A DNA stretch of 64,000 bases from Agromyces mariniharenae (GTDB taxonomy: Bacteria > Actinomycetota > Actinomycetes > Actinomycetales > Microbacteriaceae): assembly GCF_008122505.1 (NCBI RefSeq), contig NZ_VSSB01000002.1, positions 868,001 through 932,000 on the forward strand, read 5' to 3'. Shown in pieces: positions 1 to 64,000 of the stretch (positions within the stretch are counted from its first letter, which is position 1; each line of letters begins with the position of its first letter). Below the pieces are notes generated by a model. That model did not search any database, was not told the DNA's origin, and saw only the letters and a list, made by a program, of their open reading frames with translations. The position numbers and the translations under genes were made by a program.

Positions 1-242
1 CCGCCGACCTCGCGGTCACGGCGGGCAGCGACGCCGAGGTGCGCCTCGGCAAGCGGGCGGTGCTGCGCGACGAGGACGCCGGGGTCATCCGGCTGCATTA
101 CACGGATGCCGCGGTCTTCGCCGACGAGATCGCCGCCTACGGCCCCGAAGTGCGCGTCATCGGTCCCGCGCCGCTGCGCGAGGCGGTACGCGTCCGGCTG
201 GAGGCGGTCGTGGCCGCGCACCGGAACGGGGGAGTCGCGTGA
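1..242 (+). CDS. pafB: PafB-type WYL-domain regulator, C-terminal fragment
   Basis: Only the last 79 or so codons are in the window; the reading frame is open from base 3 and runs off the left edge. The visible residues look like the C-terminal WCX extension of WYL-domain transcription factors, ending in a helix rich in Arg and Val. In actinobacteria PafB and PafC are encoded together, usually next to the Pup-proteasome genes, and form a heterodimer that activates DNA-damage genes independently of LexA. Here the TGA stop at 240-242 touches the ATG of a clear pafC, so the two are translationally coupled. The assignment rests mostly on that neighbour, because the N-terminal HTH and the WYL motif lie outside the window. 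Confidence 0.75.
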   Translation, partial: ADLAVTAGSDAEVRLGKRAVLRDEDAGVIRLHYTDAAVFADEIAAYGPEVRVIGPAPLREAVRVRLEAVVAAHRNGGVA

Positions 243-1237
243 TGGCGAAGCGCCAGAAGCCGCTCAAGGCGCCCGACAAGCTCGTCTTCCTGCTCTCGTT
301 CGTGCCGTACCTGCTCGAGCGGCGTGTCGTCGACGTCTCCGAGGCGGCGCAGCACTTCGGCATGACCGAGGAGGAGATCCGCGACGCCGTGCGGCTCATC
401 GCGACCTCCGGACTGCCGGGGGAGACCGGCACGTACCAGCCGAACGACCTGTTCGACATCGACTGGGACTCGTTCGAGGAGGACGACGTCGTCATCGTCG
501 TGCACCACGTCGCGATCGACGACGCGCCGCGGCTCTCCGCGCGCGAGGCGGCCGCGCTCATCGCCGGGCTGCAGTACCTCTCGGCCTCGCCCGAGAACGC
601 CGGCAGCGCGTCGCTCGCCTCGCTCATGGCGAAGCTGACCGCGGGTGCCTCGGCCGCGCCGAGCCGGCTCGCCGTCGCCGAGACCGAGGCCGACGCGTCG
701 CTCGCGCTGATCCGCGAGGCGGTGGCCGAGGGCCGACAGCTCGAGTTCGACTACCTCAACGCCAGGGGCGAGCGGGGCCGCCGCCGTGCCGATCCGCTGC
801 GGATCATCTCGCAGGACGCGGACTGGTACCTGCAGGCGTACTGCCACACGCGAGAGGACGTGCGGAACTTCCGCGTCGACCGCATGAGCGACCTCGTGCT
901 CACCGACGAGCCGATCGGCGACCACTCGGGTCGCGCGGTGCCCGACACCCTGTTCCAGGGCTCGGAGTCCGACCTCGACGTCATCGTCGACGTCGAGCCG
1001 TCTGCGCTGCCCCTGCTCGCGGACTACCTCGCGGACTCGAGCACGCGCGAGATCGACGGGCGCCTGCGCGTCACGCTGCGGCTCGCGCACGTCCACGGGC
1101 TGAAGCGCCTCGTCGCGGGCCTGCCCGGCCTCGTGACGGTCGTCGCCCCGGCCGAGGCGCGCGCGGCGGTCGCCGAGTGGGCCGCCGCCGGCCTCGCGGG
1201 CTACGGCGACCGCGAGGCATCCGCCGGCCCCCGCTGA
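242..1237 (+). CDS. pafC: PafC, WYL-domain DNA-damage response regulator
   Basis: The 331-residue protein has an N-terminal winged-HTH region (residues 1-65, with the actinobacterial PafC opening KLVFLLSFVPYLL), a middle linker, a WYL domain with the WYL tripeptide at about 195-197 followed by the Arg-rich stretch FRVDRM, and a C-terminal WCX extension. PafBC complexes activate recA and other repair genes in mycobacteria, apparently through a ligand-sensing WYL domain. ATG at 242 is preferred over GTG at 239 because GGGGGAG (228-234) then sits 7 bases upstream as the ribosome binding site. That same heptamer is part of the polar motif set described separately. The gene overlaps the pafB stop by one base. 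Confidence 0.9.
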   Translation: MAKRQKPLKAPDKLVFLLSFVPYLLERRVVDVSEAAQHFGMTEEEIRDAVRLIATSGLPGETGTYQPNDLFDIDWDSFEEDDVVIVVHHVAIDDAPRLSAREAAALIAGLQYLSASPENAGSASLASLMAKLTAGASAAPSRLAVAETEADASLALIREAVAEGRQLEFDYLNARGERGRRRADPLRIISQDADWYLQAYCHTREDVRNFRVDRMSDLVLTDEPIGDHSGRAVPDTLFQGSESDLDVIVDVEPSALPLLADYLADSSTREIDGRLRVTLRLAHVHGLKRLVAGLPGLVTVVAPAEARAAVAEWAAAGLAGYGDREASAGPR

Positions 1238-1358
1238 CGCACTGCTGGAGCGACGCGCGTCGGGCGGGCGGGGGAGCCGCTCGGACCGCGATTGTCTCGC
1301 ATAGGGGGTTCGGCAGGTAGACTGGCCGCACGATCCCCCCGAGAACGGACGAACACCT

Positions 1359-1637
1359 ATGTGGCAAGGCTTCACTGGTTGGCACGCGCTGATCATCCTC
1401 GTGGTCATCCTGCTGCTCTTCGGCGCGCCGAAGCTCCCGGCGCTCGCCCGCAGCCTCGGGCAGTCGATGAAGATCCTCAAGAGCGAGGTCCGTCCCGAGA
1501 AGGACGGAGCGGCGACTGACGCGGAGGCGGCCGACGGCACCACGTCGAGCACCACCGCGACGAGCACTCCGGCGACGTCCGACGTCGCGGGCGGCCAGGC
1601 CAAGACCGACGAGGCCGATACCGGCAAGAGCCGCTGA
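1359..1637 (+). CDS. tatA: Twin-arginine translocase subunit TatA
   Basis: This 92-residue protein has the standard TatA plan: a short periplasmic N-terminus, one membrane helix (about residues 6-21), the FGAPKLP hinge, an amphipathic helix (ARSLGQSMKILKSE) and an acidic, Ser/Thr/Ala-rich tail. TatA oligomers form the passage through which folded twin-arginine substrates cross the membrane after binding to TatC. tatC follows 5 bases later, as in most actinobacteria (order pafBC-tatA-tatC-helY). A TAGACT sequence at 1318-1323 could be a -10 element, but no well-spaced -35 was found. Confidence 0.95.
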   Translation: MWQGFTGWHALIILVVILLLFGAPKLPALARSLGQSMKILKSEVRPEKDGAATDAEAADGTTSSTTATSTPATSDVAGGQAKTDEADTGKSR

Positions 1638-1642
1638 CCCCG

Positions 1643-2440
1643 ATGTCCGCGGTGAAGGATCGCGGGGAGAAGAACCGCGAGAAGCGGATGTCGCTGGGCG
1701 CGCATCTCATCGAGCTGCGCAAGCGCCTCTTCATCTCGGCCATCGCCATCGTCGTCGGCATGGCGCTCGGATGGTGGCTGACCGACGCCTTCGTCTGGCA
1801 GGCCATCCAGGAGCCGGTCGAGCGGGTCGCCGAGGCGCAGGGCAGCGACACGGCGATCATCTTCCCGACGATCTCGAGCGCGTTCGACCTGCGCCTGCAG
1901 ATCGCGTTCACGCTGGGCATCGTGATCTCGGCCCCCGTCTGGCTGTACCAGATCTTCGCATTCCTCGTGCCCGGGCTGAACACGCGCGAGCGCAAGTTCA
2001 CCCTGGCGTTCTTCGCCACCGCCATCCCGCTCTTCTTCGCCGGCTGCGCGGCCGGGTGGTTCGTGCTGCCGAACATCGTGAAGCTCATGACGAGCTTCGT
2101 GCCCGACGGCGCCGAGTCCCTGCTCACGGCGAAGGAGTACATCGACTTCGTCCTGAAGCTCGTCGTGGCGATCGGCATCGCATTCGTCGTGCCGGTGTTC
2201 ATCGTGCTGCTGAACTTCGCGGGCATCATCAGTGCGAAGGCGATCATCAAGTCGTGGCGCGTGGCGATCCTCGTGATCGTGCTGTTCACGGCCATCGCGA
2301 CACCCTCGGCCGACATCATCTCGATGTTCATGCTCGCGATCCCGATGATCGCGCTGTACTTCGGCGCGTGGTTCATCGCGCACCTGCACGACCGCCGTGT
2401 CGAGCGCCGCAACCGCGTGGAGTTCGGAGCCGCTGTCTAG
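1643..2440 (+). CDS. tatC: Twin-arginine translocase subunit TatC
   Basis: The 265-residue protein is a six-helix integral membrane protein of normal TatC length. It carries the conserved cytoplasmic N-terminal segment MSLGAHLIELRKRL and the first-loop region FDLRLQ that take part in twin-arginine signal recognition. With TatA it forms the Tat translocase; no separate tatB is visible here, and in many actinobacteria tatB lies elsewhere. The gene is 5 bases behind tatA and 9 bases ahead of helY, which suggests one transcript. The C-terminal tail is basic (HDRRVERRNR), as expected for the cytoplasmic end. Confidence 0.96.
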   Translation: MSAVKDRGEKNREKRMSLGAHLIELRKRLFISAIAIVVGMALGWWLTDAFVWQAIQEPVERVAEAQGSDTAIIFPTISSAFDLRLQIAFTLGIVISAPVWLYQIFAFLVPGLNTRERKFTLAFFATAIPLFFAGCAAGWFVLPNIVKLMTSFVPDGAESLLTAKEYIDFVLKLVVAIGIAFVVPVFIVLLNFAGIISAKAIIKSWRVAILVIVLFTAIATPSADIISMFMLAIPMIALYFGAWFIAHLHDRRVERRNRVEFGAAV

Positions 2441-2449
2441 GCTGGAGGG

Positions 2450-4882
2450 GTGGAGACCCTTTCCCCGGCCGAGCGGTACGCGATCTCGCGTGAGCAGCGC
2501 CGCAAGCCCCGCCTCGCCGAGTTCGCCTCACGACTGAAGTTCGACCTCGACCCGTTCCAGCAGGCCGCATGCGCCGCGCTCGACGAGGGCCGCAGCGTCC
2601 TCGTCGCCGCGCCGACGGGCGCAGGCAAGACCGTGGTCGCCGAGTTCGCGGTGTTCCTCGCCATGCAGGAGCCGAAGGCGAAGGTCTTCTACACGACCCC
2701 GATCAAGGCGCTCAGCAACCAGAAGTTCCAGGAGCTCGCCGACGAGTGGGGCGCCGACCAGGTGGGCCTGCTCACGGGCGACACGAACGTGAACTCGGGC
2801 GCGCGCATCGTGGTGATGACCACCGAGGTGCTGCGGAACATGCTCTACGCCGACTCGCCGCTGCTCGACCGCCTCGCCTACGTCGTGATGGACGAGGTGC
2901 ACTACCTCGCCGACCGGTTCCGCGGCGCGGTGTGGGAGGAGGTCATCATCCACCTCCCCGAGGCGGTGCGACTCGTCTCGCTCTCGGCGACCGTGTCGAA
3001 CGCCGAGGAGTTCGGCGACTGGCTGCAGGCCGTGCGCGGCGACACCGACGTGATCGTCTCCGAGGAGCGTCCCGTGCCGCTCGAGCAGCACGTGCTCGTG
3101 AAGGGCAAGCTCCTCGACCTGTTCGACTCGTCGGGCCTCGCGGCCACGAACCGGGTCAATCCCGAGCTGCAGCGCCTGGCGCGCACCGGCGGACGGTCGA
3201 TCTCGTCGCGCTCCGCACGCGGACGGCGCGGGAGCGACCGCGGCCGGTTCCACCAGCAGGGCCAGCCGAGCGGGCGCATCGAGCGCCCCGACGTCGTCGA
3301 CCTGCTGCACGGCAAGCACCTGCTCCCCGCCATCGTGTTCATCTTCTCGCGGGCGGGCTGCGACCAGGCCGTCCGCCAGGTGCTCCGCTCCGGCATCCGG
3401 CTCACCGACACCGAGGAGCGCGACGAGATCCGCGCGATCGTCGAGGAACGGGCCCGGATGCTGCGGGACGAGGATCTCGCCGTGCTCGGCTACTGGGACT
3501 GGATCGAGGGCCTCCAGCGCGGCGTCGCTGCGCACCACGCCGGGATGCTGCCCGCCTTCAAGGAGGTCGTCGAGGAGCTGTTCCAGCTGAAGCTCCTGAA
3601 GGTGGTCTTCGCCACCGAGACGCTGGCGCTGGGCGTCAACATGCCCGCCCGGTCGGTGGTGCTCGAGAAGCTCGAGAAGTTCAACGGCGAGGCGCGCGTG
3701 CCGATCACGCCGGGGGAGTACACGCAGCTCACGGGCCGCGCCGGACGCCGCGGCATCGACGTCGAGGGCCACTCCGTCATCCAGTGGGCCGACGGGCTCG
3801 ACCCCGAGGCGGTCGCCGCGCTCGCGTCGCGTCGCAGCTACCCGCTGAACTCGAGCTTCAAGCCGACCTACAACATGGCCGTCAACCTCATCGACCAGTT
3901 CGGACGCGAGCGCACGCGCCAGATCCTCGAGCTGTCGTTCGCGCAGTTCCAGGCCGACCGCGCGGTCGTCGACCTCGCGCGCACCCTCCGCAAGCAGGAG
4001 GAGTCGATGGCGGGCTACGACGAGGCCATGCGGTGCCACCTCGGCGACTTCGCGGACTACGCCGCGATCCGGCGACGCATCGGCGAGCTCGAGCGCCAGT
4101 CGTCCAAGGGCAATCCGACGCACGCGCAGCGCGAGCGGATGCAGCGCGAGCTCGTCGCGGTGCGCAAGCAGCTGCGGGCGCATCCCTGCCACGGCTGCGC
4201 CGAGCGCGAGCAGCACGCGCGCTGGGCCGAGCGGTGGTGGCGCCTCAAGCAGGAGCACGACCAGCTCTCGCGGCAGATCCGCACCCGAACCGGCCAGGTC
4301 GCGAAGCGGTTCGACCGCGTGACCGAGGTGCTCGAGCAGCTCGGCTACCTCGAGCGCGACGCGAAGGGATCGCTCGTCTCGACGTCGGCGGGCCGTATCC
4401 TGAAGCGCATCTACGGCGAACGCGACCTGCTCGTGGCCGAGTGCCTGCGACAGGGCCTGTGGGACGGCCTCGACGTGCCGTCGATCGCCGCGATGGCGGC
4501 TGCGCTCGTCTACGAGCCGCGCCGCGACGACCGCGGCGTCGACTACCGGATGCCCCGCGGCCGGTTCCGTGCGGCGTTCGACGCGACCACCGACGTGTGG
4601 AGCCGCCTCGACGACCTCGAACGCGACCACCGGCTCACGGGGAGCGACCAGCCGTCGCCCGCGCTGGCCCTCGCCATGCACGCCTGGGCGGGCGGTGCGG
4701 GCCTCGGCACCGTGCTCGACGACACCGACCTCGCGGCCGGCGACTTCGTGCGCCTGACCAAGCAGGTGGTCGACCTGCTCGACCAGGTCTCGATCGTCGC
4801 CGACGCCGAGCTCGGCGCGACTGCGCGGGCGGCGATCGACGCCGTGCGGCGCGGCGTGGTGGCCTACGGGTCGGTCGCGTGA
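2450..4882 (+). CDS. helY: HelY, Ski2-like DEAD/DEAH-box RNA helicase
   Basis: An 810-residue superfamily 2 helicase. Motif I (APTGAGKT) is at about 54-61, motif II (DEVH) at 148-151, motif III (SAT) soon after, and motif VI (QLTGRAGRRG) at about 426-435. The C-terminal third is the DSHCT-type domain typical of Ski2/Mtr4 proteins. A basic Arg/Ser-rich insertion (about residues 240-280) separates the two RecA-like domains and includes the run SRSARGRRG. Mycobacterial HelY is encoded at the same place after tatC. The start is the GTG 9 bases after the tatC stop. The gene contains one GGGGGAG polar motif, which encodes Gly-Glu in the segment TPGEYT. Confidence 0.92.
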   Translation: METLSPAERYAISREQRRKPRLAEFASRLKFDLDPFQQAACAALDEGRSVLVAAPTGAGKTVVAEFAVFLAMQEPKAKVFYTTPIKALSNQKFQELADEWGADQVGLLTGDTNVNSGARIVVMTTEVLRNMLYADSPLLDRLAYVVMDEVHYLADRFRGAVWEEVIIHLPEAVRLVSLSATVSNAEEFGDWLQAVRGDTDVIVSEERPVPLEQHVLVKGKLLDLFDSSGLAATNRVNPELQRLARTGGRSISSRSARGRRGSDRGRFHQQGQPSGRIERPDVVDLLHGKHLLPAIVFIFSRAGCDQAVRQVLRSGIRLTDTEERDEIRAIVEERARMLRDEDLAVLGYWDWIEGLQRGVAAHHAGMLPAFKEVVEELFQLKLLKVVFATETLALGVNMPARSVVLEKLEKFNGEARVPITPGEYTQLTGRAGRRGIDVEGHSVIQWADGLDPEAVAALASRRSYPLNSSFKPTYNMAVNLIDQFGRERTRQILELSFAQFQADRAVVDLARTLRKQEESMAGYDEAMRCHLGDFADYAAIRRRIGELERQSSKGNPTHAQRERMQRELVAVRKQLRAHPCHGCAEREQHARWAERWWRLKQEHDQLSRQIRTRTGQVAKRFDRVTEVLEQLGYLERDAKGSLVSTSAGRILKRIYGERDLLVAECLRQGLWDGLDVPSIAAMAAALVYEPRRDDRGVDYRMPRGRFRAAFDATTDVWSRLDDLERDHRLTGSDQPSPALALAMHAWAGGAGLGTVLDDTDLAAGDFVRLTKQVVDLLDQVSIVADAELGATARAAIDAVRRGVVAYGSVA

Positions 4883-4912
4883 ACGGCCGGGATCGTCGCC
4901 TAGGCTGAGCTG

Positions 4913-6469
4913 GTGCCCGAGAACGACCCGCGTCCGCTGCTGCCGTTGTGGGTCGCACTCCTCGCCGCGATCGCCGGTGGGCTCCTCTACGACCTCGGGT
5001 TCCCGGGCGCCGGCATCTGGCCGCTCGCCTTCGTCGGGATCGCGCTCGCGCTCGTCAGCCTGATCGGCCGCAGCGGCTGGTCGGCCGCGCTCGTCGGCTT
5101 CGCGTTCGGCGTGGCGTTCTACCTGCAGCAGGTGTCGTGGACGGCGCTGTACCTCGGGCCGGTGCCCTGGCTCGCCCTGTCGATCTTCGAGTCGTTCTTC
5201 GTCGCGGGCGGCGCCGTGCTCATCACGCTCGCCTACCGCTGGGTGCCACGGGCGAGCTCATCGCGGTGGGTGCGCCTCATCTGGCTCCCGTTGCTCGTTG
5301 CGGGGCTGTGGTGCGTGCGCGAGGCGGCCACGGGCACCATTCCCTACGGCGGATTCCCGTGGGGCCGTGCCGCGCAGAGCCAGTCGGAGAGCCCGTTCGC
5401 CGATGTCGTGTCGTGGGTCGGGTCGACCGGCCTGTCGTTCATCATGGTCGCGCTCGTGGCCGGGGTCATCGAATGGGTGCGCCTGCGTGGCTGGCAGGAC
5501 CTGCGCTCCGCGGTGCCGGTGGCGGCGCTGGCGCTCGTGGCGATCCTCGTGCCGGCGTGGCCGACCACGACGACGGGGGAGCTGCGCGTGGCGAGCGTCC
5601 AGGGCAACGGTCCGGCCGGGTACTTCGACGAGCGCGAACCCGGCGACGTGCTCGAGGCCCAGCTCGAGGCGACCGAGCCGATCCTCGACGAGCCCGACAT
5701 CGACGTGCTGCTCTGGCCCGAGGGCGGGTCGGACATCGACCCGACACGCAGCCCCGACGTCGCAGACATCTTCGACGATCTCAGCGAGCAGCTCGACGCG
5801 CCCGTCGTGCTCAACACGGTGACCACGAACGGCGCGGAGTTCTTCAACACGTCGCTGCTCTGGCGCGCCGGTGAGGGCGCGGTCGCGAGCTACGACAAGC
5901 GCAACCCGGTGCCGTTCGGCGAGTACATCCCCGACCGCTGGTTCTACGACGCGATCGCGGGCGACCTCACCGGGCTCATCCAACGTGGCTACACCCCGGG
6001 CACGAACCCGCCGGTGTTCGACCTCGGCGACGCGGTGACGGGCCTGGCGATCTGCTTCGACGTGATCTACGACGAGCTCATCTGGGAGGGCGCGCGCGAC
6101 GGCGCCGACCTCTACATGTTCCAGACGAACAACGCCGACTTCCGTGGCACCGACGAGAACCAGCAGCAGCTGGCGATCGCGCGCCTGCGCGCCATCGAGA
6201 CGGGCCGGTCGGTCGTGAACATCTCCACGGTGGGCACGAGCCAGGTGATCGACCCGAGCGGGCGCACCATCGACGCGCTGCCGGCCTACGAGCCGGGCGC
6301 CATGGTCACCGACGTGGAGTTGCGCGAGGGCCTCACGCCCTCGGTCGTGCTCGGCGGCGCGGTCCCGCTGCTCATCGTCTCGGGATCGCTCGGCGGACTC
6401 ATCGCCGCAGGCGTGATCACGCGACGTTCACGTCGCGAGGTCGTCGGGGAGGGTGACGGCGAGGGCTAG
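4913..6469 (+). CDS. lnt: Apolipoprotein N-acyltransferase
   Basis: The 518-residue protein has about six N-terminal membrane helices, a carbon-nitrogen hydrolase domain and a last C-terminal helix. The Glu-Lys-Cys triad is visible at about E270 (LLWPEGG), K329 (SYDKRNPVPFGEY) and C381 (LAICFDVIY). Lnt transfers a third acyl chain to the N-terminal cysteine of lipoproteins at the outer face of the membrane; lipoproteins such as CtaC in this window are plausible substrates. It starts with GTG at 4913, 30 bases after helY. Its TAG stop overlaps, on the opposite strand, the TAG of rbpA through the shared palindrome CTAG (6466-6469). Confidence 0.93.
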   Translation: MPENDPRPLLPLWVALLAAIAGGLLYDLGFPGAGIWPLAFVGIALALVSLIGRSGWSAALVGFAFGVAFYLQQVSWTALYLGPVPWLALSIFESFFVAGGAVLITLAYRWVPRASSSRWVRLIWLPLLVAGLWCVREAATGTIPYGGFPWGRAAQSQSESPFADVVSWVGSTGLSFIMVALVAGVIEWVRLRGWQDLRSAVPVAALALVAILVPAWPTTTTGELRVASVQGNGPAGYFDEREPGDVLEAQLEATEPILDEPDIDVLLWPEGGSDIDPTRSPDVADIFDDLSEQLDAPVVLNTVTTNGAEFFNTSLLWRAGEGAVASYDKRNPVPFGEYIPDRWFYDAIAGDLTGLIQRGYTPGTNPPVFDLGDAVTGLAICFDVIYDELIWEGARDGADLYMFQTNNADFRGTDENQQQLAIARLRAIETGRSVVNISTVGTSQVIDPSGRTIDALPAYEPGAMVTDVELREGLTPSVVLGGAVPLLIVSGSLGGLIAAGVITRRSRREVVGEGDGEG

Positions 6470-6831
6470 GCGCCGATCTTCTGCTGGCCGCGACGGGCTC
6501 GCAGGTAGGCGAGGCGCTCCTCGAGGAGCTCCTCGAGCTCGGCGCGGGTACGGCGCTCGAGCAGCATGTCCCAGTGGGTGCGGGCGACCTTCTCGCCCGA
6601 GCGATCGATCTCGACCGGCTTCGAGTCCACGAGCAGGGTCGCGGCGGCGCCGCAGTAGCGGCACTCCCAGGTCTCGGGGAGCTCCGCCTCGGTCGAGAAG
6701 GTCATCACGGTCTCGCGACCGCACGCCTCGCAGCGGTAGGTGTAGTCGGCACGGTCGGCGAAGACCACGCCGTCCTCACTCTGCAGGCTCTGGGCGCCGA
6801 TACGCATGCCCCGAAGGCTCCGGTCCGCCAT
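6466..6831 (-). CDS. rbpA: RNA polymerase-binding protein RbpA
   Basis: A 121-residue actinobacterial transcription factor that binds the beta-prime subunit and the group 1/2 sigma factor and stabilises open complexes. The N-terminal tail (MADRSLRGMRIGAQSLQ) and the core with two cysteine pairs (CEAC and CRYC) that bind zinc are clear. The C-terminal sigma-interacting part contains THWDMLLERR, followed by a helix rich in Glu and Leu. ATG at 6831 is chosen because GAGGAGT lies just upstream; the frame remains open for 20 codons further but without family similarity. The window also holds sigA, RbpA's partner, at 49.8-51.2 kb. Confidence 0.95.
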   Translation of the reverse strand: MADRSLRGMRIGAQSLQSEDGVVFADRADYTYRCEACGRETVMTFSTEAELPETWECRYCGAAATLLVDSKPVEIDRSGEKVARTHWDMLLERRTRAELEELLEERLAYLRARRGQQKIGA

Positions 6832-6916
6832 GGCGTACTCCTCTCGATCGTCTACAGGTATAAACGACCAAGCTGGGCATTCCCTTGCCACCGACTGGGG
6901 GATTGCCGGGGAATTC

Positions 6917-7669
6917 TCAGGTACGCGCCTCGACGAGGGGAAGGGCGAGGTCGGCGCGGTCGGTCACGAGGCCGTCGACGCCGAGGTCGAGCAGACGCGC
7001 CATGACCGCGGGGTCGTTCACCGTCCACACGTGCACCTCGAGACCGGCGCGGTGCGCACGCTCGACGAAGGCGCGCGTGACCACTCGGAGCGGCCCGACG
7101 CGCTCGGGCACCTGCAACGCCACGGCACCGCGAACGGCCCACGCCAGCGCCGCGGGGCCGAAGGGGGCGGCGATGAGGGAGCGGATGACTCCGGCACGGC
7201 CGGGCGAGCTCACGGCGTCGACGACGAGGCGCGCGGCGCGCCGCCGCCGGCCGTCGGTGAAGCTCGTGAGCAGCACGCGCGACCCCGCCCCCGTGCGTCG
7301 GAGCACGGCGACGGCGGGTGCGAGCGCGCCCTCCACCTTGATGTCGATGTTGAACCTCGTCTGCGGGAAGGCGTCGAGCGCCTCCTCGAGGGTGCAGTAC
7401 CCCTGGCCGTGTCCGAGGTCGATCCGGCGCAGCTCGTCCATCGTGAGGTCGGAGACCCGGAGGTCATGCCCGGCCACGCGCCGCAGGCTCGGGTCGTGCG
7501 AGATCACGGCGACGCCGTCGTGCGACACGTGCACGTCGGTCTCGAGGTACGACGCCCCGATCTCGACCGCCTCCGAGAATGCGAGCATCGTGTTCTCGGG
7601 TGCGTCGAGCGCCAGCCCGCGGTGCGCCAGCACCCGCGGCGCGGGCGGATCGAGGTAGGTCGAGGCCAC
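6917..7669 (-). CDS. Glycerophosphodiester phosphodiesterase
   Basis: A 250-residue GDPD-family TIM barrel. Active-site residues are visible in LAHRGLALDAPENT (His-Arg and Glu-Asn) and in ETDVHVSHDGVAVISHDP (Glu, Asp and the catalytic His), with the C-terminal motif VDGLVTDRADL. It should hydrolyse glycerophosphodiesters to glycerol-3-phosphate and an alcohol. No signal peptide is seen, so it probably acts in the cytoplasm. GTG at 7669 lies 5 bases after the SPFH gene, so the gene is probably the last in the nfeD-SPFH-GDPD operon. Its product could feed the same glycerol-phosphate pool as GlpK at 25.5 kb. Confidence 0.9.
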   Translation of the reverse strand: MASTYLDPPAPRVLAHRGLALDAPENTMLAFSEAVEIGASYLETDVHVSHDGVAVISHDPSLRRVAGHDLRVSDLTMDELRRIDLGHGQGYCTLEEALDAFPQTRFNIDIKVEGALAPAVAVLRRTGAGSRVLLTSFTDGRRRRAARLVVDAVSSPGRAGVIRSLIAAPFGPAALAWAVRGAVALQVPERVGPLRVVTRAFVERAHRAGLEVHVWTVNDPAVMARLLDLGVDGLVTDRADLALPLVEART

Positions 7670-7674
7670 GCGGC

Positions 7675-8643
7675 TCAGTGTCGTTCGGGCGACGGCGCAC
7701 CCGGCGGCCGGGTCGTCGAGGCATCCGTCGACCGGGTCGGTGCGGCATCCGTCGGCGCACCCGGCGGCGTGAACGCCGTGCCGATGCCCTTCAGCGCCTC
7801 GGTGAGCTCGCTGGGGATGATCCAGAGCTTGTTCGACGCGCCCTCGGCGAGCTGCGGCAGCATCTGCAGGTACTGGTAGCCGAGCAGCTTCGGGTCGGGG
7901 TCGCCCTTGTGGATGGCATCGAACACCGTGAGGATCGCCTCCGCCTCGCCCTGTGCGCGGAGCACCGCGGCCTTCGCGTCACCCTCGGCCTGGAGGATCG
8001 CCGCCTGCCGGGCGCCCTCTGCGGTGAGGATCTGCGACTGCTTGGTGCCCTCGGCGGTGAGGATGAGTGCGCGGCGGTCGCGCTCGGCGCGCATCTGCTT
8101 CTCCATCGAGTCCTGGATGGAAAGGGGCGGGTCGATCGCCTTCAGCTCGACGCGGGAGACGCGGATGCCCCACTTGCCGGTGGCCTCGTCGAGCACGACG
8201 CGCAGCTGGCCGTTGATGTTGTCGCGGGAGGTGAGCGCCTCTTCGAGGTTCAGCCCGCCGACGACGTTGCGCAGCGTCGTCGTCGTGAGCTGCTCGACGG
8301 CGCCGAGGTAGTTCGCGATCTCGTACGTCGCGGCCCGCGCGTCGGTGACCTGGAAGTAGACGACCGTGTCGATCGAGACGACGAGGTTGTCCTCGGTGAT
8401 CACGGGCTGCGGCGGGAACGACACCACCTGCTCGCGCATGTCGACGAGCGGACGGAGCCGGTCGATGAACGGCACCAGCACGTTGAGGCCCGGCATGAGC
8501 GTCTTGTGGTAGCGGCCGAGCCGCTCGACGATGCCCGCGTAGGCCTGCGGGATGATGCGGATCGACTTCGCCAGCACGACGATGACGAAGATGACGATCG
8601 CCAGGACGACGACCGCGATGATGATGGTGCCGGCGTCGATCAC
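7675..8643 (-). CDS. SPFH/band 7 membrane protein (stomatin/QmcA-like)
   Basis: The 322-residue protein has one N-terminal membrane helix (about residues 5-24), the stomatin-type opening RIIPQAYAGIVERLGRYH, an SPFH domain and a coiled segment with repeated AEG/Q motifs (LTAEGTKQSQILTAEGARQA). The tail is Pro/Thr/Ser-rich. These proteins form oligomeric scaffolds in ordered membrane domains, and their partner is normally an NfeD protein, which is what lies upstream. The GTG start overlaps the nfeD-type TGA by 4 bases (GTGA, 8640-8643), indicating coupled translation. The substrate or client is unknown. Confidence 0.92.
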   Translation of the reverse strand: MIDAGTIIIAVVVLAIVIFVIVVLAKSIRIIPQAYAGIVERLGRYHKTLMPGLNVLVPFIDRLRPLVDMREQVVSFPPQPVITEDNLVVSIDTVVYFQVTDARAATYEIANYLGAVEQLTTTTLRNVVGGLNLEEALTSRDNINGQLRVVLDEATGKWGIRVSRVELKAIDPPLSIQDSMEKQMRAERDRRALILTAEGTKQSQILTAEGARQAAILQAEGDAKAAVLRAQGEAEAILTVFDAIHKGDPDPKLLGYQYLQMLPQLAEGASNKLWIIPSELTEALKGIGTAFTPPGAPTDAAPTRSTDASTTRPPGAPSPERH

Positions 8644-9113
8644 TGCGGGGTGCTCCTCTCAACGGGCACGACGACGGCCGTCGCACCATCGATGCCCGTG
8701 ACGAGCACGCGCTCGCCCACGGCGACATCCGCCTGCTCGGTGATGGGGGAGAGGCGCGCCGTCCACACCTCGCCGTTCTGGAGGCGGACCTGGCCACCCA
8801 CGGGTGTCACCGTGCGCACGACCGCGCCGTCGGCGCCGATGAGCGCGTCGATGTTGCTGCGCGCGGGATCGCCGCCGCGCCTGAGCAGCCGCAGCAGCGA
8901 CGGTCGGAGCGTGAGGATGAGGGCCACGGCCACCACCGCGGCGATGATGAACTGCGCCCACCACGGGATGCCGAACAGCCCTGAGAGCAGGCCGGCGACG
9001 CTGCCGAGCGCGAGCATGAGGAACGTCATCTCGAGCGTGAAGACCTCGATGGTCGCGAACACGAGGATCAGGACGAGCCAGACGATCCATGCGTACTGCG
9101 TCAGCACATCCAA
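8640..9113 (-). CDS. NfeD-family membrane protein
   Basis: A 157-residue short-form NfeD with three to four membrane helices in residues 1-75 and a C-terminal OB-fold domain (about 85-150) containing the characteristic GADGAVVRTVTPVGGQVR pattern. It lacks the N-terminal ClpP-like protease domain of long NfeD. It is the usual partner of the SPFH protein directly downstream. The start is TTG at 9113, supported by AAGGAG 8 bases upstream; the ATG at 9118 is in another frame. A GGGGGAG polar motif (8745-8751) lies inside this gene on the opposite strand, so its orientation follows the replichore and not the gene. Confidence 0.88.
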   Translation of the reverse strand: MDVLTQYAWIVWLVLILVFATIEVFTLEMTFLMLALGSVAGLLSGLFGIPWWAQFIIAAVVAVALILTLRPSLLRLLRRGGDPARSNIDALIGADGAVVRTVTPVGGQVRLQNGEVWTARLSPITEQADVAVGERVLVTGIDGATAVVVPVERSTPQ

Positions 9114-9249
9114 GTCATGGTCTCCTTCGCACGCGTCCCCGCTTCGAAACTAGCAGGGCGGATGCCGCGACGGGTGAGTTGATAGTCTCGGTTCGGCGCA
9201 TCGCCAGGACCCATCGGTCCGTCCCAGAAAGCCACGAGGAGTCCCCGCC

Positions 9250-10017
9250 GTGACCAACCCACTCGCCCCCGGATCGCTCGACGGTCGCGTCGCCCTCGTC
9301 ACGGGCTCGTCGCGCGGGATCGGCGCCGACACGGCCCGCTACCTCGCGGCGGCGGGCGCCGCCGTGGTCGTCAACTACCGCAGCAAGGCGCCGCGCGCCG
9401 AGAAGGTCGTCGCCGACATCACCGAGGCGGGCGGCCGGGCGATCGCCGTGGGCGCCGACCTCACCGACCCGGCGTCCGTGGCCGAGATGTTCGAGCGCAC
9501 CGTCGCCGAGCTCGGACCGATCGACATCCTCGTGCTCAACGCGTCGGGCGGCATGGAGACCGGCCTGGGCGGGGACTACGCCATGCGGCTCAACCGCGAC
9601 GCGCAGGTCAACGTCGTCGAGGGCGCGCTGCCGCATCTCGCCGAGGGCGCGCGCATCGTCTTCGTCACGAGCCACCAGGCGCACTTCATCCGAACGACCC
9701 CGACCATGCCCGAGTACGAGCCCGTCGCGCTCTCGAAGCGGGCCGGCGAGGACGCGCTGCGGGCGAAGCTGCCCGAGTTCGCGGCATCCGGCATCGAGTT
9801 CGTGGTCGTGTCGGGCGACATGATCGAGGGCACCATCACCGCAACGCTGCTCGAGCGCGCCAACCCCGGTGCGATCGCCGCGCGCCGCGAGGACGCGGGC
9901 CGGCTCTACAACGTCTCGGAGTTCGCGGCCGAGGTCGCGTCCGCCGTCGCCGAGCCGATCCCGGCCGGCAACACCCGCTACGTGGGCGACACCTCGGGAT
10001 TCGCACCCGAGGCCTGA
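9250..10017 (+). CDS. Atypical short-chain dehydrogenase/reductase family protein
   Basis: The 255-residue protein has the SDR cofactor motif TGSSRGIG (about residues 18-25) and an overall Rossmann fold. The catalytic signature is unusual: the lysine of SK is K163, but four residues before it is V159, where the catalytic Tyr should be. The nearest Tyr is Y156 (EYEPVALSK). The NNAG motif is replaced by LNASGG. It may be a non-canonical reductase, or a divergent family in which Y156 or another residue replaces the usual one. It starts with GTG and has the promoter region to itself, divergent from nfeD. A strong hairpin follows the gene. Confidence 0.85.
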   Translation: MTNPLAPGSLDGRVALVTGSSRGIGADTARYLAAAGAAVVVNYRSKAPRAEKVVADITEAGGRAIAVGADLTDPASVAEMFERTVAELGPIDILVLNASGGMETGLGGDYAMRLNRDAQVNVVEGALPHLAEGARIVFVTSHQAHFIRTTPTMPEYEPVALSKRAGEDALRAKLPEFAASGIEFVVVSGDMIEGTITATLLERANPGAIAARREDAGRLYNVSEFAAEVASAVAEPIPAGNTRYVGDTSGFAPEA

Positions 10018-10027
10018 GCCGCACGAC

Positions 10028-10073
10028 ACGAAGGCCGGTCGCGGAGCGCTGTGCGCTCCGGACCGGCCTTCGT
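10028..10073. terminator. Bidirectional terminator between SDR and hdeD
   Basis: A 13-base outer stem (10028-10040 with 10061-10073) encloses an 8-base inner stem (10042-10049 with 10053-10060) and a TGT loop. It lies between two convergent genes, so it can serve both. There is no long U-tract, as usual in this phylum. Confidence 0.75.
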
Positions 10074-10090
10074 CGTCGGATGCCGCGGCG

Positions 10091-10708
10091 CTATGCCGTC
10101 GCGGCCGCTCCGCCCGCGCCACGACCGAACGTGAACGCGCGCACGATCTGGATGATGCCGAGCACGATCAGCGCGATGCCCGCGATGACGAACAGCACGA
10201 CGGCGCCCCAGAGCGGCGAGAACAGCACGATGATGCCGGCCACGACGCTCAGGATGCCGAAGAAGATCGTCCACCCGCGCGACGGCGAGTCGCCCGACTG
10301 GACGAGCGCCACGACGCCCTCGACGATCCACAGGATTCCGATCAGGATGCCGAGGAACACGGCCAGGGCCGCCGCCGCCGTCTGGACGTTGAACAGGGCG
10401 ATGACGCCACCGATGAGGAACAGCAGGCCGAGGATGATGTCGAGCGTCCTGGCGCCGCCCGAGATGCCCTTGGAGAAGATGCCGAGGCCCAGGTAGGCGA
10501 GCCCGGCGATGACGAAGTAGATGGCCAGGATGACCGTGAGCACGAGCGCCGAGTTCTTCGGCCAGAACGTGATGAGGATGCCCACGATGAGGGCGATGAC
10601 CCCGCTGATGCCGAGGGTCGCGCGGACGGTGTTGATGGCGGACTTCGACAGGTTCGCTGAGTCGAGCGAGAAGGCGGCGAAGACCGTACTGGACTGCGGC
10701 GTCGACAT
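10091..10708 (-). CDS. HdeD/DUF308-family membrane protein
   Basis: The 205-residue protein consists almost entirely of six hydrophobic helices arranged as repeated helix pairs, the pattern of the HdeD (DUF308) family. The repeated motif G-I-L-I-G/F followed by W is visible in GILITFWPKN and GILIGILWIVEG. In E. coli HdeD is linked to acid resistance at high cell density; in actinobacteria the role is unknown. ATG at 10708 is preceded by AAAGGA at suitable distance. The gene stands alone between the terminator and terC. The last residues (FGRGAGGAAATA) are a low-complexity cytoplasmic tail. Confidence 0.85.
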   Translation of the reverse strand: MSTPQSSTVFAAFSLDSANLSKSAINTVRATLGISGVIALIVGILITFWPKNSALVLTVILAIYFVIAGLAYLGLGIFSKGISGGARTLDIILGLLFLIGGVIALFNVQTAAAALAVFLGILIGILWIVEGVVALVQSGDSPSRGWTIFFGILSVVAGIIVLFSPLWGAVVLFVIAGIALIVLGIIQIVRAFTFGRGAGGAAATA

Positions 10709-10833
10709 GGGATGTCCTTTCTGAGGCGACGACTGAGGGGCGTTGCAAGGGTCAGGCTATGCCTCGCCGGGACCTGAGCGTCGGATGTGAGTGCGCGCGT
10801 CCTCCCGTGTCGTCGCGTGACGGGGAGTAGCGA

Positions 10834-11736
10834 TCAGCCCAGTCCGCGTGGCTCCTCGTGCCCGTCGTGGTCGGTCACGACGCCGCTGACCGGACGTCGC
10901 GACAGGTGCACGGCGCCAGCTTCGGGGCCCGTCGAGGTCGCCGCGTGCACGGCCTCGACCTCGTTCTCGACGGGGTACCCGGTGTGCAGCCGCACGGGCT
11001 CCCTGACGGTGCCGAGCCGCTTGGCGCGACGCGACGCGGCGAGGAGGTTCAGCGCCTCGACGAAGATCGCGAACGCCATCGGGCCGTAGATGAGCGCCTT
11101 GTCGATCTTCACCCCGAAGCCGTCGGCGATGAGGAACACGCCGATGAGCAGGAGGAACGCGAGGGCGAGCATCTTCACGGTCGGGTGGCGGTTGACGAAC
11201 GTGAAGATGTAGCGCGCGGCGAACAGCATGAGCCCGAACGAGAGCACGACGACGGTGATGATGACGACGAGGTTCTCGGTCATGCCGACGGCCGTGATGA
11301 CCGAGTCGAGCGAGAACACGAGGTCGAGCAGCAGGATCTGGAAGATCACGGAGCCGAAGGTCGCGCGTGCGGCACCGCCCGCGCCGTGCTCCTCGACGCC
11401 CTCGAGCTTCTGGTGGATCTCGTGCACCGCCTTGTAGACGAGGAAGAGCCCGCCCGCGATGAGGATGAGGTCGCGTCCCGAGAAGCCGATGCCGGCGATC
11501 ACGAACAGGTCGGCCTTCAGCGTGATGATCCAGCCGGCGAAGAGCACGAGCAGCACGCGCATGAGCATCGCGAGCGTGAGGCCGAGGTTGCGCGCCCGCG
11601 CCTGCTGCTCCACCGGCAGCTTCGACGCGAGGATCGAGATGAAGATCACGTTGTCGACGCCGAGCACCACCTCGAGGACGAACAGCGTGAGGAAGACGGC
11701 GAGCAGGTCGGGCGTGAACTCGAGGGAGAACTCCAT
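10834..11736 (-). CDS. TerC-family integral membrane protein
   Basis: A 300-residue protein with seven to eight membrane helices. TerC hallmarks are the acidic intramembrane motifs EVVLGVDNVIF (near residue 25) and LLDLVFSLDSVITA (near residue 140), whose Asp and Asn residues are thought to bind metal. TerC proteins export Mn2+ or take part in metal loading of secreted enzymes, and some confer tellurite resistance. The C-terminal 50 residues are hydrophilic and not conserved. A yybP-ykoY Mn2+ riboswitch was looked for in the 200 bases upstream and was not convincingly seen. Confidence 0.9.
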   Translation of the reverse strand: MEFSLEFTPDLLAVFLTLFVLEVVLGVDNVIFISILASKLPVEQQARARNLGLTLAMLMRVLLVLFAGWIITLKADLFVIAGIGFSGRDLILIAGGLFLVYKAVHEIHQKLEGVEEHGAGGAARATFGSVIFQILLLDLVFSLDSVITAVGMTENLVVIITVVVLSFGLMLFAARYIFTFVNRHPTVKMLALAFLLLIGVFLIADGFGVKIDKALIYGPMAFAIFVEALNLLAASRRAKRLGTVREPVRLHTGYPVENEVEAVHAATSTGPEAGAVHLSRRPVSGVVTDHDGHEEPRGLG

Positions 11737-11942
11737 CCTCCATGCCTAGCGGATGCCGCGGAGTCGCGCCTCCACCGTGCGGATGACGTGCGACTCCGAC
11801 GCGATCCGTCTCGGGTTCCGCGGCCTCCTCACGTCGCGTCGGGCTGGAGCCCCCGCCACCCACGGCGGACAGCACCGACGTGACCCAGCCGGCGGGTCCG
11901 CGCCGGGTGGGCATCGTCGGCGGGGCGTGGCACGATCGAGGG

Positions 11943-12407
11943 GTGAACAGCAGTCCCGCTGACGAGCAGCGCCTGCGAGATCTCGCGCTGCTGCGGCGCG
12001 TCCGCGACCGCATGGACCGGGAGTACGCCAAGCCGCTCGACGTCGACGCGCTCGCTCGCGGCGTGAACATGTCGGCCGGGCACCTGAGCCGCGAGTTCAA
12101 GCGCGCCTACGGCGAGTCGCCCTACAGCTACCTGATGACACGGCGGATCGAGCGCGCGATGGCGCTGCTCCAGCGCGGCGACCTCAGCGTCACCGAGGTG
12201 TGCTTCGAGGTCGGCTGCTCGTCGCTGGGCACGTTCAGCACACGGTTCACCGAGCTCGTCGGCGTGCCGCCGAGCGTCTACCAGCGCGAGGCGCGCCACC
12301 CGGTCGAGGGCGTGTCGTCCGTGATGGCCGGGGTGCCGTCGGTCATGGCGAAGCGGGTGGCGCGACCGGTCAGGAATCGAGAAGCGGCCGCCGGACGGCG
12401 GCAGTAG
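11943..12407 (+). CDS. Minimal AraC-family transcription regulator
   Basis: The 154-residue protein is little more than an AraC/XylS DNA-binding domain: the first HTH is in ALARGVNMSAGHLSREFKRAYGE and the second in VTEVCFEVGCSSLGTFSTRFTELVGVPPS. There is no separate ligand-binding domain, only a 45-residue C-terminal tail. GTG at 11943 is preferred; the frame is open upstream but that part does not resemble the family. It is followed 10 bases later by a VOC-family gene and then by a UvrA-like ATPase. Such AraC-VOC-UvrA cassettes recur in actinobacteria and suggest a toxin- or drug-response locus. This regulator probably controls the cassette. Confidence 0.9.
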   Translation: MNSSPADEQRLRDLALLRRVRDRMDREYAKPLDVDALARGVNMSAGHLSREFKRAYGESPYSYLMTRRIERAMALLQRGDLSVTEVCFEVGCSSLGTFSTRFTELVGVPPSVYQREARHPVEGVSSVMAGVPSVMAKRVARPVRNREAAAGRRQ

Positions 12408-12417
12408 CGTGGCGCAC

Positions 12418-12828
12418 ATGGACATCACGATTCAGTACACGTTCCTCCCGCACACGGATCCCGAGGCGTCGCTCGGCTTCTATCGCGACGTCCTCGGGTT
12501 CGAGGTGCGCAACGACGTCGGGTACGAGGGGATGCGGTGGATCACCGTCGGCCCGAGCGGCCAGCCCGGCACCTCGGTCGTGCTCTATCCGCCGACCGCC
12601 GACCCCGGCGTCACCGAAGACGAGGGCCGCACGATCGCCGAGATGATGGCGAAGGGCACGTTCGCGAGCATCGTGCTCGCCACCGCCGACGTCGACGGCA
12701 CGTTCGAGCAGGTGCAGGCGAGCGGCGCCGAAGTCGCCCAGGAGCCCATCGACCAGCCCTACGGCGTCCGCGACTGCGCGTTCCGCGACCCCGCCGGCAA
12801 CATGGTCAGGATCCAGGAGCCCCGCTGA
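12418..12828 (+). CDS. VOC-family (glyoxalase/bleomycin-resistance-like) protein
   Basis: A 136-residue vicinal-oxygen-chelate protein with two beta-alpha-beta-beta-beta modules. The first module has SLGFYRDVLGFEVRNDVGYEG, and the second ends in the typical VRDCAFRDPAGNMVRIQEP. VOC proteins of this type bind metal or sequester small molecules such as bleomycin; the ligand here is not predictable. ATG at 12418 is chosen over the GTG nine bases earlier because the VOC fold starts right after it. It lies between the AraC regulator and the UvrA-like gene and probably shares their transcript. A strong hairpin follows. Confidence 0.9.
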   Translation: MDITIQYTFLPHTDPEASLGFYRDVLGFEVRNDVGYEGMRWITVGPSGQPGTSVVLYPPTADPGVTEDEGRTIAEMMAKGTFASIVLATADVDGTFEQVQASGAEVAQEPIDQPYGVRDCAFRDPAGNMVRIQEPR

Positions 12829-12847
12829 GCACTGCCGGCCGCGACTC

Positions 12848-12878
12848 GAGGTCCTGCACGGACGCCGTGCAGGACCTC
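12848..12878 (+). terminator. Perfect 14-bp hairpin between VOC gene and uvrA-like gene
   Basis: Stem 12848-12861 pairs perfectly with 12865-12878 around the loop ACG. It lies 20 bases after the VOC stop and 38 bases before the uvrA-like ATG. No U-tract follows. It may terminate transcription, or act as an attenuator that sets the level of the downstream ATPase gene. Confidence 0.6.
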
Positions 12879-12916
12879 CCGCATGGCACAGACCACGTCC
12901 ACCGCATGGAGAACCG

Positions 12917-15295
<2,379 letters not shown>

Positions 15296-15433
15296 CCCGC
15301 GGTTCGGTGCACCGGCATGCGGCAGCCGAGGTGACACGCAAGGGAAGACAACGTCGCGAACTCGGAGCATACTGGCGGTCGGGCGCTGCCCGGGCGATCA
15401 CGGGCGGGCCATTGCATCGGGGGAGGATGTCGT

Positions 15434-15880
15434 ATGTCCAGGTATCGAAAGCTGCTGGCGGTCGGAGCGGGGCTCGGGATGCTGTTCGCCGGAGCCGTCG
15501 CGGCACCGGCTGCGGCCGACCCGCCGAGCGATCCCGAGGTCATCCGGGTGCAGATCTACTCCGTCCGGTACGAGGGGCTCTGGGCCAACGCCCGATTCAG
15601 CGGAGCGTGCCCGGCGGACTTCCCGTATCTCACCGACAAGAAGTTCTCGAACGACCGCATCCTCCCGCTGGGCGTGATCATCGACACGGCGCCCTCGGTC
15701 GCGACGCTCGTGGTGGCGACCTCGTCTGAGCGCCGGATCGAGGGGATGAAGGAGTTCGTCGCCGTCAAGTCCATCGAGGGCTCCTTCACGAACTGGTCCG
15801 TCGGCAGCGGAACGTTCACGGTCACGCTCGAGTGCACGAGCAACTGGAAGAAGGCCCGGATCGAGGGGTCGGATCGCTGA
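15434..15880 (+). CDS. Small secreted protein of unknown function
   Basis: This 148-residue protein is not recognised. Residues 1-28 form a clear Sec signal peptide (SRYRK, hydrophobic core, cleavage near PAAA-DPP). The mature part is about 120 residues with two cysteines (SGACPADFP and LECTSNW) that could form a disulphide. It has several alternating hydrophobic stretches suggestive of a beta-sandwich. The ribosome binding site is the polar motif GGGGGAG at 15419-15425. The next gene, also secreted, starts 38 bases after its stop, so the pair may be cotranscribed. Confidence 0.8.
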   Translation: MSRYRKLLAVGAGLGMLFAGAVAAPAAADPPSDPEVIRVQIYSVRYEGLWANARFSGACPADFPYLTDKKFSNDRILPLGVIIDTAPSVATLVVATSSERRIEGMKEFVAVKSIEGSFTNWSVGSGTFTVTLECTSNWKKARIEGSDR

Positions 15881-15918
15881 TCCGGGCTCGTTCCTGGCCC
15901 CGAGCAGCGGAGTCGCGC

Positions 15919-16863
15919 ATGAGCTGGCGTCTGGCGATCCACGCGGCGGTCGCGGCATCCGTGGCCGTCGTCGGGCTGACCGGCGCCGTCCCGCAGCCGA
16001 GCGCCGTCCCGCAACCGGGTGCGTTCATTCGCGTGACGCCGGGTGCGGTCGATGACGCCGTCAACGGCAACTGCTCACTGGTGGAGGCGATCATCGCAGC
16101 GAACACCGATGCGCCGCGCGACGCGTGCCGGGCGGGCGACGGTGCCGACACCCTGCAGGCGGCGGGCCGTTTCGTACTCACCGAAGTTCCCGCCGGCTCG
16201 TCGAGCCGAACGGGCCTGCCCACCGTCACGAGCGGCCTCACCATCGTCGACGCGAAGATCTCGAGAACCACGGATGCCCCGGCCTTCCGAATCCTCCAGG
16301 TTGCGAACGGGGGAGCGCTGACGATGCTGAACGGCAGCATCAGCGGGGGGAGTGCGGTCGACTGCCCCGATGGAGGTGCGGCGATCTGCGCCGGCGGCAT
16401 CCTCAATCTCGGCACCCTGACGCTGGTCGACAGTCGCGTGTTCGAGAACACCGCGGCGGGCAGCGGATCGATCGTCGGCGGAGCCGGGATCGTCAACGGC
16501 GGCACGGCCTCGTTCATCAACTCGATCGTGCGCGACAACCTCGCCGCGGGTGACACCGCAGCGGTCGGCGGCGGCATCACGAACAACACCGGGGCGAGCC
16601 TGTCGCTCGTCAACAGCGCGCTCCGCGGCAATTCGTCGGTCGGTCCCACGGGTGGCGTCGCCGTCGGCGGTGGCCTCGCGAATTTCGGCACGGCGTCGCT
16701 CACCACCAGTCGCGTGCAGCACAACGCCGTCAGCGCGCCCGGGGGAACCGCCACCGGTGGCGGCATCTACCAGGAGAACGCGGTGACGACACTTCGGCTC
16801 ACTCGCGTGAACGGGAACGAGCCGAACGACTGCCAGCCGGCGATCGCGGCCATCTGCGGGTGA
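15919..16863 (+). CDS. Secreted right-handed beta-helix protein with CSLREA-like motif
   Basis: A 314-residue protein with an N-terminal signal or anchor segment (about residues 1-24), a CSLREA-type motif (NGNCSLVEAIIAAN) and then a repetitive Gly/Asn/Ser/Thr-rich region. The repeats have the pattern N-x-G-T-x-x-L/F-x-N/D-S-x-V/L followed by GGG(I/L), as in parallel beta-helix polymorphic outer proteins and pectate-lyase-like folds. Such proteins are exported and often surface-attached. No LPXTG or C-terminal membrane helix is seen; the protein ends AICG. The start at ATG 15919 gives the signal segment. Two GGGGGAG motifs (16309 and 16346) fall in this gene. Confidence 0.8.
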   Translation: MSWRLAIHAAVAASVAVVGLTGAVPQPSAVPQPGAFIRVTPGAVDDAVNGNCSLVEAIIAANTDAPRDACRAGDGADTLQAAGRFVLTEVPAGSSSRTGLPTVTSGLTIVDAKISRTTDAPAFRILQVANGGALTMLNGSISGGSAVDCPDGGAAICAGGILNLGTLTLVDSRVFENTAAGSGSIVGGAGIVNGGTASFINSIVRDNLAAGDTAAVGGGITNNTGASLSLVNSALRGNSSVGPTGGVAVGGGLANFGTASLTTSRVQHNAVSAPGGTATGGGIYQENAVTTLRLTRVNGNEPNDCQPAIAAICG

Positions 16864-16946
16864 GGGGATCGTCCGGAAGCGCTGGGCAAGCGCTTTCCCG
16901 CCGCCGCGGACACGGACAGGGGAGCGGGCGCCCTATCGTGGGAGAC

Positions 16947-17375
16947 GTGACGGACTACGAGGTCTTGGAGATCGGCGGACTCGACGACTGGCGCACGCAC
17001 CACGGCGGATTCCGACCCGAGAGCTCACGCAACGGCCGACGCGTCGTGGACCACGAGCTCACGATGCAGTACATCGGACTGACGGCGAACGCGCTCGAGC
17101 CCGGCGAGGAAGCCGGCTACTGGCATCGGCACGCCCGTGTCGAGGAGCTGTACGTCTTCCTCGCGGGCGACGGCCAGATGGGGCTCGACGACGAGGTCGT
17201 CGACGTGCACGCCGGCACGCTCGTGCGGGTCGGCCAGGGCGTCTGGCGCACGTGGCGCTGCGCGCCCGACGGTTCGGAGCAGCTGCGCTGGCTGTGCATC
17301 CGGGCAGGCGGAACCGAGCTGCCGGAGTTCCCGGATGACTCGGAGCGGGCCGTCGATCGCCCGATGCCCTGGTGA
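16947..17375 (+). CDS. Cupin-domain protein
   Basis: The 142-residue protein carries a single cupin: motif 1 is GEEAGYWHRHARVEELYVFLAGDGQ (His, His and Glu ligands) and motif 2 is VHAGTLVRVGQGVWRTW. The second-motif His is lacking (GQGVWRTW where PxxxxH is usual), so metal binding may be incomplete. The function is unknown; it resembles sugar-binding or storage cupins rather than an identified enzyme. GTG at 16947 is chosen because the family begins near TDYEVLEIGG; GTG at 16938 is possible. It stands apart from its neighbours by 84 bases upstream and 186 downstream. Confidence 0.8.
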   Translation: MTDYEVLEIGGLDDWRTHHGGFRPESSRNGRRVVDHELTMQYIGLTANALEPGEEAGYWHRHARVEELYVFLAGDGQMGLDDEVVDVHAGTLVRVGQGVWRTWRCAPDGSEQLRWLCIRAGGTELPEFPDDSERAVDRPMPW

Positions 17376-17561
17376 GGCGGGTCGCACCGATCCGTCTCGC
17401 CGACGCGGCTCGAGCGCGAGCAACTGATGTCCGGGTCGGTCACTGATCCGGAGGGCATCCGGATGCGCCGTGTCAAGCCCCGACGCGCGGCGTTGGCCGT
17501 GGCCGCGCGGCGCTTAGGATCGCCGTACCCGACACCCGCATCCGACCCCAGGAGGACCACA

Positions 17562-17939
17562 GTGCTCACTCGACTTCCGGCCGTGCTCGCAGGCGCGCTC
17601 CTCGCATCGACGCTGGCGGTCGCCGGCGGATCCGCCGCCATCGCCGACTCCGAGACGCCGTGCGCCGCCGAGCTCACCCAGCTCTCCAGCGACCTGTCCT
17701 CGGTGCCGATCACCGGCGGGAAGGTCGACAAGGAGCGCGCCGGGCTCCTGAAGATCGTCGGCGACACCGCGGCGCTCGCCGAGGCCGGCAAGACGACGGA
17801 CGCCGTGGTCAAGCTGAGCAACCTTCAGGCGAAGGTCGACGACCTCGCAGCTGTCGAGCGGATCAGCACCGAGTCGGCGGAGCTGCTGACGACGGACACG
17901 GCCGACGCCACGCTGTGCCTGTCCAGCCTGTCCGGCTGA
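17562..17939 (+). CDS. Small secreted helical protein of unknown function
   Basis: The 125-residue product is not recognised. GTG at 17562 is supported by AGGAGG 8 bases upstream; the frame is open for 45 codons further upstream but that part is not protein-like. A signal peptide covers residues 1-30 (LTRLPAVLAGALLASTLAVAGG, cut near AIA-DSE). The mature 95 residues are mostly helix-forming, with one Cys near each end (ETPCAAEL and ATLCLSS) that may pair, joining the two ends of a helical bundle. The dif-like site begins 47 bases after the stop. Confidence 0.75.
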   Translation: MLTRLPAVLAGALLASTLAVAGGSAAIADSETPCAAELTQLSSDLSSVPITGGKVDKERAGLLKIVGDTAALAEAGKTTDAVVKLSNLQAKVDDLAAVERISTESAELLTTDTADATLCLSSLSG

Positions 17940-17985
17940 TCCTTCGCTGCGGCTGGTGGGCAGCTGACATCGGCTCACGTGAACA

Positions 17986-18013
17986 AGCGCCGATAATGCA
18001 CATTATGTCGGTT
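17986..18013. other. dif: dif-like XerC/XerD recombination site (probable chromosomal dif)
   Basis: The 28 bp have the dif plan: an 11-base XerC-side arm AGCGCCGATAA, a 6-base centre TGCACA and an 11-base XerD-side arm TTATGTCGGTT. From memory, the published actinobacterial dif consensus has the core CCGATAAT, two variable bases, then ACATTATGTC. This site matches that core completely and differs at the outer ends. The arms are imperfect inverted repeats, as expected. The GGGGGAG heptamer changes strand on either side of this site, which supports its being the terminus dif and not a mobile-element scar. Confidence 0.85.
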
Positions 18014-18017
18014 TAGC

Positions 18018-18170
18018 GTGCCGCCTGGGTCACGGACCGACGTCTCCGCGCGGGGCACGGCAAGCGACCTGGTCCTGTTCTTCTACGGCCGCATTCCGCT
18101 GGATTCGCTGGAGTTCGAAGGCGACCCTCGCATCTTCGATCAGCTCGCAGCCTGGGACCCGTCCGTGTGA
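18018..18170 (+). pseudogene. C-terminal remnant of a maleylpyruvate isomerase-like (MDMPI/DinB-like) gene
   Basis: The frame from 18018 to the TGA at 18168-18170 encodes ASDLVLFFYGRIPLDSLEFE followed by a short acidic tail. This is the C-terminal end typical of actinobacterial mycothiol-dependent maleylpyruvate isomerase-like proteins (SDLLL-LWGR---LEV-GD). The 200-odd upstream residues of such proteins are missing; the open frame begins only at 17997, inside the dif-like site. It is therefore a truncated, probably untranslated remnant. No ribosome binding site precedes the GTG at 18018. Confidence 0.65.
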
Positions 18171-18192
18171 CAACCGACGACCTCCGATCCGT

Positions 18193-18774
18193 TCACGCCG
18201 TGGATGGGATCCCTGCTCGCCCGCTCCCCTCCGGGGAGAGCACGCGGTAGCGGAGGTGGGTCTCGCCGGCGAACGCCGAGGTCTCGAGGCGCTCCAGGTC
18301 GATGCGCTGTCCCAGGCCGGCGAACAGGGAGATGCCGCCGCCGAGCAGGATCGGCACGATGTCGAGGTGGAGCTCGTCGACGAGTCCACGTTCGAGGCAC
18401 TGCCTCGAGATGCTGCCGCCCAAGAGGCTGACCCACTTGTCCCCCGCCGCCGCCTTGGCGGACTCGACCGCCTGCTCGATGTCGTCGACCACGAAGGTGT
18501 ACGTGATGCCGTCCCGCTCCACGGGTTCGTGCGCGCTCCGGGTCATCAGGAACACCGGGACCTTCAGCATTCCCCCGTACGGCACTTCGCCGTCCTCGAT
18601 GGTCTGCGTCCGGTTCGCTCCCCCGACCACCGCGCCGATCTCGTCCATGACCCGCCGTACGACCACTTCGTCCTCAGGAGCCGCCGGAACGTCGAACATC
18701 CAGTCGATCCCCCCATCCGCGTCGGCCATGAAGCCGTCGAGTGTCACGGTCGCGTGAACGATGACGCGTGCCAT
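18193..18774 (-). CDS. Dihydrofolate reductase-like (RibD C-terminal domain) protein
   Basis: The 193-residue protein has the RibD_C/DHFR fold: MARVIVHATVTLDGFMADADGG at the N-terminus, VVGGANRT near residue 50, and the NADPH-binding LLGGSISRQCLERGLVDELHLDIVPILLGGG in the C-terminal half. Such stand-alone proteins are annotated as dihydrofolate reductase family, but their substrates are mostly unknown. ATG at 18774 is preferred, with AAGGAGG upstream; GTG at 18777 is too close to it. It is divergent from a TetR gene across a 101-base region with two palindromic operators, so it is very likely the regulated target. No partner gene follows. Confidence 0.9.
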   Translation of the reverse strand: MARVIVHATVTLDGFMADADGGIDWMFDVPAAPEDEVVVRRVMDEIGAVVGGANRTQTIEDGEVPYGGMLKVPVFLMTRSAHEPVERDGITYTFVVDDIEQAVESAKAAAGDKWVSLLGGSISRQCLERGLVDELHLDIVPILLGGGISLFAGLGQRIDLERLETSAFAGETHLRYRVLSPEGSGRAGIPSTA

Positions 18775-18790
18775 CACCCCTCCTTCCGTA

Positions 18791-18859
18791 GTGGTGAGTC
18801 AAGTGACTCACCACTTCGACTCTACCGAGCGTTTCGTGGTGAGTCAACCGACTCACCTC
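18791..18859. promoter_or_regulatory. Two TetR-type palindromic operators in the divergent promoter region
   Basis: The first operator (18791-18814) is an exact inverted repeat with 11-base arms GTGGTGAGTCA and a 2-base centre. The second (18836-18859) repeats GTGGTGAGTC, with the counter-arm GACTCACC at 18850-18857 and a 4-base centre. The centres are 45 bases apart. They lie between the reductase gene and the TetR gene, so the regulator probably represses both. Confidence 0.8.
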
Positions 18860-18875
18860 ATGGCAGACTGGATCC

Positions 18876-19511
18876 ATGTCACCCGAACCCTCGGCCTACC
18901 ATCGACGGATCGCTGCGGCGAACCGCGTGGCGATCCTCGACGCGGCCACGGACCTGTTCCTCGAGTCGGGCTACGACCGGACCTCGCTGGCGCGGGTCGC
19001 GGAGCGCGCGGGAGTCTCCAAGGCGACGCTGTTCAAGCAGTTCCCGACGAAGGCCGCCCTCTTCGAGGCGACGGTGCTCGCGGCGGGTGACTCGCCCGAC
19101 GAGACGATCGAGCTCCCGCCACCCGGAGCCTTCCATGCGGGTCTCGTCATGCTGGGCCGCGCGTATGCGGAGCTGCTGTCCAGGCCCCGCGTGGCCGAGC
19201 TCATCCGGACCGTGATCGCCGAGTCCCCCAGGTTCCCCGAACTGCGCGCGCGAACGTTCGACTTCGGAACCTTGCCCGTCCTCGCGGCGCTCGGTCGCTA
19301 CTTCCGCGCGGAGAGCGCTGCGGGAAGCGCACAGGTGGATGACCCGGACATGGCGGCGACGCAGTTCCTCGGCATGATCGCCACCGTCGTCTTCTGGCCT
19401 CGCCTCGTGCACGTCGGTTGGTCGCTCACCCAGGCGGAGACCCAGCGGGTGGTGGACGAAGCGGCCCGGACGATGGTCGCGCGCTACGAGACGCGCGCCC
19501 CGCTCGCCTGA
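18876..19511 (+). CDS. TetR-family transcription repressor
   Basis: The 211-residue protein has a TetR N-terminal HTH (RVAILDAATDLFLESGYDRTSLARVAERAGVSKATLFKQFPTK, about residues 17-60). An all-helical ligand and dimer domain (about 75-205) resembles the TetR_C class of AcrR-like proteins (DDPDMAATQFLGMI). It reads away from the reductase gene across two palindromes that match the size and symmetry of TetR operators. The simplest model is autorepression plus control of the reductase, relieved by an unknown small molecule. A hairpin follows the stop directly. Confidence 0.93.
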   Translation: MSPEPSAYHRRIAAANRVAILDAATDLFLESGYDRTSLARVAERAGVSKATLFKQFPTKAALFEATVLAAGDSPDETIELPPPGAFHAGLVMLGRAYAELLSRPRVAELIRTVIAESPRFPELRARTFDFGTLPVLAALGRYFRAESAAGSAQVDDPDMAATQFLGMIATVVFWPRLVHVGWSLTQAETQRVVDEAARTMVARYETRAPLA

Positions 19512-19543
19512 GCGGATCCGGCGCGCCATCGCACCGGATCCGC
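19512..19543. terminator. Bidirectional terminator between tetR and the patatin gene
   Basis: A 10-base perfect stem (GCGGATCCGG at 19512-19521 with its complement at 19534-19543) starts at the base after the tetR stop and ends 7 bases before the stop of the convergent patatin gene. Confidence 0.7.
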
Positions 19544-19550
19544 CCGCGCC

Positions 19551-20492
19551 TCAGCGCCAGAACTCGGCGACGCGGTCGGCGAGTGCCCGGCCCTGGTCGT
19601 ATCCGGCCCGGGCCGCAGGCGGGCGCAACGTCGGATCCATCCCATTCGCGCCGAACAGGTGCTCGGCTGCGCGGTCGGGGACGATCGTCTCGACACCGCT
19701 CCCCCGTGCGCGCAACTCGTCGAGTTGCGTCGCGAGATGCGTGCCCCAGGATGCCGGCACCAGCGACCTGCCACCGAACGGCGACAAGACGAGCACCCGT
19801 GCGCATCCGCTCGCCAGGTCGGCATTCTCCGCGTTGGATCGGAAGCCGCCGTCGATGTACGCATGGCCGTCGACCCGATAGGCGGCGCCGCTGGAGCAGC
19901 TGGCGGCCACGGCATCCACGAGGTCGATGCCGCTGTCGCGATCGAACACGATCGGTGCGCCGGTCTCGGCATCCACCGCCGTGATCAGGATGCGTCGACC
20001 GGGCCACTCGGGACTGGGCAGGCGCGAGGCGACGGTCGCGCGCCACTGCGCCTGCCGGGTTTCAGGCGACGCTGCCTCCAGCTCGAGTGCCCTCGCACCC
20101 ACCCTGCGACGCAGGTCGGCCTGATCCACGGCGGACGCGATAAGCGCCCGCAAGCGCTCGAGGTGATCCGCCACGGACCCGGCTGCGTTGCGTCCTCGGT
20201 CGGGTCCGCTCGGACCGGTCAGTGGCTGGACATCGGCGGCGAGGACGGCGGCGAGCAGTTCGGTCGGCGTCGCACCCGCGAACTGAGCCGCGGCCGTCGA
20301 TCCGGCCGAGGTCCCGATCGTGAGGTCGGCGTCGGTCACGTCGATGCCGGCGTCGAACAGGCCGGCGACGACGCCGATGAGCCAGGCGTTGCCGGTCGAT
20401 CCGCCGCCCCCGAGGACGAGCGCGGTGCGGGTGGGGCGTTCGGAGACGTCGTCGACGGTCGTCTCCGCGTGGTGCCGCAGGGAAGGATTCAT
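19551..20492 (-). CDS. Patatin-like phospholipase
   Basis: The 313-residue protein has the three patatin landmarks: the oxyanion loop LGGGGSTGNAW (about residues 27-37), the nucleophile elbow GTSAG (about 59-63) and the catalytic aspartate in DGGFRSN (about 215). Length and motif order match bacterial patatins such as the RssA type. It should be a Ser-Asp dyad lipid acyl hydrolase; the substrate is unknown. No signal peptide is visible, so it is probably cytoplasmic or membrane-associated. ATG 20492 has no clear Shine-Dalgarno. It stands alone, convergent with the TetR gene. Confidence 0.92.
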   Translation of the reverse strand: MNPSLRHHAETTVDDVSERPTRTALVLGGGGSTGNAWLIGVVAGLFDAGIDVTDADLTIGTSAGSTAAAQFAGATPTELLAAVLAADVQPLTGPSGPDRGRNAAGSVADHLERLRALIASAVDQADLRRRVGARALELEAASPETRQAQWRATVASRLPSPEWPGRRILITAVDAETGAPIVFDRDSGIDLVDAVAASCSSGAAYRVDGHAYIDGGFRSNAENADLASGCARVLVLSPFGGRSLVPASWGTHLATQLDELRARGSGVETIVPDRAAEHLFGANGMDPTLRPPAARAGYDQGRALADRVAEFWR

Positions 20493-20650
20493 GATCGTAG
20501 CTTTCTGGGAGAGCTTCGTTGCGCTCCCCGCGACGGCTACGTCAGTCGCGCGATCGTGAACTCGAAGGAGCGCCCGGAGTGGACGGTGCGTGCATCGGGC
20601 TCACCTCCTCGAATCGTGTCACGTTCGCCGAGCAGCCTATCGGCATCCGG

Positions 20651-21046
20651 CTACGCGCGCTCGGCCTCCGCCTCCTCGCGCGCCTCGCGTTGGGCCTCGC
20701 GCTCGGCCTCCTCGCGCGCCTGCCGCTCCTCGTACTTCTCGAGCCGCCGGCCGGTCGCGGGCATGCCGAACTCGTTGAGCGGTCCGTTCGAGAGCGGCTC
20801 GGGCAGCCGTTCGTCGGTCGGGCACTCCATGATGACGTTGCCGTTCGTCTCCTCGAACGCATGCTCGGAGATCGGCCGGCCGCACACCGGGCACGGACGG
20901 GAGCGCAGCTCCTGTTCGTCGACCGGCGGCGAGTCGTCGACGAGCGGTGTCGTCGTGAAGATGGGCTCGAGCGCATTGTCGACTCGGACGAAGAATCTTG
21001 AGAAGGCGTTGCCGTCGCCTGGGCGACCTGCCGCGTCGCGTGTCAT
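20651..21046 (-). CDS. Small zinc-ribbon-like protein of unknown function
   Basis: The 131-residue product is not a family I can name. From ATG 21046 it has a disordered start (TRDAAGRPGDG) and the segment NAFSRFFVRVDNALEPIF. A possible treble-clef motif follows (CPVCGRPISEHAFEE with a later MECP cysteine), and the protein ends in a highly charged helix rich in Glu, Arg and Ala (residues 95-131) that could form a coiled coil. The frame stays open far upstream, but only the part from 21046 looks protein-like. It is flanked by 158 bases on the patatin side and 66 on the SDR side. Confidence 0.7.
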   Translation of the reverse strand: MTRDAAGRPGDGNAFSRFFVRVDNALEPIFTTTPLVDDSPPVDEQELRSRPCPVCGRPISEHAFEETNGNVIMECPTDERLPEPLSNGPLNEFGMPATGRRLEKYEERQAREEAEREAQREAREEAEAERA

Positions 21047-21112
21047 GGGCCCGATGGTACGCCCGCTCCCCCGAGGCACGCCAGCATCCGCGCCGGCTCG
21101 TAGGGTGGTGGC

Positions 21113-21877
21113 ATGCACACGGATGCCGCGAACCGCCCGGTCACGATCGTCACGGGCGGCAGCCGTGGCATCGGGGCCGCCATCGCCGAGCGGCTCGCCG
21201 CCGACGGCCACGACCTCGTGCTCACCTACCGCGACCGCGCGCAGGACGCCCAGGCCGTGCAGCGCGCCTGCGAGGCATCCGGCGCCCGCGTGCTGCTGAT
21301 CCAGGTCGACCTCGCCGACCTGGATGCCGCAGCCACCGTCGTGCCCGAAGCCGTCGAGCACTTCGGTACCGTCACCGGGCTCGTGAACAATGCGGGCATC
21401 ACCGGCCGGATCGGCGGGTTCCTCGACGGCTCGATCGACGAGTCCGAGCTGGTGTTCCGAATCAACGTGCTCGCCCCGATCGTGCTGACGCGGGCGGCGA
21501 TCGCCCACATGGCCACCGACCGCGGCGGCGCGGGCGGCTCGATCGTCAACATCTCCTCGGGTGCCGCGACCACGGGCGCGCCGAACACCTACATCCCCTA
21601 CTCCATGAGCAAGGCCGCGCTCAACGCGCTCACAACGGGTGCGTCGAAGGAGTTCGGACCGGTCGGCGTGCGCGTCAACACGGTCTCCCCCGGCACCACG
21701 CGCACCGAGATCCACGCGGCGGCCGGGCGCCCGAACGCGCCCGACGAACGTGCGCCCGGCATCCCGATGCGTCGCCCCGGCGAGGTGCACGAGGTGGCCG
21801 GCGCGGTCGCCTACCTGCTCTCGTCGGATGCCTCGTACACCTCGGGTGCCGACATCCGGGTCGCCGGCGGCAACTAG
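21113..21877 (+). CDS. Short-chain dehydrogenase/reductase (classical SDR)
   Basis: A 254-residue classical SDR with all signature residues: TGGSRGIG for the cofactor (residues 14-21), NNAG, a Ser in NISSGAA, and the YSMSK catalytic pair, followed by the usual VSPGTTRTEI. The Arg after the first Gly motif suggests NADP(H) preference. It resembles FabG-like or glucose-dehydrogenase-like oxidoreductases; the substrate is unknown. A GGGGGAG motif in reverse (CTCCCCC, 21685) encodes the conserved Ser-Pro of VSPG. It lies between the zinc-ribbon gene and the convergent dhaM. Confidence 0.92.
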   Translation: MHTDAANRPVTIVTGGSRGIGAAIAERLAADGHDLVLTYRDRAQDAQAVQRACEASGARVLLIQVDLADLDAAATVVPEAVEHFGTVTGLVNNAGITGRIGGFLDGSIDESELVFRINVLAPIVLTRAAIAHMATDRGGAGGSIVNISSGAATTGAPNTYIPYSMSKAALNALTTGASKEFGPVGVRVNTVSPGTTRTEIHAAAGRPNAPDERAPGIPMRRPGEVHEVAGAVAYLLSSDASYTSGADIRVAGGN

Positions 21878-21936
21878 CAGAGAACGATCGTTCTCTTACG
21901 CGGGACGCGAGCTTCGCTCCCCTGCCCGCCGGCGGG

Positions 21937-22668
21937 TCAGGCCTCGCCGAACCCCGACTCGGCCAGCTCCGCGATCGCCGCGACCGCCGCGCCGCCCTCG
22001 GGATCGTCGCTCGCGATCTCGACCGTCGCACCCTTCGTGAGGCCGAGCGACATGATGCTGAGCAGGCTCTTCGCGTCCGTGCCGTTCACCGTGACACGTG
22101 GCCCGAACGTGCTCGCGAGCTTCACGAGCTCGGCCGCGGGGCGGGCGTGCAGGCCGTCGGCGTTCACGAGCGTCACGGTGCGAACATGCACATGACCGGA
22201 TGCCCCGGCTGCACCGGATTCCGCGGCAGGCGTGGTCGCGCCGGCGCCCGTCGGCGCCTCGCCGCCTCCGCCGCCGCGCGCGGACTCCGCAGCGCTCACC
22301 ACGTGCGCGAGGTCGTCGCCCGCTTCCGCCGCCACGGCCGCGGCGACCCCGCCCTCCACGAGCGGGGCGTCGACGATGCGCACGCGATCGCGCACCTCGT
22401 CGTCGAGGAAGTCCAGCGCCGTCTCGGTCGTGAGGATCGCCGAGCCCAGATCGCAGAGCACCACGACCCCCGCGCCCGAGTCGGCCTCGGCGATGCCCGA
22501 GCTCACGAGGTCGAAGCTCGTGCCGATGCGGCCGTCGTCGGTGCCGCCGGCGGCCACGAGGGCCGCCGACGGCGCCATCTGGCGAGCGAGCTCGACAAGC
22601 CCCTCCGCGATGCGCGCGGAGTGCGAGACGAAGACGACGCCGACCTTTCCCGGTGTCGCCACCCTCAC
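21937..22668 (-). CDS. dhaM: DhaM-HPr fusion, phosphoryl donor of dihydroxyacetone kinase
   Basis: The 243-residue protein fuses two domains. Residues 1-130 are an EIIA-mannose-like DhaM domain with the phosphorylatable His16 (VFVSHS). After a Gly/Ala-rich linker (about 130-160), residues 160-243 form an HPr domain with the active His174 (GLHARPAAE). It passes phosphate from PEP via enzyme I to the ADP bound on DhaL. Unlike E. coli DhaM it has no enzyme I-like third domain, so a general PTS enzyme I must lie elsewhere. GTG 22668 overlaps the dhaL stop by 4 bases (GTGA). Confidence 0.93.
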   Translation of the reverse strand: MRVATPGKVGVVFVSHSARIAEGLVELARQMAPSAALVAAGGTDDGRIGTSFDLVSSGIAEADSGAGVVVLCDLGSAILTTETALDFLDDEVRDRVRIVDAPLVEGGVAAAVAAEAGDDLAHVVSAAESARGGGGGEAPTGAGATTPAAESGAAGASGHVHVRTVTLVNADGLHARPAAELVKLASTFGPRVTVNGTDAKSLLSIMSLGLTKGATVEIASDDPEGGAAVAAIAELAESGFGEA

Positions 22669-23312
22669 GCCCCCGCCGAGGCGGAGGCCGCGTCGGCCGC
22701 GGCCTGCAGCAGCAGCGCGGTCGACTCTGCGCCGGGATCGCGGTGTCCGGCGGAGCGCTCGCCGAGGTAGCTCGCGCGGCCCTTGCGGGCGACGAGCGGC
22801 TCGGTGGCGATCGCGCCCTCACGGGCGGCGGCCGCCGCAGCCGCGAGGACCGCTGCGGCATCCGACCCGTTCGACGCCGCTGCGTCGGCCGCATCGACGG
22901 CGGGCGTCCAGGCGTCGACCATGGTCTTGTCGCCCGACTCCGCCTTGCCGCGCATCACGATGCCGTCGCGCGCCGCCGTGAGCACCGCGGCGATCGCGGA
23001 GCCGTCGAGCGACGTCTCGGATCCGGCGGCCACGGCGCCCTTCAGGTACGCGGTGCCGTAGAGCGGACCGGCGGCCCCGCCGACCGTCGAGATGAGCGTC
23101 GTCGCCACGAGCTTCAGGACATCGCCCGGGGTGGACCCGGCCGGCAGGTCGTCGAGCTTCGGAAGCACGGCCTGGAAGCCGCGATCCATGTTCTCGCCGT
23201 GATCGCCGTCGCCGATCTCCCGGTCGAGCGTGATGAGCTCGACCCGGTGCTCGGAGATCACGTCAGCGCTTCGCCTGACCCAGTCCACCGCCCAGGTGAT
23301 GTCCAGACCCAC
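22665..23312 (-). CDS. dhaL: Dihydroxyacetone kinase subunit DhaL
   Basis: The 215-residue protein is the ADP-binding subunit of the PTS-dependent dihydroxyacetone kinase. The Mg-ADP-binding loop LDREIGDGDHGENMDRGF (about residues 28-45) supplies the Asp residues that hold two Mg ions; STVGGAAGPLYG and the later SGDKTMVD motif complete the site. ADP stays bound and is rephosphorylated by DhaM, and the phosphate then goes to dihydroxyacetone on DhaK. GTG 23312 lies 12 bases behind dhaK and the stop overlaps dhaM, so dhaKLM is a compact operon. Confidence 0.94.
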   Translation of the reverse strand: MGLDITWAVDWVRRSADVISEHRVELITLDREIGDGDHGENMDRGFQAVLPKLDDLPAGSTPGDVLKLVATTLISTVGGAAGPLYGTAYLKGAVAAGSETSLDGSAIAAVLTAARDGIVMRGKAESGDKTMVDAWTPAVDAADAAASNGSDAAAVLAAAAAAAREGAIATEPLVARKGRASYLGERSAGHRDPGAESTALLLQAAADAASASAGA

Positions 23313-23324
23313 GGATGCCTCCTT

Positions 23325-24326
<1,002 letters not shown>

Positions 24327-24566
24327 GGGCATCCCTTCACCATGGCTGCCGAACACCGCGCGACCATGCATCGGCGCCGTCGCAGCACTCCCCCGTCAAC
24401 CTACGCCCCAAGCGGCGCCCGAGGTAAGAGCTTCCCGGAAATCGGAGAGGCGCCTCCACAAAAAGGCGCCCGGCCATTCCCTGCGCGTGCGCGCCGCGAG
24501 TATGGTGTGGGGTGTTCCGCCCGTGGGCGCGGCCCACGGGCTCAGCACGAAGGATGGAAGGTCAAC
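24327..24566. promoter_or_regulatory. Divergent dhaK/glpF promoter region
   Basis: These 240 bases hold the start regions of both operons and no coding frame. They contain one polar CTCCCCC (24388) and a short inverted repeat of GGCGCC around an A-rich loop (about 24448-24469). GGAAGG (24556-24561) is the ribosome binding site of glpF. I could not assign -10/-35 elements or a regulator site with confidence. Confidence 0.5.
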
Positions 24567-25340
24567 GTGGACACTCTCTGGGTGTTGTTCTTCTCCGAGC
24601 TCGTCGGGACCGCGATGCTGGTCCTGTTGGGTTGCGGTGTCGTGGCCAACGTCGCCCTCGCCAAGACGAAGGGCTTCAACGGCGGATTCCTCATGGTGAC
24701 GTTCGGCTGGGGCTTCGCGGTCTTCGCCGCCGTCATCGTCGCCTACGCATCGGGCGCGCACATCAACCCGGCCGTGACGTTGGGGCTGGTCGCCAACGGC
24801 GCGACGGAGTTCGGCAATGCGGCCCTCGGGCTCACCGTCCCGGTCGACTTCACGTCGGTGCTCGCGTACATCGTCGCGCAGCTCATCGGCGCGATCGTCG
24901 GTGCGGTGATCTGCTGGCTGGCGTACAAGCAGCACTTCGACGAGGAACCCGACCCGGCGCCGAAGCTCGGCACCTTCTCGACGGGCCCCGGCATCCGGAA
25001 CTACGCCTGGAACCTCATCACCGAGATCATCGGCACCTTCGTGCTGGTCTTCGTCGTCATCGGCTTCGGCCGTCAGGGCGACGCATCCGGCCTCGCCTCG
25101 CTCGGCGCGCTGCCGGTTGCCCTCCTCGTGGTCGGCATCGGCGTCTCCCTCGGCGGTCCGACCGGCTACGCCATCAACCCGGCCCGCGACCTCGGTCCGC
25201 GCATCGCGCACGCCTTCCTGCCGATCCGCGGCAAGGGCGGCAGCGACTGGTCCTACTCCTGGGTCCCGGTGGTCGGCCCGATCATCGGCGGGCTGCTCGC
25301 CGGTTGGGCGGCCCTGGTGCTGCTGCCGGTCCTCACCTGA
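24567..25340 (+). CDS. glpF: Glycerol uptake facilitator (MIP/aquaglyceroporin)
   Basis: The 257-residue protein has six membrane helices and the two MIP half-helix motifs HINPAVTLG (about residue 70) and AINPARDLG (about 205). The Asp after the second NPAR favours glycerol over water selectivity. It lets glycerol diffuse into the cell, where GlpK traps it. GTG at 24567 follows GGAAGG with 5 bases between. A strong hairpin lies after the stop and glpK follows 112 bases later, so transcription may be partly terminated between them or read through. Confidence 0.93.
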   Translation: MDTLWVLFFSELVGTAMLVLLGCGVVANVALAKTKGFNGGFLMVTFGWGFAVFAAVIVAYASGAHINPAVTLGLVANGATEFGNAALGLTVPVDFTSVLAYIVAQLIGAIVGAVICWLAYKQHFDEEPDPAPKLGTFSTGPGIRNYAWNLITEIIGTFVLVFVVIGFGRQGDASGLASLGALPVALLVVGIGVSLGGPTGYAINPARDLGPRIAHAFLPIRGKGGSDWSYSWVPVVGPIIGGLLAGWAALVLLPVLT

Positions 25341-25347
25341 CCATCCG

Positions 25348-25376
25348 GCGGGGCCGGCCCGAGCGGCCGGCCCCGC
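25348..25376 (+). terminator. Hairpin between glpF and glpK
   Basis: A perfect 12-base stem (25348-25359 with 25365-25376) and a 5-base loop, followed by TTCGTTCGG. It lies 8 bases after the glpF stop and may lower the read-through into glpK. Confidence 0.7.
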
Positions 25377-25452
25377 TTCGTTCGGCACGGGCAAGCTCGT
25401 GCATTCGCCGACGAGGACGCCGGCGGGACATCCGCAACATTGAGAGGAAGTC

Positions 25453-26973
25453 ATGGCTGACTACGTCCTGGCCATCGACCAGGGAACAACGAGCACACGC
25501 GCGATCGTCTTCGACAAGAAGGGCTCGATCGTGTCGACCGGACAGCTCGAGCACGAGCAGATCTTCCCCAGGCCCGGTTGGGTCGAGCACGACCCGATGG
25601 AGATCTGGCGCAACACCGGTGAGGTCATCGGCCAGGCTCTCGGCAAGAAGCAGCTCACCCGGCACGACATCGCCGCGGTCGGCATCACCAACCAGCGCGA
25701 GACCGCAGTGGTGTGGGACAAGAACACCGGCCAGCCCGTCTACAACGCCATCGTGTGGCAGGACACCCGCACGCAGCCCATCGTCGACCGGCTCGCGGCC
25801 GACGGCGGCGTCGAGCGGTTCAAGGAAAAGGTCGGCCTCCCGCTCGCCACCTACTTCTCGGGCACCAAGATCGTCTGGATCCTCGAGAACGTCGAGGGCG
25901 CCCGCGAGAAGGCGGAGGCGGGCGACCTGATCTTCGGCAACACCGACACGTGGGTGCTCTGGAATCTCACCGGCGGCGTCGACGGCGGCGTGCACGCCAC
26001 GGATGTCACGAACGCCAGCCGCACGATGTTCATGGACCTCGAGACCCTGCAGTGGGACGACGACATCCTCGCGGCGTTCAACGTGCCGAAGTCGATGCTC
26101 CCCGAGATCAAGCCCTCGTCGGGCGTCTTCGGCACGGCCCACGGGTCGAGCCTGCTGCGCGAGGTGCCGATCGCCGGCGACCTCGGCGACCAGCAGGCCG
26201 CGACGTTCGGCCAGGCCGCCTTCGATCCCGGCGAGTCGAAGAACACCTACGGCACGGGCAACTTCCTCATCTTCAACACGGGCACGGACATCGTGCACTC
26301 GAAGAACGGGCTGCTCACGACCCTCGGGTACAAGATCGGCGACGAGCCCGCGCACTACGCGCTCGAGGGCTCGATCGCGGTCACGGGCTCGCTGATCCAG
26401 TGGCTGCGCGACAACCTCGGGCTGATCTCGAGCGCTCCCGAGGTCGAGGAGCTCGCCAAGACGGTCGACGACAACGGCGGCGCGTACTTCGTGCCGGCGT
26501 TCTCGGGACTCTTCGCGCCGTACTGGCGTGCCGACGCCCGCGGCGCGCTCGTCGGGCTCACCCGATACGTCAACAAGGGGCACATCGCCCGCGCAGCCCT
26601 CGAGGCGACGGCGTTCCAGACCCGCGAGGTGCTCGACGCGGTGAATGCCGACTCGGGCGTGGAGCTCACCGAGCTCAAGGTCGACGGCGGCATGATCGCG
26701 AACAACACGCTCATGCAGTTCCAGGCCGACATCCTCGGCGTGCCGGTCGTGCGGCCGGTCGTGGCGGAGACGACCGCGCTCGGCGCGGCCTACGCCGCCG
26801 GCCTCGCGGTCGGCTTCTGGTCGGGCCTCGACGACCTCCGTGCCAACTGGCAGGAGGACCGCCGCTGGGAGCCCGCCATGGACGAGGCCGAGCGCGAGCG
26901 CCAGCTCCGACTCTGGAAGAAGGCCGTCTCGAAGACGTTCGACTGGGTCGACGAGGACGTCTCGCACGAGTGA
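25453..26973 (+). CDS. glpK: Glycerol kinase
   Basis: The 506-residue FGGY kinase has normal GlpK length. The N-terminal phosphate loop [13 protein letters not shown], the substrate region [11 protein letters not shown], the FGGY signature around [11 protein letters not shown], the GALVGLTRY segment and the C-terminal [11 protein letters not shown] are all present. It phosphorylates glycerol to glycerol-3-phosphate with ATP. AGAGGAAG lies upstream of the ATG. The allosteric and PTS-regulatory segments of enterobacterial GlpK are not clearly conserved. A perfect hairpin follows the stop. With glpF it forms the glycerol-uptake unit opposite dhaKLM. Confidence 0.97.
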
Positions 26974-26984
26974 TCCGAACGGCG

Positions 26985-27013
26985 AACGGCCCCGCGGCAT
27001 CCGCGGGGCCGTT
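26985..27013. terminator. Terminator after glpK
   Basis: A 13-base perfect stem (AACGGCCCCGCGG at 26985-26997 with 27001-27013) and a CAT loop, followed by TTT on the + strand. It also stands downstream of the convergent trpD. Confidence 0.8.
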
Positions 27014-27067
27014 TCGCATGCGTCTCGTCGTGGGCGCGCGACCGAGCGCTCGACCTGCGCCCCCGGC

Positions 27068-28120
27068 TCAGGCCTTCGTCGCCGCGATCCACTCCTCGAG
27101 CCTGCGTGCGGCGGCACCGCTGTCGATGGCCTCCTCGGCGACCGCCATCTTGTCGCGGAACCGGTCGAGGATGGCGCGCTGGAACTGGCTCGGGTCCTTC
27201 GCGAGCTCGAACGCCACGAGTCCTGCGGCGGCGTTCAGCACGACGATGTCGCGCACCGGACCGCGATCGCCGGCGAGCACGCGATGCACGATCTCGGCGT
27301 TGTGCGCGGCGTCGCCGCCGACGAGGTCGTCGATGCTCGCCCGCGGGATGCCGAGCTCGCGCGGATCGAGGTCGTGCTCCTTCACCGTGCCGCGGGACAC
27401 CTCCCACACGTGGCTGTGGCCGGTGGTCGTGAGCTCGTCGAGGCCGTCGTCGCCGCGGAACACCAGCGCCGTCGCGCCGCGCGTCTGGAACACGCCGACG
27501 ATGAGGGGAACGCGATCGAGGTGCGCGACGCCCACCGCCGACGCCTCGGGGCGGGCCGGATTGCAGAGCGGACCGAGGAAGTTGAAGACCGTCGGCACGC
27601 CGAGCTGGGCGCGGACGGGGCCCGCGTGCTTGAACCCCGGATGGAACGCCCCCGCGAACGCGAACGTGATGCCGGCCTCGTCGAGCACCGCCGCCACGCG
27701 GTCGGCGGACAGGCCGAGGTCGAGCCCGAGCGCGGCGAGCACGTCGGACGATCCCGACGCCGAACTCGCCGCCCGGTTGCCGTGCTTGATGACGGGCACG
27801 CCGGATGCCGCGGCGATGACGGACGCCATGGTCGACACGTTCACCGTGCCGAAGCGGTCGCCGCCCGTGCCCACGATGTCGAGCGCCATGGGGTCGACGT
27901 GGAGCGGCACGGCGTGCTCGAGCACGGCGTCGCGGAAGCCCACGATCTCGTCGACCGTCTCCCCCTTCACCCGCAGGGCGATGAGGAACGCGGCCAGCTG
28001 CGCGTCGGTCGCGGTGCCCGTCATGACCTGCTCCATGCACCACGCGGCATCCGAGACGCTGAGGTCTTCGCCGTCGAGCAGCGCGGTGATGATGGCGGGC
28101 CAGTTCTGTCGCTCGGGCAT
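27068..28120 (-). CDS. trpD: Anthranilate phosphoribosyltransferase
   Basis: The 350-residue protein carries the PRPP and anthranilate site motifs of TrpD: VGTGGDRFGTVNVST (about residues 83-97), KHGNRAASSASGSSD (about 111-125) and the HPGFKHAGPVR segment. It transfers a phosphoribosyl group to anthranilate in tryptophan synthesis. No other trp gene is nearby; as in mycobacteria, trpD sits alone, divergent from the ctaE-qcrCAB operon. ATG 28120 agrees with the family start (LLDGEDLS follows). Confidence 0.96.
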   Translation of the reverse strand: MPERQNWPAIITALLDGEDLSVSDAAWCMEQVMTGTATDAQLAAFLIALRVKGETVDEIVGFRDAVLEHAVPLHVDPMALDIVGTGGDRFGTVNVSTMASVIAAASGVPVIKHGNRAASSASGSSDVLAALGLDLGLSADRVAAVLDEAGITFAFAGAFHPGFKHAGPVRAQLGVPTVFNFLGPLCNPARPEASAVGVAHLDRVPLIVGVFQTRGATALVFRGDDGLDELTTTGHSHVWEVSRGTVKEHDLDPRELGIPRASIDDLVGGDAAHNAEIVHRVLAGDRGPVRDIVVLNAAAGLVAFELAKDPSQFQRAILDRFRDKMAVAEEAIDSGAAARRLEEWIAATKA

Positions 28121-28180
28121 GCTCCGATCCTATCGACGGGGATTCAGGGTGGATTCGCGGCTGACGCACACCGCAACTGA

Positions 28181-28260
28181 GGGTTGCCTAACCCGAAAGC
28201 ACCGACACGACTCCCCCGGATGACGAAAACTCAGCCCCGATTTCAGCCATAATGGGGAGC
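28181..28260 (+). promoter_or_regulatory. Promoter of the ctaE-qcrCAB operon with a possible iron-regulator site
   Basis: CATAAT at 28247-28252 is a good -10 element and would place the transcript start close to the GTG at 28261, giving a leaderless ctaE mRNA. GGGTT-GCCT-AACCC at 28181-28194 is an inverted repeat whose right half (GCCTAACC) resembles a DtxR/IdeR half-site. The left half is one base out of register, so that assignment is weak. Confidence 0.45.
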
Positions 28261-28890
28261 GTGACGAGCACCTCAATCACTTATCAGGCGAGCGCGCCCG
28301 TGATCAAGCGACCGAACACCGTTGCGGTGGGCACGATCGTCTGGCTCGGCAGCGAGGTCATGTTCTTCGCGGGCCTCTTCGCGATCTACTTCACGCTGCG
28401 GTCGACGTCGCCCGAGCTGTGGGAGTTCGAGGCGAATCGACTGAACTTCCCGTTCTCGCTGACGAACACGATCATCCTCGTGCTCTCGTCGTTCACCTGC
28501 CAGTTCGGGGTGTTCGCGGCCGAGCGGCTGCAGCCCTACGCCACCGGGTGGAAGCCGTCGCAGTGGGGCATGGTCGAGTGGTTCTTCCTCACCTACGCCA
28601 TGGGCGCGGTCTTCGTCGCCGGCCAGATCTGGGAGTACGCGCAGCTCGTCTCCGAGGGCATCGCCCTCGACTCCAACGCGTACGGCTCGGCCTTCTACCT
28701 CACGACGGGCTTCCACGGCCTCCATGTCACGGGCGGCCTCATCGCGTTCCTGCTCGTCATCGGCCGCGTGTTCGCGGTCAAGAACTTCGGCCACCGTGAG
28801 GCGACCAGCGCCATCGTCGTCTCGTACTACTGGCACTTCGTCGACGTGGTCTGGATCGGCCTGTTCCTCGTCATCTACGTCCTCAGATAG
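28261..28890 (+). CDS. ctaE: Cytochrome c oxidase subunit III
   Basis: A membrane protein of 209 residues (212 if translation starts at the ATG 28252) with five helices, the short form usual in actinobacterial aa3 oxidases. Landmarks are [20 protein letters not shown] in helix I, with its conserved Glu, and the C-terminal [21 protein letters not shown] 28261 is preferred because the ATG overlaps the apparent -10 CATAAT. It belongs to complex IV of the bc1-aa3 supercomplex and leads the operon ctaE-qcrC-qcrA-qcrB; the other oxidase subunits are encoded at 34-37 kb. Confidence 0.94.
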
Positions 28891-28915
28891 TCGCAGCAGG
28901 AGCGTCCCGAACCGC

Positions 28916-29734
28916 ATGACCGCCAACAGGAAGAAACTGATGAACCGCTCGAAGCGACGCACCGGCCGCCGGCACCCGCTCGCCACCGTCGCGCTTCTCG
29001 CGCTCGGACTCGTCTTCACGGGCGGCGCGTACGCCGCCCTGAGCACCGGGACGGCGGCGCAGGCCGAGAGCGAGCCCACGTCGCAGGAGACCATCGAGCA
29101 GGGCAAGAAGCTCTTCCAGGCGAACTGCGCCACCTGCCACGGCCTCGAGGCCCAGGGCACGGGCACGGGTCCCAGCCTGATCGGCGTCGGCGCCGCCGCG
29201 GTCGACTTCCAGGTCGGCACGGGCCGCATGCCGATGCAGATGCAGGGTCCGCAGGCCCAGCAGAAGCCGCCGCAGTTCACCGACGAGCAGGTCAAGCAGC
29301 TGGCCTACTACGTCGCCTCCCTCGGCCCCGGCCCAGACATCCCCGCCGAGCACCTCGTCAACGGCGGCGGCGACGCCGCGAACGGCGCCGAGCTGTTCCG
29401 CATCAACTGCGCCATGTGCCACAACGTGGCCGGCGCCGGCGGTGCGCTCACCGAGGGCAAGTTCGCTCCCCCGCTCACCGACGTCTCGGGGGTGCACATC
29501 TACGAGGCCATGGTCACGGGCCCGCAGAACATGCCGGTGTTCAACGACCTGAACATCTCGCCCGAAGACAAGCGCGACATCATCACGTACCTCCAGTACG
29601 TGCAGGACAACCGCTCGCCCGGCGGTTTCGAGCTCGGCTCGCTCGGGCCGGTCGCAGAGGGCCTGTTCATCTGGATCTTCGGTCTCGGCGCGATCGTCGC
29701 GGTCACCGTGTGGATCACGGCGAAGTCCAACTAG
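28916..29734 (+). CDS. qcrC: Cytochrome bc1 complex diheme cytochrome c subunit
   Basis: The 272-residue protein has an N-terminal membrane segment (about 23-42), two c-type heme sites (C71-x-x-C-H75 in NCATCHG and C165-x-x-C-H169 in NCAMCHN) and a C-terminal membrane helix. It is the covalently anchored diheme cytochrome that carries electrons from the Rieske protein directly to CtaC in the actinobacterial supercomplex, replacing a soluble cytochrome c. ATG 28916 is used here; ATG 28940 has the better-spaced AGGAAG and is an alternative that loses eight residues. One polar motif (29466) encodes APPL. Confidence 0.95.
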   Translation: MTANRKKLMNRSKRRTGRRHPLATVALLALGLVFTGGAYAALSTGTAAQAESEPTSQETIEQGKKLFQANCATCHGLEAQGTGTGPSLIGVGAAAVDFQVGTGRMPMQMQGPQAQQKPPQFTDEQVKQLAYYVASLGPGPDIPAEHLVNGGGDAANGAELFRINCAMCHNVAGAGGALTEGKFAPPLTDVSGVHIYEAMVTGPQNMPVFNDLNISPEDKRDIITYLQYVQDNRSPGGFELGSLGPVAEGLFIWIFGLGAIVAVTVWITAKSN

Positions 29735-29770
29735 CGCCCGCTCGGCTCGCAGCACCCAAGAAGGAGAACC

Positions 29771-30847
29771 ATGGCCCAGGACGACCACAGCGGCACGGAC
29801 GTCGTTGCTGCCGACTCGTCGCACGAGGCAGACGTATACACCCGGTCGCCCGGCACGGCGGTCGTCGCCCAGGACGCGTTCGACAATCCCGGTTTCGAGC
29901 CGCACCGTCCTCGCGTCACCGATGAGGACCCGAAGCGCGAGAAGCGTGCCCAGCGCACCGTCTACTCGCTCTTCTACCTGTCGATCCTCGGCAGCGTGTG
30001 GGCCATCGCCGCCTACATGCTCTTCCCGATCGAGTCGAACGACGTCGGCATGGTTCGACTGAACAACATGTTCATCGGCCTCGGCGCCACGCTCGCCCTC
30101 CTCGGCATCGGCTTCGGCGCCATCCACTGGGGCAAGTCGCTCATGACCTCTGCGGAATCGGTCGACATCCGCCACCCGATCGGCGGCGCCGAGCCCACGA
30201 AGGCGGGCGCGGTGCACGTGATGCGCGAGGCCGACGAGGAGTCCGGGTTCTCGCGCCGCACGGTCATCCGCAACAGCCTGATCGGCGCACTGCTCGTCTT
30301 CCCCCTGCCCGCGGTGGTCCTGTTCCGCGGATTCGCCCCGCAGGACCAGCTGCCCGTCGAGCTCCTGAGCCACACGATGTGGGCCAAGGGCACCCGCCTC
30401 ACCCTCGACCCGTCGGGCGTGCCGATCAAGGCCGCCGACGTCACCATCGGCAGCGCGTTCCACGTGATCCCCGAGGGCCTCGCGGAGCTCGAGCACGGCC
30501 GGCTCGAGGAGAAGGCTAAGGCAGCGGTGCTGCTCATGCGCCTCGAGCCGAGCGAGCTCAACCAGGCGCCTGATCGCGAGTCCTGGTCGTACGACGGCAT
30601 CGTCGCCTACTCCAAGATCTGCACGCACGTCGGATGCCCCGTGGCGCTCTACGAGCAGCACACGCACCACCTGCTCTGCCCGTGCCACCAGTCGCAGTTC
30701 GACGTGGCGAACCACTGCGAGGTCATCTTCGGCCCGGCCAAGCGCCCGCTGCCGCAGCTGCCCATCGCGGTCGACGAGGAGGGCTACCTCGTCGCGCAGA
30801 GCGACTTCACCGAACCCGTCGGCCCGAGTTTCTGGGAGCGCAGTTGA
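29771..30847 (+). CDS. qcrA: Rieske iron-sulfur subunit of the bc1 complex
   Basis: The 358-residue protein shows the actinobacterial form with three membrane helices (about 58-78, 98-118 and 165-185) ahead of the Rieske domain. The [2Fe-2S] ligands are visible in CTHVGCPVALY (Cys-x-His) and CPCHQSQFD (Cys-x-x-His), with the two disulphide cysteines in the same boxes. It receives electrons from menaquinol at QcrB and passes them to QcrC. AAGGAG lies upstream of ATG 29771. Its stop overlaps the TTG start of qcrB by four bases (TTGA, 30844-30847). Confidence 0.96.
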   Translation: MAQDDHSGTDVVAADSSHEADVYTRSPGTAVVAQDAFDNPGFEPHRPRVTDEDPKREKRAQRTVYSLFYLSILGSVWAIAAYMLFPIESNDVGMVRLNNMFIGLGATLALLGIGFGAIHWGKSLMTSAESVDIRHPIGGAEPTKAGAVHVMREADEESGFSRRTVIRNSLIGALLVFPLPAVVLFRGFAPQDQLPVELLSHTMWAKGTRLTLDPSGVPIKAADVTIGSAFHVIPEGLAELEHGRLEEKAKAAVLLMRLEPSELNQAPDRESWSYDGIVAYSKICTHVGCPVALYEQHTHHLLCPCHQSQFDVANHCEVIFGPAKRPLPQLPIAVDEEGYLVAQSDFTEPVGPSFWERS

Positions 30848-32457
30848 CCACCGTACCGACCCGAACCGACACGCCTGCGAAGCGCACGTTCACCGCGGCG
30901 GCGTCGGACTACTTCAACGACCGCACCGGTATCGCGGTCGCGATCAAGGGCCTCGGCCGCAAGGCCTTCCCAGACCACTGGTCGTTCCTGCTCGGCGAGG
31001 TCGCGCTCTTCAGCTTCATCGTCGTGCTCATCTCCGGCACGTTCCTGACGTTCTTCTTCCAGGCGTCGATGGCCGAGGTCCACTACGACGGCTCGTACGT
31101 GCCGCTCAAGGGCGTCGAGATGTCGGTGGCCATGGCGTCCACGCTCGACATCTCGTTCGACATCCGCGGCGGCCTGTTCGTGCGGCAGATGCACCACTGG
31201 GCGGCGCTGCTCTTCGTGGCGGCCATCGGCCTGCACATGCTCCGCATCTTCTTCACGGGCGCGTTCCGCAAGCCGCGAGAGTTCAACTGGGTGATCGGCT
31301 TCACGCTGTTCATCCTCGCGATGGGCGAGGGCTTCACCGGCTACTCGCTCCCCGACGACCTGCTCTCGGGCAACGGCCTCCGCATCATCGACGGCCTCAT
31401 CAAGGGCATCCCGATCATCGGCACGTGGACCTCGTTCCTGCTCTTCGGCGGTGAGTTCCCGGGCACCGCGATCGTCGGACGCCTCTACACGCTGCACATC
31501 CTGCTGCTGCCGGCGCTCGTCGTCGCGCTCATCGCGATCCACGTCGTGTACGTGTTCATCCACAAGCACACGCAGTTCGCCGGACCCGGTCGTCAGACGA
31601 CGAACTCGGTGGGTCCGCCCATCCTGCCGATCTACGCGGCGAAGGCCGGCGGCTTCATGTTCATCATCTGGGGTGTGATCGCGCTCATCGCCGCGATGTT
31701 CACCATCAACCCGATCTGGAACTACGGTCCGTACGACCCCTCGCCCGTCTCCGCCGGAACGCAGCCCGACTGGTACATCGGCTTCGCCGACGGCGCGCTG
31801 CGCCTGATCCCGCCGGGCTGGGAGTTCGTGTGGCTCGACCGCACCTGGTCGTTCAACATCCTCGTCCCGCTGATCGCGATCGGCATCTTCATCGTGCTGG
31901 TGGTGGCCTATCCCTTCATCGAGGCGTGGATCACCGGCGACAAGCGCGAGCACCACATCGCCGACCGTCCGCGCAACGCGCCCACCCGCACCGCGATCGG
32001 CGCCGCCGGCGTGACGTTCTACGCGAGCCTCTGGGCTGCGGCGAGCTCCGACATCCTGGCGACGCACTTCTCGCTGACGATGGAGGGCGTCATCCACGCG
32101 CTCCAGTTCACGACGATCGTCGGTCCCTTCATCGCCTACTTCGTCACGAAGCGCGTCTGCATCGCACTGCAGAAGAAGGATCGCGAGATCGTGCTGCACG
32201 GCTACGAGTCGGGCCGCATCGTGAAGCTGCCCGGTGGCGAGTTCATCGAGGTCCACCAGCCGCTCGACGAGTACGACCGCTGGCGCCTTGTGAGCTACGA
32301 CTCGTACGAGCCGCTCATGATCCGCCCGAACTCCCGTGGCAAGATCACCGTCGGCCAGCGAGTCCGAGCCGGACTGTCGCGCTGGTTCTTCGAGGACCGC
32401 ATCGCGCCGGTCACGAAGGGCGAGCTCGAGGCGGCGCACCACTCGTCGCACCACTGA
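30844..32457 (+). CDS. qcrB: Cytochrome b subunit of the bc1 complex
   Basis: A 537-residue integral membrane protein with the cytochrome b core: heme-ligand histidines in HHWAALLFVAAIGLH and LHILLLPALVVALIAIHV, GEGFTGYSLPDD in the quinol site, and a longer actinobacterial C-terminal extension with extra helices and a soluble tail ending in HHSSHH. It forms the menaquinol oxidation and reduction sites. The start is TTG 30844, set by the four-base overlap with qcrA and by the family start (AKRTFTAAASDYFNDRTG). It is the last gene of ctaE-qcrCAB. Confidence 0.96.
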   Translation: MTTVPTRTDTPAKRTFTAAASDYFNDRTGIAVAIKGLGRKAFPDHWSFLLGEVALFSFIVVLISGTFLTFFFQASMAEVHYDGSYVPLKGVEMSVAMASTLDISFDIRGGLFVRQMHHWAALLFVAAIGLHMLRIFFTGAFRKPREFNWVIGFTLFILAMGEGFTGYSLPDDLLSGNGLRIIDGLIKGIPIIGTWTSFLLFGGEFPGTAIVGRLYTLHILLLPALVVALIAIHVVYVFIHKHTQFAGPGRQTTNSVGPPILPIYAAKAGGFMFIIWGVIALIAAMFTINPIWNYGPYDPSPVSAGTQPDWYIGFADGALRLIPPGWEFVWLDRTWSFNILVPLIAIGIFIVLVVAYPFIEAWITGDKREHHIADRPRNAPTRTAIGAAGVTFYASLWAAASSDILATHFSLTMEGVIHALQFTTIVGPFIAYFVTKRVCIALQKKDREIVLHGYESGRIVKLPGGEFIEVHQPLDEYDRWRLVSYDSYEPLMIRPNSRGKITVGQRVRAGLSRWFFEDRIAPVTKGELEAAHHSSHH

Positions 32458-32475
32458 GCCGACCGCACTCCGCTT

Positions 32476-32522
32476 CGGGCACCGGTCCCATGTCGATCGA
32501 CACGACATGGCTCCGGTGCCCG
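32476..32522 (+). promoter_or_regulatory. Long hairpin enclosing the rlmA start codon
   Basis: Bases 32476-32495 pair with 32503-32522: two stem blocks of 10 and 8 pairs are split by a 2x2 internal loop, with a 7-base loop on top. The ATG of the methyltransferase gene (32490-32492) lies inside the left arm, so it would be hidden in the folded mRNA. No Shine-Dalgarno is seen upstream of that ATG. Confidence 0.6.
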
Positions 32523-33335
32523 AACTGTCTCCTCGACCTCGATCCGGTCGGTGAACGCACGCTCGGTTGCGAGACCGGGCACCGCTTCGACCTCTCGAAG
32601 CACGGCATCGTCACGCTGCTCCCACCGAAGGCGCCGCGGACGGTCGGAGACGACCGCGCGATGCTCGACGCACGAGCGGCGCTCCTCGACAGCGGTGCCT
32701 ACGCGCCCATCGCGGCGTCGATCGTCGAAGCGCTGAGCTCAGCAGGCATCGACGGTGCAACGGATGCCCCTCGCATCGCCGATCTCGGGTGCGGCACCGG
32801 GTACTACTCGGCGTTGCTGGCCGACGCGCTCCCGACGGCGGACTTCCTCCTCGCCGACCGCTCCCCCGATGCGGTGCGGATGAGCCGCCGCGCCATCGGG
32901 GGATCCACGGGCGTCGTCCTCGACACCTGGCGACCCCTCCCGGTGCGCGACGCCGTCGCTGACGTCGTGCTCGACGTCTTCGCGCCTCGCAACCCTCCTG
33001 AGTTCGCCCGCATCCTGCGGCCCGGCGGCGTGGTGGTCGTCGTGGTCCCGACCGCCGACCACCTCCACGAGCTCCGCGCCGAGGGCGCGATGCTCGACGT
33101 GCCGGCTGAGAAGGCCGAACTGGTGTCGGATCGCTTCCACGAGGCGGGACTCAGGCGTGGAGCGCGCACCACGGTGACGTACCCGCTCGAGGCCACGGCC
33201 GCGACACAGGCGCTGCTCGTCGACATGGGGCCGGCCGCACATCACGCCGATCGCCGGCCGCACCAGCCTGAGCACGCACGCACGGTCACGGTCTCCGTCG
33301 ACGTGCTCGTGTTCGAGCACGCCGCGGGCGACTGA
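32490..33335 (+). CDS. RlmA-type 23S rRNA (guanine) methyltransferase
   Basis: The 281-residue protein opens with the RlmA zinc module (LRCPNC and later CETGHRFDLSKHGIVTLL), then has a SAM-binding Rossmann domain with ADLGCGTGYYSALLADALP (about residues 93-111) and DVFAPRNPPEFARILRPGG. RlmA(I)/RlmA(II) enzymes methylate G745 or G748 of 23S rRNA; the RlmA(II) member TlrB gives tylosin resistance. Which base is used here is not clear. The start is in a long hairpin with no ribosome binding site 32 bases after qcrB, so translation may depend on coupling or on hairpin opening. Confidence 0.85.
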   Translation: MSIDTTWLRCPNCLLDLDPVGERTLGCETGHRFDLSKHGIVTLLPPKAPRTVGDDRAMLDARAALLDSGAYAPIAASIVEALSSAGIDGATDAPRIADLGCGTGYYSALLADALPTADFLLADRSPDAVRMSRRAIGGSTGVVLDTWRPLPVRDAVADVVLDVFAPRNPPEFARILRPGGVVVVVVPTADHLHELRAEGAMLDVPAEKAELVSDRFHEAGLRRGARTTVTYPLEATAATQALLVDMGPAAHHADRRPHQPEHARTVTVSVDVLVFEHAAGD

Positions 33336-33390
33336 ACCATCGACGCCATCGATCGGCGCCGTCGCGCGGCGTCGGCGTCATACTGGGTTC

Positions 33391-34080
33391 ATGTCGGGAT
33401 GCTGCGGGCCCGCGCCGGACGGCCGGTACTCCGAGATCTTCGACGAGCGGTTCGCCAGCAGCATCGCCCGCCGGTATCGCCGACGCGGCCTCACCGCACC
33501 CGAGGGACGCATCATCGAAGCCCTGTCGGGGCTCGGACTCCACGGCAGGAGCGTGCTCGAGGTCGGCGGCGGCGTCGGCGAGCTCCAGCTCGAGCTGCTC
33601 GCACGCGGCGCCGCGGAGACGGTGAACCTCGAGCTCTCCGACGCCTACGAGCAGCAGGCCGACGAGCTCATGCGGGCGAGCGGCGTCGACGGACGCGTCA
33701 CCCGCATCGTGGGCGTCGACCTCGCCGCGGCATCCGACGCCGACGTCGCGCGGGCGGACTACGTGCTGCTGCACCGCGTGATCTGCTGCTACCCCGACTT
33801 CGCGGGACTCCTTGGCGCGGCCGCGGATCACGCCAGGTCGGCGGTCGTCTTCAGCCATCCCGCTCGGAACCTTTTCACCCGGGCGGTGGTGGCCATGAGC
33901 AACGCCCGGATGGCGATCGTCGGGCATGACTACCGCGGGTTCGTCCACTCCCCCGAGGCGATGCTGGGCGTCCTCAGGGCACACGGGCTCGCACTGCGCA
34001 CCTACGAACGCTCGAAGCGGTGGCACATCGCCGTTGCGGTGCGTGAGCCGGCCGGCGTCCGCACCGCGCCCGCCGGGTGA
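33391..34080 (+). CDS. SAM-dependent methyltransferase of unknown substrate
   Basis: The 229-residue protein has a class I methyltransferase core: motif I is VLEVGGGVGELQLELLARGA (about residues 51-70), an acidic residue ends strand 2 (NLELSD), and LLHRVICCYPDF resembles the BchM/UbiE-like active region. The N-terminus is unusual in carrying two adjacent cysteines (MSGCCGPAPDG). The sequence resembles the magnesium-protoporphyrin O-methyltransferase-like group, but that role is not expected here. It lies 55 bases after the rRNA methyltransferase gene, perhaps in the same transcript, and ends before a strong hairpin. Confidence 0.85.
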   Translation: MSGCCGPAPDGRYSEIFDERFASSIARRYRRRGLTAPEGRIIEALSGLGLHGRSVLEVGGGVGELQLELLARGAAETVNLELSDAYEQQADELMRASGVDGRVTRIVGVDLAAASDADVARADYVLLHRVICCYPDFAGLLGAAADHARSAVVFSHPARNLFTRAVVAMSNARMAIVGHDYRGFVHSPEAMLGVLRAHGLALRTYERSKRWHIAVAVREPAGVRTAPAG

Positions 34081-34144
34081 TTCGCTGCACCGCTCCGTCG
34101 ATCACCACCCCACACCCGCGCGGCACGTCACGGGCAGGAACGCC

Positions 34145-34178
34145 GAAGGGCCCGGCACCATCCGGTGCCGGGCCCTTC
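34145..34178. terminator. Bidirectional terminator
   Basis: A perfect 15-base stem (34145-34159 with 34164-34178) and the loop ATCC. It lies between the convergent methyltransferase gene and ctaF. Confidence 0.85.
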
Positions 34179-34190
34179 GAACGGGATCGC

Positions 34191-34613
34191 TCAGCGAGCG
34201 AAGTTGCCGCGGTAGTACTCGTACACCCAGCCGACGAGCGCGATGATCACGAGCGGGACCGCGAGGAACGTGATCCAGAACCCGATCGCGAGGCCGAGGA
34301 ACCCGAGCGCGGCGCCCGTCGCGAGGATGATGGGCCACCAGCTCCACGGGCTGAAGAAGCCGAGCTCCGCGTCGCCGTCGTCGATGTTCGCGTCGAGGCG
34401 GTCTTCGGGCAGCTCAGCGCCCTGCGCACGGTGCACACGCCCGAGGTAGAAGGCGATGAATGCGGACAGGACGGTCGTGAGCGACAGCGCCACGGTGCCG
34501 GCCCACTCCATGCCCGGGTCCACTTCGTCGATCGCGCTCCAGACCCCGTAGACGACCGCCGCGAGTCCGAAGAAGACCGCGAGGATCCAGAACATGATGA
34601 CATTGGCGCGCAT
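34191..34613 (-). CDS. ctaF: Cytochrome c oxidase subunit IV (actinobacterial CtaF)
   Basis: The 140-residue protein has four membrane helices and the actinobacterial subunit IV features: MRANVIMFWILAVFFGLAAVVYG at the N-terminus, FIAFYLGRVHRAQG in the middle, and FFSPWSWWPIILATGAALGFLG before the last helices. It is an accessory subunit of the aa3 oxidase without cofactors. Its ATG follows the ctaD stop without any base between (34613/34614), so the genes are translationally coupled in the order ctaC-ctaD-ctaF. Confidence 0.94.
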   Translation of the reverse strand: MRANVIMFWILAVFFGLAAVVYGVWSAIDEVDPGMEWAGTVALSLTTVLSAFIAFYLGRVHRAQGAELPEDRLDANIDDGDAELGFFSPWSWWPIILATGAALGFLGLAIGFWITFLAVPLVIIALVGWVYEYYRGNFAR

Positions 34614-36350
34614 CTACTTGACTTCCTTCGTCGCTGCGTCGAACACCGGTGCCTGCGGGGCGTCCTTCGCCGGACCGATGCCCACCGGAATGCCGGCCTC
34701 GGGGTGGTTGAGGTCGAACGCCGGCGCCTCCGAGCGGATGCGCGGGATCGACGTGAAGTTGTGCCGCGGCGGCGGGCAGCTGGTCGCCCACTCGAGGGAG
34801 CGGCCGTAGCCCCACGGGTCGTTCACGGTCACCTTCGGCGCGCGGCGCGCGGTGATGTAGACGTTCAGGAAGAACGGGATGAGCGAGACCGCGAGGATGC
34901 CCGCGCCGATCGTCGACAGCTGGTTCATCCAGGTGATGTTGTCTTCAGGCAGGTACGAATAGTACCGGCGCGGCATCGCGACGACGCCCAGCCAGTGCTG
35001 GATGAGGAACGTCGTGTGGAAGCCGATGAACAGCAGCCAGAAGTGCCACTTGCCGAGCCGCTCGTTCAGCATCTTGCCGGTCCACTTGGGCCACCAGAAG
35101 TAGAAGCCCGCGAACATCGCGAACACGACCGTGCCGAAGACGACGTAGTGGAAGTGCGCCACGACGAAGTAGGTGTCGGAGACGTGGAAGTCGAGCGGCG
35201 GCGACGCCAGGATCACGCCGGTGAGGCCACCGAACACGAACGTGATGAGGAAGCCGAGCGACCAGATCAACGGCGTCTCGAACGTGATGGATCCGCGCCA
35301 CATCGTGCCGATCCAGTTGAAGATCTTCACGCCCGTCGGCACCGCGATGAGCATCGTCATCAGGGCGAAGAACGGCAGCAGCACCGAGCCGGTGACGTAC
35401 ATGTGGTGCGCCCACACGGTGACCGACAGTGCCGCGATGGCGATGGTCGCATAGATCAGCGTCTTGTATCCGAAGATCGGCTTGCGGCTGAACACCGGGA
35501 AGATCTCGGACACGATGCCGAAGAACGGCAGCGCGATGATGTACACCTCGGGATGGCCGAAGAACCAGAACAGGTGCTGCCACAGGATGACGCCGCCGTT
35601 GGCCGGGTCGTAGATGTGGGCGCCGAAGATGCGGTCGGCGCCGGCGGCGAGGATCGCGGCCGCGAGCACCGGGAACGCCATCAGGACGAGGATCGACGTG
35701 ACGAGCGTGTTCCAGGTGAAGATCGGCATGCGGAACATGGTCATTCCCGGCGCGCGCATCGTGATGATCGTCGTGATGAAGTTCACCGCGCCGAGGATCG
35801 TGCCGAAGCCCGAGAGGCCGAGGCCGAGCATCCAGAGGTTGCCGCCGATGCCCGGCGAGAACGTGGTCGATGCCAGCGGCTGGTAGGCGAACCATCCGAA
35901 CGACGCCGCACCCTGCGGGGTGAAGAAGCCGGCGACGGCCATCAGCGAGCCGAAGTTGAAGAACCAGTACGCGAGCGCGTTCAGTCGCGGGAACGCGACG
36001 TCGGGCGCGCCGATCTGCAGCGGCATGAGCACGTTCGCGAAGCCCGCGAAGAGCGGCGTCGCGAACATCAGCAGCATGATCGTGCCGTGCATCGTGAACA
36101 GCTGGTTGTACTGCTCGCGCGTCTGGATGATCTCGAGACCGGGCTCGAACAGCTGCGCGCGGATGATGAGGGCCATCACGCCGCCGATGCAGAAGTAGAT
36201 GAAGGAGGTGATCAGGTAGAGGTACCCGATGACCTTGTGGTCGGTGGACGTGATCCACCGGACGAGGACGTTGCCCTTGCGCTCGACCTTGGGGGCGCCG
36301 AACGGCAGGCTGCTCGACTGCGGCCGAGCCGGTGCGGTCGTGGTGCTCAT
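34614..36350 (-). CDS. ctaD: Cytochrome c oxidase subunit I
   Basis: The 578-residue, twelve-helix catalytic subunit. Heme a and a3 and CuB ligands are seen in FTMHGTIML, the FGHPEVYI box with the His-Tyr cross-link, WAHHMYVTG and [11 protein letters not shown]. The D-pathway is represented by the [11 protein letters not shown] segment, and the K-channel Lys lies after the HPEVYI box. It reduces O2 to water with proton pumping. ATG 36350 overlaps the ctaC stop by four bases (ATGA). A 60-residue hydrophilic C-terminal tail is normal for this phylum. Confidence 0.97.
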
Positions 36351-37249
36351 TCGGCTTCGTGCTCCTCTTTCAGTTCGGGCGCGCCCTTGCCGGGCTGGTT
36401 CTGGTTGCGGTCGTACTCGTTGGAGAGCTGGCCCTCCTGGCCGAGGTCGCGGAGCGACTCGATGTAGTCCTCGTACTCCGCCTCGGAGACGACCTGGACG
36501 TTGAAGAGCATGAGCGAGTGGTACTCGCCGCAGAGCTCGGCGCACTTGCCCTCGTAGGTGCCCTCGCGCTCGGGGACGAACGACATGTAGTTGGTCTTGC
36601 CCGGGAACATGTCCTTCTTGTAGAGGAAGTCCACGACCCAGAACGAGTGGATGACATCGCGCGACTCGAGCTCGATCTCGACGTTCTGGCCGACCGGGAG
36701 GTACAGGGTCGGGAGCTCGGACTGGACGAGCGAGCCGGCGGGGCCCTCGTCGGAGAGCTGGCCCTGGATGCCGGGCGAGTAGACGTCTTCGTTGACGTAG
36801 TTGAAGTCCCAGGCCCACTGCTTGGCGATGACCTCGACCTTGACGTCGATCTCGTCCTCGGCGAAGCGCTGCTCGATGACCGCCTGGTCGCGGGCCGTGA
36901 AGGCGAAGAAGCCGAGCACGAGGATCAGCGGAACGATCGTGTAGAAGACCTCGATCGGCATGTTGTAGCGCAGCTGCACCGGGAGGCCGGTCTGGCCCTT
37001 GCGCCGGCGGTACGCGATGACGGCCCAGATCGTGAGGCCCCAGGTGATCACGCCGACGACGAGCAGCACGATCCACGACGTCACCCAGAGGCCCGAGACG
37101 AGGTCGGTGTGGTTGGTGACGGGAGGCTCGCCCTCCTCGAAGCCCGGAAGGAATCCGTTCAGCTGTGCCTGCGTGCATCCGGCGAGGACGAGGCTGAGCG
37201 ACGCTGCGATCGGGATTGCAGCCCATCGGAGACGGCGATTGTGGCGCAC
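36347..37249 (-). CDS. ctaC: Cytochrome c oxidase subunit II (lipoprotein)
   Basis: The 300-residue protein has a lipoprotein signal with the lipobox LAGC (Cys near residue 25), two membrane helices (about 55-77 and 100-118) and a cupredoxin domain. CuA ligands are visible in [10 protein letters not shown] and [12 protein letters not shown], with the aromatic patch KQWAWDFNY for electron entry. It accepts electrons from the diheme QcrC. The start is GTG 37249. Lipid modification would involve Lgt, LspA and the Lnt encoded at 4.9 kb. The tail is acidic and rich in Gln and Asn. Confidence 0.96.
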
Positions 37250-37395
37250 CGGTGACCTTTCGGGAGACTCGAAGGCGCTTCACAGCGAAGCGCGGTGATC
37301 GATCCCTAGCCTACTCCGACTCGACCCCCCGGGTGTGCACCCGGAGGCGGTGTCGGACGGGGATGCACGGATTCCCGAAACCACCTGCGGAAACG

Positions 37396-37429
37396 CCGAA
37401 GGGAGGCCGCCCGGGCGGCCTCCCTTCGG
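37396..37429 (-). terminator. Terminator after the iron-sulfur assembly gene
   Basis: A perfect 34-base palindrome (centre at 37412/37413; stem up to 17 pairs, about 15 with a realistic loop) lies 19 bases after the stop of the convergently read erpA. It may also insulate ctaC, whose GTG lies 147 bases away. Confidence 0.8.
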
Positions 37430-37448
37430 GAGCGGAGTCGACGAACCC

Positions 37449-37799
37449 TCAGTGGAAGGAGTCGCCGCACGCGCAGCTGCCCTGCGCGTTGGGGTTGTCG
37501 ATGGTGAAGCCCTGCTTCTGGATGGTGTCCTCGAAGTCGATCGAGGCGCCGTCGAGGTAGGGCACGCTCATCTTGTCGACCACGACCTCGACGCCCGAGA
37601 AGTCCACGACGGCGTCGCCGTCGAGCAGCCGCTCGTCGAAGTACAGCTGGTAGATGAGCCCGGAGCATCCGCCGGGCTGCACCGCGACGCGCAGTCGCAG
37701 GTCGTCGCGACCCTCCTGTTCGAGGAGGCTGCGGACCTTGTCGGCGGCGGGGTCGCTCAGCTTCACGCCGTGCGTCGTGTCGGTGATCGTGTCGCTCAT
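37449..37799 (-). CDS. erpA: A-type iron-sulfur cluster carrier (ErpA/HesB family)
   Basis: The 116-residue protein is an A-type Fe-S carrier with the three conserved cysteines: one in VQPGGCSGLIYQL and two in the C-terminal CACGDSF. The actinobacterial start (VKLSDPAADKVRSLLEQEG) is present. It passes assembled [2Fe-2S] or [4Fe-4S] clusters to target proteins; LipA and the Rieske protein in this window are possible clients. The gene stands alone between the M20 peptidase and ctaC, all read leftward. ATG 37799 has a GAGTG-like site upstream. Confidence 0.92.
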   Translation of the reverse strand: MSDTITDTTHGVKLSDPAADKVRSLLEQEGRDDLRLRVAVQPGGCSGLIYQLYFDERLLDGDAVVDFSGVEVVVDKMSVPYLDGASIDFEDTIQKQGFTIDNPNAQGSCACGDSFH

Positions 37800-37897
37800 G
37801 TCACTCCTCGTGCATCAGGTACATCAAAGCCTGCCTCCATGGTAACCGCGGATCCTGAATACCCGCCCCGCCCGGACCCGGGAAGTCGCACGAGCCG

Positions 37898-39322
37898 TCA
37901 GGGCGCGTCGCCGCGCGCCTCGAGCCGGGCGAGGAACAGGGCCTCCCCGAGCAGCGCGCGCTTGAACACGCCGAGGTGCAGCGACTCGTTCGGGCTGTGC
38001 GCCTTGGACTCGGGGTCCTCGACGCCCGTCACGAGGATCTGCGCGCCGGGGAACTCCTCGACGAGCTCGGCGATGAACGGGATCGAGCCGCCGACGCCGA
38101 TCTCGACGGGCTCGCGCCCCCATGCCTCCGCCATGGCGGCGCGCGTCTCGGCGACCGCCCAGCCGCTCGTGTCCACGAGGAACGGCTGCCCGGTGTCCAC
38201 GTCCTCGAAGGTCAGCTTCGCGCCGAACGGCGCGTTCGCCTCGAGGTGCGCGCGGACCGCCGCGAACGCCTCGTCGGCGTCCTGGCCCGGCGCGATGCGG
38301 GCGCTCACGCGCACCCGGATGCCGGGCAGGAGCGTGTTCGACGCGTTCGCCACGTCGGGCGCGTCGATGCCCGTGATCGTGATCGCGGGCTGCGACCAGA
38401 TGCGCGACAGGATGGTGCCCGTGCCGATCGGCGCGACGCCGTCGAGCAGGCCCGCCTCTGCGCGGAGCTGCGCCTCGTCGTACGCCGGCGTCTCGAGCCC
38501 CGCGTCGCGCAGGCCCTCGACGGCGACCGAGCCGTCCGCGTCCCACAGGGTGTCGAGCAGGCGGATGCCGGCGAGCATCGCGTCGGGCACGGCGCCGCCG
38601 TACATGCCCGAGTGCGAGGCGTGCGCGAGCGTGTCGATGCGGAGGTTGAACGCGACCGCGCCGCGGAGCGCGACGGTGATCGCGGGAGTCTCGAGGTCCC
38701 AGTTGCCGGAGTCCGCGACGATGATCGCGTCGGCGGCGAGGAGGTCGCGGTTCTCGCGGAGGAAGTTCGCGAACGAGCGCGACGCCCATTCCTCCTCCCC
38801 CTCGATGAACACCGCGATGCCGAGGTCGAAGTCGCCCGCCGCCTCGGCGAACGCGCGGATGGCGCCGACGTGGGCCATGACGCCCGCCTTGTCGTCGGCG
38901 GCGCCCCGGCCGTGCAGCCGGTCGCCGCGCTGCGTGGGCTCGAACGGCGGCGTGTCCCAGTCGTCGTCCTTGCCGGGGGGCTGCACGTCGTGGTGCGCGT
39001 AGAGGAGGACCGTCGGGCGTCCGTTGCGCGCGGGCCGGCTCGCCACCACGGCGGGCTGGCCGAGCTCCGATCCGTCCTCGACGGCGGCGCGGCGGATCTC
39101 GACGAGCTCGAACACGCCGGTTCCGCGGAGCAGCTCGGCGACGGCCTCGGCGCTCTCGGCGACGTGGGCGGGGTCGAACGCGGGCCACGACACGGACGGG
39201 ATCCGCACGAGGCGGGCGAGGTCGGCGACGGTCGCGGGGAAGCCGGCGTCCACGGCGCTGCGGATCGCCGCGGCGGTCTCGGTGGGCGCGATCGTGGATC
39301 CGGTGGGAGGGGGCTGGGTCAT
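37898..39322 (-). CDS. M20-family metallopeptidase (dipeptidase/DapE-like)
   Basis: The 474-residue protein has the M20 di-zinc site: LLYAHHDVQPPGKDDDW (His and catalytic Asp), GRGAADDKAGVMAHVGAI (bridging Asp), FIEGEEEWASRSF (catalytic and ligand Glu), DSGNWD and the last ligand in a C-terminal ESLHLG. The bacterial dimerisation domain is in the middle. This is the form annotated as dipeptidase in actinobacteria; whether it acts on dipeptides or on N-succinyl substrates cannot be told. ATG 39322 is divergent from the DUF3043 gene, with about 36 bases between. Confidence 0.93.
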   Translation of the reverse strand: MTQPPPTGSTIAPTETAAAIRSAVDAGFPATVADLARLVRIPSVSWPAFDPAHVAESAEAVAELLRGTGVFELVEIRRAAVEDGSELGQPAVVASRPARNGRPTVLLYAHHDVQPPGKDDDWDTPPFEPTQRGDRLHGRGAADDKAGVMAHVGAIRAFAEAAGDFDLGIAVFIEGEEEWASRSFANFLRENRDLLAADAIIVADSGNWDLETPAITVALRGAVAFNLRIDTLAHASHSGMYGGAVPDAMLAGIRLLDTLWDADGSVAVEGLRDAGLETPAYDEAQLRAEAGLLDGVAPIGTGTILSRIWSQPAITITGIDAPDVANASNTLLPGIRVRVSARIAPGQDADEAFAAVRAHLEANAPFGAKLTFEDVDTGQPFLVDTSGWAVAETRAAMAEAWGREPVEIGVGGSIPFIAELVEEFPGAQILVTGVEDPESKAHSPNESLHLGVFKRALLGEALFLARLEARGDAP

Positions 39323-39358
39323 GCCGGTAATCTTAAGGGAACCGATCCGAGGACTCCC

Positions 39359-39946
39359 GTGGCCAACAACTCCACCAACACCCCCGCGCCCGAAGCCGGC
39401 GCCGACAACGCGGCATCCGAGTCGACCCCCAAGGTCGGCAAGGGGACGCCCACTCCGAGCCGTGCCGCCCAGGAGGCCGCACGCAAGCGCCCGCTCGTGC
39501 CGAACGACCGCAAGGAAGCGGCGAGGCAGGCCCGCGCGAAGCAGACCGAGGCCCGTGAGCGGGCTCGCGTCGGCATGGCGATGGGCGAGGACAAGTACCT
39601 GCCCGCACGCGACCGCGGCCCGCAGAAGAAGTTCGTGCGCGACTACGTCGACGCGCGCTTCAGCATCGGCGAGATCCTGATCCCGGTGATGTTCCTCGTC
39701 ATCGTGCTCACGCTGATCCCGAGCTACGAGGTGCAGACCATCGGCATCTTCGCGCTCTGGGGCTTCTTCCTCGTCTCCGTGCTCGACGTGATCATCCTGG
39801 GCACGATCCTGAACCGCAAGCTCAGGGCGAAGTTCGGCGAGAACAAGGTCGAGAAGGTCCGCTGGTACGCGGCCATGCGCGCGCTGCAGTTGCGTCCGCT
39901 GCGTCTGCCGAAGCCGCAGGTCAAGCGCGGCCAGTACCCGTCCTGA
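39359..39946 (+). CDS. DUF3043 membrane protein
   Basis: The 195-residue protein has an N-terminal disordered, basic part (residues 1-80, rich in Ala, Pro, Lys and Arg). The DUF3043 core with DKYLPARDRGPQKKFVRDYVDARF is followed by two membrane helices (about 105-125 and 130-150) and a basic tail. The family is widespread in actinobacteria and has no assigned role. GTG 39359 is preceded by GAGGA at 5 bases. TAATCT (39328-39333) is a candidate -10 element, which would give a short leader. Confidence 0.85.
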   Translation: MANNSTNTPAPEAGADNAASESTPKVGKGTPTPSRAAQEAARKRPLVPNDRKEAARQARAKQTEARERARVGMAMGEDKYLPARDRGPQKKFVRDYVDARFSIGEILIPVMFLVIVLTLIPSYEVQTIGIFALWGFFLVSVLDVIILGTILNRKLRAKFGENKVEKVRWYAAMRALQLRPLRLPKPQVKRGQYPS

Positions 39947-40027
39947 TCCGAGCCCGGCCCGCGTGAGGGTCGAACGGCGACGGATGCCGCACCGCCATCT
40001 CGGCGCGTCCGAACGTGCCGCGCGAGG

Positions 40028-41179
40028 TCACGCCCGCGCGTACGCCCCTGCTCGGATGAGCGGCACCCGGGTCTCCTCGTCGGTGAGCGAGCCGTGCTGC
40101 CCGACCATGAGCTCGGCCTGCCGGTTCGGCTCGCGCCGGTCGTAGTAGGCGATGCCCGACCGGGCGGCGATGAGCACGTCGCCGATCCGGCTCAGCACCT
40201 CCTCGTCGACCGTCGGCCCGTAGAGGCCGGATTCGATCGCCTCGTCGCGCCCGAGCACCCATGCCCGGTGGCCCTCCGCGGCCCGCCAGCCCTCGACGAG
40301 CCGCGCGCGGGCCGCCTCGTCGAGCTCGGGTTCGGCGTAGAGGGAGAGGAACCGCGGCTCGCCTCCGACGTGACGGATGCCGTCGACGAGGTCGGGGCGG
40401 GCGTCGACGAACACGTGCTTCTGGGCGGGCACGTCGACCACGCCGTGGTCGGCCGTGACGAGCAGGCCCGTGCCCCGCGGCATCCGTCGCTCGAACGCGG
40501 CGACCTCGGCGTCGAGCTGCTCGAGGAGCCCGAGCCAGCGGTCGGACTCCCAGCCGTGCGCGTGTGCGGCCTGGTCGAGCTCGGGCACGTACAGGTAGAC
40601 GAGGGCGCCCGAGTGCTGCTCGAGCACCGACTGCGCCATGGCGAAGCGATCGGGGACCGAGGCGGCGGCCCGGAACTCCGCCCCGCGCAGCACCGCCCGC
40701 GTGTAGCCCGAGTCGGCATAGCGCGCCGCGCCGATCGCGAACGTCGGAACGCCGTCGGCGGCCGCGGACTCGAACAGCGTCTCCGAGCGCTGCCACGTCT
40801 CGGGCACCATGGCGGCGTCCCAGCCGTTGAGCTGGTTCACGAGGCGGTCGTGCGCCGCGTCGAGGACCCGGTAGCCGACGAGCCCGTGCTCCCCCGGCAT
40901 CCGTCCCGTCGTGAAGCTCGCGAGGGCTGCGGCCGTCGTCGACGGCAGCACCGTGCGGATCACGTCGCGCCGCGTCATCCGCGAGCTGAGGAATCGGGCG
41001 TGGCCGGCGCGCGCCTGCAGGTTGCCCGCGCCGAGGCCGTCGACGAGCACGACCACCGCACCGGATGCCGCGGGGAGCCCGAACCCGTTCTGCACGCCCT
41101 GCAGGCTCGCCAGCGAACTCGCGAGGACCCCGGCAAGCCGCGGAGCGGTGACGGCGGGCACCGGTAGCATGGCAGGCAT
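40028..41179 (-). CDS. Alkaline phosphatase-superfamily nucleotide pyrophosphatase/phosphodiesterase
   Basis: The 383-residue protein belongs to the type I phosphodiesterase/nucleotide pyrophosphatase family. The first metal site and nucleophile are in [13 protein letters not shown] and [15 protein letters not shown] (Thr nucleophile in PSTTA). Further metal ligands are in [15 protein letters not shown] and [11 protein letters not shown], with the last His in MVGQHGSL. There is no signal peptide. The start is probably ATG 41179 (ATG 41170 is possible); no ribosome binding site is seen and CAGACT upstream could be a -10, so the mRNA may be leaderless. It is divergent from parC. Confidence 0.88.
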
Positions 41180-41256
41180 CGCGCCCAGTCTGGCACAGGC
41201 CGGGCGCGCCCCCGTTTCCCCCCGCGTGCACCGCACGCCAGCAGCAGAGACCACGG

Positions 41257-43731
41257 ATGACCCGAGCCAAGAACCCGCCCGCCGACGAGCCGATCGTCGA
41301 ACGCATCGAGGACGTCGACGTCGCCACCGAGATGCAGGGCTCGTTCCTCGAGTACGCCTACTCGGTCATCTACTCGCGGGCCCTGCCCGACGCGCGCGAC
41401 GGCCTGAAGCCCGTGCAGCGACGCATCCTCTACCAGATGGTCGAGATGGGCCTGCGGCCCGACCGCGGCCACGTGAAGTCGGCGCGCGTCGTCGGCGAGG
41501 TCATGGGCAAGCTGCACCCGCACGGCGACACGGCCATCTACGACGCCCTCGTGCGCATGGCGCAGCCGTTCACGCTGCGCGTGCCGCTCGTCGACGGCCA
41601 TGGCAACTTCGGCTCCCTCGACGACGGTCCGGCAGCACCGCGCTACACCGAGGCCCGCCTGGCCTCCCCCGCGCTCGCGATGACCGAGGGGCTCGACGAG
41701 GACGTGGTCGACTTCGTCCCGAACTACGACAACCAGCTCACCCAGCCCGAGGTCCTGCCGGCGGCCTATCCGAACCTCCTCGTCAACGGCGCGAGCGGCA
41801 TCGCCGTGGGCATGGCCACGAACATGGCGCCGCACAACCTCATCGAGGTCGTCGCGGCCGCGCGGCACCTCATCGCCCACCCGAACGCGACGCTCGACGA
41901 GCTCATGGAGTACGTGCCCGGCCCCGACCTGCCGACGGGCGGCACGATCGTGGGGCTCGCCGGCATCAAGGACGCGTACGCGACCGGCCGCGGCAGCTTC
42001 AAGACCCGCGCGAAGGTCAGCGTCGAGAGCATCACCGCGCGCAAGACGGGGCTCGTGGTCACCGAGCTCCCCTACCTCGTCGGCCCCGAGAAGGTCATCG
42101 AGAAGATCAAGGACGGCGTCAACGCCAAGAAGATCAGCGGCATCTCCGACGTCACCGACCTCACCGACCGCACCAACGGCCTGCGCCTCGTCATCGGCAT
42201 CAAGACCGGCTTCAGCCCCGAGGCGGTGCTCGAGCAGCTCTACCGCCTGACGCCGCTCGAGGACTCCTTCAACATCAACAACGTCGCCCTCGTCGACGGC
42301 GGCCCGCAGACGCTCGGGCTGCGCGAGCTCCTGCAGGTCTACGTCGCGCACCGCATCTCGGTGGTGACGCGGCGGTCGCAGTTCCGCCTCGCGCGTCGCA
42401 CGGAGCGGCTGCACCTCGTCGAGGGCCTGCTCATCGCGATCCTCGACATCGACGAGGTCATCCAGGTCATCCGCACGAGCGACGAGGCCGAGCAGGCGCG
42501 AACCCGCCTCATGGACGTCTTCGACCTCAGCCAGCTGCAGGCCGAGTACATCCTCGAACTGCGCCTGCGCCGGCTCACGAAGTTCTCCCGCCTCGAGCTC
42601 GAGGCCGAGCGCGACAAGCTCCGCGCCGAGATCGACGAGCTCGAGGCCCTGCTCGCGAGCCGGCACCGCATCGAGGCGCTCGTGTCCGACGAGCTCGCCG
42701 AGATCGCCGAGCGCTACGGCACGCCGCGGCGCACGCTGCTCACCGATGCCCGACCGAGCATCGCGGGCACACGTGCGAAGCACGCCGCGGCCGACCTCGA
42801 GGTGGCGGATGTCGCGTGCCGCGTGTTCCTCAGCGCGACGGGTCGCATCGCTCGCGTCGACCTCCCCGACGGGCCCGACGGCCAGCCGGCGATCACGCAG
42901 CCGGCTCGGCGGAGCAAGCACGACGCCATCCGCTCGACGCTCGACACCACGAGCCGCGCCGAGATCGGCGCCGTCACGAGCCTCGGCCGCCTCATCCGGT
43001 TCACGCCCGTCGACCTGCCGATGCTGCCGCCGACCTCGGTGCAGCTCGGCGCCGGCGTGCGCGTCGGCGACTACCTCGCGCTGCCGAACCGCGACGAGAA
43101 GGTGCTCGCAATCGTGGCGCTCGACGGCGACCGCTCGATCGCACTCGGCACGAAGCAGGGCGTGGTGAAGCGCGTTGCCGCGAACGCCTATCCCAACAAG
43201 CCCGAGTTCGAGGTCATCGGCCTGAAGGCCGGCGACGAGGTCGTCGGCGCGGTGCAGGGCGACGAGACCGACGAGCTCGTGTTCGTCGCCTCCGACGCGC
43301 AGCTGCTGCGCTTCCCCGCGGCATCCGTGCGCCCGCAGGGCTGCCCGGCCGGTGGCATGGCGGGCATCAACCTGGCCTCGGGTGCGCACGTGGTGCACTT
43401 CACGAGCGTGCCGGCCGAATCCGCGGCCGACGCAGTGGTCGTCACGATCGCCGCGAGCAACGAGACACTGCTCGGCACCGACCCCGGCAGCGCGAAGGTG
43501 AGCTCGTTCGCGGAGTTCCCGGCGAAGGGCCGCGCGACGGGCGGCGTGCGGGCGCAGCGATTCCTGAAGGGCGAGGATGCCCTGCACCTCGCCTGGGTCG
43601 GCCGGTCTCCCGCGCTCGCGGTGGGCACCGACGGGTCCGCGCGACAGCTGCCCGACGGCGGCGCGAAGCGCGACGCATCGGGCCAGGCGCTCGAGGCCGT
43701 GGTCGCCGCCGTGGGGCGGCGCATCGGCTGA
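41257..43731 (+). CDS. parC: DNA topoisomerase IV subunit A
   Basis: The 824-residue type IIA topoisomerase A subunit has the catalytic Tyr130 (APRYTEAR), the quinolone-resistance region around [24 protein letters not shown], and a C-terminal beta-pinwheel. It lacks a clear GyrA box (QRRGGKG), and its partner parE lies 1.5 kb downstream on the other strand. Together these make it ParC-like and not the oriC-linked GyrA. It decatenates daughter chromosomes, a job that fits a terminus-proximal location but does not require it. ATG 41257 is preferred. Confidence 0.9.
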
Positions 43732-43852
43732 GCCGGCCCGCGCCGGGGCGTCCCGCTCTTGACGTCGGCCGCGACGACCGGCATATTCGGCCGTGGCCGG
43801 CGCGGTGCGGCATCGCCCCGCGGCATCCGGCCCGTGACGGCTGGGGGCGGCG

Positions 43853-45187
43853 ATGACGCGTGCGGTGCTGGAGCAGACGATCGGCGGAGACGTGCTCGCG
43901 CCGGGCGACGACGGCTACGACGAGGCGCGCACGGTGTGGAACGCCATGGTCGACCGGCATCCGAGGTTCGTCGTGCGGTGCTCCGACGCCGCTGACGTGG
44001 CCGCCGCCCTGCGGTACGCGCGCGAGCACGACCTCGAGTTCGGGATCCGCTGCGGCGGGCACGGCATCGTCGGACACGCGGTGCCCGACGGGGGCCTCAT
44101 GATCGATCTCCGCCCGATGGGCGCGGTCGTGGTCGATCCTGCGACGCGTCGGGCTCGCGTGCAGGGCGGGGCGCTCCTCGGGGCGCTCGACGTGGCCACC
44201 CAGGAGCACGGTCTCGCGACGACCGCGGGCAACGTGTCGCACACGGGCGTCGGCGGGCTGACACTCGGCGGCGGGATGGGCTGGCTGGCGCGGCGGCACG
44301 GCCTGACGTGCGACAACGTCGTCTCGTTCGAGGTCGTGACCGCCGACGGGTCGATCGTGCGCGCGAGCGCCGAGGAGCACCCCGAGCTGTTCTGGGCGCT
44401 GCGCGGCGGCGGCGGCAACTTCGGCGTCGTGACGGAGTTCGAGTTCGTGCTCCACCCCGAACCGGGGCGCACGATCGCGGCGGAGTTCCACTACCCCGCG
44501 GCCGTGGCGGCGATGCCGATGCGACGCTGGCGCGACCTGAGTGCGACCGCGCCCAGGGAGGCGACCTTCACGGCGACGATCTCGGGGCAGGACGTGGCCG
44601 TCGGGCTCGTCTGGGTCGGCGACCCCGAGGCGGGAGGCGCCGCGATCGCGGAGCTCGACCGGGAGCTCTCGGCTGTGGCCGAACCAGTCGCCCGCGTGGT
44701 CGAGCCCATGTCGTACCTCGAGCTCCAGACCCGCGAGGACGACCTCGAGGGCCACACCTGGCGGCGGTACTGGAAGGGCCACTACTTCCGCGCCCTCGAC
44801 GACGAGCTCCTCGACCTCGTGTTCGAGCGCGACGAACCCTACCTGCCCGACGTGAGCCTGCAGGCCTACGGCGGCGCGATCGCCGACGTCGACGATGACG
44901 ACACCGCGTTCTCACGGCGCGACACCGCGTTCGAGTTCGTCGCCGCCGCGCGGTGGCGCGATCCGTCGGAGGACGAGGCCCGGATGTCGGCGGCGCGACG
45001 CTACGCCGGCGCCATGGAACGGTTCGCGAGCGGCGCCTACGTCAACGTGCTCGGCGACGACGGCGCCGCGGGCCTGCGCCGCGCGTACTCCGACGAGAAG
45101 CTCGCCCGGCTGACCGCGGTGAAGGACGCCTACGACCCCGACAACGTGTTCCACCTGAACCAGAACATCCGCCCGTCCGCCCGATGA
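43853..45187 (+). CDS. FAD-linked oxidoreductase (berberine-bridge-like)
   Basis: The 444-residue protein has a PCMH-type FAD-binding domain (FGIRCGGHGIVGHAV, where the His would bind FAD covalently), the GGLTLGGGMGWLARRHGLTCDNV segment and a C-terminal BBE motif (PDNVFHLNQNI). The second covalent Cys of bicovalent members is not at its usual place, so FAD is probably attached through the His only. Substrates of such enzymes range from sugars to alkaloids and are not predictable. It lies 121 bases after parC and runs convergently toward parE, 31 bases away. Confidence 0.9.
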   Translation: MTRAVLEQTIGGDVLAPGDDGYDEARTVWNAMVDRHPRFVVRCSDAADVAAALRYAREHDLEFGIRCGGHGIVGHAVPDGGLMIDLRPMGAVVVDPATRRARVQGGALLGALDVATQEHGLATTAGNVSHTGVGGLTLGGGMGWLARRHGLTCDNVVSFEVVTADGSIVRASAEEHPELFWALRGGGGNFGVVTEFEFVLHPEPGRTIAAEFHYPAAVAAMPMRRWRDLSATAPREATFTATISGQDVAVGLVWVGDPEAGGAAIAELDRELSAVAEPVARVVEPMSYLELQTREDDLEGHTWRRYWKGHYFRALDDELLDLVFERDEPYLPDVSLQAYGGAIADVDDDDTAFSRRDTAFEFVAAARWRDPSEDEARMSAARRYAGAMERFASGAYVNVLGDDGAAGLRRAYSDEKLARLTAVKDAYDPDNVFHLNQNIRPSAR

Positions 45188-45218
45188 GGCGGAGCCGACG
45201 CGCGAGCTGCCGTCGGCG

Positions 45219-47297
45219 TCAGGCGTCGATGCGGTCGCGCTCGAGCGCGTCGGAGCTGTCGATGATGAACTCCTTGCGCGGTGCCACGTCGTTGCCCATG
45301 AGCAGCTCGAACACCCGACCGGCGTTCTCGGCGTCGCCGAGGCCGACGCGGCGCAGCGTGCGGTGCCGCTTGTCCATCGTCGTCGTCGCGAGCTGGTCGG
45401 CGTCCATCTCGCCGAGGCCCTTGTACCGCTGGATCGGGTCCTGGTAGCGGCGACCCTGCTTCTTCAGCTGGGCGAGCACGCCCTGGAGCTCGGCCTCGGA
45501 GTACGTGTAGATCGTGTCGTTGGGCTTCGAGCCCGGGTTCATCACGACCACGCGGTGCAGCGGCGGGACCGCCGCGAACACGCGGCCCTCCTCGATCATC
45601 GGCCGCATGTAACGGAAGAAGAGCGTGAGCAGCAGCGTGCGGATGTGCGCACCGTCGACGTCGGCGTCGCTCATGATGATGACCTTGCCGTAGCGCGCGG
45701 ACGCGAGATCGAAGCTCCGGCCCGATCCCGCGCCGATCACCTGGATGATCGAGGCGCACTCGGCGTTGCCGAGCATGTCGGAGACGCTCGCCTTCTGCAC
45801 GTTGAGGATCTTGCCGCGGATCGGCAGCAGCGCCTGGTGCTCGCTGTCTCGGGCGAGCTTGGCCGTGCCGAGCGCCGAGTCGCCCTCCACGATGAACAGC
45901 TCGCTGTGCGCCACGTCGCTGGAGCGGCAGTCCACGAGCTTCGCGGGCAGCGACGAGCTCTCGAGCGCGTTCTTGCGGCGCTGGGTCTCCTTGTGCGCGC
46001 GGGCGGAGATGCGCGACTTCATCTCGGCGACGACCTTGTCGAGCAGCAGCGCGGACTGCGCCTTGTCGTCGCGCTTCGTGGAGGCGAATCGCGCCCCGAG
46101 CTCCTTCGTGAGCACGTTGGCCACGATGGCGCGCACGGCGGGGGTGCCCAGCACCTCCTTCGTCTGGCCCTCGAACTGCGGCTCGGGCAGCCGCACGGTG
46201 ATCACGGCCGTGAGGCCCGCGAGCACGTCGTCCTTCTCGAGCTTGTCGTTGCCGGCCTTGAGGCGCCGGGCGTTCTGCTCCACCTGCTGGCGCAGGAACC
46301 GCAGCAGCCCCTGGTCGAATCCGGTCTGGTGCGTGCCGCCCTTCGGCGTGGCGATGATGTTGACGAACGACTTCACGATCGTCTCGTAGCCCGTGCCCCA
46401 GCGCAGGGCGATGTCGACGTGGCACTCGCGCTGCAGCTCGGTCGGCACCATCGCACCGCCGTCCGTGAGCACGGGGACGGTCTCGGTGAAGCCGCCCGAC
46501 CCGGTGATGCGCCAGATGTCGGTGAGCGGGGCATCCGTCGCCAGGTGCTCGACGAACTCGGAGATGCCGCCCTCGAACTGGAACGACGTCGCGTGCGGCT
46601 CGGCGCCGCGCTCGTCGGTCACGTCGATCGCGAGGCCCGGCACGAGGAACGCGGTCTGTCGCGCGCGCCCGAGGAGCTCGTCGGTCTGGAACTCGGCGCC
46701 CTTCGTGAAGATCTGCCGGTCGGCCCAGTACCGGATGCGCGTGCCCGTGACGCCCTTGGCCACCTTGCCGACGACTCGCAGCTCACTGCGCTCCTCGAAC
46801 GGGGTGAACGGGGCGTCGGGCGTCGGGGCGCCCGTGTCGGCGAACACGCCCGGCTCGCCGCGGTGGAACGACATCGCCCACGTCTTGCCGTCGCGGTCGA
46901 CCTCGACGTCGAGGCGCTCGGACAGGGCGTTGACGACCGAGGCGCCCACGCCGTGCAGACCACCCGAGGCCGCGTAGGAGCCCGAGCCGAACTTGCCGCC
47001 CGCGTGGAGCTTCGTGAACACGACCTCGACGCCCGAGAGCCCGGTCTTCGGCTCGATGTCGACGGGGATGCCGCGCGCGCGGTCGCGCACCTCGACGCTG
47101 CCGTCGGGGTGCAGCAGCACGCCGATCTCGCTGCCGTGCCCCGCGAGCGCCTCGTCGACCGAGTTGTCGATGATCTCCCAGAGGCAGTGCATGAGCCCGC
47201 GCGAGTCGGTCGACCCGATGTACATGCCGGGTCGCTTGCGAACCGCCTCGAGGCCCTCGAGGACGGAGAGGTGGCGGGCGGAATAGTCGGAGCTCAC
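45219..47297 (-). CDS. parE: DNA topoisomerase IV subunit B
   Basis: The 692-residue GyrB/ParE-type ATPase subunit. The GHKL ATP site is visible in LWEIIDNSVDEALAG, RDRARGIPVDIEPKTG and ASGGLHGVGASVVNALS. The transducer domain has QTGFDQGLLRF, and the TOPRIM domain has FIVEGDSALGTA and DADVDGAHIRTLL. It hydrolyses ATP to drive strand passage with ParC. It begins with GTG 47297. In many actinobacteria a second gyrB-like gene sits near sigA, as here. An upstream stretch of 145 bases separates it from the divergent DUF7455 gene. Confidence 0.93.
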   Translation of the reverse strand: MSSDYSARHLSVLEGLEAVRKRPGMYIGSTDSRGLMHCLWEIIDNSVDEALAGHGSEIGVLLHPDGSVEVRDRARGIPVDIEPKTGLSGVEVVFTKLHAGGKFGSGSYAASGGLHGVGASVVNALSERLDVEVDRDGKTWAMSFHRGEPGVFADTGAPTPDAPFTPFEERSELRVVGKVAKGVTGTRIRYWADRQIFTKGAEFQTDELLGRARQTAFLVPGLAIDVTDERGAEPHATSFQFEGGISEFVEHLATDAPLTDIWRITGSGGFTETVPVLTDGGAMVPTELQRECHVDIALRWGTGYETIVKSFVNIIATPKGGTHQTGFDQGLLRFLRQQVEQNARRLKAGNDKLEKDDVLAGLTAVITVRLPEPQFEGQTKEVLGTPAVRAIVANVLTKELGARFASTKRDDKAQSALLLDKVVAEMKSRISARAHKETQRRKNALESSSLPAKLVDCRSSDVAHSELFIVEGDSALGTAKLARDSEHQALLPIRGKILNVQKASVSDMLGNAECASIIQVIGAGSGRSFDLASARYGKVIIMSDADVDGAHIRTLLLTLFFRYMRPMIEEGRVFAAVPPLHRVVVMNPGSKPNDTIYTYSEAELQGVLAQLKKQGRRYQDPIQRYKGLGEMDADQLATTTMDKRHRTLRRVGLGDAENAGRVFELLMGNDVAPRKEFIIDSSDALERDRIDA

Positions 47298-47442
47298 GTC
47301 GGATCACTCTACTGTCGCCCGAGGACACCGCGGCGCAGGCGCTACGCGCAGAGCGAAATGCGGCGACCAACGGAAGGAACCGGCTCTCCCGCGTGTTTTC
47401 ATTGATGAACGGAACATCGATCGTGAGCCAGGAGGAGGAGCC

Positions 47443-47679
47443 ATGACGCAGTACACCGACAGCCCCGGTGCGGTCGACGAACTCGACACCCCCTACGAGC
47501 TCACCGCGCTCGACCGCTGCGACGCCTGCGGCGCGCAGGCCTACATCCGAGTCGTCGTCGCGAGCGGCGAGCTGCTCTTCTGCGCCCACCACGGACGCAA
47601 GCACCAGGAGAAGCTCTCGCAGATCGCGCACAGCTGGCACGACGAGTCGAGCCGACTCCTCGTCGACGACCGCGACTGA
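47443..47679 (+). CDS. Small zinc-ribbon protein (DUF7455)
   Basis: A 78-residue protein with the pattern YELTALDRCDACGAQAYIRV and then LLFCAHHGRKHQEKL: CxxC plus C-x-HH, probably a zinc site. The family is conserved in actinobacteria next to sigA or gyrB-like genes, as found here, and has no assigned function. AGGAGGAGG lies just upstream of the ATG, a strong ribosome binding site that suggests high expression. A hairpin follows the stop. Confidence 0.88.
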   Translation: MTQYTDSPGAVDELDTPYELTALDRCDACGAQAYIRVVVASGELLFCAHHGRKHQEKLSQIAHSWHDESSRLLVDDRD

Positions 47680-47693
47680 CCCCCGAACGACGT

Positions 47694-47721
47694 GAACGCC
47701 CCGGCTCCGGCCGGGGCGTTC
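47694..47721. terminator. Terminator after the DUF7455 gene
   Basis: An 11-base perfect stem (47694-47704 with 47711-47721) around a 6-base loop, 14 bases after the stop and between convergent genes (gatD ends at 47772). Confidence 0.8.
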
Positions 47722-47771
47722 GTCGTATCCGGGGTCATCCGGGGGTCTGGAGCGTCCGTGCGTCGCGCGCC

Positions 47772-48518
47772 TCAGGCGTCGGCGACGGATGCCGCGACCC
47801 GCGCCGCGGCGAGCTGCGCCTCGCGGGCGCCCGTGGCATAGGCGTCGACCACCGCGGCACGCTCGCCCGGAGCGTACGTGAGGCCGGCGCGCTCGGCCAT
47901 GATCCGCAGCAGGTGATCGGCGAAGGCGGGGTTCTTCGCCAGCACCGGACCGTGCAGGTGCGTGCCGATCACGGCGCCCATGACGACGCCCTCCTGGCCC
48001 GAGTCCCTGCCGTTGCCCGCGCCGGCGCGGATGCGCCCGAGCGGCGATCCCTCGGCGCCCACGTAGTCGCGAGCGTGGTTCTCGAACCCGACGAGGAGCC
48101 CGAATCGCGGCGACGCGACCACGAGGTCGTCGGTGACGCGGCCGGCGCGCGGGACCGCACGGCCCGGAAGGATGCCGAGCCCCTCGAGGCTCGACCCGTC
48201 GGGGTGCTCGATGCCCCAGCTGAGCAGCTCCCAGCCGGTGCCGATCGCGAGGATCGGGACGCCCTCGGTGCCCCAGGTGCGCAGCTCGTCGTGGAGCTCC
48301 AGCAGCGCCGCGCGGCTCGCCTCGACCGACGAGTCGCTGCCCGATCCGAGCACCACCGCGTCGACGCGATCGGGCAGGTCGTCGCGCGACTCGACCGCGA
48401 CGACGCGTGCGTCGAGCCCAGCCCAACCGGCGCGACGTGCGAGCACGTGCGCGTTCTCGGCGTCGCCGTTCGTGTTCTGCAGGCCGGGCAGGAGCGCCAC
48501 GATCGTGAGGGTGGTCAT
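47772..48518 (-). CDS. gatD: GatD-like glutamine amidotransferase lacking the catalytic cysteine
   Basis: The 248-residue protein has the class I amidotransferase fold of GatD, the lipid II isoglutaminyl synthase partner of MurT. LGSGSDSSVE fits the substrate loop and GTHLHGPVLAKNP retains the catalytic His. The nucleophile elbow reads LAIGTGWELLSW, so Gly93 stands where the catalytic Cys belongs. The whole protein has no cysteine. It therefore cannot release ammonia from glutamine by the usual mechanism. ATG 48518 overlaps the murT stop (ATGA), so the pair is cotranslated. It may be a structural partner of MurT. B-type peptidoglycan offers an explanation, set out under findings. Confidence 0.88.
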   Translation of the reverse strand: MTTLTIVALLPGLQNTNGDAENAHVLARRAGWAGLDARVVAVESRDDLPDRVDAVVLGSGSDSSVEASRAALLELHDELRTWGTEGVPILAIGTGWELLSWGIEHPDGSSLEGLGILPGRAVPRAGRVTDDLVVASPRFGLLVGFENHARDYVGAEGSPLGRIRAGAGNGRDSGQEGVVMGAVIGTHLHGPVLAKNPAFADHLLRIMAERAGLTYAPGERAAVVDAYATGAREAQLAAARVAASVADA

Positions 48519-49771
48519 TCCGCTCCCGAGAGTCCGAGGTGAGCGCGCGTGCGGCGCATGGCGTCGGCCGAGAAGACGATGGTCTTCACGCCGTTCGACG
48601 GCGACGGCGCCGCGAGGAAGTCGTCGAGCGCGCGACCGAGGTCGGTCTCCACCCGATCGATCTCGACGCCGTCGTACGCGAGCATGAGCGCGGCCTCGTG
48701 GGCCTTGGAACCGCTGACGATCGCCACACGGCCGAGCGACGAGGCATCCGTGGGCCAGAAGTAGGAGGGGTCGCGCACGTCGGAGCCGATCGCGAACAGG
48801 ATCTGCTCGGTACCCGGCTCGATGCTGTCGACGTTGAGCTGGTAGCTGGCGGGGTTCTGCACGAGGACGAACTCGACGTCCTGGTCGCGCACCCGCACGC
48901 GCTCGCCGCGGCCGAAGACGGCCGGGATGGCGCTCAGCGCGTCGGCGGCGGTCGTCGGCGAGAACCGCTCCCCCAGCACCGCCTTCGCGGTGGCGTACGC
49001 GGCGGCCGCGTCGACGGCGTAGTGCGTGCCGCGGGCGGGCAGCCCGATGTCGACGGATGCCGCGCCGTCGCGCAGCACCGCGGACGCGCCGCTCGCCGAC
49101 TCCACCACCACGCCGGCCTCGGGCGCGAGGCGCTCGGGAGCCGTCTCGGTGTAGCCGAGGCCGCGCGGCGAGCGTCGGAGCACGTCGGCGGCGACACCGT
49201 AGCGATGCACGGCGACGCCCGGCGCGGTCGCCGCAGCGAGGCGCTCGAGGTACGCGTCGTCGGCGTTCACGACGACGGCCTCGTGGGCGCGCGCGGCGAT
49301 GCGGCCCAGCATGCCGGCGACCATCTCGGAGTCGTGGAAGCGGTCGATCTGGTCGACCATGACGTTGGTCAGCGCGACGACGCGCGCGTCGACCCCCTGC
49401 ATGACGAGCGCGCCGTGCCCCTCGTCCATCTCGAGCACGGCCACGTCGCCGGGTACTCGGCCCTGCCAGTCGGCTCGCTCGAGGAGCGCGGACGTGAGGC
49501 CCTGGCTGATGTTCGCGGTCGAGGGGTTCGTGAACACGTCGACGCCGTGCGCACGCAGGATCGCGACCAGCATCTTCGTGGTCGTCGACTTGCCGCTCGA
49601 ACCCGAGACCACCACGAGGCCCTGCGGGAAGCCCGAGAGCGTGCGCTTCAGGTACCCCGGCGCGATGCGGTTGACGACGAGGCCGGGAACAGCCGATCCG
49701 CCGCCGGGCTTGCGCAGCCGGGCGGCGAATCGGGTGAGCCTGCCGACGAGGATCGCCGGCGCGTAGCGCAC
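48515..49771 (-). CDS. murT: MurT-like Mur ligase without zinc ribbon
   Basis: The 418-residue protein is a Mur-ligase homologue with the P-loop VSGSSGKSTTTKML (about residues 56-69), the Mur middle domain (ALTNVMVDQIDRFHD), the MurT-specific LVQNPASYQLNVDSI and a C-terminal DUF1727 domain. Known MurT proteins have a four-cysteine zinc ribbon inserted in the middle domain; here the corresponding stretch (about 195-230) has no Cys, and neither has the rest of the protein. MurT activates the alpha-carboxyl of D-Glu in lipid II by phosphorylation for amidation. GTG 49771 lies 7 bases after the sigA stop, so murT-gatD are probably cotranscribed with sigA. Confidence 0.88.
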   Translation of the reverse strand: MRYAPAILVGRLTRFAARLRKPGGGSAVPGLVVNRIAPGYLKRTLSGFPQGLVVVSGSSGKSTTTKMLVAILRAHGVDVFTNPSTANISQGLTSALLERADWQGRVPGDVAVLEMDEGHGALVMQGVDARVVALTNVMVDQIDRFHDSEMVAGMLGRIAARAHEAVVVNADDAYLERLAAATAPGVAVHRYGVAADVLRRSPRGLGYTETAPERLAPEAGVVVESASGASAVLRDGAASVDIGLPARGTHYAVDAAAAYATAKAVLGERFSPTTAADALSAIPAVFGRGERVRVRDQDVEFVLVQNPASYQLNVDSIEPGTEQILFAIGSDVRDPSYFWPTDASSLGRVAIVSGSKAHEAALMLAYDGVEIDRVETDLGRALDDFLAAPSPSNGVKTIVFSADAMRRTRAHLGLSGAE

Positions 49772-49778
49772 CGCCGGC

Positions 49779-51227
<1,449 letters not shown>

Positions 51228-51549
51228 TCGTTTGAACCTCTCCTACCGTCGCGCGGCGCTTGCCCTCTCGGACGTTCGGCTCGTGCTGTCGGTCCGGTCG
51301 ATTTCGGACACTATGAGGACCCATGTCAAGTCCGCGTGAACCGGTGCGACGATCTCGCACCCGCAGACCAGAACGGGTCCTGCCTCTATTATACAGCCTG
51401 GCAGCCCGTCGAACTCGCGGACGCCCGCGCTCTTCTCCCCGCTCGTTGCAACGCCCTGCCTGCCCTGTGCATTCCCTTCGGGCCCGGGATTCCGCGGAAC
51501 TCCGGCCATCGCGCGGGCGCCCGCACGGCGCCGCGGCGGGATCGGAGGC
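51228..51549 (-). promoter_or_regulatory. sigA promoter and leader region
   Basis: This 322-base gap has no gene. On the - strand a perfect TATAAT (51393-51388) preceded by CTG is the best -10 in the window; no good -35 stands 16-18 bases before it. A transcript from here would have a leader of about 155 bases. The part near 51500 is GC-rich and probably holds the end of the PAC2 transcript. Confidence 0.55.
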
Positions 51550-52476
51550 TCAGCCGCCGAGCGGCGTGTCGTCGTCGCGCGTGCGGCGGTAGGCGAGGAA
51601 CTTCTCGAGCTCGGCCGCGATCTCGTCGGCCGACGGCAGCTCGCCGTCCTCATCGGTGAGGGGCGAGCGCAGCGTCGTCCCCTCCATGTACGAGTCGTGA
51701 CGCTCCTCGAGCGTGCCGACGAGCTTCGCGAGCTCGGCGTTCTCGGCGACCTGCTCGTCGATGCGGGCGACGAATTCCCGACCCTGCTCGCGCAGTGCGT
51801 CGGTCGGGAAGATGCGGCCGGTCGACGCGCTGATGGCCTCGAGCGCGGCGATCGCCGCCGTCGGGTACTCGGCGTCGGAGAGGTAGTGCGGCACGAGGAG
51901 CACGAAGCCCGTCGTGGGGTGCTCCTCCTGCTGCAGGCGGTACTCGACGAGATGCAGGGCGTTCGACGGCACCTCGGTCGTCGGCCGCCAGATCGACATG
52001 GCCTCGATGAGGTCGGTGCGGTTGCCGCTCACGGTCATGCCGATCGGGCGGGTGTGCGGCACGGGCATGGGGATCGAGTTGATCCAGGTCGTCGACGAGA
52101 CCTGGAACTCGTCGATGAGTCCGAGCACGGCGGCCCCGAACCGCTCCCACTGGAAGTCGGGCTCGTAGCCCGTGAGCATGAGGAACTGCTGGCCGATCTC
52201 GTCGCGTGCGAGGTCGAGGCTCAGCCGCGGCGGGCGGTAGTCGGCGAGGTGGTCGCCCTCGAACAGGATGATCGGACGCCGCGCCCGGTAGTCCAGCAGC
52301 TCGTCGGCGTCGAAGGTGGCGACGACGGTGGTGTCGAGGGTCGTGAGGAGGTACTCCGTCGTCTGCGCGACGGCCGAGCCCGCGTCGGCGAAGCCGGTCA
52401 GCCCCGCGATGAGCGGGAGTCCGGGCGGCACCTGGACGTCGGGATTGCGCTCGTAGAGGGAGCGTGGATCGCGCAT
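51550..52476 (-). CDS. PAC2-family (proteasome assembly chaperone-like) protein
   Basis: The 308-residue protein is a PAC2-family member (formerly DUF75), recognised by LIAGLTGFADAGSAVAQTTEYLL near the N-terminus, the FDADELLDYRARRP segment and the central PHTRPIGMTVSGNR and GFVLLVPHYLSDAEYP. The C-terminal 70 residues form a charged helix-rich tail. Actinobacterial members are conserved but without a proven role; any link to the Pup-proteasome is by homology with eukaryotic PAC2 only. ATG 52476 is divergent from pepA (89 bases apart), and sigA follows downstream. Confidence 0.9.
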   Translation of the reverse strand: MRDPRSLYERNPDVQVPPGLPLIAGLTGFADAGSAVAQTTEYLLTTLDTTVVATFDADELLDYRARRPIILFEGDHLADYRPPRLSLDLARDEIGQQFLMLTGYEPDFQWERFGAAVLGLIDEFQVSSTTWINSIPMPVPHTRPIGMTVSGNRTDLIEAMSIWRPTTEVPSNALHLVEYRLQQEEHPTTGFVLLVPHYLSDAEYPTAAIAALEAISASTGRIFPTDALREQGREFVARIDEQVAENAELAKLVGTLEERHDSYMEGTTLRSPLTDEDGELPSADEIAAELEKFLAYRRTRDDDTPLGG

Positions 52477-52564
52477 GCCTCCAGCCTAACGACGGCCCGG
52501 AGGGCGCCCGGCGGTCGCCGCGCGCGTCGGATGATGCCGAGAGCGAACACGTACGATCGGCTGC

Positions 52565-54037
52565 ATGAACCTCCCCGTGCTCTCCGTCTCCCCCGCCCCC
52601 GCCGCCGAGTCCCGCGCCGACGCCGTGCTGCTCGCCGCGAGGAGCGGCGCCGACGGCGCCGAGCTGCTCGCGGTCGACGGGTTCGGGTGGGTGCCCGCCG
52701 CGCTGGCGGCGCTCGGCGCGAAGGGCACGGCCGAGGAGGTCGTCAAGGTCCCCGGTCCCGAGGGCGGGCCGCGCCTGGTCGTCGTGGTGGGCACGGGCGA
52801 CGCAGCGGATGCCGCGGCGCTCCGCCTCGCGGCCGGCAGCGCGGTGCGACAGCTCACCGGCGTGGCGACCCTCGCCGTCGCGATCCCGGCCGACGACGCC
52901 GAGGACGCCGCGGCGATCCTCGAGGGTGCGGCGCTCGGCGCCTACGCCTACACCAACTACAAGGCGAAGCCGAAGGCGCCCGTCGAGGAGATCACGCTGC
53001 ACTCCTCGCTCGACGCCGATGCCGTCGGGCTCGACCGGGTCCGCGCCGTGACGGCGGCGGTCGCGCGCACCAAGGACCTCGTCAACACGTCGCCCGCCGA
53101 GCTCTTCCCCGCGCGCCTGGCCGAACTCGCCGTCGAAGCGGCGAGCGGTGCCGGCGTCGCGGCGAAGGTCTGGGACGAGGAGGCCCTCGCCGCCGACGGC
53201 TTCGGCGGCATCCTCGCCGTCGGGCAGGGCTCGAGCCGCGGGCCGAGGCTCGTGCGCCTCGAATACGCGCCGGCCGGGGCATCCGTGCACCTCGCGCTCG
53301 TCGGCAAGGGCATCACGTTCGACTCGGGCGGGCTCTCGATCAAGCCCATGGCGTCGATGGTGGGCATGAAGACCGACATGGCCGGCGCGGCGGCGGTGCT
53401 CTCGGCCATCGTCGCGCTCGCGGAGCTGCAGGTGCCCGTGCGCGTGACCGGATGGCTCTGCCTCGCCGAGAACCTGCCGTCCGGCACCGCCGTGCGGCCC
53501 AACGACGTGCTGCGGATCCACGGCGGCACGACGGTCGAGGTGCTGAACACCGACGCGGAGGGGCGCCTCGTGCTCGCCGACGGGCTCGTCGCGGCAAGCG
53601 AGGAGCAGCCCGACGCCATCGTCGACGTCGCGACCCTGACGGGTGCGCAGGTCGTGGCGCTCGGCCACCGGATCGCCGGGCTGATGGGCGACGACGAGCT
53701 CGTCGCGACGGTCCGCGCCGCAGCCGACGCGGTCGCGGAACCCACCTGGCCCATGCCGCTCCCAGCCGACCTGCTCGCCCTCCTCAAGTCCGACGTCGCC
53801 GACCTCGCGAACACCAAGCTCGGTCAGACCGTTCCGGGAATGCTCCTGGCGGGCGTCTTCCTGCGCGAGTTCGTCGGCACGCGGGAGGACTCCGAGGAGC
53901 GGATCCCGTGGGCGCACCTCGACATCGCGGGGCCCTCGAACAACGCCGGAGGGCCCTGGGGATTCACCGGCAGCGGCGCCACCGGAGCCGCCGTCCGCAC
54001 GCTCGTCAAGCTGGGCGAGCAGCTCGCCGAAGGGTAG
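52565..54037 (+). CDS. pepA: Leucyl aminopeptidase (M17)
   Basis: The 490-residue protein is an M17 zinc aminopeptidase. The catalytic domain carries LVGKGITFDSGGLSIKP, MKTDMAGAAAVL and the signature NTDAEGRLVLADGL, with the Lys, Arg and metal-binding Asp/Glu residues all present. The N-terminal macro-like domain is less conserved. It forms hexamers in the cytoplasm and removes N-terminal residues from peptides. The neighbours lpd-sucB-lipB-lipA repeat the mycobacterial order pepB-dlaT-lipB-lipA. ATG 52565 has no strong ribosome binding site. Confidence 0.95.
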   Translation: MNLPVLSVSPAPAAESRADAVLLAARSGADGAELLAVDGFGWVPAALAALGAKGTAEEVVKVPGPEGGPRLVVVVGTGDAADAAALRLAAGSAVRQLTGVATLAVAIPADDAEDAAAILEGAALGAYAYTNYKAKPKAPVEEITLHSSLDADAVGLDRVRAVTAAVARTKDLVNTSPAELFPARLAELAVEAASGAGVAAKVWDEEALAADGFGGILAVGQGSSRGPRLVRLEYAPAGASVHLALVGKGITFDSGGLSIKPMASMVGMKTDMAGAAAVLSAIVALAELQVPVRVTGWLCLAENLPSGTAVRPNDVLRIHGGTTVEVLNTDAEGRLVLADGLVAASEEQPDAIVDVATLTGAQVVALGHRIAGLMGDDELVATVRAAADAVAEPTWPMPLPADLLALLKSDVADLANTKLGQTVPGMLLAGVFLREFVGTREDSEERIPWAHLDIAGPSNNAGGPWGFTGSGATGAAVRTLVKLGEQLAEG

Positions 54038-54134
54038 TAGGGTGCTATGGGCGAGATCGTCGCCCAGCACCCTGCCCCCGATCACCTACCGGGGTCAGAC
54101 CGTGTCGCAGATCGATGCGCAAGGGAGATTGCGG

Positions 54135-55508
54135 TTGTCCGAGCAGAACTTCGACATTGTCATCCTCGGAGGCGGCAGCGGAGGGTACGCAGCGGCGCTG
54201 CGGGCCGTCGAGCTGGGCTTCACCGTCGGCCTGATCGAGAAGGACAAGCTCGGAGGCACGTGTCTCCACCGCGGCTGCATCCCGACGAAGGCGCTGCTGC
54301 ACGCCGCCGAGATCGCCGACAACTCGCGTGAGTCGGCCCGCTTCGGCGTCCGCTCGACCTTCGAGGGCATCGACGTCCCCGCCGTGACGCAGTACCGCCA
54401 GAGCATCGTCGCCAGCAAGTTCAAGGGCCTGCAGGGCCTCGTCAAGGCCCGCGGCATCACCGTGATCGAGGGCGAGGGCCGCCTCGTCGCCGCCAACGCC
54501 GTGCAGGTCGGCGACGACCGCATCGTCGGCAAGAACGTCATCCTCGCGACCGGCTCGTACTCGCGTTCGCTCCCCGGCCTCGAGATCGGCGGCCGCGTGA
54601 TCACCAGCGAGCAGGCGCTCGAGCTCGACTTCGTGCCCGGCAAGGTCGCCGTGCTCGGCGGCGGCGTCATCGGGGTCGAGTTCGCGAGCGTCTGGAAGTC
54701 GTTCGGCGCCGAGGTCACCATCATCGAGGCGCTCCCCCACCTCGTGCCCAACGAGGAGGAGTCGGTCTCGAAGCAGCTCGAGCGCGCGTTCCGCAAGCGC
54801 GGCATCGACTACAAGCTCGGCGTGCGCTTCCAGGGCGTGACGCAGAACGACCAGGGCGTCGTCGTGACGCTCGAGAACGGCGAGACCGTCGAGGCCGAGC
54901 TGCTGCTCGTCGCCGTCGGCCGCGGCCCCGCGACGCAGGGCCTCGGCTACGAAGAGGTCGGCGTCACGATGGACCGCGGATTCGTCATCACGAACGAGCG
55001 CCTCGCGACCAACCTGCCGAACGTCTACGCCGTCGGCGACATCGTCCCCGGCCTCCAGCTCGCGCACCGCGGCTTCCAGCAGGGCATCTTCGTCGCGGAG
55101 GAGATCGCGGGCCTCAACCCGATCGTCGTCGAGGACGTCAACATCCCCAAGGTCACGTACTGCGAGCCCGAGGTGGCCTCGATCGGCTACACCGAGGCGC
55201 GCGCCGCCGAGAAGTTCGGCGCCGACCAGGTCTCGTCGTACGAGTACAACCTCGCCGGCAACGGCAAGAGCCACATCCTCGAGACGAGCGGCTCGATCAA
55301 GGTGGTGCGCGTGAACGACGGTCCCGTGGTCGGCGTGCACATGATCGGCGCCCGCGTCGGCGAGCTGATCGGCGAGGCCCAGCTCGCCGTGAACTGGGAG
55401 GCGTACCCCGAGGACATCGCCCCGTTCATCCACGCCCACCCGACCCAGAACGAGGCGCTGGGCGAGGCGTTCCTCAAGCTCGCCGGCAAGCCGCTGCACG
55501 CGCTCTGA
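54135..55508 (+). CDS. lpd: Dihydrolipoyl dehydrogenase
   Basis: The 457-residue flavoprotein starts at TTG 54135 (SEQNFDIVILGGGSGGY), which has AAGGGAG 7 bases upstream; upstream in-frame codons lack family similarity. The redox disulphide is in GGTCLHRGCIPTKA, the NAD site is GGGVIGVEFAS, the second FAD motif is YAVGDIVPG, and the catalytic His-Glu is in HAHPTQNEALGEAF. It is the E3 of 2-oxo acid dehydrogenase complexes and probably serves the SucB encoded 66 bases downstream. A CTCCCCC motif (54732) encodes ALPHL. Confidence 0.96.
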   Translation: MSEQNFDIVILGGGSGGYAAALRAVELGFTVGLIEKDKLGGTCLHRGCIPTKALLHAAEIADNSRESARFGVRSTFEGIDVPAVTQYRQSIVASKFKGLQGLVKARGITVIEGEGRLVAANAVQVGDDRIVGKNVILATGSYSRSLPGLEIGGRVITSEQALELDFVPGKVAVLGGGVIGVEFASVWKSFGAEVTIIEALPHLVPNEEESVSKQLERAFRKRGIDYKLGVRFQGVTQNDQGVVVTLENGETVEAELLLVAVGRGPATQGLGYEEVGVTMDRGFVITNERLATNLPNVYAVGDIVPGLQLAHRGFQQGIFVAEEIAGLNPIVVEDVNIPKVTYCEPEVASIGYTEARAAEKFGADQVSSYEYNLAGNGKSHILETSGSIKVVRVNDGPVVGVHMIGARVGELIGEAQLAVNWEAYPEDIAPFIHAHPTQNEALGEAFLKLAGKPLHAL

Positions 55509-55574
55509 GCCCGCGCCCGCGAACACGACTGCAATAAGCTAGAAAGCGTCACACGCTGTGAAGGAGACAAGCGC

Positions 55575-57161
55575 ATGAGCGAATCCGTCAGCCTCCCGGC
55601 ACTCGGTGAGAGTGTCACGGAGGGCACGGTCACCCGATGGCTGAAGAACGTCGGCGACCGTGTGGAGGTCGACGAACCGCTGCTCGAGGTGTCGACCGAC
55701 AAGGTCGACACGGAGATCCCGTCGCCGGTGGCCGGCGTCATCGAGGCGATCCTCGTCCAGGAGGACGAGACCGTCGAGGTCGGCACGCCGCTGGTCACGA
55801 TCGGCGACGGATCCGGCGCCGCGGCGCCCGCCGAGGCGGCGCCTGCTGCCGAGGCCGCGCCCGCTCCCGAGGCGGCCCCGGCCGCTCCGGCTCCTGCCGC
55901 CGAGGCCGCGCCCGCCGCCGAGCCGGCTGCCGCACCCGCACCCGCACCCGCACCCGAGGCTGCGCCGGCTCCGGCCCCCGAGGCCGCTCCGGCGCCTGCG
56001 CCCGCGCCCGCCCCCGAGGCCGCGCCTGCCGCCGCTCCGGCTCCTCCGGCACCCGCCCCGCAGGCGGCACCCGCCCCGCAGGCGGCACCCGCCGCGCCGG
56101 CCGCAACTCCGGCGCCCGCCGCGCCGGCCCCCGAGGCCGCTCCGGCCGCACCCGCGCCCGCTCCGCAGGCGGCGCCCGCGGCCCCCGCCGCTGCTCCGGC
56201 ACCGGCTGCCGCTCCGGCGGCTCCCGCAGTCGAGGCTGCGCCGTCGGGTGCGCACGCCGGCCCCAGCGGCTACGTGACGCCGATCGTGCGCAAGCTCGCC
56301 AACGAGCAGGGCGTCGACCTCGCCAGCGTGACCGGCACGGGCGTCGGCGGGCGCATCCGCAAGCAGGACGTGCTGACCGCCGGCCAGGCGCCGTCGGCCG
56401 AGGCTCCCGCCGCGGCACCCGCCCGCACGCCGCTCGAGACGTCGCCGCTGCGCGGCACCACGGTGCCGATGACCCGCCTGCGCAAGGTGGTCGCCGAGCG
56501 CGCCGTCGTCTCGATGACGTCGACCGCGCAGCTGACCACCGTCGTCGAGGTCGACGTGACGCGTGTGGCGCGCCTCCGCGACCGCGTCAAGGGCGACTTC
56601 CTCGAGAAGACCGGCAACAAGCTGTCCTTCCTGCCGTTCTTCGCGATGGCCGCCGCCGAGGCGCTCAAGGCCTACCCGATCGTCAACTCGACGGTCGACG
56701 GCGAGAGCATCGTCTACCCGTCGACGGAGAACATGAGCATCGCGGTCGACACCGAGCGCGGGCTGCTGACGCCGGTCATCCGCGACGCGGGCGAGCTCAA
56801 CATCGCCCAGCTCGCCGCGCAGATCGCCGACCTGGCCGACCGCACGCGCAACAACCAGCTGAAGCCCGACGAGCTCTCGGGCGGCACGTTCACGCTGACC
56901 AACACCGGTTCGCGCGGCGCGCTGTTCGACACGCCGGTCGTGTTCCTGCCGCAGTCGGCCATCCTCGGCACCGGCATCGTGGTGAAGCGCCCCGTCGTCG
57001 TGAAGCAGGACGGGGAGGACGCGATCGCGATCCGCTCGATGGTCTACCTGGCCCTGTCGTACGACCACCGCATCATCGACGGTGCCGACGCCGCCCGCTT
57101 CCTGACCGCGGTCAAGGAGCGCCTCGAGGAGGGCGACTTCCAGTCGTCGCTCGGCATCTAG
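55575..57161 (+). CDS. sucB: Dihydrolipoamide acyltransferase E2 (2-oxo acid dehydrogenase complex)
   Basis: The 528-residue E2 has a lipoyl domain (residues 1-80; lipoyl Lys in STDKVDTEI) and a linker of about 150 residues made almost only of Ala, Pro and some Glu and Gln. The E3-binding domain ([19 protein letters not shown], about 235-270) is followed by the catalytic domain with [15 protein letters not shown]. In actinobacteria this E2 is shared between pyruvate and 2-oxoglutarate dehydrogenases, so the sucB name is conventional. Downstream lipB-lipA make its lipoyl group. Its TAG overlaps the stop of the convergent pseudokinase gene through CTAG (57158-57161). Confidence 0.94.
55810..56250 (+). 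repeat. Ala-Pro linker repeats in sucB
   Basis: Short in-frame repeats of codons for [16 protein letters not shown] and PAAPA type units build the flexible linker between the lipoyl and E3-binding domains. Locally the DNA repeats the unit GCACCC in tandem (near 55930). Slippage could change the linker length between strains. Confidence 0.75.
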
Positions 57162-58834
57162 TCGAACACCTCGCGCAAGCGCCAACCGGCCTCGCCCCTC
57201 ACCATGAGGAGCGAGGCCGGTTCGCGTTCGGGGGTCGCTCGGGCGCGCACCAGCACGGCGCCGCCCATCTCGGCCACGACCTCGACGGTGGCCGGGTCGA
57301 ACTCCGTCTGCGGAAGCGCCTCGCCGTCGCGTGCGGCGACCAGGGCGGCTCGATCCGACGCCTCGATCGCCGAGCCCGGCTGCACGACCGTGCCCAGGCA
57401 GGCGAGGTCGAGTGCCGCGAAGCACTCCGCGCGTCGACCGAGCAGGTCGCGTGCGGCGGCCACGACGCCGTCGGGAGGGCTCTCGCCGAGATCGTCCACC
57501 GACGATGGCGGTGCGGCGGCCTCGGTCTCGGGAGTCCCCGACGGTTCCTCGGCCGGACCGTCGGCCCTCCGCTCCCCGATCACAGGATCCTCGCCCGCGA
57601 CCGGCTCCCCCGCTGAGCCGCCAGACGCTTCAGCCACACGGCCGCCGTCGGCGCCGGCGGGCGGCACGAGCGTGAGCATCGTCACGAGCGTTGCCCCGCC
57701 CAGCAGCGCACCCACGGCGACCGCTCGGCCGCGGGCTCGGATGAGGCCCGTGAGGCGTTTCCGACCGTCCGCTACCCGGTCGACGTCGGCCGCCGCGGCG
57801 AACTGCTCGATGACGCCCTCGGGCGCCTGGGCGAGCGCGAGCCACCGCCGCAATCCGGTGCCGACCATCCCGCCTGCTGTCCGGGGCGCCGCCGCCGCCA
57901 TCGTTGCTCCAGCACGCTCCTCCTCCGTCAGGGGAACGGTCGGCGGCATCACTCGGCCGGGCAGCCGGCGCGGGCTCGCCGCAGTGGCGACCTCCCGCAC
58001 GGGCTCGGGCGTCGCCAGTTCGAACAGTCGACGCTCGAGCTCGGCCTCGCACGGCGCGAACGGACGGACGGCGAGCCGCGCGCGAACGAGCTCGATCGCC
58101 TCGCCGAGCGCACCGGGCGGCATCACGGCGGCGGCCACGTCCTCGACGAGATCGGCCAGGCGCTCGTGGGCGACGCGACGGAGCGCCGTGCGTTCGGCGC
58201 CGTGGTCGGACATGCGCCGCAGGGCGCCGAGCCCCAGGAGGCGCGGACGACCGGCGTCGTCGAAGACGATGTCGCTCACGGCGAGGCGCGTGTGCGCGTA
58301 CCCCCGCGAAGCGAGGTCGCCGACGGCGACCACGATCGGCGCGAGGATCGTGACGGCCTCCCCGGCAGTGATCGTGCGAGCAGAGAGCGTCCGCGCGAGC
58401 GAGCCGCCGCCGAGCCGCTCCACCACGACGCAGCAGCGCCCGTCGGGCAGCGTCGCCACGTCGTGGAGCCGCGGGAGCGCGCCCGCGGCATCCGTCGACA
58501 TCGCCTCGAGCTCGCACGCGATCGCGGCGTCGTCGGCCTCGGCGTCGTAGACGCGGAGAACCACGAGCGCCGGCACGCCGTGCGCTCCACCTGCGACACC
58601 GGTCGAACCACCTGCGACATCGGTCGACCGGCCCGCGGGCTCGCCGCCGTCGCGGCCGGTCGGCACGGGCCGACCGACCGCAGCGAGGTAGACGTCGGCC
58701 CGATCGCCCGACGCGATGCGGCGGATCAGCCGGTAGCCCACGAGCCTGCCGTCGAGGGGTGCCGCGTCGACGATGCGATCGCTCGATTCGCGGATGCGCT
58801 CGGTGCGGCGCTCGCGGCGCGATCGACGGCTCAT
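57158..58834 (-). CDS. Membrane-anchored pseudokinase-like protein
   Basis: The 558-residue protein has a protein-kinase-like N-terminal domain (about 30-270), one membrane helix (about 371-390), a Pro/Glu/Ser-rich stretch and a C-terminal extracellular domain of about 110 residues. Kinase landmarks have decayed: the Gly-loop is [12 protein letters not shown], the ATP-binding Lys is Arg94 (VVLRVYD), [12 protein letters not shown] (181-192) replaces HRDLKxxN, and GLG (201-203) replaces DFG. Catalysis is thus unlikely. The plan resembles PknB-type sensors, suggesting a scaffold or signal-binding role. ATG 58834 lacks a ribosome binding site; ATG 58933 is an alternative start. It lies between sucB and lipB. 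Confidence 0.8.
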
Positions 58835-58955
58835 GCTGAAAGGATGCCGCGCCGGACGGACGTCGACCGGCCGCAGGAACCGCACGTCGGCGCCCACGAC
58901 ACGGCAGGTCGTGTGGAGGACGAGTCGCGCCATCCGCCCGCCTAGACTGGAGGGC

Positions 58956-59597
58956 ATGCTCGACTTCGTCGTCGCGGGGCTAAGCGCCAACTCCGTGCCG
59001 TACATCGAGGGTCTCGACCTTCAGCGCGCCGTCCATCGCGCGGTCGTCAGGGGCGAACGCCCCGACACCGTCATCCTCCTGGAACACCCCTCCGTCTACA
59101 CCGCCGGCAAGCGCACTGCGCCCGACGAGCGGCCGACCGACGGAACACCCGTCATCGACGTCGACCGCGGTGGAAAGATCACCTGGCACGGTCCGGGCCA
59201 GCTCGTCGGCTACCCGATCCTCCGGCTCGCCGAGCCGGTCGACGTGGTCGGCTACGTGCGCCGGGTGGAGGGCATCCTCATCGACGTGCTCGCCGAGCTC
59301 GGCGTCGACGGCCGTCGCGTCGACGGACGCTCGGGCGTCTGGGTCGGCGAAACCGGCCGCGAGAACAAGATCGCCGCCATCGGGATCCGCGTCGCCGACG
59401 GCGTCACGATGCACGGGTTCGCGCTCAACTGCTCGAACTCGCTCGAGCCCTACGGGAAGATCGTGGCCTGCGGCATCCGCGACGCCGGCGTGACCACCAT
59501 CACGCGCGAGCTCGGGTACGAGGTCACCCCCGAGGACCTGGTCGACCCCATCACGCGTCGGTTCCGCGCCGAGGCCGAGGCGGCGGTCGCCGCATGA
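58956..59597 (+). CDS. lipB: Octanoyltransferase (lipoate biosynthesis)
   Basis: The 213-residue protein has the LipB motifs: [21 protein letters not shown] (about residues 68-88, octanoyl-ACP site), [11 protein letters not shown] with the catalytic Lys, and [21 protein letters not shown] with the nucleophilic Cys region. It moves octanoate from acyl carrier protein to the apo lipoyl domains of E2 (sucB next door) or GcvH. ATG 58956 follows GGAGG very closely, and TAGACT lies 14 bases upstream, so a very short leader is possible. The stop overlaps lipA by four bases. Confidence 0.95.
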
Positions 59598-60583
59598 GCA
59601 CCGCACCCGAGGGGCGCCGGATGCTGCGCCTCGAAGTCCGCAACGCCCAGACGCCGATCGAGCGCAAGCCCGAGTGGATCAAGACGCGGGCGAAGATGGG
59701 ACCCGAGTACCGCCAGCTGCAGCAGCTCGTGAAGGGCGAGGAGCTGCACACGGTCTGCCAGGAGGCGGGCTGCCCGAACATCTACGAGTGCTGGGAGGAC
59801 CGCGAGGCCACGTTCCTCATCGGCGGCTCGCAGTGCACCCGCCGGTGCGACTTCTGCCAGATCGACACCGGCAAGCCCGCCGACTACGACGTCGACGAGC
59901 CGCGCCGCGTGGCCGAGTCCGTCGTACGGATGCAGCTGCGGTACTCCACCGTCACGGGCGTCGCCCGCGACGACCTGCCCGACGAGGGCGCCTGGCTCTA
60001 CGCGGAGACGATCCGCGAGATCCACCGCCAGTCGCCCGGCACGGGCGTGGAGATCCTCGTCCCCGACTTCTCGGGCAACCCCGAGCTGCTCGGCGAGGTC
60101 TTCTCGGCCCGGCCCGAGGTGTTCGCCCACAACGTCGAGACGGTGCCGCGCATCTTCAAGCGCATCCGACCGGCGTTCCGCTACGAGCGCTCGCTCGACG
60201 TGATCACGCAGGGCCGCGACGCGGGACTGATCACGAAGTCGAACCTCATCCTCGGCATGGGCGAGGAGCGCGCCGAGGTCACGCAGGCCCTGCAGGACCT
60301 GCACGACGCCGGCACCGACATCATCACGATCACCCAGTACCTGCGCCCGAGCCCGCGCCACCTGCCGGTCGACCGCTGGGTTCGACCCGAGGAGTTCGTC
60401 GAGCTCAAGCAGGAGGCCGAGGAGATCGGCTTCCTCGGCGTGCTCGCCGGTCCGCTGGTGCGCTCGTCGTACCGCGCCGGCCGCCTCTGGGCGCAGTCGA
60501 TGCACGCGAAGGGGCGCGAGCTGCCGCCCGCGCTCAGCCACCTCGCCGACGCGTCGCTCGGCTTCGCGCAGGCCGTCGGCTGA
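59594..60583 (+). CDS. lipA: Lipoyl synthase (radical SAM)
   Basis: The 329-residue radical SAM enzyme has the auxiliary cluster motif [12 protein letters not shown] and the SAM cluster motif CTRRCDFCQ, plus the C-terminal VRSSYRAG with the third auxiliary ligand Ser. It inserts two sulfurs into octanoyl groups on E2 proteins, completing what LipB starts. ATG 59594 overlaps the lipB stop (ATGA), so the two are coupled. The gene order lipB-lipA-DUF4191-RDD-glnA is the same as in mycobacteria. Confidence 0.97.
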
Positions 60584-60594
60584 GGCGTCGGGAT

Positions 60595-60631
60595 GCCGCC
60601 TCCGCCGTCGGTGAACGCGGTCGGAGGCGGC
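60595..60631 (+). terminator. Hairpin between lipA and the DUF4191 gene
   Basis: A 10-base stem (GCCGCCTCCG at 60595-60604 with 60622-60631) and a 17-base loop, 12 bases after lipA. It probably ends the lipBA transcript. Confidence 0.6.
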
Positions 60632-60656
60632 GTCCGCCGCCGGTATCCTTGACACC

Positions 60657-61370
60657 ATGGCACGCACCAAGGACACGTCGTCCGCTCCGAAGGAACCCGG
60701 CCGCATGAAGCAGATGTGGCAGGTCTTCCAGATGACGCGCCGCTACGACTCGAGCGCGCAGTGGCTCATGCTCCTCGGCTTCCTCGCCCCCGTGCTCGTC
60801 GGCCTCGCGCTCGCGCTCTGGCTCGGCGACGGCAACGGCCTCACGATCGCGCTCTGGATCGTCGCGGGCGTGCTCGCGGGCTTCCTGCTCGCCCTGGTCA
60901 TCCTCGGCCGCCGCGCCGAGCGCGCCGCGTACTCGCAGATCGACGGGCAGCCCGGCGCGGTCGGTGCCGTGCTCCGGAGCGGGCTGCGCCGCGGCTGGGT
61001 CGGCAACGAGATGCCCGTCGCCGTGAACGGCAAGACGCAGGACGCGGTCTACCGCGCGGTCGGCCGCGGCGGCGTGGTGCTCATCAGCGAGGGCCCGGTC
61101 TCCCGCACGCAGCGCATGCTCGACGATGAGAAGCGCAAGATCGCGCGCGTGCTGCCCAACGTGCCCGTCACGCTCATCGCCGTCGGCCACGAGGAGGGCG
61201 CCGTCGAGCTGCACCGCCTGGCCGCGACCATGCGAAAGACCAAGCGCACCCTCACCAAGCCCGAGGTCCTCGCGGTCTCGAATCGCCTGAACTCGCTCCA
61301 GACCGCGCTGCCCATCCCGAAGGGCATCGACCCGATGAAGGCTCGGCCCCAGCGGGGCAAGATGCGCTGA
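60657..61370 (+). CDS. DUF4191 membrane protein
   Basis: A 237-residue protein with a charged N-terminus (KEPGRMKQMWQVFQMTRRYDSS), two membrane helices (about 38-58 and 63-83) and a cytoplasmic domain with GQPGAVGAVLRSGLRRGWVGNEMPVAVN and SEGPVSRTQRMLDDEKRK. The family is limited to actinobacteria, always near lipA and glnA, and has no known role. The basic tail (RPQRGKMR) is typical. ATG 60657 follows a TATCCT at 60645-60650 that may be a -10 element, so the gene may have its own promoter after the hairpin. Confidence 0.9.
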   Translation: MARTKDTSSAPKEPGRMKQMWQVFQMTRRYDSSAQWLMLLGFLAPVLVGLALALWLGDGNGLTIALWIVAGVLAGFLLALVILGRRAERAAYSQIDGQPGAVGAVLRSGLRRGWVGNEMPVAVNGKTQDAVYRAVGRGGVVLISEGPVSRTQRMLDDEKRKIARVLPNVPVTLIAVGHEEGAVELHRLAATMRKTKRTLTKPEVLAVSNRLNSLQTALPIPKGIDPMKARPQRGKMR

Positions 61371-61386
61371 CCCCGACCGCCCAGCG

Positions 61387-61415
61387 AGCGGCATCCGTCA
61401 TCGGCGGATGCCGCT
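61387..61415. terminator. Bidirectional terminator between the DUF4191 and RDD genes
   Basis: An 11-base perfect stem (61387-61397 with 61405-61415) and a 7-base loop between convergent genes; the + strand continues TTC. It is built from two facing copies of the abundant GGCATCC heptamer. Confidence 0.75.
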
Positions 61416-61430
61416 TCTGCATGTTCGGGG

Positions 61431-61865
61431 CTACGCCCGGGTCAGCACCGTGCCGGCGAGCTTGTCGTGGACCCCGCGCTGGTCGGAGTCCCAGACGACC
61501 GCCGGGATCACGAGGACGAGCAGCAGCGTGCGCACGACCGGGCGCCACGGGCCGACCCAGCCGCCGGCGATGGGCACGACCCGCAGGCCGACGATGCGGT
61601 GGCCGACGCTGCCGCCGATGGTGGGGATGAAGAGCACCTGCATGAGAGCGAAGATGCCGAGGGTGATCCACGAGAACACCGCAGAGTCGTACGGCGCGAA
61701 CAGCAGCGCGATGAGCATCGCCGCCGCCCAGTCGATGGCGATCGCGGCGATGCGGCGGCCGACGCGGCCGACCGATCCGGGCCCGGAATCGGGGAGCCCG
61801 AGCCGCTCCCCCGGCCACCGGCTGGGTTCGAGGCCGCCGGAGGTTCGGGGTTTCGCGTCAGGCAC
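61431..61865 (-). CDS. RDD-family membrane protein
   Basis: The 144-residue protein has the RDD family signature: GRRIAAIAIDWAAAM (the Arg and Asp that name the family), PTIGGSVGHRIVGLRVV and the third box DSDQRGVHDKLAGTVL. Three membrane helices fit between the boxes. Its function is unknown; some RDD proteins transport compatible solutes or ions. It starts at GTG 61865, divergent from glnA across 140 bases that hold the GlnR-type site. The convergent DUF4191 gene ends 61 bases away. Confidence 0.9.
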   Translation of the reverse strand: MPDAKPRTSGGLEPSRWPGERLGLPDSGPGSVGRVGRRIAAIAIDWAAAMLIALLFAPYDSAVFSWITLGIFALMQVLFIPTIGGSVGHRIVGLRVVPIAGGWVGPWRPVVRTLLLVLVIPAVVWDSDQRGVHDKLAGTVLTRA

Positions 61866-61893
61866 CCGACGAGTCTACCGAGCCCGCCTGCGC

Positions 61894-61931
61894 GTAACAT
61901 GGCGGAAACATTCGCGTCACGGTCGGGAAAC
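61894..61931 (+). promoter_or_regulatory. GlnR-type nitrogen-regulation box upstream of glnA
   Basis: Four pentamers follow each other with exactly six bases between: GTAAC (61894-61898), GAAAC (61905-61909), GTCAC (61916-61920) and GAAAC (61927-61931). This is the a-b-a-b layout of actinobacterial GlnR boxes (gTnAC, n6, GaAAC, repeated). It ends 74 bases before the glnA ATG. Confidence 0.85.
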
Positions 61932-62005
61932 GGCGACTCGCTAGCGTCGGGTACGGCTGTCGACGTCCGTCCGGTCCCACTCGCCCCTCTTGGAGATTCC
62001 GACAC

Positions 62006-63430
62006 ATGTTCAGTGATTCGTCTGAAGTGCTCAAGTTCATCAAGGAGACGGATGTCAAGTTCCTCGACATCCGCTTCACCGACCTTCCGGGCGTGCAGCA
62101 GCACTTCAACATCCCGGCGTCGACCGTCGACGAGGAGTTCTTCACGGTCGGCCAGCTCTTCGACGGATCGTCGATCCGCGGCTTCGCCTCGATCCACGAG
62201 TCGGACATGCAGCTGATCCCGGATGTCTCCACCGCCTACGTGGACCCCTTCCGCGCCGAGCGCACGCTCGTGATGGTCTTCGACATCTACAACCCGCGCA
62301 ACGGCGAGATCTACGGCAAGGACCCGCGCCAGGTCGCCAAGAAGGCCGAGAAGTACCTCGCATCCACGGGCATCGCCGACACGGCGTTCTTCGCGCCCGA
62401 GGCCGAGTTCTACATCTTCGACGACGTGCGCTACGAGGTGAAGCAGAACGCGAGCTTCTACTCGGTCGACTCCAGCGAGGGCGCCTGGAACTCGGGCCGC
62501 GAGGAGGAGGGCGGCAACCTCGCCAACAAGACGGCGTACAAGGGCGGCTACTTCCCCGTCTCCCCCGTCGACCAGCACGCCGACCTGCGCGACGACATCG
62601 TGCTCAAGCTCATCGACGCGGGCCTCGAGGTCGAGCGCTCGCACCACGAGGTCGGCACCGCCGGCCAGGGCGAGATCAACTACAAGTTCGACACGATGGT
62701 GCACGCCGCCGACGACATCCTGAAGTTCAAGTACATCGTCAAGAACACCGCCAACGAGTGGGGCAAGACGGCCACGTTCATGCCGAAGCCGCTCTTCGGC
62801 GACAACGGCTCGGGCATGCACACCCACCAGTCGCTCTGGAACGAGGGCAAGCCCCTGTTCTACGACGAGGCGGGCTACGGCGGCCTCTCCGACATCGCGC
62901 GCTGGTACATCGGCGGCATCCTGCGACACGCCCCGGCGCTGCTCGCCTTCACGAACCCGACGGTGAACTCCTACCACCGCCTCGTGCCGGGCTTCGAGGC
63001 TCCCGTGAACCTCGTCTACTCGGCAGGCAACCGCTCGGCGGCGATCCGCATCCCGATCACGGGCACCAACCCCAAGGCCAAGCGCATCGAGTTCCGGGCG
63101 CCGGATGCCTCGGGCAACCCCTACCTCGCCTTCGCCGCGCAGCTCATGGCCGGCCTCGACGGCATCAAGAACCGCATCGAGCCGCACGAGCCCGTCGACA
63201 AGGACCTCTACGAGCTCCCGCCCGAGGAGGCGAAGTCGATCCCCCAGGTGCCGGGTTCGCTCGACGCCGTGCTCGACGCACTCGAGGCCGACCACGACTT
63301 CCTCCTCGAGGGCGGCGTGTTCACCAAGGAGCTCATCGAGACCTGGATCGACTACAAGCGCGAGAAGGAGCTGAAGCCGCTGGCCCAGCGCCCCCACCCG
63401 TTCGAGTACGAGCTCTACTACGGCGTCTAG
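62006..63430 (+). CDS. glnA: Glutamine synthetase type I
   Basis: The 474-residue GSI-beta enzyme starts [34 protein letters not shown]. The Glu metal ligands lie in [11 protein letters not shown] and [20 protein letters not shown]- and glutamate-site residues in [12 protein letters not shown] and [11 protein letters not shown], and the adenylylation Tyr402 in [12 protein letters not shown]. The enzyme makes glutamine from glutamate and ammonia and is probably turned down by GlnE. Transcription is likely GlnR-controlled through the box at 61894-61931. A CTCCCCC motif (62560) encodes VSPV. A strong hairpin lies 70 bases after the stop. Confidence 0.97.
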
Positions 63431-63500
63431 TCCGCAATCACACCCCTGATCGGCGGTTCCGGTCCCCCTCCCCAGGATCTGGAGCCGCCCAGACCCGAAC

Positions 63501-63537
63501 ACGAAGCCCCTCCCGGTTCCCCTGGGAGGGGCTTCGT
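63501..63537 (+). terminator. glnA terminator
   Basis: A 14-base perfect stem (63501-63514 with 63524-63537) around a 9-base loop. It is the longest clear terminator stem downstream of glnA and precedes an unrelated gene. Confidence 0.85.
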
Positions 63538-63640
63538 CGTGCGCATCGGGTGGATCGCCGGGATTCGGTGCTTCCACTGATGCCGACCCGATCGGAACGG
63601 CGTATCCTGCGGAGCCACGCCCACGACGGAAGGAGCAAAG

Positions 63641-64000
63641 ATGACCGCCGGATACGACAATGTCAACGCCTTCATCGTGATCGCAGCCGACCTCCGCGAC
63701 CCGTTCGTGAGTTGGCAGCACCACCTCGACCGCGGGAGCAGCGGCGGTGTCGACTGCGTAGCCGGCATCGGCACCGCGATCCTCGCACCCGCGGATTGCG
63801 AGCTCCGGAACATCCCCGACAACGGGACCGGAGGCAACACGATCGAACTGCGCTTCGCCGACGGCTGGCGCGATCAGATGATGCACCTCTCGCGATTCGT
63901 CGCAGCGGGCAGCAAGGCGAAAGGCGCCGTCGTCGGCTTCTCCGGCGACACCGGCGCGCCAGGGCAGCCGCACGTGCACTGGCACCGCATCGACCCCGAT
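63641..64000 (+). CDS. M23-like peptidase domain protein, 5-prime part
   Basis: The gene runs off the right end after 120 codons. What is visible resembles the metal-dependent M23 (LytM-type) fold: a His and Asp in QHHLDRGSSGGVDCVAGIGT, MMHLSRFV, and the HxH motif HVHWHRID near the end, preceded by GFSGDTGAPGQP. No signal peptide is present, which is unusual for a chromosomal cell-wall hydrolase and resembles phage endolysins. GGAAGGAG lies 5 bases before the ATG. The C-terminal part, which may be a cell-wall-binding domain, cannot be seen. Confidence 0.75.
   Translation, partial: MTAGYDNVNAFIVIAADLRDPFVSWQHHLDRGSSGGVDCVAGIGTAILAPADCELRNIPDNGTGGNTIELRFADGWRDQMMHLSRFVAAGSKAKGAVVGFSGDTGAPGQPHVHWHRIDPD

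Follow-up and report, generated by a model that had tools for sequence, protein, structure and literature searches.

According to the accessible portions of the texts cited here, the KOPS of Escherichia coli correspond to GGGNAGGG (PMC2680272, PMC5357621), the SRS of Bacillus subtilis are 8-nt leading-strand words read by the gamma domain of SpoIIIE (PMC4744071, PMC5357621), and the KOPS of Lactococcus lactis is an A-rich heptamer (Nolivos 2012, as described in PMC5357621). AIMS, which gain both abundance and bias toward the terminus, are set against chi in the accessible part of PMC5993296. The closest precedent comes from Corynebacterium, whose AIMS are given as G(A/T/C)GGGGGA and (T/C)GGGGGAG in the corresponding parts of the papers on C. 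aurimucosum (PMC2830990), C. resistens (PMC3350403) and C. variabile (PMC3219685), all three attributing them to Hendrickson and Lawrence 2006. The second octamer was in use in this genus by 2010 (PMC2830990, citing the 2006 paper), and in C. aurimucosum both octamers together number 856 versus 61 copies with a leading-strand bias. The initial annotation of the DNA described here took GGGGGAG for an undescribed motif, a view that these papers overturn: the motif is a clear new example of a known AIMS and not a new type. As for FtsK, we found no text in the literature that ties it to GGGGGAG, those containing both terms dealing with other topics by their titles or abstracts, and the accessible parts of corynebacterial and mycobacterial FtsK texts treat KOPS in general terms, with no word starting GGG.

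The window, that is the whole 64-kb stretch of Agromyces mariniharenae DNA that was analysed, contains a predicted dif site (Table 1). A search of the genome with CGATAATNNACATTATGTC returned the core of this site, CGATAATGCACATTATGTC at 17,991-18,009, as its sole match, exact or at one mismatch, and the two arms from dnaA to dif measure 2,025,392 and 2,051,618 bp, provided that the contigs close into a circle. A 28-bp site, present once per chromosome and lying approximately opposite the origin, it can be regarded as a putative XerCD site of the actinobacterial dif type. As the initial annotation had stated, all 29 copies of GGGGGAG in the window converge on it, 10 of 10 on the left being on the + strand and 19 of 19 on the right on the - strand; CGGGGGAG is likewise found 7 times on + to the left and 15 times on - to the right. 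In a look-elsewhere control, every switch point was tried for the 937 heptamer pairs of the window with n >= 20, and GGGGGAG alone reached perfect polarity at any of them. The runners-up at dif, CGGGGGA (25/26) and GGGGAGC (polarity 0.73, n = 30), both overlap it. GGGGGAG lies outside the E. coli KOPS consensus GGGNAGGG, of which the window has 8 copies (7 convergent and 1 divergent on dif, a number too small for a verdict), and the same method applied to a 40-kb stretch of E. coli with dif gave 9:0 for GGGNAGGG and 1:1 for GGGGGAG.

When genes are assigned with a home-made gene caller, 14 copies fall in genes co-directional with the motif, 9 in genes of the opposite direction and 6 outside called genes; the earlier statement that the polarity holds in all these settings is confirmed. 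The accompanying remark on codons needs to be qualified. Among 23 coding copies, 14 use the glycine codon GGG and 7 use TCC-CCC (Ser-Pro), but those at 29,466 and 54,732 use neither, and in the training ORFs of the caller GGG (2,633/15,618 Gly codons) and TCC (1,859/10,944 Ser codons) are uncommon as claimed, whereas CCC (4,068/10,324 Pro codons) is not.

Table 1. Predicted dif site and copies of GGGGGAG in the window (starts on + from 228 to 16,346, on - from 18,618 to 62,560)
Feature	Position	Strand	Remark
GGGGGAG, aims at dif	228..234	+	outside called genes
GGGGGAG, aims at dif	418..424	+	
GGGGGAG, aims at dif	1270..1276	+	outside called genes
GGGGGAG, aims at dif	3712..3718	+	
GGGGGAG, aims at dif	5575..5581	+	
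GGGGGAG, aims at dif	8745..8751	+	gene read opposite way
GGGGGAG, aims at dif	15007..15013	+	
GGGGGAG, aims at dif	15419..15425	+	outside called genes
GGGGGAG, aims at dif	16309..16315	+	
GGGGGAG, closest copy left of dif	16346..16352	+	
Predicted dif site, 28 bp	17986..18013	+	23/28 bases identical, counted by eye, to the suggested Frankia alni dif quoted in PMC3025954; GGGGGAG polarity flips here
GGGGGAG, closest copy right of dif	18618..18624	-	
GGGGGAG, aims at dif	19699..19705	-	
GGGGGAG, aims at dif	21066..21072	-	outside called genes
GGGGGAG, aims at dif	21685..21691	-	gene read opposite way
GGGGGAG, aims at dif	24388..24394	-	outside called genes
GGGGGAG, aims at dif	27959..27965	-	
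GGGGGAG, aims at dif	28211..28217	-	outside called genes
GGGGGAG, aims at dif	29466..29472	-	gene read opposite way
GGGGGAG, aims at dif	32861..32867	-	gene read opposite way
GGGGGAG, aims at dif	33948..33954	-	gene read opposite way
GGGGGAG, aims at dif	38795..38801	-	
GGGGGAG, aims at dif	40889..40895	-	
GGGGGAG, aims at dif	41664..41670	-	gene read opposite way
GGGGGAG, aims at dif	48968..48974	-	
GGGGGAG, aims at dif	52588..52594	-	gene read opposite way
GGGGGAG, aims at dif	54732..54738	-	gene read opposite way
GGGGGAG, aims at dif	57605..57611	-	
GGGGGAG, aims at dif	61806..61812	-	
GGGGGAG, aims at dif	62560..62566	-	gene read opposite way

The genome-wide bias was measured on 864 kb sampled from the Agromyces genome. 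In this sample GGGGGAG stands at 164:19 (leading:lagging), rank 1 by z among 8,178 heptamer pairs and rank 1 by fraction among the 3,985 with n >= 30, and CGGGGGAG, at 115:6, is first by z among 26,857 octamer pairs and by fraction among 7,297 with n >= 30. One may wonder whether mutation bias linked to replication, codon usage or the orientation of genes produces this pattern as a by-product, other words being leading-strand biased in the same sample too (e.g., GGCAAG, 275:146). The leading strand, however, holds nearly as much C (0.3575) as G (0.3603), so that base skew fails to explain the bias and was rejected as its cause, and all six other heptamers made of six G and one A are less biased, the strongest being GGGGAGG at 97:43. 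The E. coli consensus was likewise rejected as the main motif here, since both GGGAGGG (64:37) and GGGGAGG are weaker than GGGGGAG.

The leading-strand density of GGGGGAG climbs 3.3-fold between the origin (0.095 per kb) and dif (0.318 per kb; Spearman rho 0.67 over 42 stretches), and none of the other heptamers having 60 or more copies, out of 3,315, is as strongly enriched toward the terminus. The density of wrong-way copies falls from 0.060 to 0.004 per kb, and the right-way:wrong-way counts, 19:12 in the fifth nearest the origin, become 84:1 in the fifth nearest the terminus. Both arms take part: between the same fifths, right-way copies increase on the right arm from 6 (100 kb) to 40 (118 kb) and on the left arm from 13 (100 kb) to 44 (146 kb). 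Close to the origin the bias is weak, with 10 wrong-way copies facing the 6 right-way ones in the right-arm fifth next to the origin (13:2 on the left arm) and 0:4 (right-way:wrong-way) at 9-29 kb right of dnaA. Among the matches listed, the + strand of contig C1 carries 19 GGGGGAG to the left of dnaA and another 81 over the following 0.84 Mb, and C1:1-768,332 carries at least 100 copies of CGGGGGAG on - and 1 on +. The genome-wide checks proposed by the initial annotation thus came out as expected for a skew exceeding that of other G-rich heptamers and for a higher density near the terminus; polarity is also opposite across dif and across dnaA, although the origin switch is blurred. A leading-strand excess, with abundance and bias both rising toward the terminus on both arms, makes GGGGGAG an AIMS. 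The same observations bear on the idea of a Chi-like word that would regulate a double-strand-break repair nuclease and be leading-strand biased for the repair of broken forks. In E. coli, Chi itself is a short, G-rich sequence. The accessible part of PMC5993296 names chi as a simple strand-biased sequence; yet the climb of both abundance and bias toward the terminus, together with the near absence of wrong-way copies close to dif, genes included, makes a Chi-like role very unlikely.

Selection was assessed with synonymous shuffles that keep the protein and the codon counts but not codon-pair context. In terminus-proximal co-directional genes, 51 right-way copies compare with 27.5 expected and 0 wrong-way copies with 32.0, and in head-on genes 41 compare with 30.2 and 1 with 15.2. 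The dif flanks of 29 relatives give 128 right-way copies versus 42.2 expected and 0 wrong-way versus 24.4 in co-directional genes, and 99 versus 33.0 and 1 versus 18.1 in head-on genes. Outside called genes, right-way:wrong-way counts are 20:2 near the terminus of the Agromyces genome and 118:0 in the relatives. The shuffles indicate selection against wrong-way copies and, near dif, for right-way copies. In origin-proximal genes right-way copies remain below expectation (15 vs 20.5 and 11 vs 18.2); coding sequences therefore seem to disfavour G runs as such, an avoidance that may account for part of the shortage of wrong-way copies and that lends something to the by-product explanation. Equal right-way/wrong-way ratios in genome and shuffles would have supported it further, but near dif they are unequal, and the bias persists in head-on genes, against the shuffles (codon-pair context not kept) and outside genes. 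Codon usage and gene direction were rejected as the cause on the basis of these shuffles, and a by-product appears extremely unlikely.

Polarity around dif was examined in 69 genomes, namely the genome studied here, 40 relatives and 28 further Actinomycetota. An exact dif match was found in 42 relatives, of which 40 were used (G003 and G014 left out); flanks are short in L075, L078, L079, L081, L172 and L176 (contig ends) and in L082, L174, L175, L177 and L178 (dif near a contig end). A phylum sample of 298 genomes yielded 46 with a dif match allowing the test, the 252 without match falling outside it: the genome studied here, 4 examined earlier, 28 newly tested and 13 left out (G008, G063, G122, G140, G265, G269, G273, G289, G297, G301, G328, G344, G348). 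Around dif, GGGGGAG is convergent at 345:1 in 29 Agromyces, the closest copies reaching 30 bp from the site, and 11 genomes that belong to other families of the order give 90:2. The G run is preceded by C in 0.63 and by T in 0.25 of the 345 Agromyces copies, and the preferred form of the motif is (C/T)GGGGGAG. It is mostly convergent in 25 of the 28 further Actinomycetota; convergence at dif is absent from G254 (1:2), G323 (0:1) and G130 (0:0) and hardly seen in G224 (4:2), four genomes whose dif calls rest on one-mismatch matches. The motif had initially been assigned to this lineage, and these counts extend it to most other testable Actinomycetota. In single 20-kb dif flanks of 20 of the further genomes, GGGGGAG ranks first among heptamers in 4 and within the first six in 7. 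TGGGAG also converges in G338 (52:5) and G303 (32:5), both having a general G skew toward dif (0.078 and 0.046). GGGNAGGG amounts to 44:28 summed over the 20 genomes ranked above; with 7:1 in the window, there may therefore be an additional, weaker E. coli-like signal.

The Agromyces genome encodes one FtsK gamma domain (a single PF09397 match, 81.2 bits versus a cut-off of 30.6), which at E <= 0.001 matches three FtsK sequences among solved structures and nothing else, one of them being 2ve8/2ve9. Polarity inversion at dif and a gamma-bearing FtsK are thus both present, as in a KOPS system, and the gamma domain would be expected to bind the motif. We consider it very probable that (C/T)GGGGGAG serves as the FtsK-orienting polar sequence on the Agromyces chromosome; many other Actinomycetota probably use it likewise. 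Of the double role proposed by the initial annotation, AIMS is supported by bias, switch and gradient, while KOPS is the best explanation of the data, with FtsK as the presumed reader. The single FtsK would bind GGGGGAG through its gamma winged-helix domain, the bound motif would cause the hexameric motor to load facing dif, and FtsK would pump the septum-trapped terminus until reaching XerCD at dif; wrong-way copies, on which FtsK would load pointing away from dif, would be purged for that reason. Alternatively, a terminus-directed AIMS could be read mainly by another protein, such as an SMC-type loader or unloader or a replication or repair factor. This is unlikely, given that polarity flips at the very place where FtsK acts, with copies as close as 30 bp, and that a short, G-rich and polar motif resembling E. 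coli KOPS is accompanied by a canonical FtsK gamma domain.

As regards the FtsK reading, FAKAGRLMD is common to 23 of 24 gamma rows from the same class, and little covariation is therefore usable. No clean covariation of gamma and motif was found in 38 genomes, where the genomes lacking convergence have dif matches with one mismatch and the gamma row of G057 is one of two FtsK gamma copies: a YTRAGRLIDMLE-type gamma helix coexists with convergent GGGGGAG in G144 (14:0), G338 (17:1) and G303 (9:2). The putative gamma-motif link is only correlative. It is tempting to hypothesize, and we give it an even chance, that most Actinomycetota have one FtsK loading word in common, (C/T)GGGGGAG, maintained alongside a gamma recognition helix that has hardly changed (F-A-K/R-A-G-R-L-M-D across the class and in some deeper lineages), wrong-way copies near dif being almost fully purged even in coding genes; the word is unlike E. 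coli GGGNAGGG, perhaps because the three gamma domains sit on the DNA in another register. A defined word makes FtsK directionality in Actinomycetota directly testable. In high-GC genomes whose GC skew is close to nil, the motif also offers a simple means of finding dif and a check for assembly or inversion errors, and it provides a strong case of codon choice being overridden by selection on the DNA itself.

The motif can be set beside several known systems. Like the Agromyces word, E. coli KOPS is short, G-rich with one A, aimed at dif and denser toward it, with a gamma domain present; the Agromyces word differs in that five G precede the A and one follows. SpoIIIE gamma, which reads SRS, is of the same family as FtsK gamma. 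The SRS of B. subtilis differ in sequence from GGGGGAG. The case of L. lactis illustrates that guide motifs vary between lineages, as do gamma domains, but its KOPS is A-rich whereas the Agromyces motif is G-rich and common to far more than one genus. With Corynebacterium AIMS the likeness is closest: the octamer is the same, its (T/C) before the G run matches the base preference in Agromyces, the leading-strand bias is shared, and the change of polarity serves there to find dif, as a landmark presented without link to FtsK in the accessible parts of the papers. What is new beyond Corynebacterium is the occurrence in Agromyces and other families, the gradient, the codon-level selection and the polarity at dif across 69 genomes.

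The heptamer GGGGGAG is a real, strongly selected motif that points to the terminus in Agromyces mariniharenae. The initial annotation had claimed that every copy in the window faces a dif-like site, and all 29 do: ten lie on the + strand (228 to 16,346) and 19 on the - strand (18,618 to 62,560), with no exception, and the dif core CGATAATGCACATTATGTC stands between the two groups at 17,991-18,009. The window has 937 heptamer pairs that occur 20 times or more, and none but GGGGGAG is perfectly polar at any switch point. CGATAATNNACATTATGTC was matched once in the genome, namely at dif, by exact search as well as with one mismatch allowed, and 23 of the 28 bases around the core, counted by eye, are identical to the proposed dif of Frankia alni given in the accessible text of PMC3025954. 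Eight window proteins were tested against Pfam: none matched a Xer or FtsK family, and two had no match. A 792-aa protein at 12917-15295, which we take to resemble a short UvrA-like protein, matches the ABC ATPase family PF00005 over residues 503-711. Judged from translations, 21937-26973 looks like a glycerol/dihydroxyacetone cluster, with putative DhaM-, DhaL- and DhaK-like genes on the - strand followed on the + strand by genes that resemble those for the channel GlpF and glycerol kinase.

Genes located near dif in the window
Gene	Position
Cupin	16860-17375
RibD C-terminal (reductase-like) protein	18193-18777
TetR-family regulator	18876-19511
Patatin-like phospholipase	19551-20492

The window corresponds to C2:868001-932000 in a genome of 4,082,539 bp assembled in three contigs (C1 to C3), which holds 330 + and 453 - copies of GGGGGAG (reversed word, 223 and 198) and 212 + and 272 - copies of the octamer CGGGGGAG (reversed word, 71 and 60). 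The dnaA gene lies at C1:1,710,922. Among the matches listed for C1, GGGGGAG occurs on the + strand 19 times to the left of dnaA (1.71 Mb) and 81 times in the following 0.84 Mb, and CGGGGGAG counts 100 - vs 1 + in C1:1-768,332, per-strand numbers that presume that the listing gives one strand first, as it appears to do. If the contigs form a circle, ordered by polarity and with C3 (~5.5 kb) ignored, the arms from dnaA to dif (C2:886,000) measure 2,025,392 and 2,051,618 bp.

A count per strand against heptamers of equal composition and the density near the terminus, the comparisons proposed by the initial annotation, both bear out the motif. In a sample made up of the window and 40 stretches, each 20 kb long (863,972 bases, all read as leading strand; G 0.3603, C 0.3575), GGGGGAG stands at 164:19 (right-way:wrong-way copies, here leading:lagging), first by z among 8,178 heptamer pairs and first by fraction among the 3,985 with at least 30 copies; CGGGGGAG, at 115:6, is likewise first among 26,857 octamer pairs and among the 7,297 with at least 30 copies. 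The other arrangements of the same bases are weaker (GGGGAGG 97:43, GGGAGGG 64:37, GGAGGGG 60:37, GAGGGGG 46:37, GGGGGGA 18:10, AGGGGGG 9:7). From origin to dif, the arm fifths give 19:12, 13:3, 20:1, 28:2 and 84:1, the leading-strand density rises from 0.095 per kb to 0.318, and no other of the 3,315 heptamers counted 60 times or more is so strongly enriched at the terminus. The origin fifth counts 13:2 in the left arm and 6:10 in the right, and the stretch directly right of dnaA (C1:1720001-1740000) 0:4, all on the wrong strand for that arm; the polarity switch near the origin is therefore blurred, or lies right of dnaA.

Synonymous codons were shuffled 100 times within genes predicted by a simple codon-usage caller. 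In the last 40% of the arms, co-directional genes hold 51 right-way copies vs 27.5 expected (s.d. 5.1) and 0 wrong-way vs 32.0, head-on genes 41 vs 30.2 (s.d. 4.5) and 1 vs 15.2, in shuffles that lose codon-pair context; 20 right-way and 2 wrong-way copies lie outside genes or at their edges. On the dif flanks of 29 Agromyces relatives, the values are 128 vs 42.2 and 0 vs 24.4 (co-directional), 99 vs 33.0 and 1 vs 18.1 (head-on) and 118:0 outside genes. In the first 40% of the arms, they are 15 vs 20.5 and 3 vs 18.1, 11 vs 18.2 and 6 vs 9.9, and 6:6. The right-way excess is therefore restricted to the terminus side, and wrong-way copies are nearly gone there, with a milder depletion near the origin. 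The overall origin-proximal shortage points to a general avoidance of G runs, and it is the contrast between right-way and wrong-way orientation that carries the selection argument. These counts show codon-level selection in both gene directions, and mutation bias as the source of the polarity explains less.

The dif flanks of the 29 relatives, mostly some 10 kb per side, hold 345 convergent copies and 1 divergent, and GGGGGAG ranks first among the pooled heptamers without preselection; it ranks first again in 11 genomes from other families of the order (90:2). Partly overlapping these relatives, 17 Agromyces records give 101:1 and 10 Agrococcus records 47:1. The base preceding the G run is C (0.63) or T (0.25) in the 345 convergent copies, whose other flanking positions hold little information, and the closest copies on the two sides of dif lie 30 bp and 273 bp away from it. 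Most single substitutions abolish most of the polarity. Much of it is kept in the relatives by AGGGGAG (51:2), GGGAGAG (72:8), GGAGGAG (104:24) and the last-position changes GGGGGAA (28:7), GGGGGAC (53:7) and GGGGGAT (28:4); the terminus-proximal values in the window's genome are 23:3, just 22:18, 66:40, 11:2, 19:7 and 23:6, respectively.

Across the phylum, a dif match, exact or with one mismatch, was present in 46 of 298 sampled genomes, 28 of which were newly added for testing. The first 20 sum to 139:7, GGGGGAG being the top heptamer in four and among the top six in seven single 20-kb flanks. A further set of 15 comprised seven of these (six with longer flanks) and eight new genomes: G222 and G292 20:0 each, G119 21:2, G338 17:1, G144 14:0, G304 11:0, G303 9:2, G117 6:1, G253 and G174 6:0 each, G116 4:1, G224 4:2, G254 1:2, G323 0:1 and G130 0:0. 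Summed over their longest flanks, the 28 genomes give 232:14, and convergent copies prevail in 25, nine of them with at most six copies. The same method applied to E. coli gave GGGNAGGG 9:0 and GGGGGAG 1:1. In G338 and G303 (stretches L160, L129, L161, L166, L167), whose FtsK gamma helix is of the YTRAGRLIDMLE type, TGGGAG is also strongly convergent beside GGGGGAG (52:5 and 32:5), to which general G skew may contribute. In G224 and G254 (L124, L125, L164, L165), convergence at the dif-like site is slight or absent and RALS replaces RKLR ahead of the gamma recognition helix, which leaves two readings, a changed guide motif or a site other than dif.

The polarity, the gradient and the switch at dif are found in a genome that encodes one FtsK with a gamma domain (a single PF09397 match). 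Against solved structures, this domain matches three distinct FtsK sequences at E<=0.001 (2j5o; 2ve8 with 2ve9; 2iut), which we take to be from P. aeruginosa, 2ve9 presumably being the KOPS complex. Assuming the E. coli numbering on the solved-domain alignment, the Agromyces residues at positions 1300, 1303 and 1306 would be R, D and E; R1300, E1303 and E1306 are important in KOPS recognition in E. coli, according to the accessible part of PMC2680272. FAKAGRLMD occurs in 23 of 24 gamma rows of the same class, the exception being one of two G057 copies, and deeper lineages carry FARAGR, YTRAGR or other forms; joint change of motif and recognition helix was not found among the gamma rows compared. 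In E. coli, GGG, NA and GGG are the presumed contacts of three gamma domains (available text of PMC5357621). The best explanation is that, in the manner of the E. coli protein, gamma reads GGGGGAG and, so bound, would orient the FtsK motor towards dif on loading; another protein as reader, or a Chi-like site, explains less.

Hendrickson and Lawrence 2006 is the source that PMC2830990 cites for the Corynebacterium AIMS. A literature search, with most subscription papers outside its scope, found no paper that by title and abstract treats GGGGGAG as an FtsK motif, and any two of KOPS, Microbacterium and dif returned no paper naming Microbacterium among the matches listed. The accessible parts of four papers retrieved for FtsK with KOPS in Actinobacteria (PMC11898615, PMC3025954, PMC13342612 and PMC5993296, the last of which defines AIMS) do not quote the heptamer, and no word starting with GGG stands in the main text of PMC13277299, on mycobacterial FtsK. 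The string is also listed for PMC3164646 and PMC3022926. The initial annotation knew of no description of the motif; it is, however, already described in a related genus, (T/C)GGGGGAG being published as a Corynebacterium AIMS in PMC2830990 (2010), whose available text locates dif of C. aurimucosum by G(A/T/C)GGGGGA and (T/C)GGGGGAG (together 856 leading, 61 lagging), a use that recurs in what is accessible of PMC3350403 and PMC3219685. The present analysis adds that the motif occurs in Agromyces and in most of the further Actinomycetota that allowed a test, that it is polar around dif in many genomes and that codon-level selection acts on it. Like the leading-strand-biased Corynebacterium (T/C)GGGGGAG, Agromyces GGGGGAG is biased to the leading strand and mostly carries C or T before its G run.
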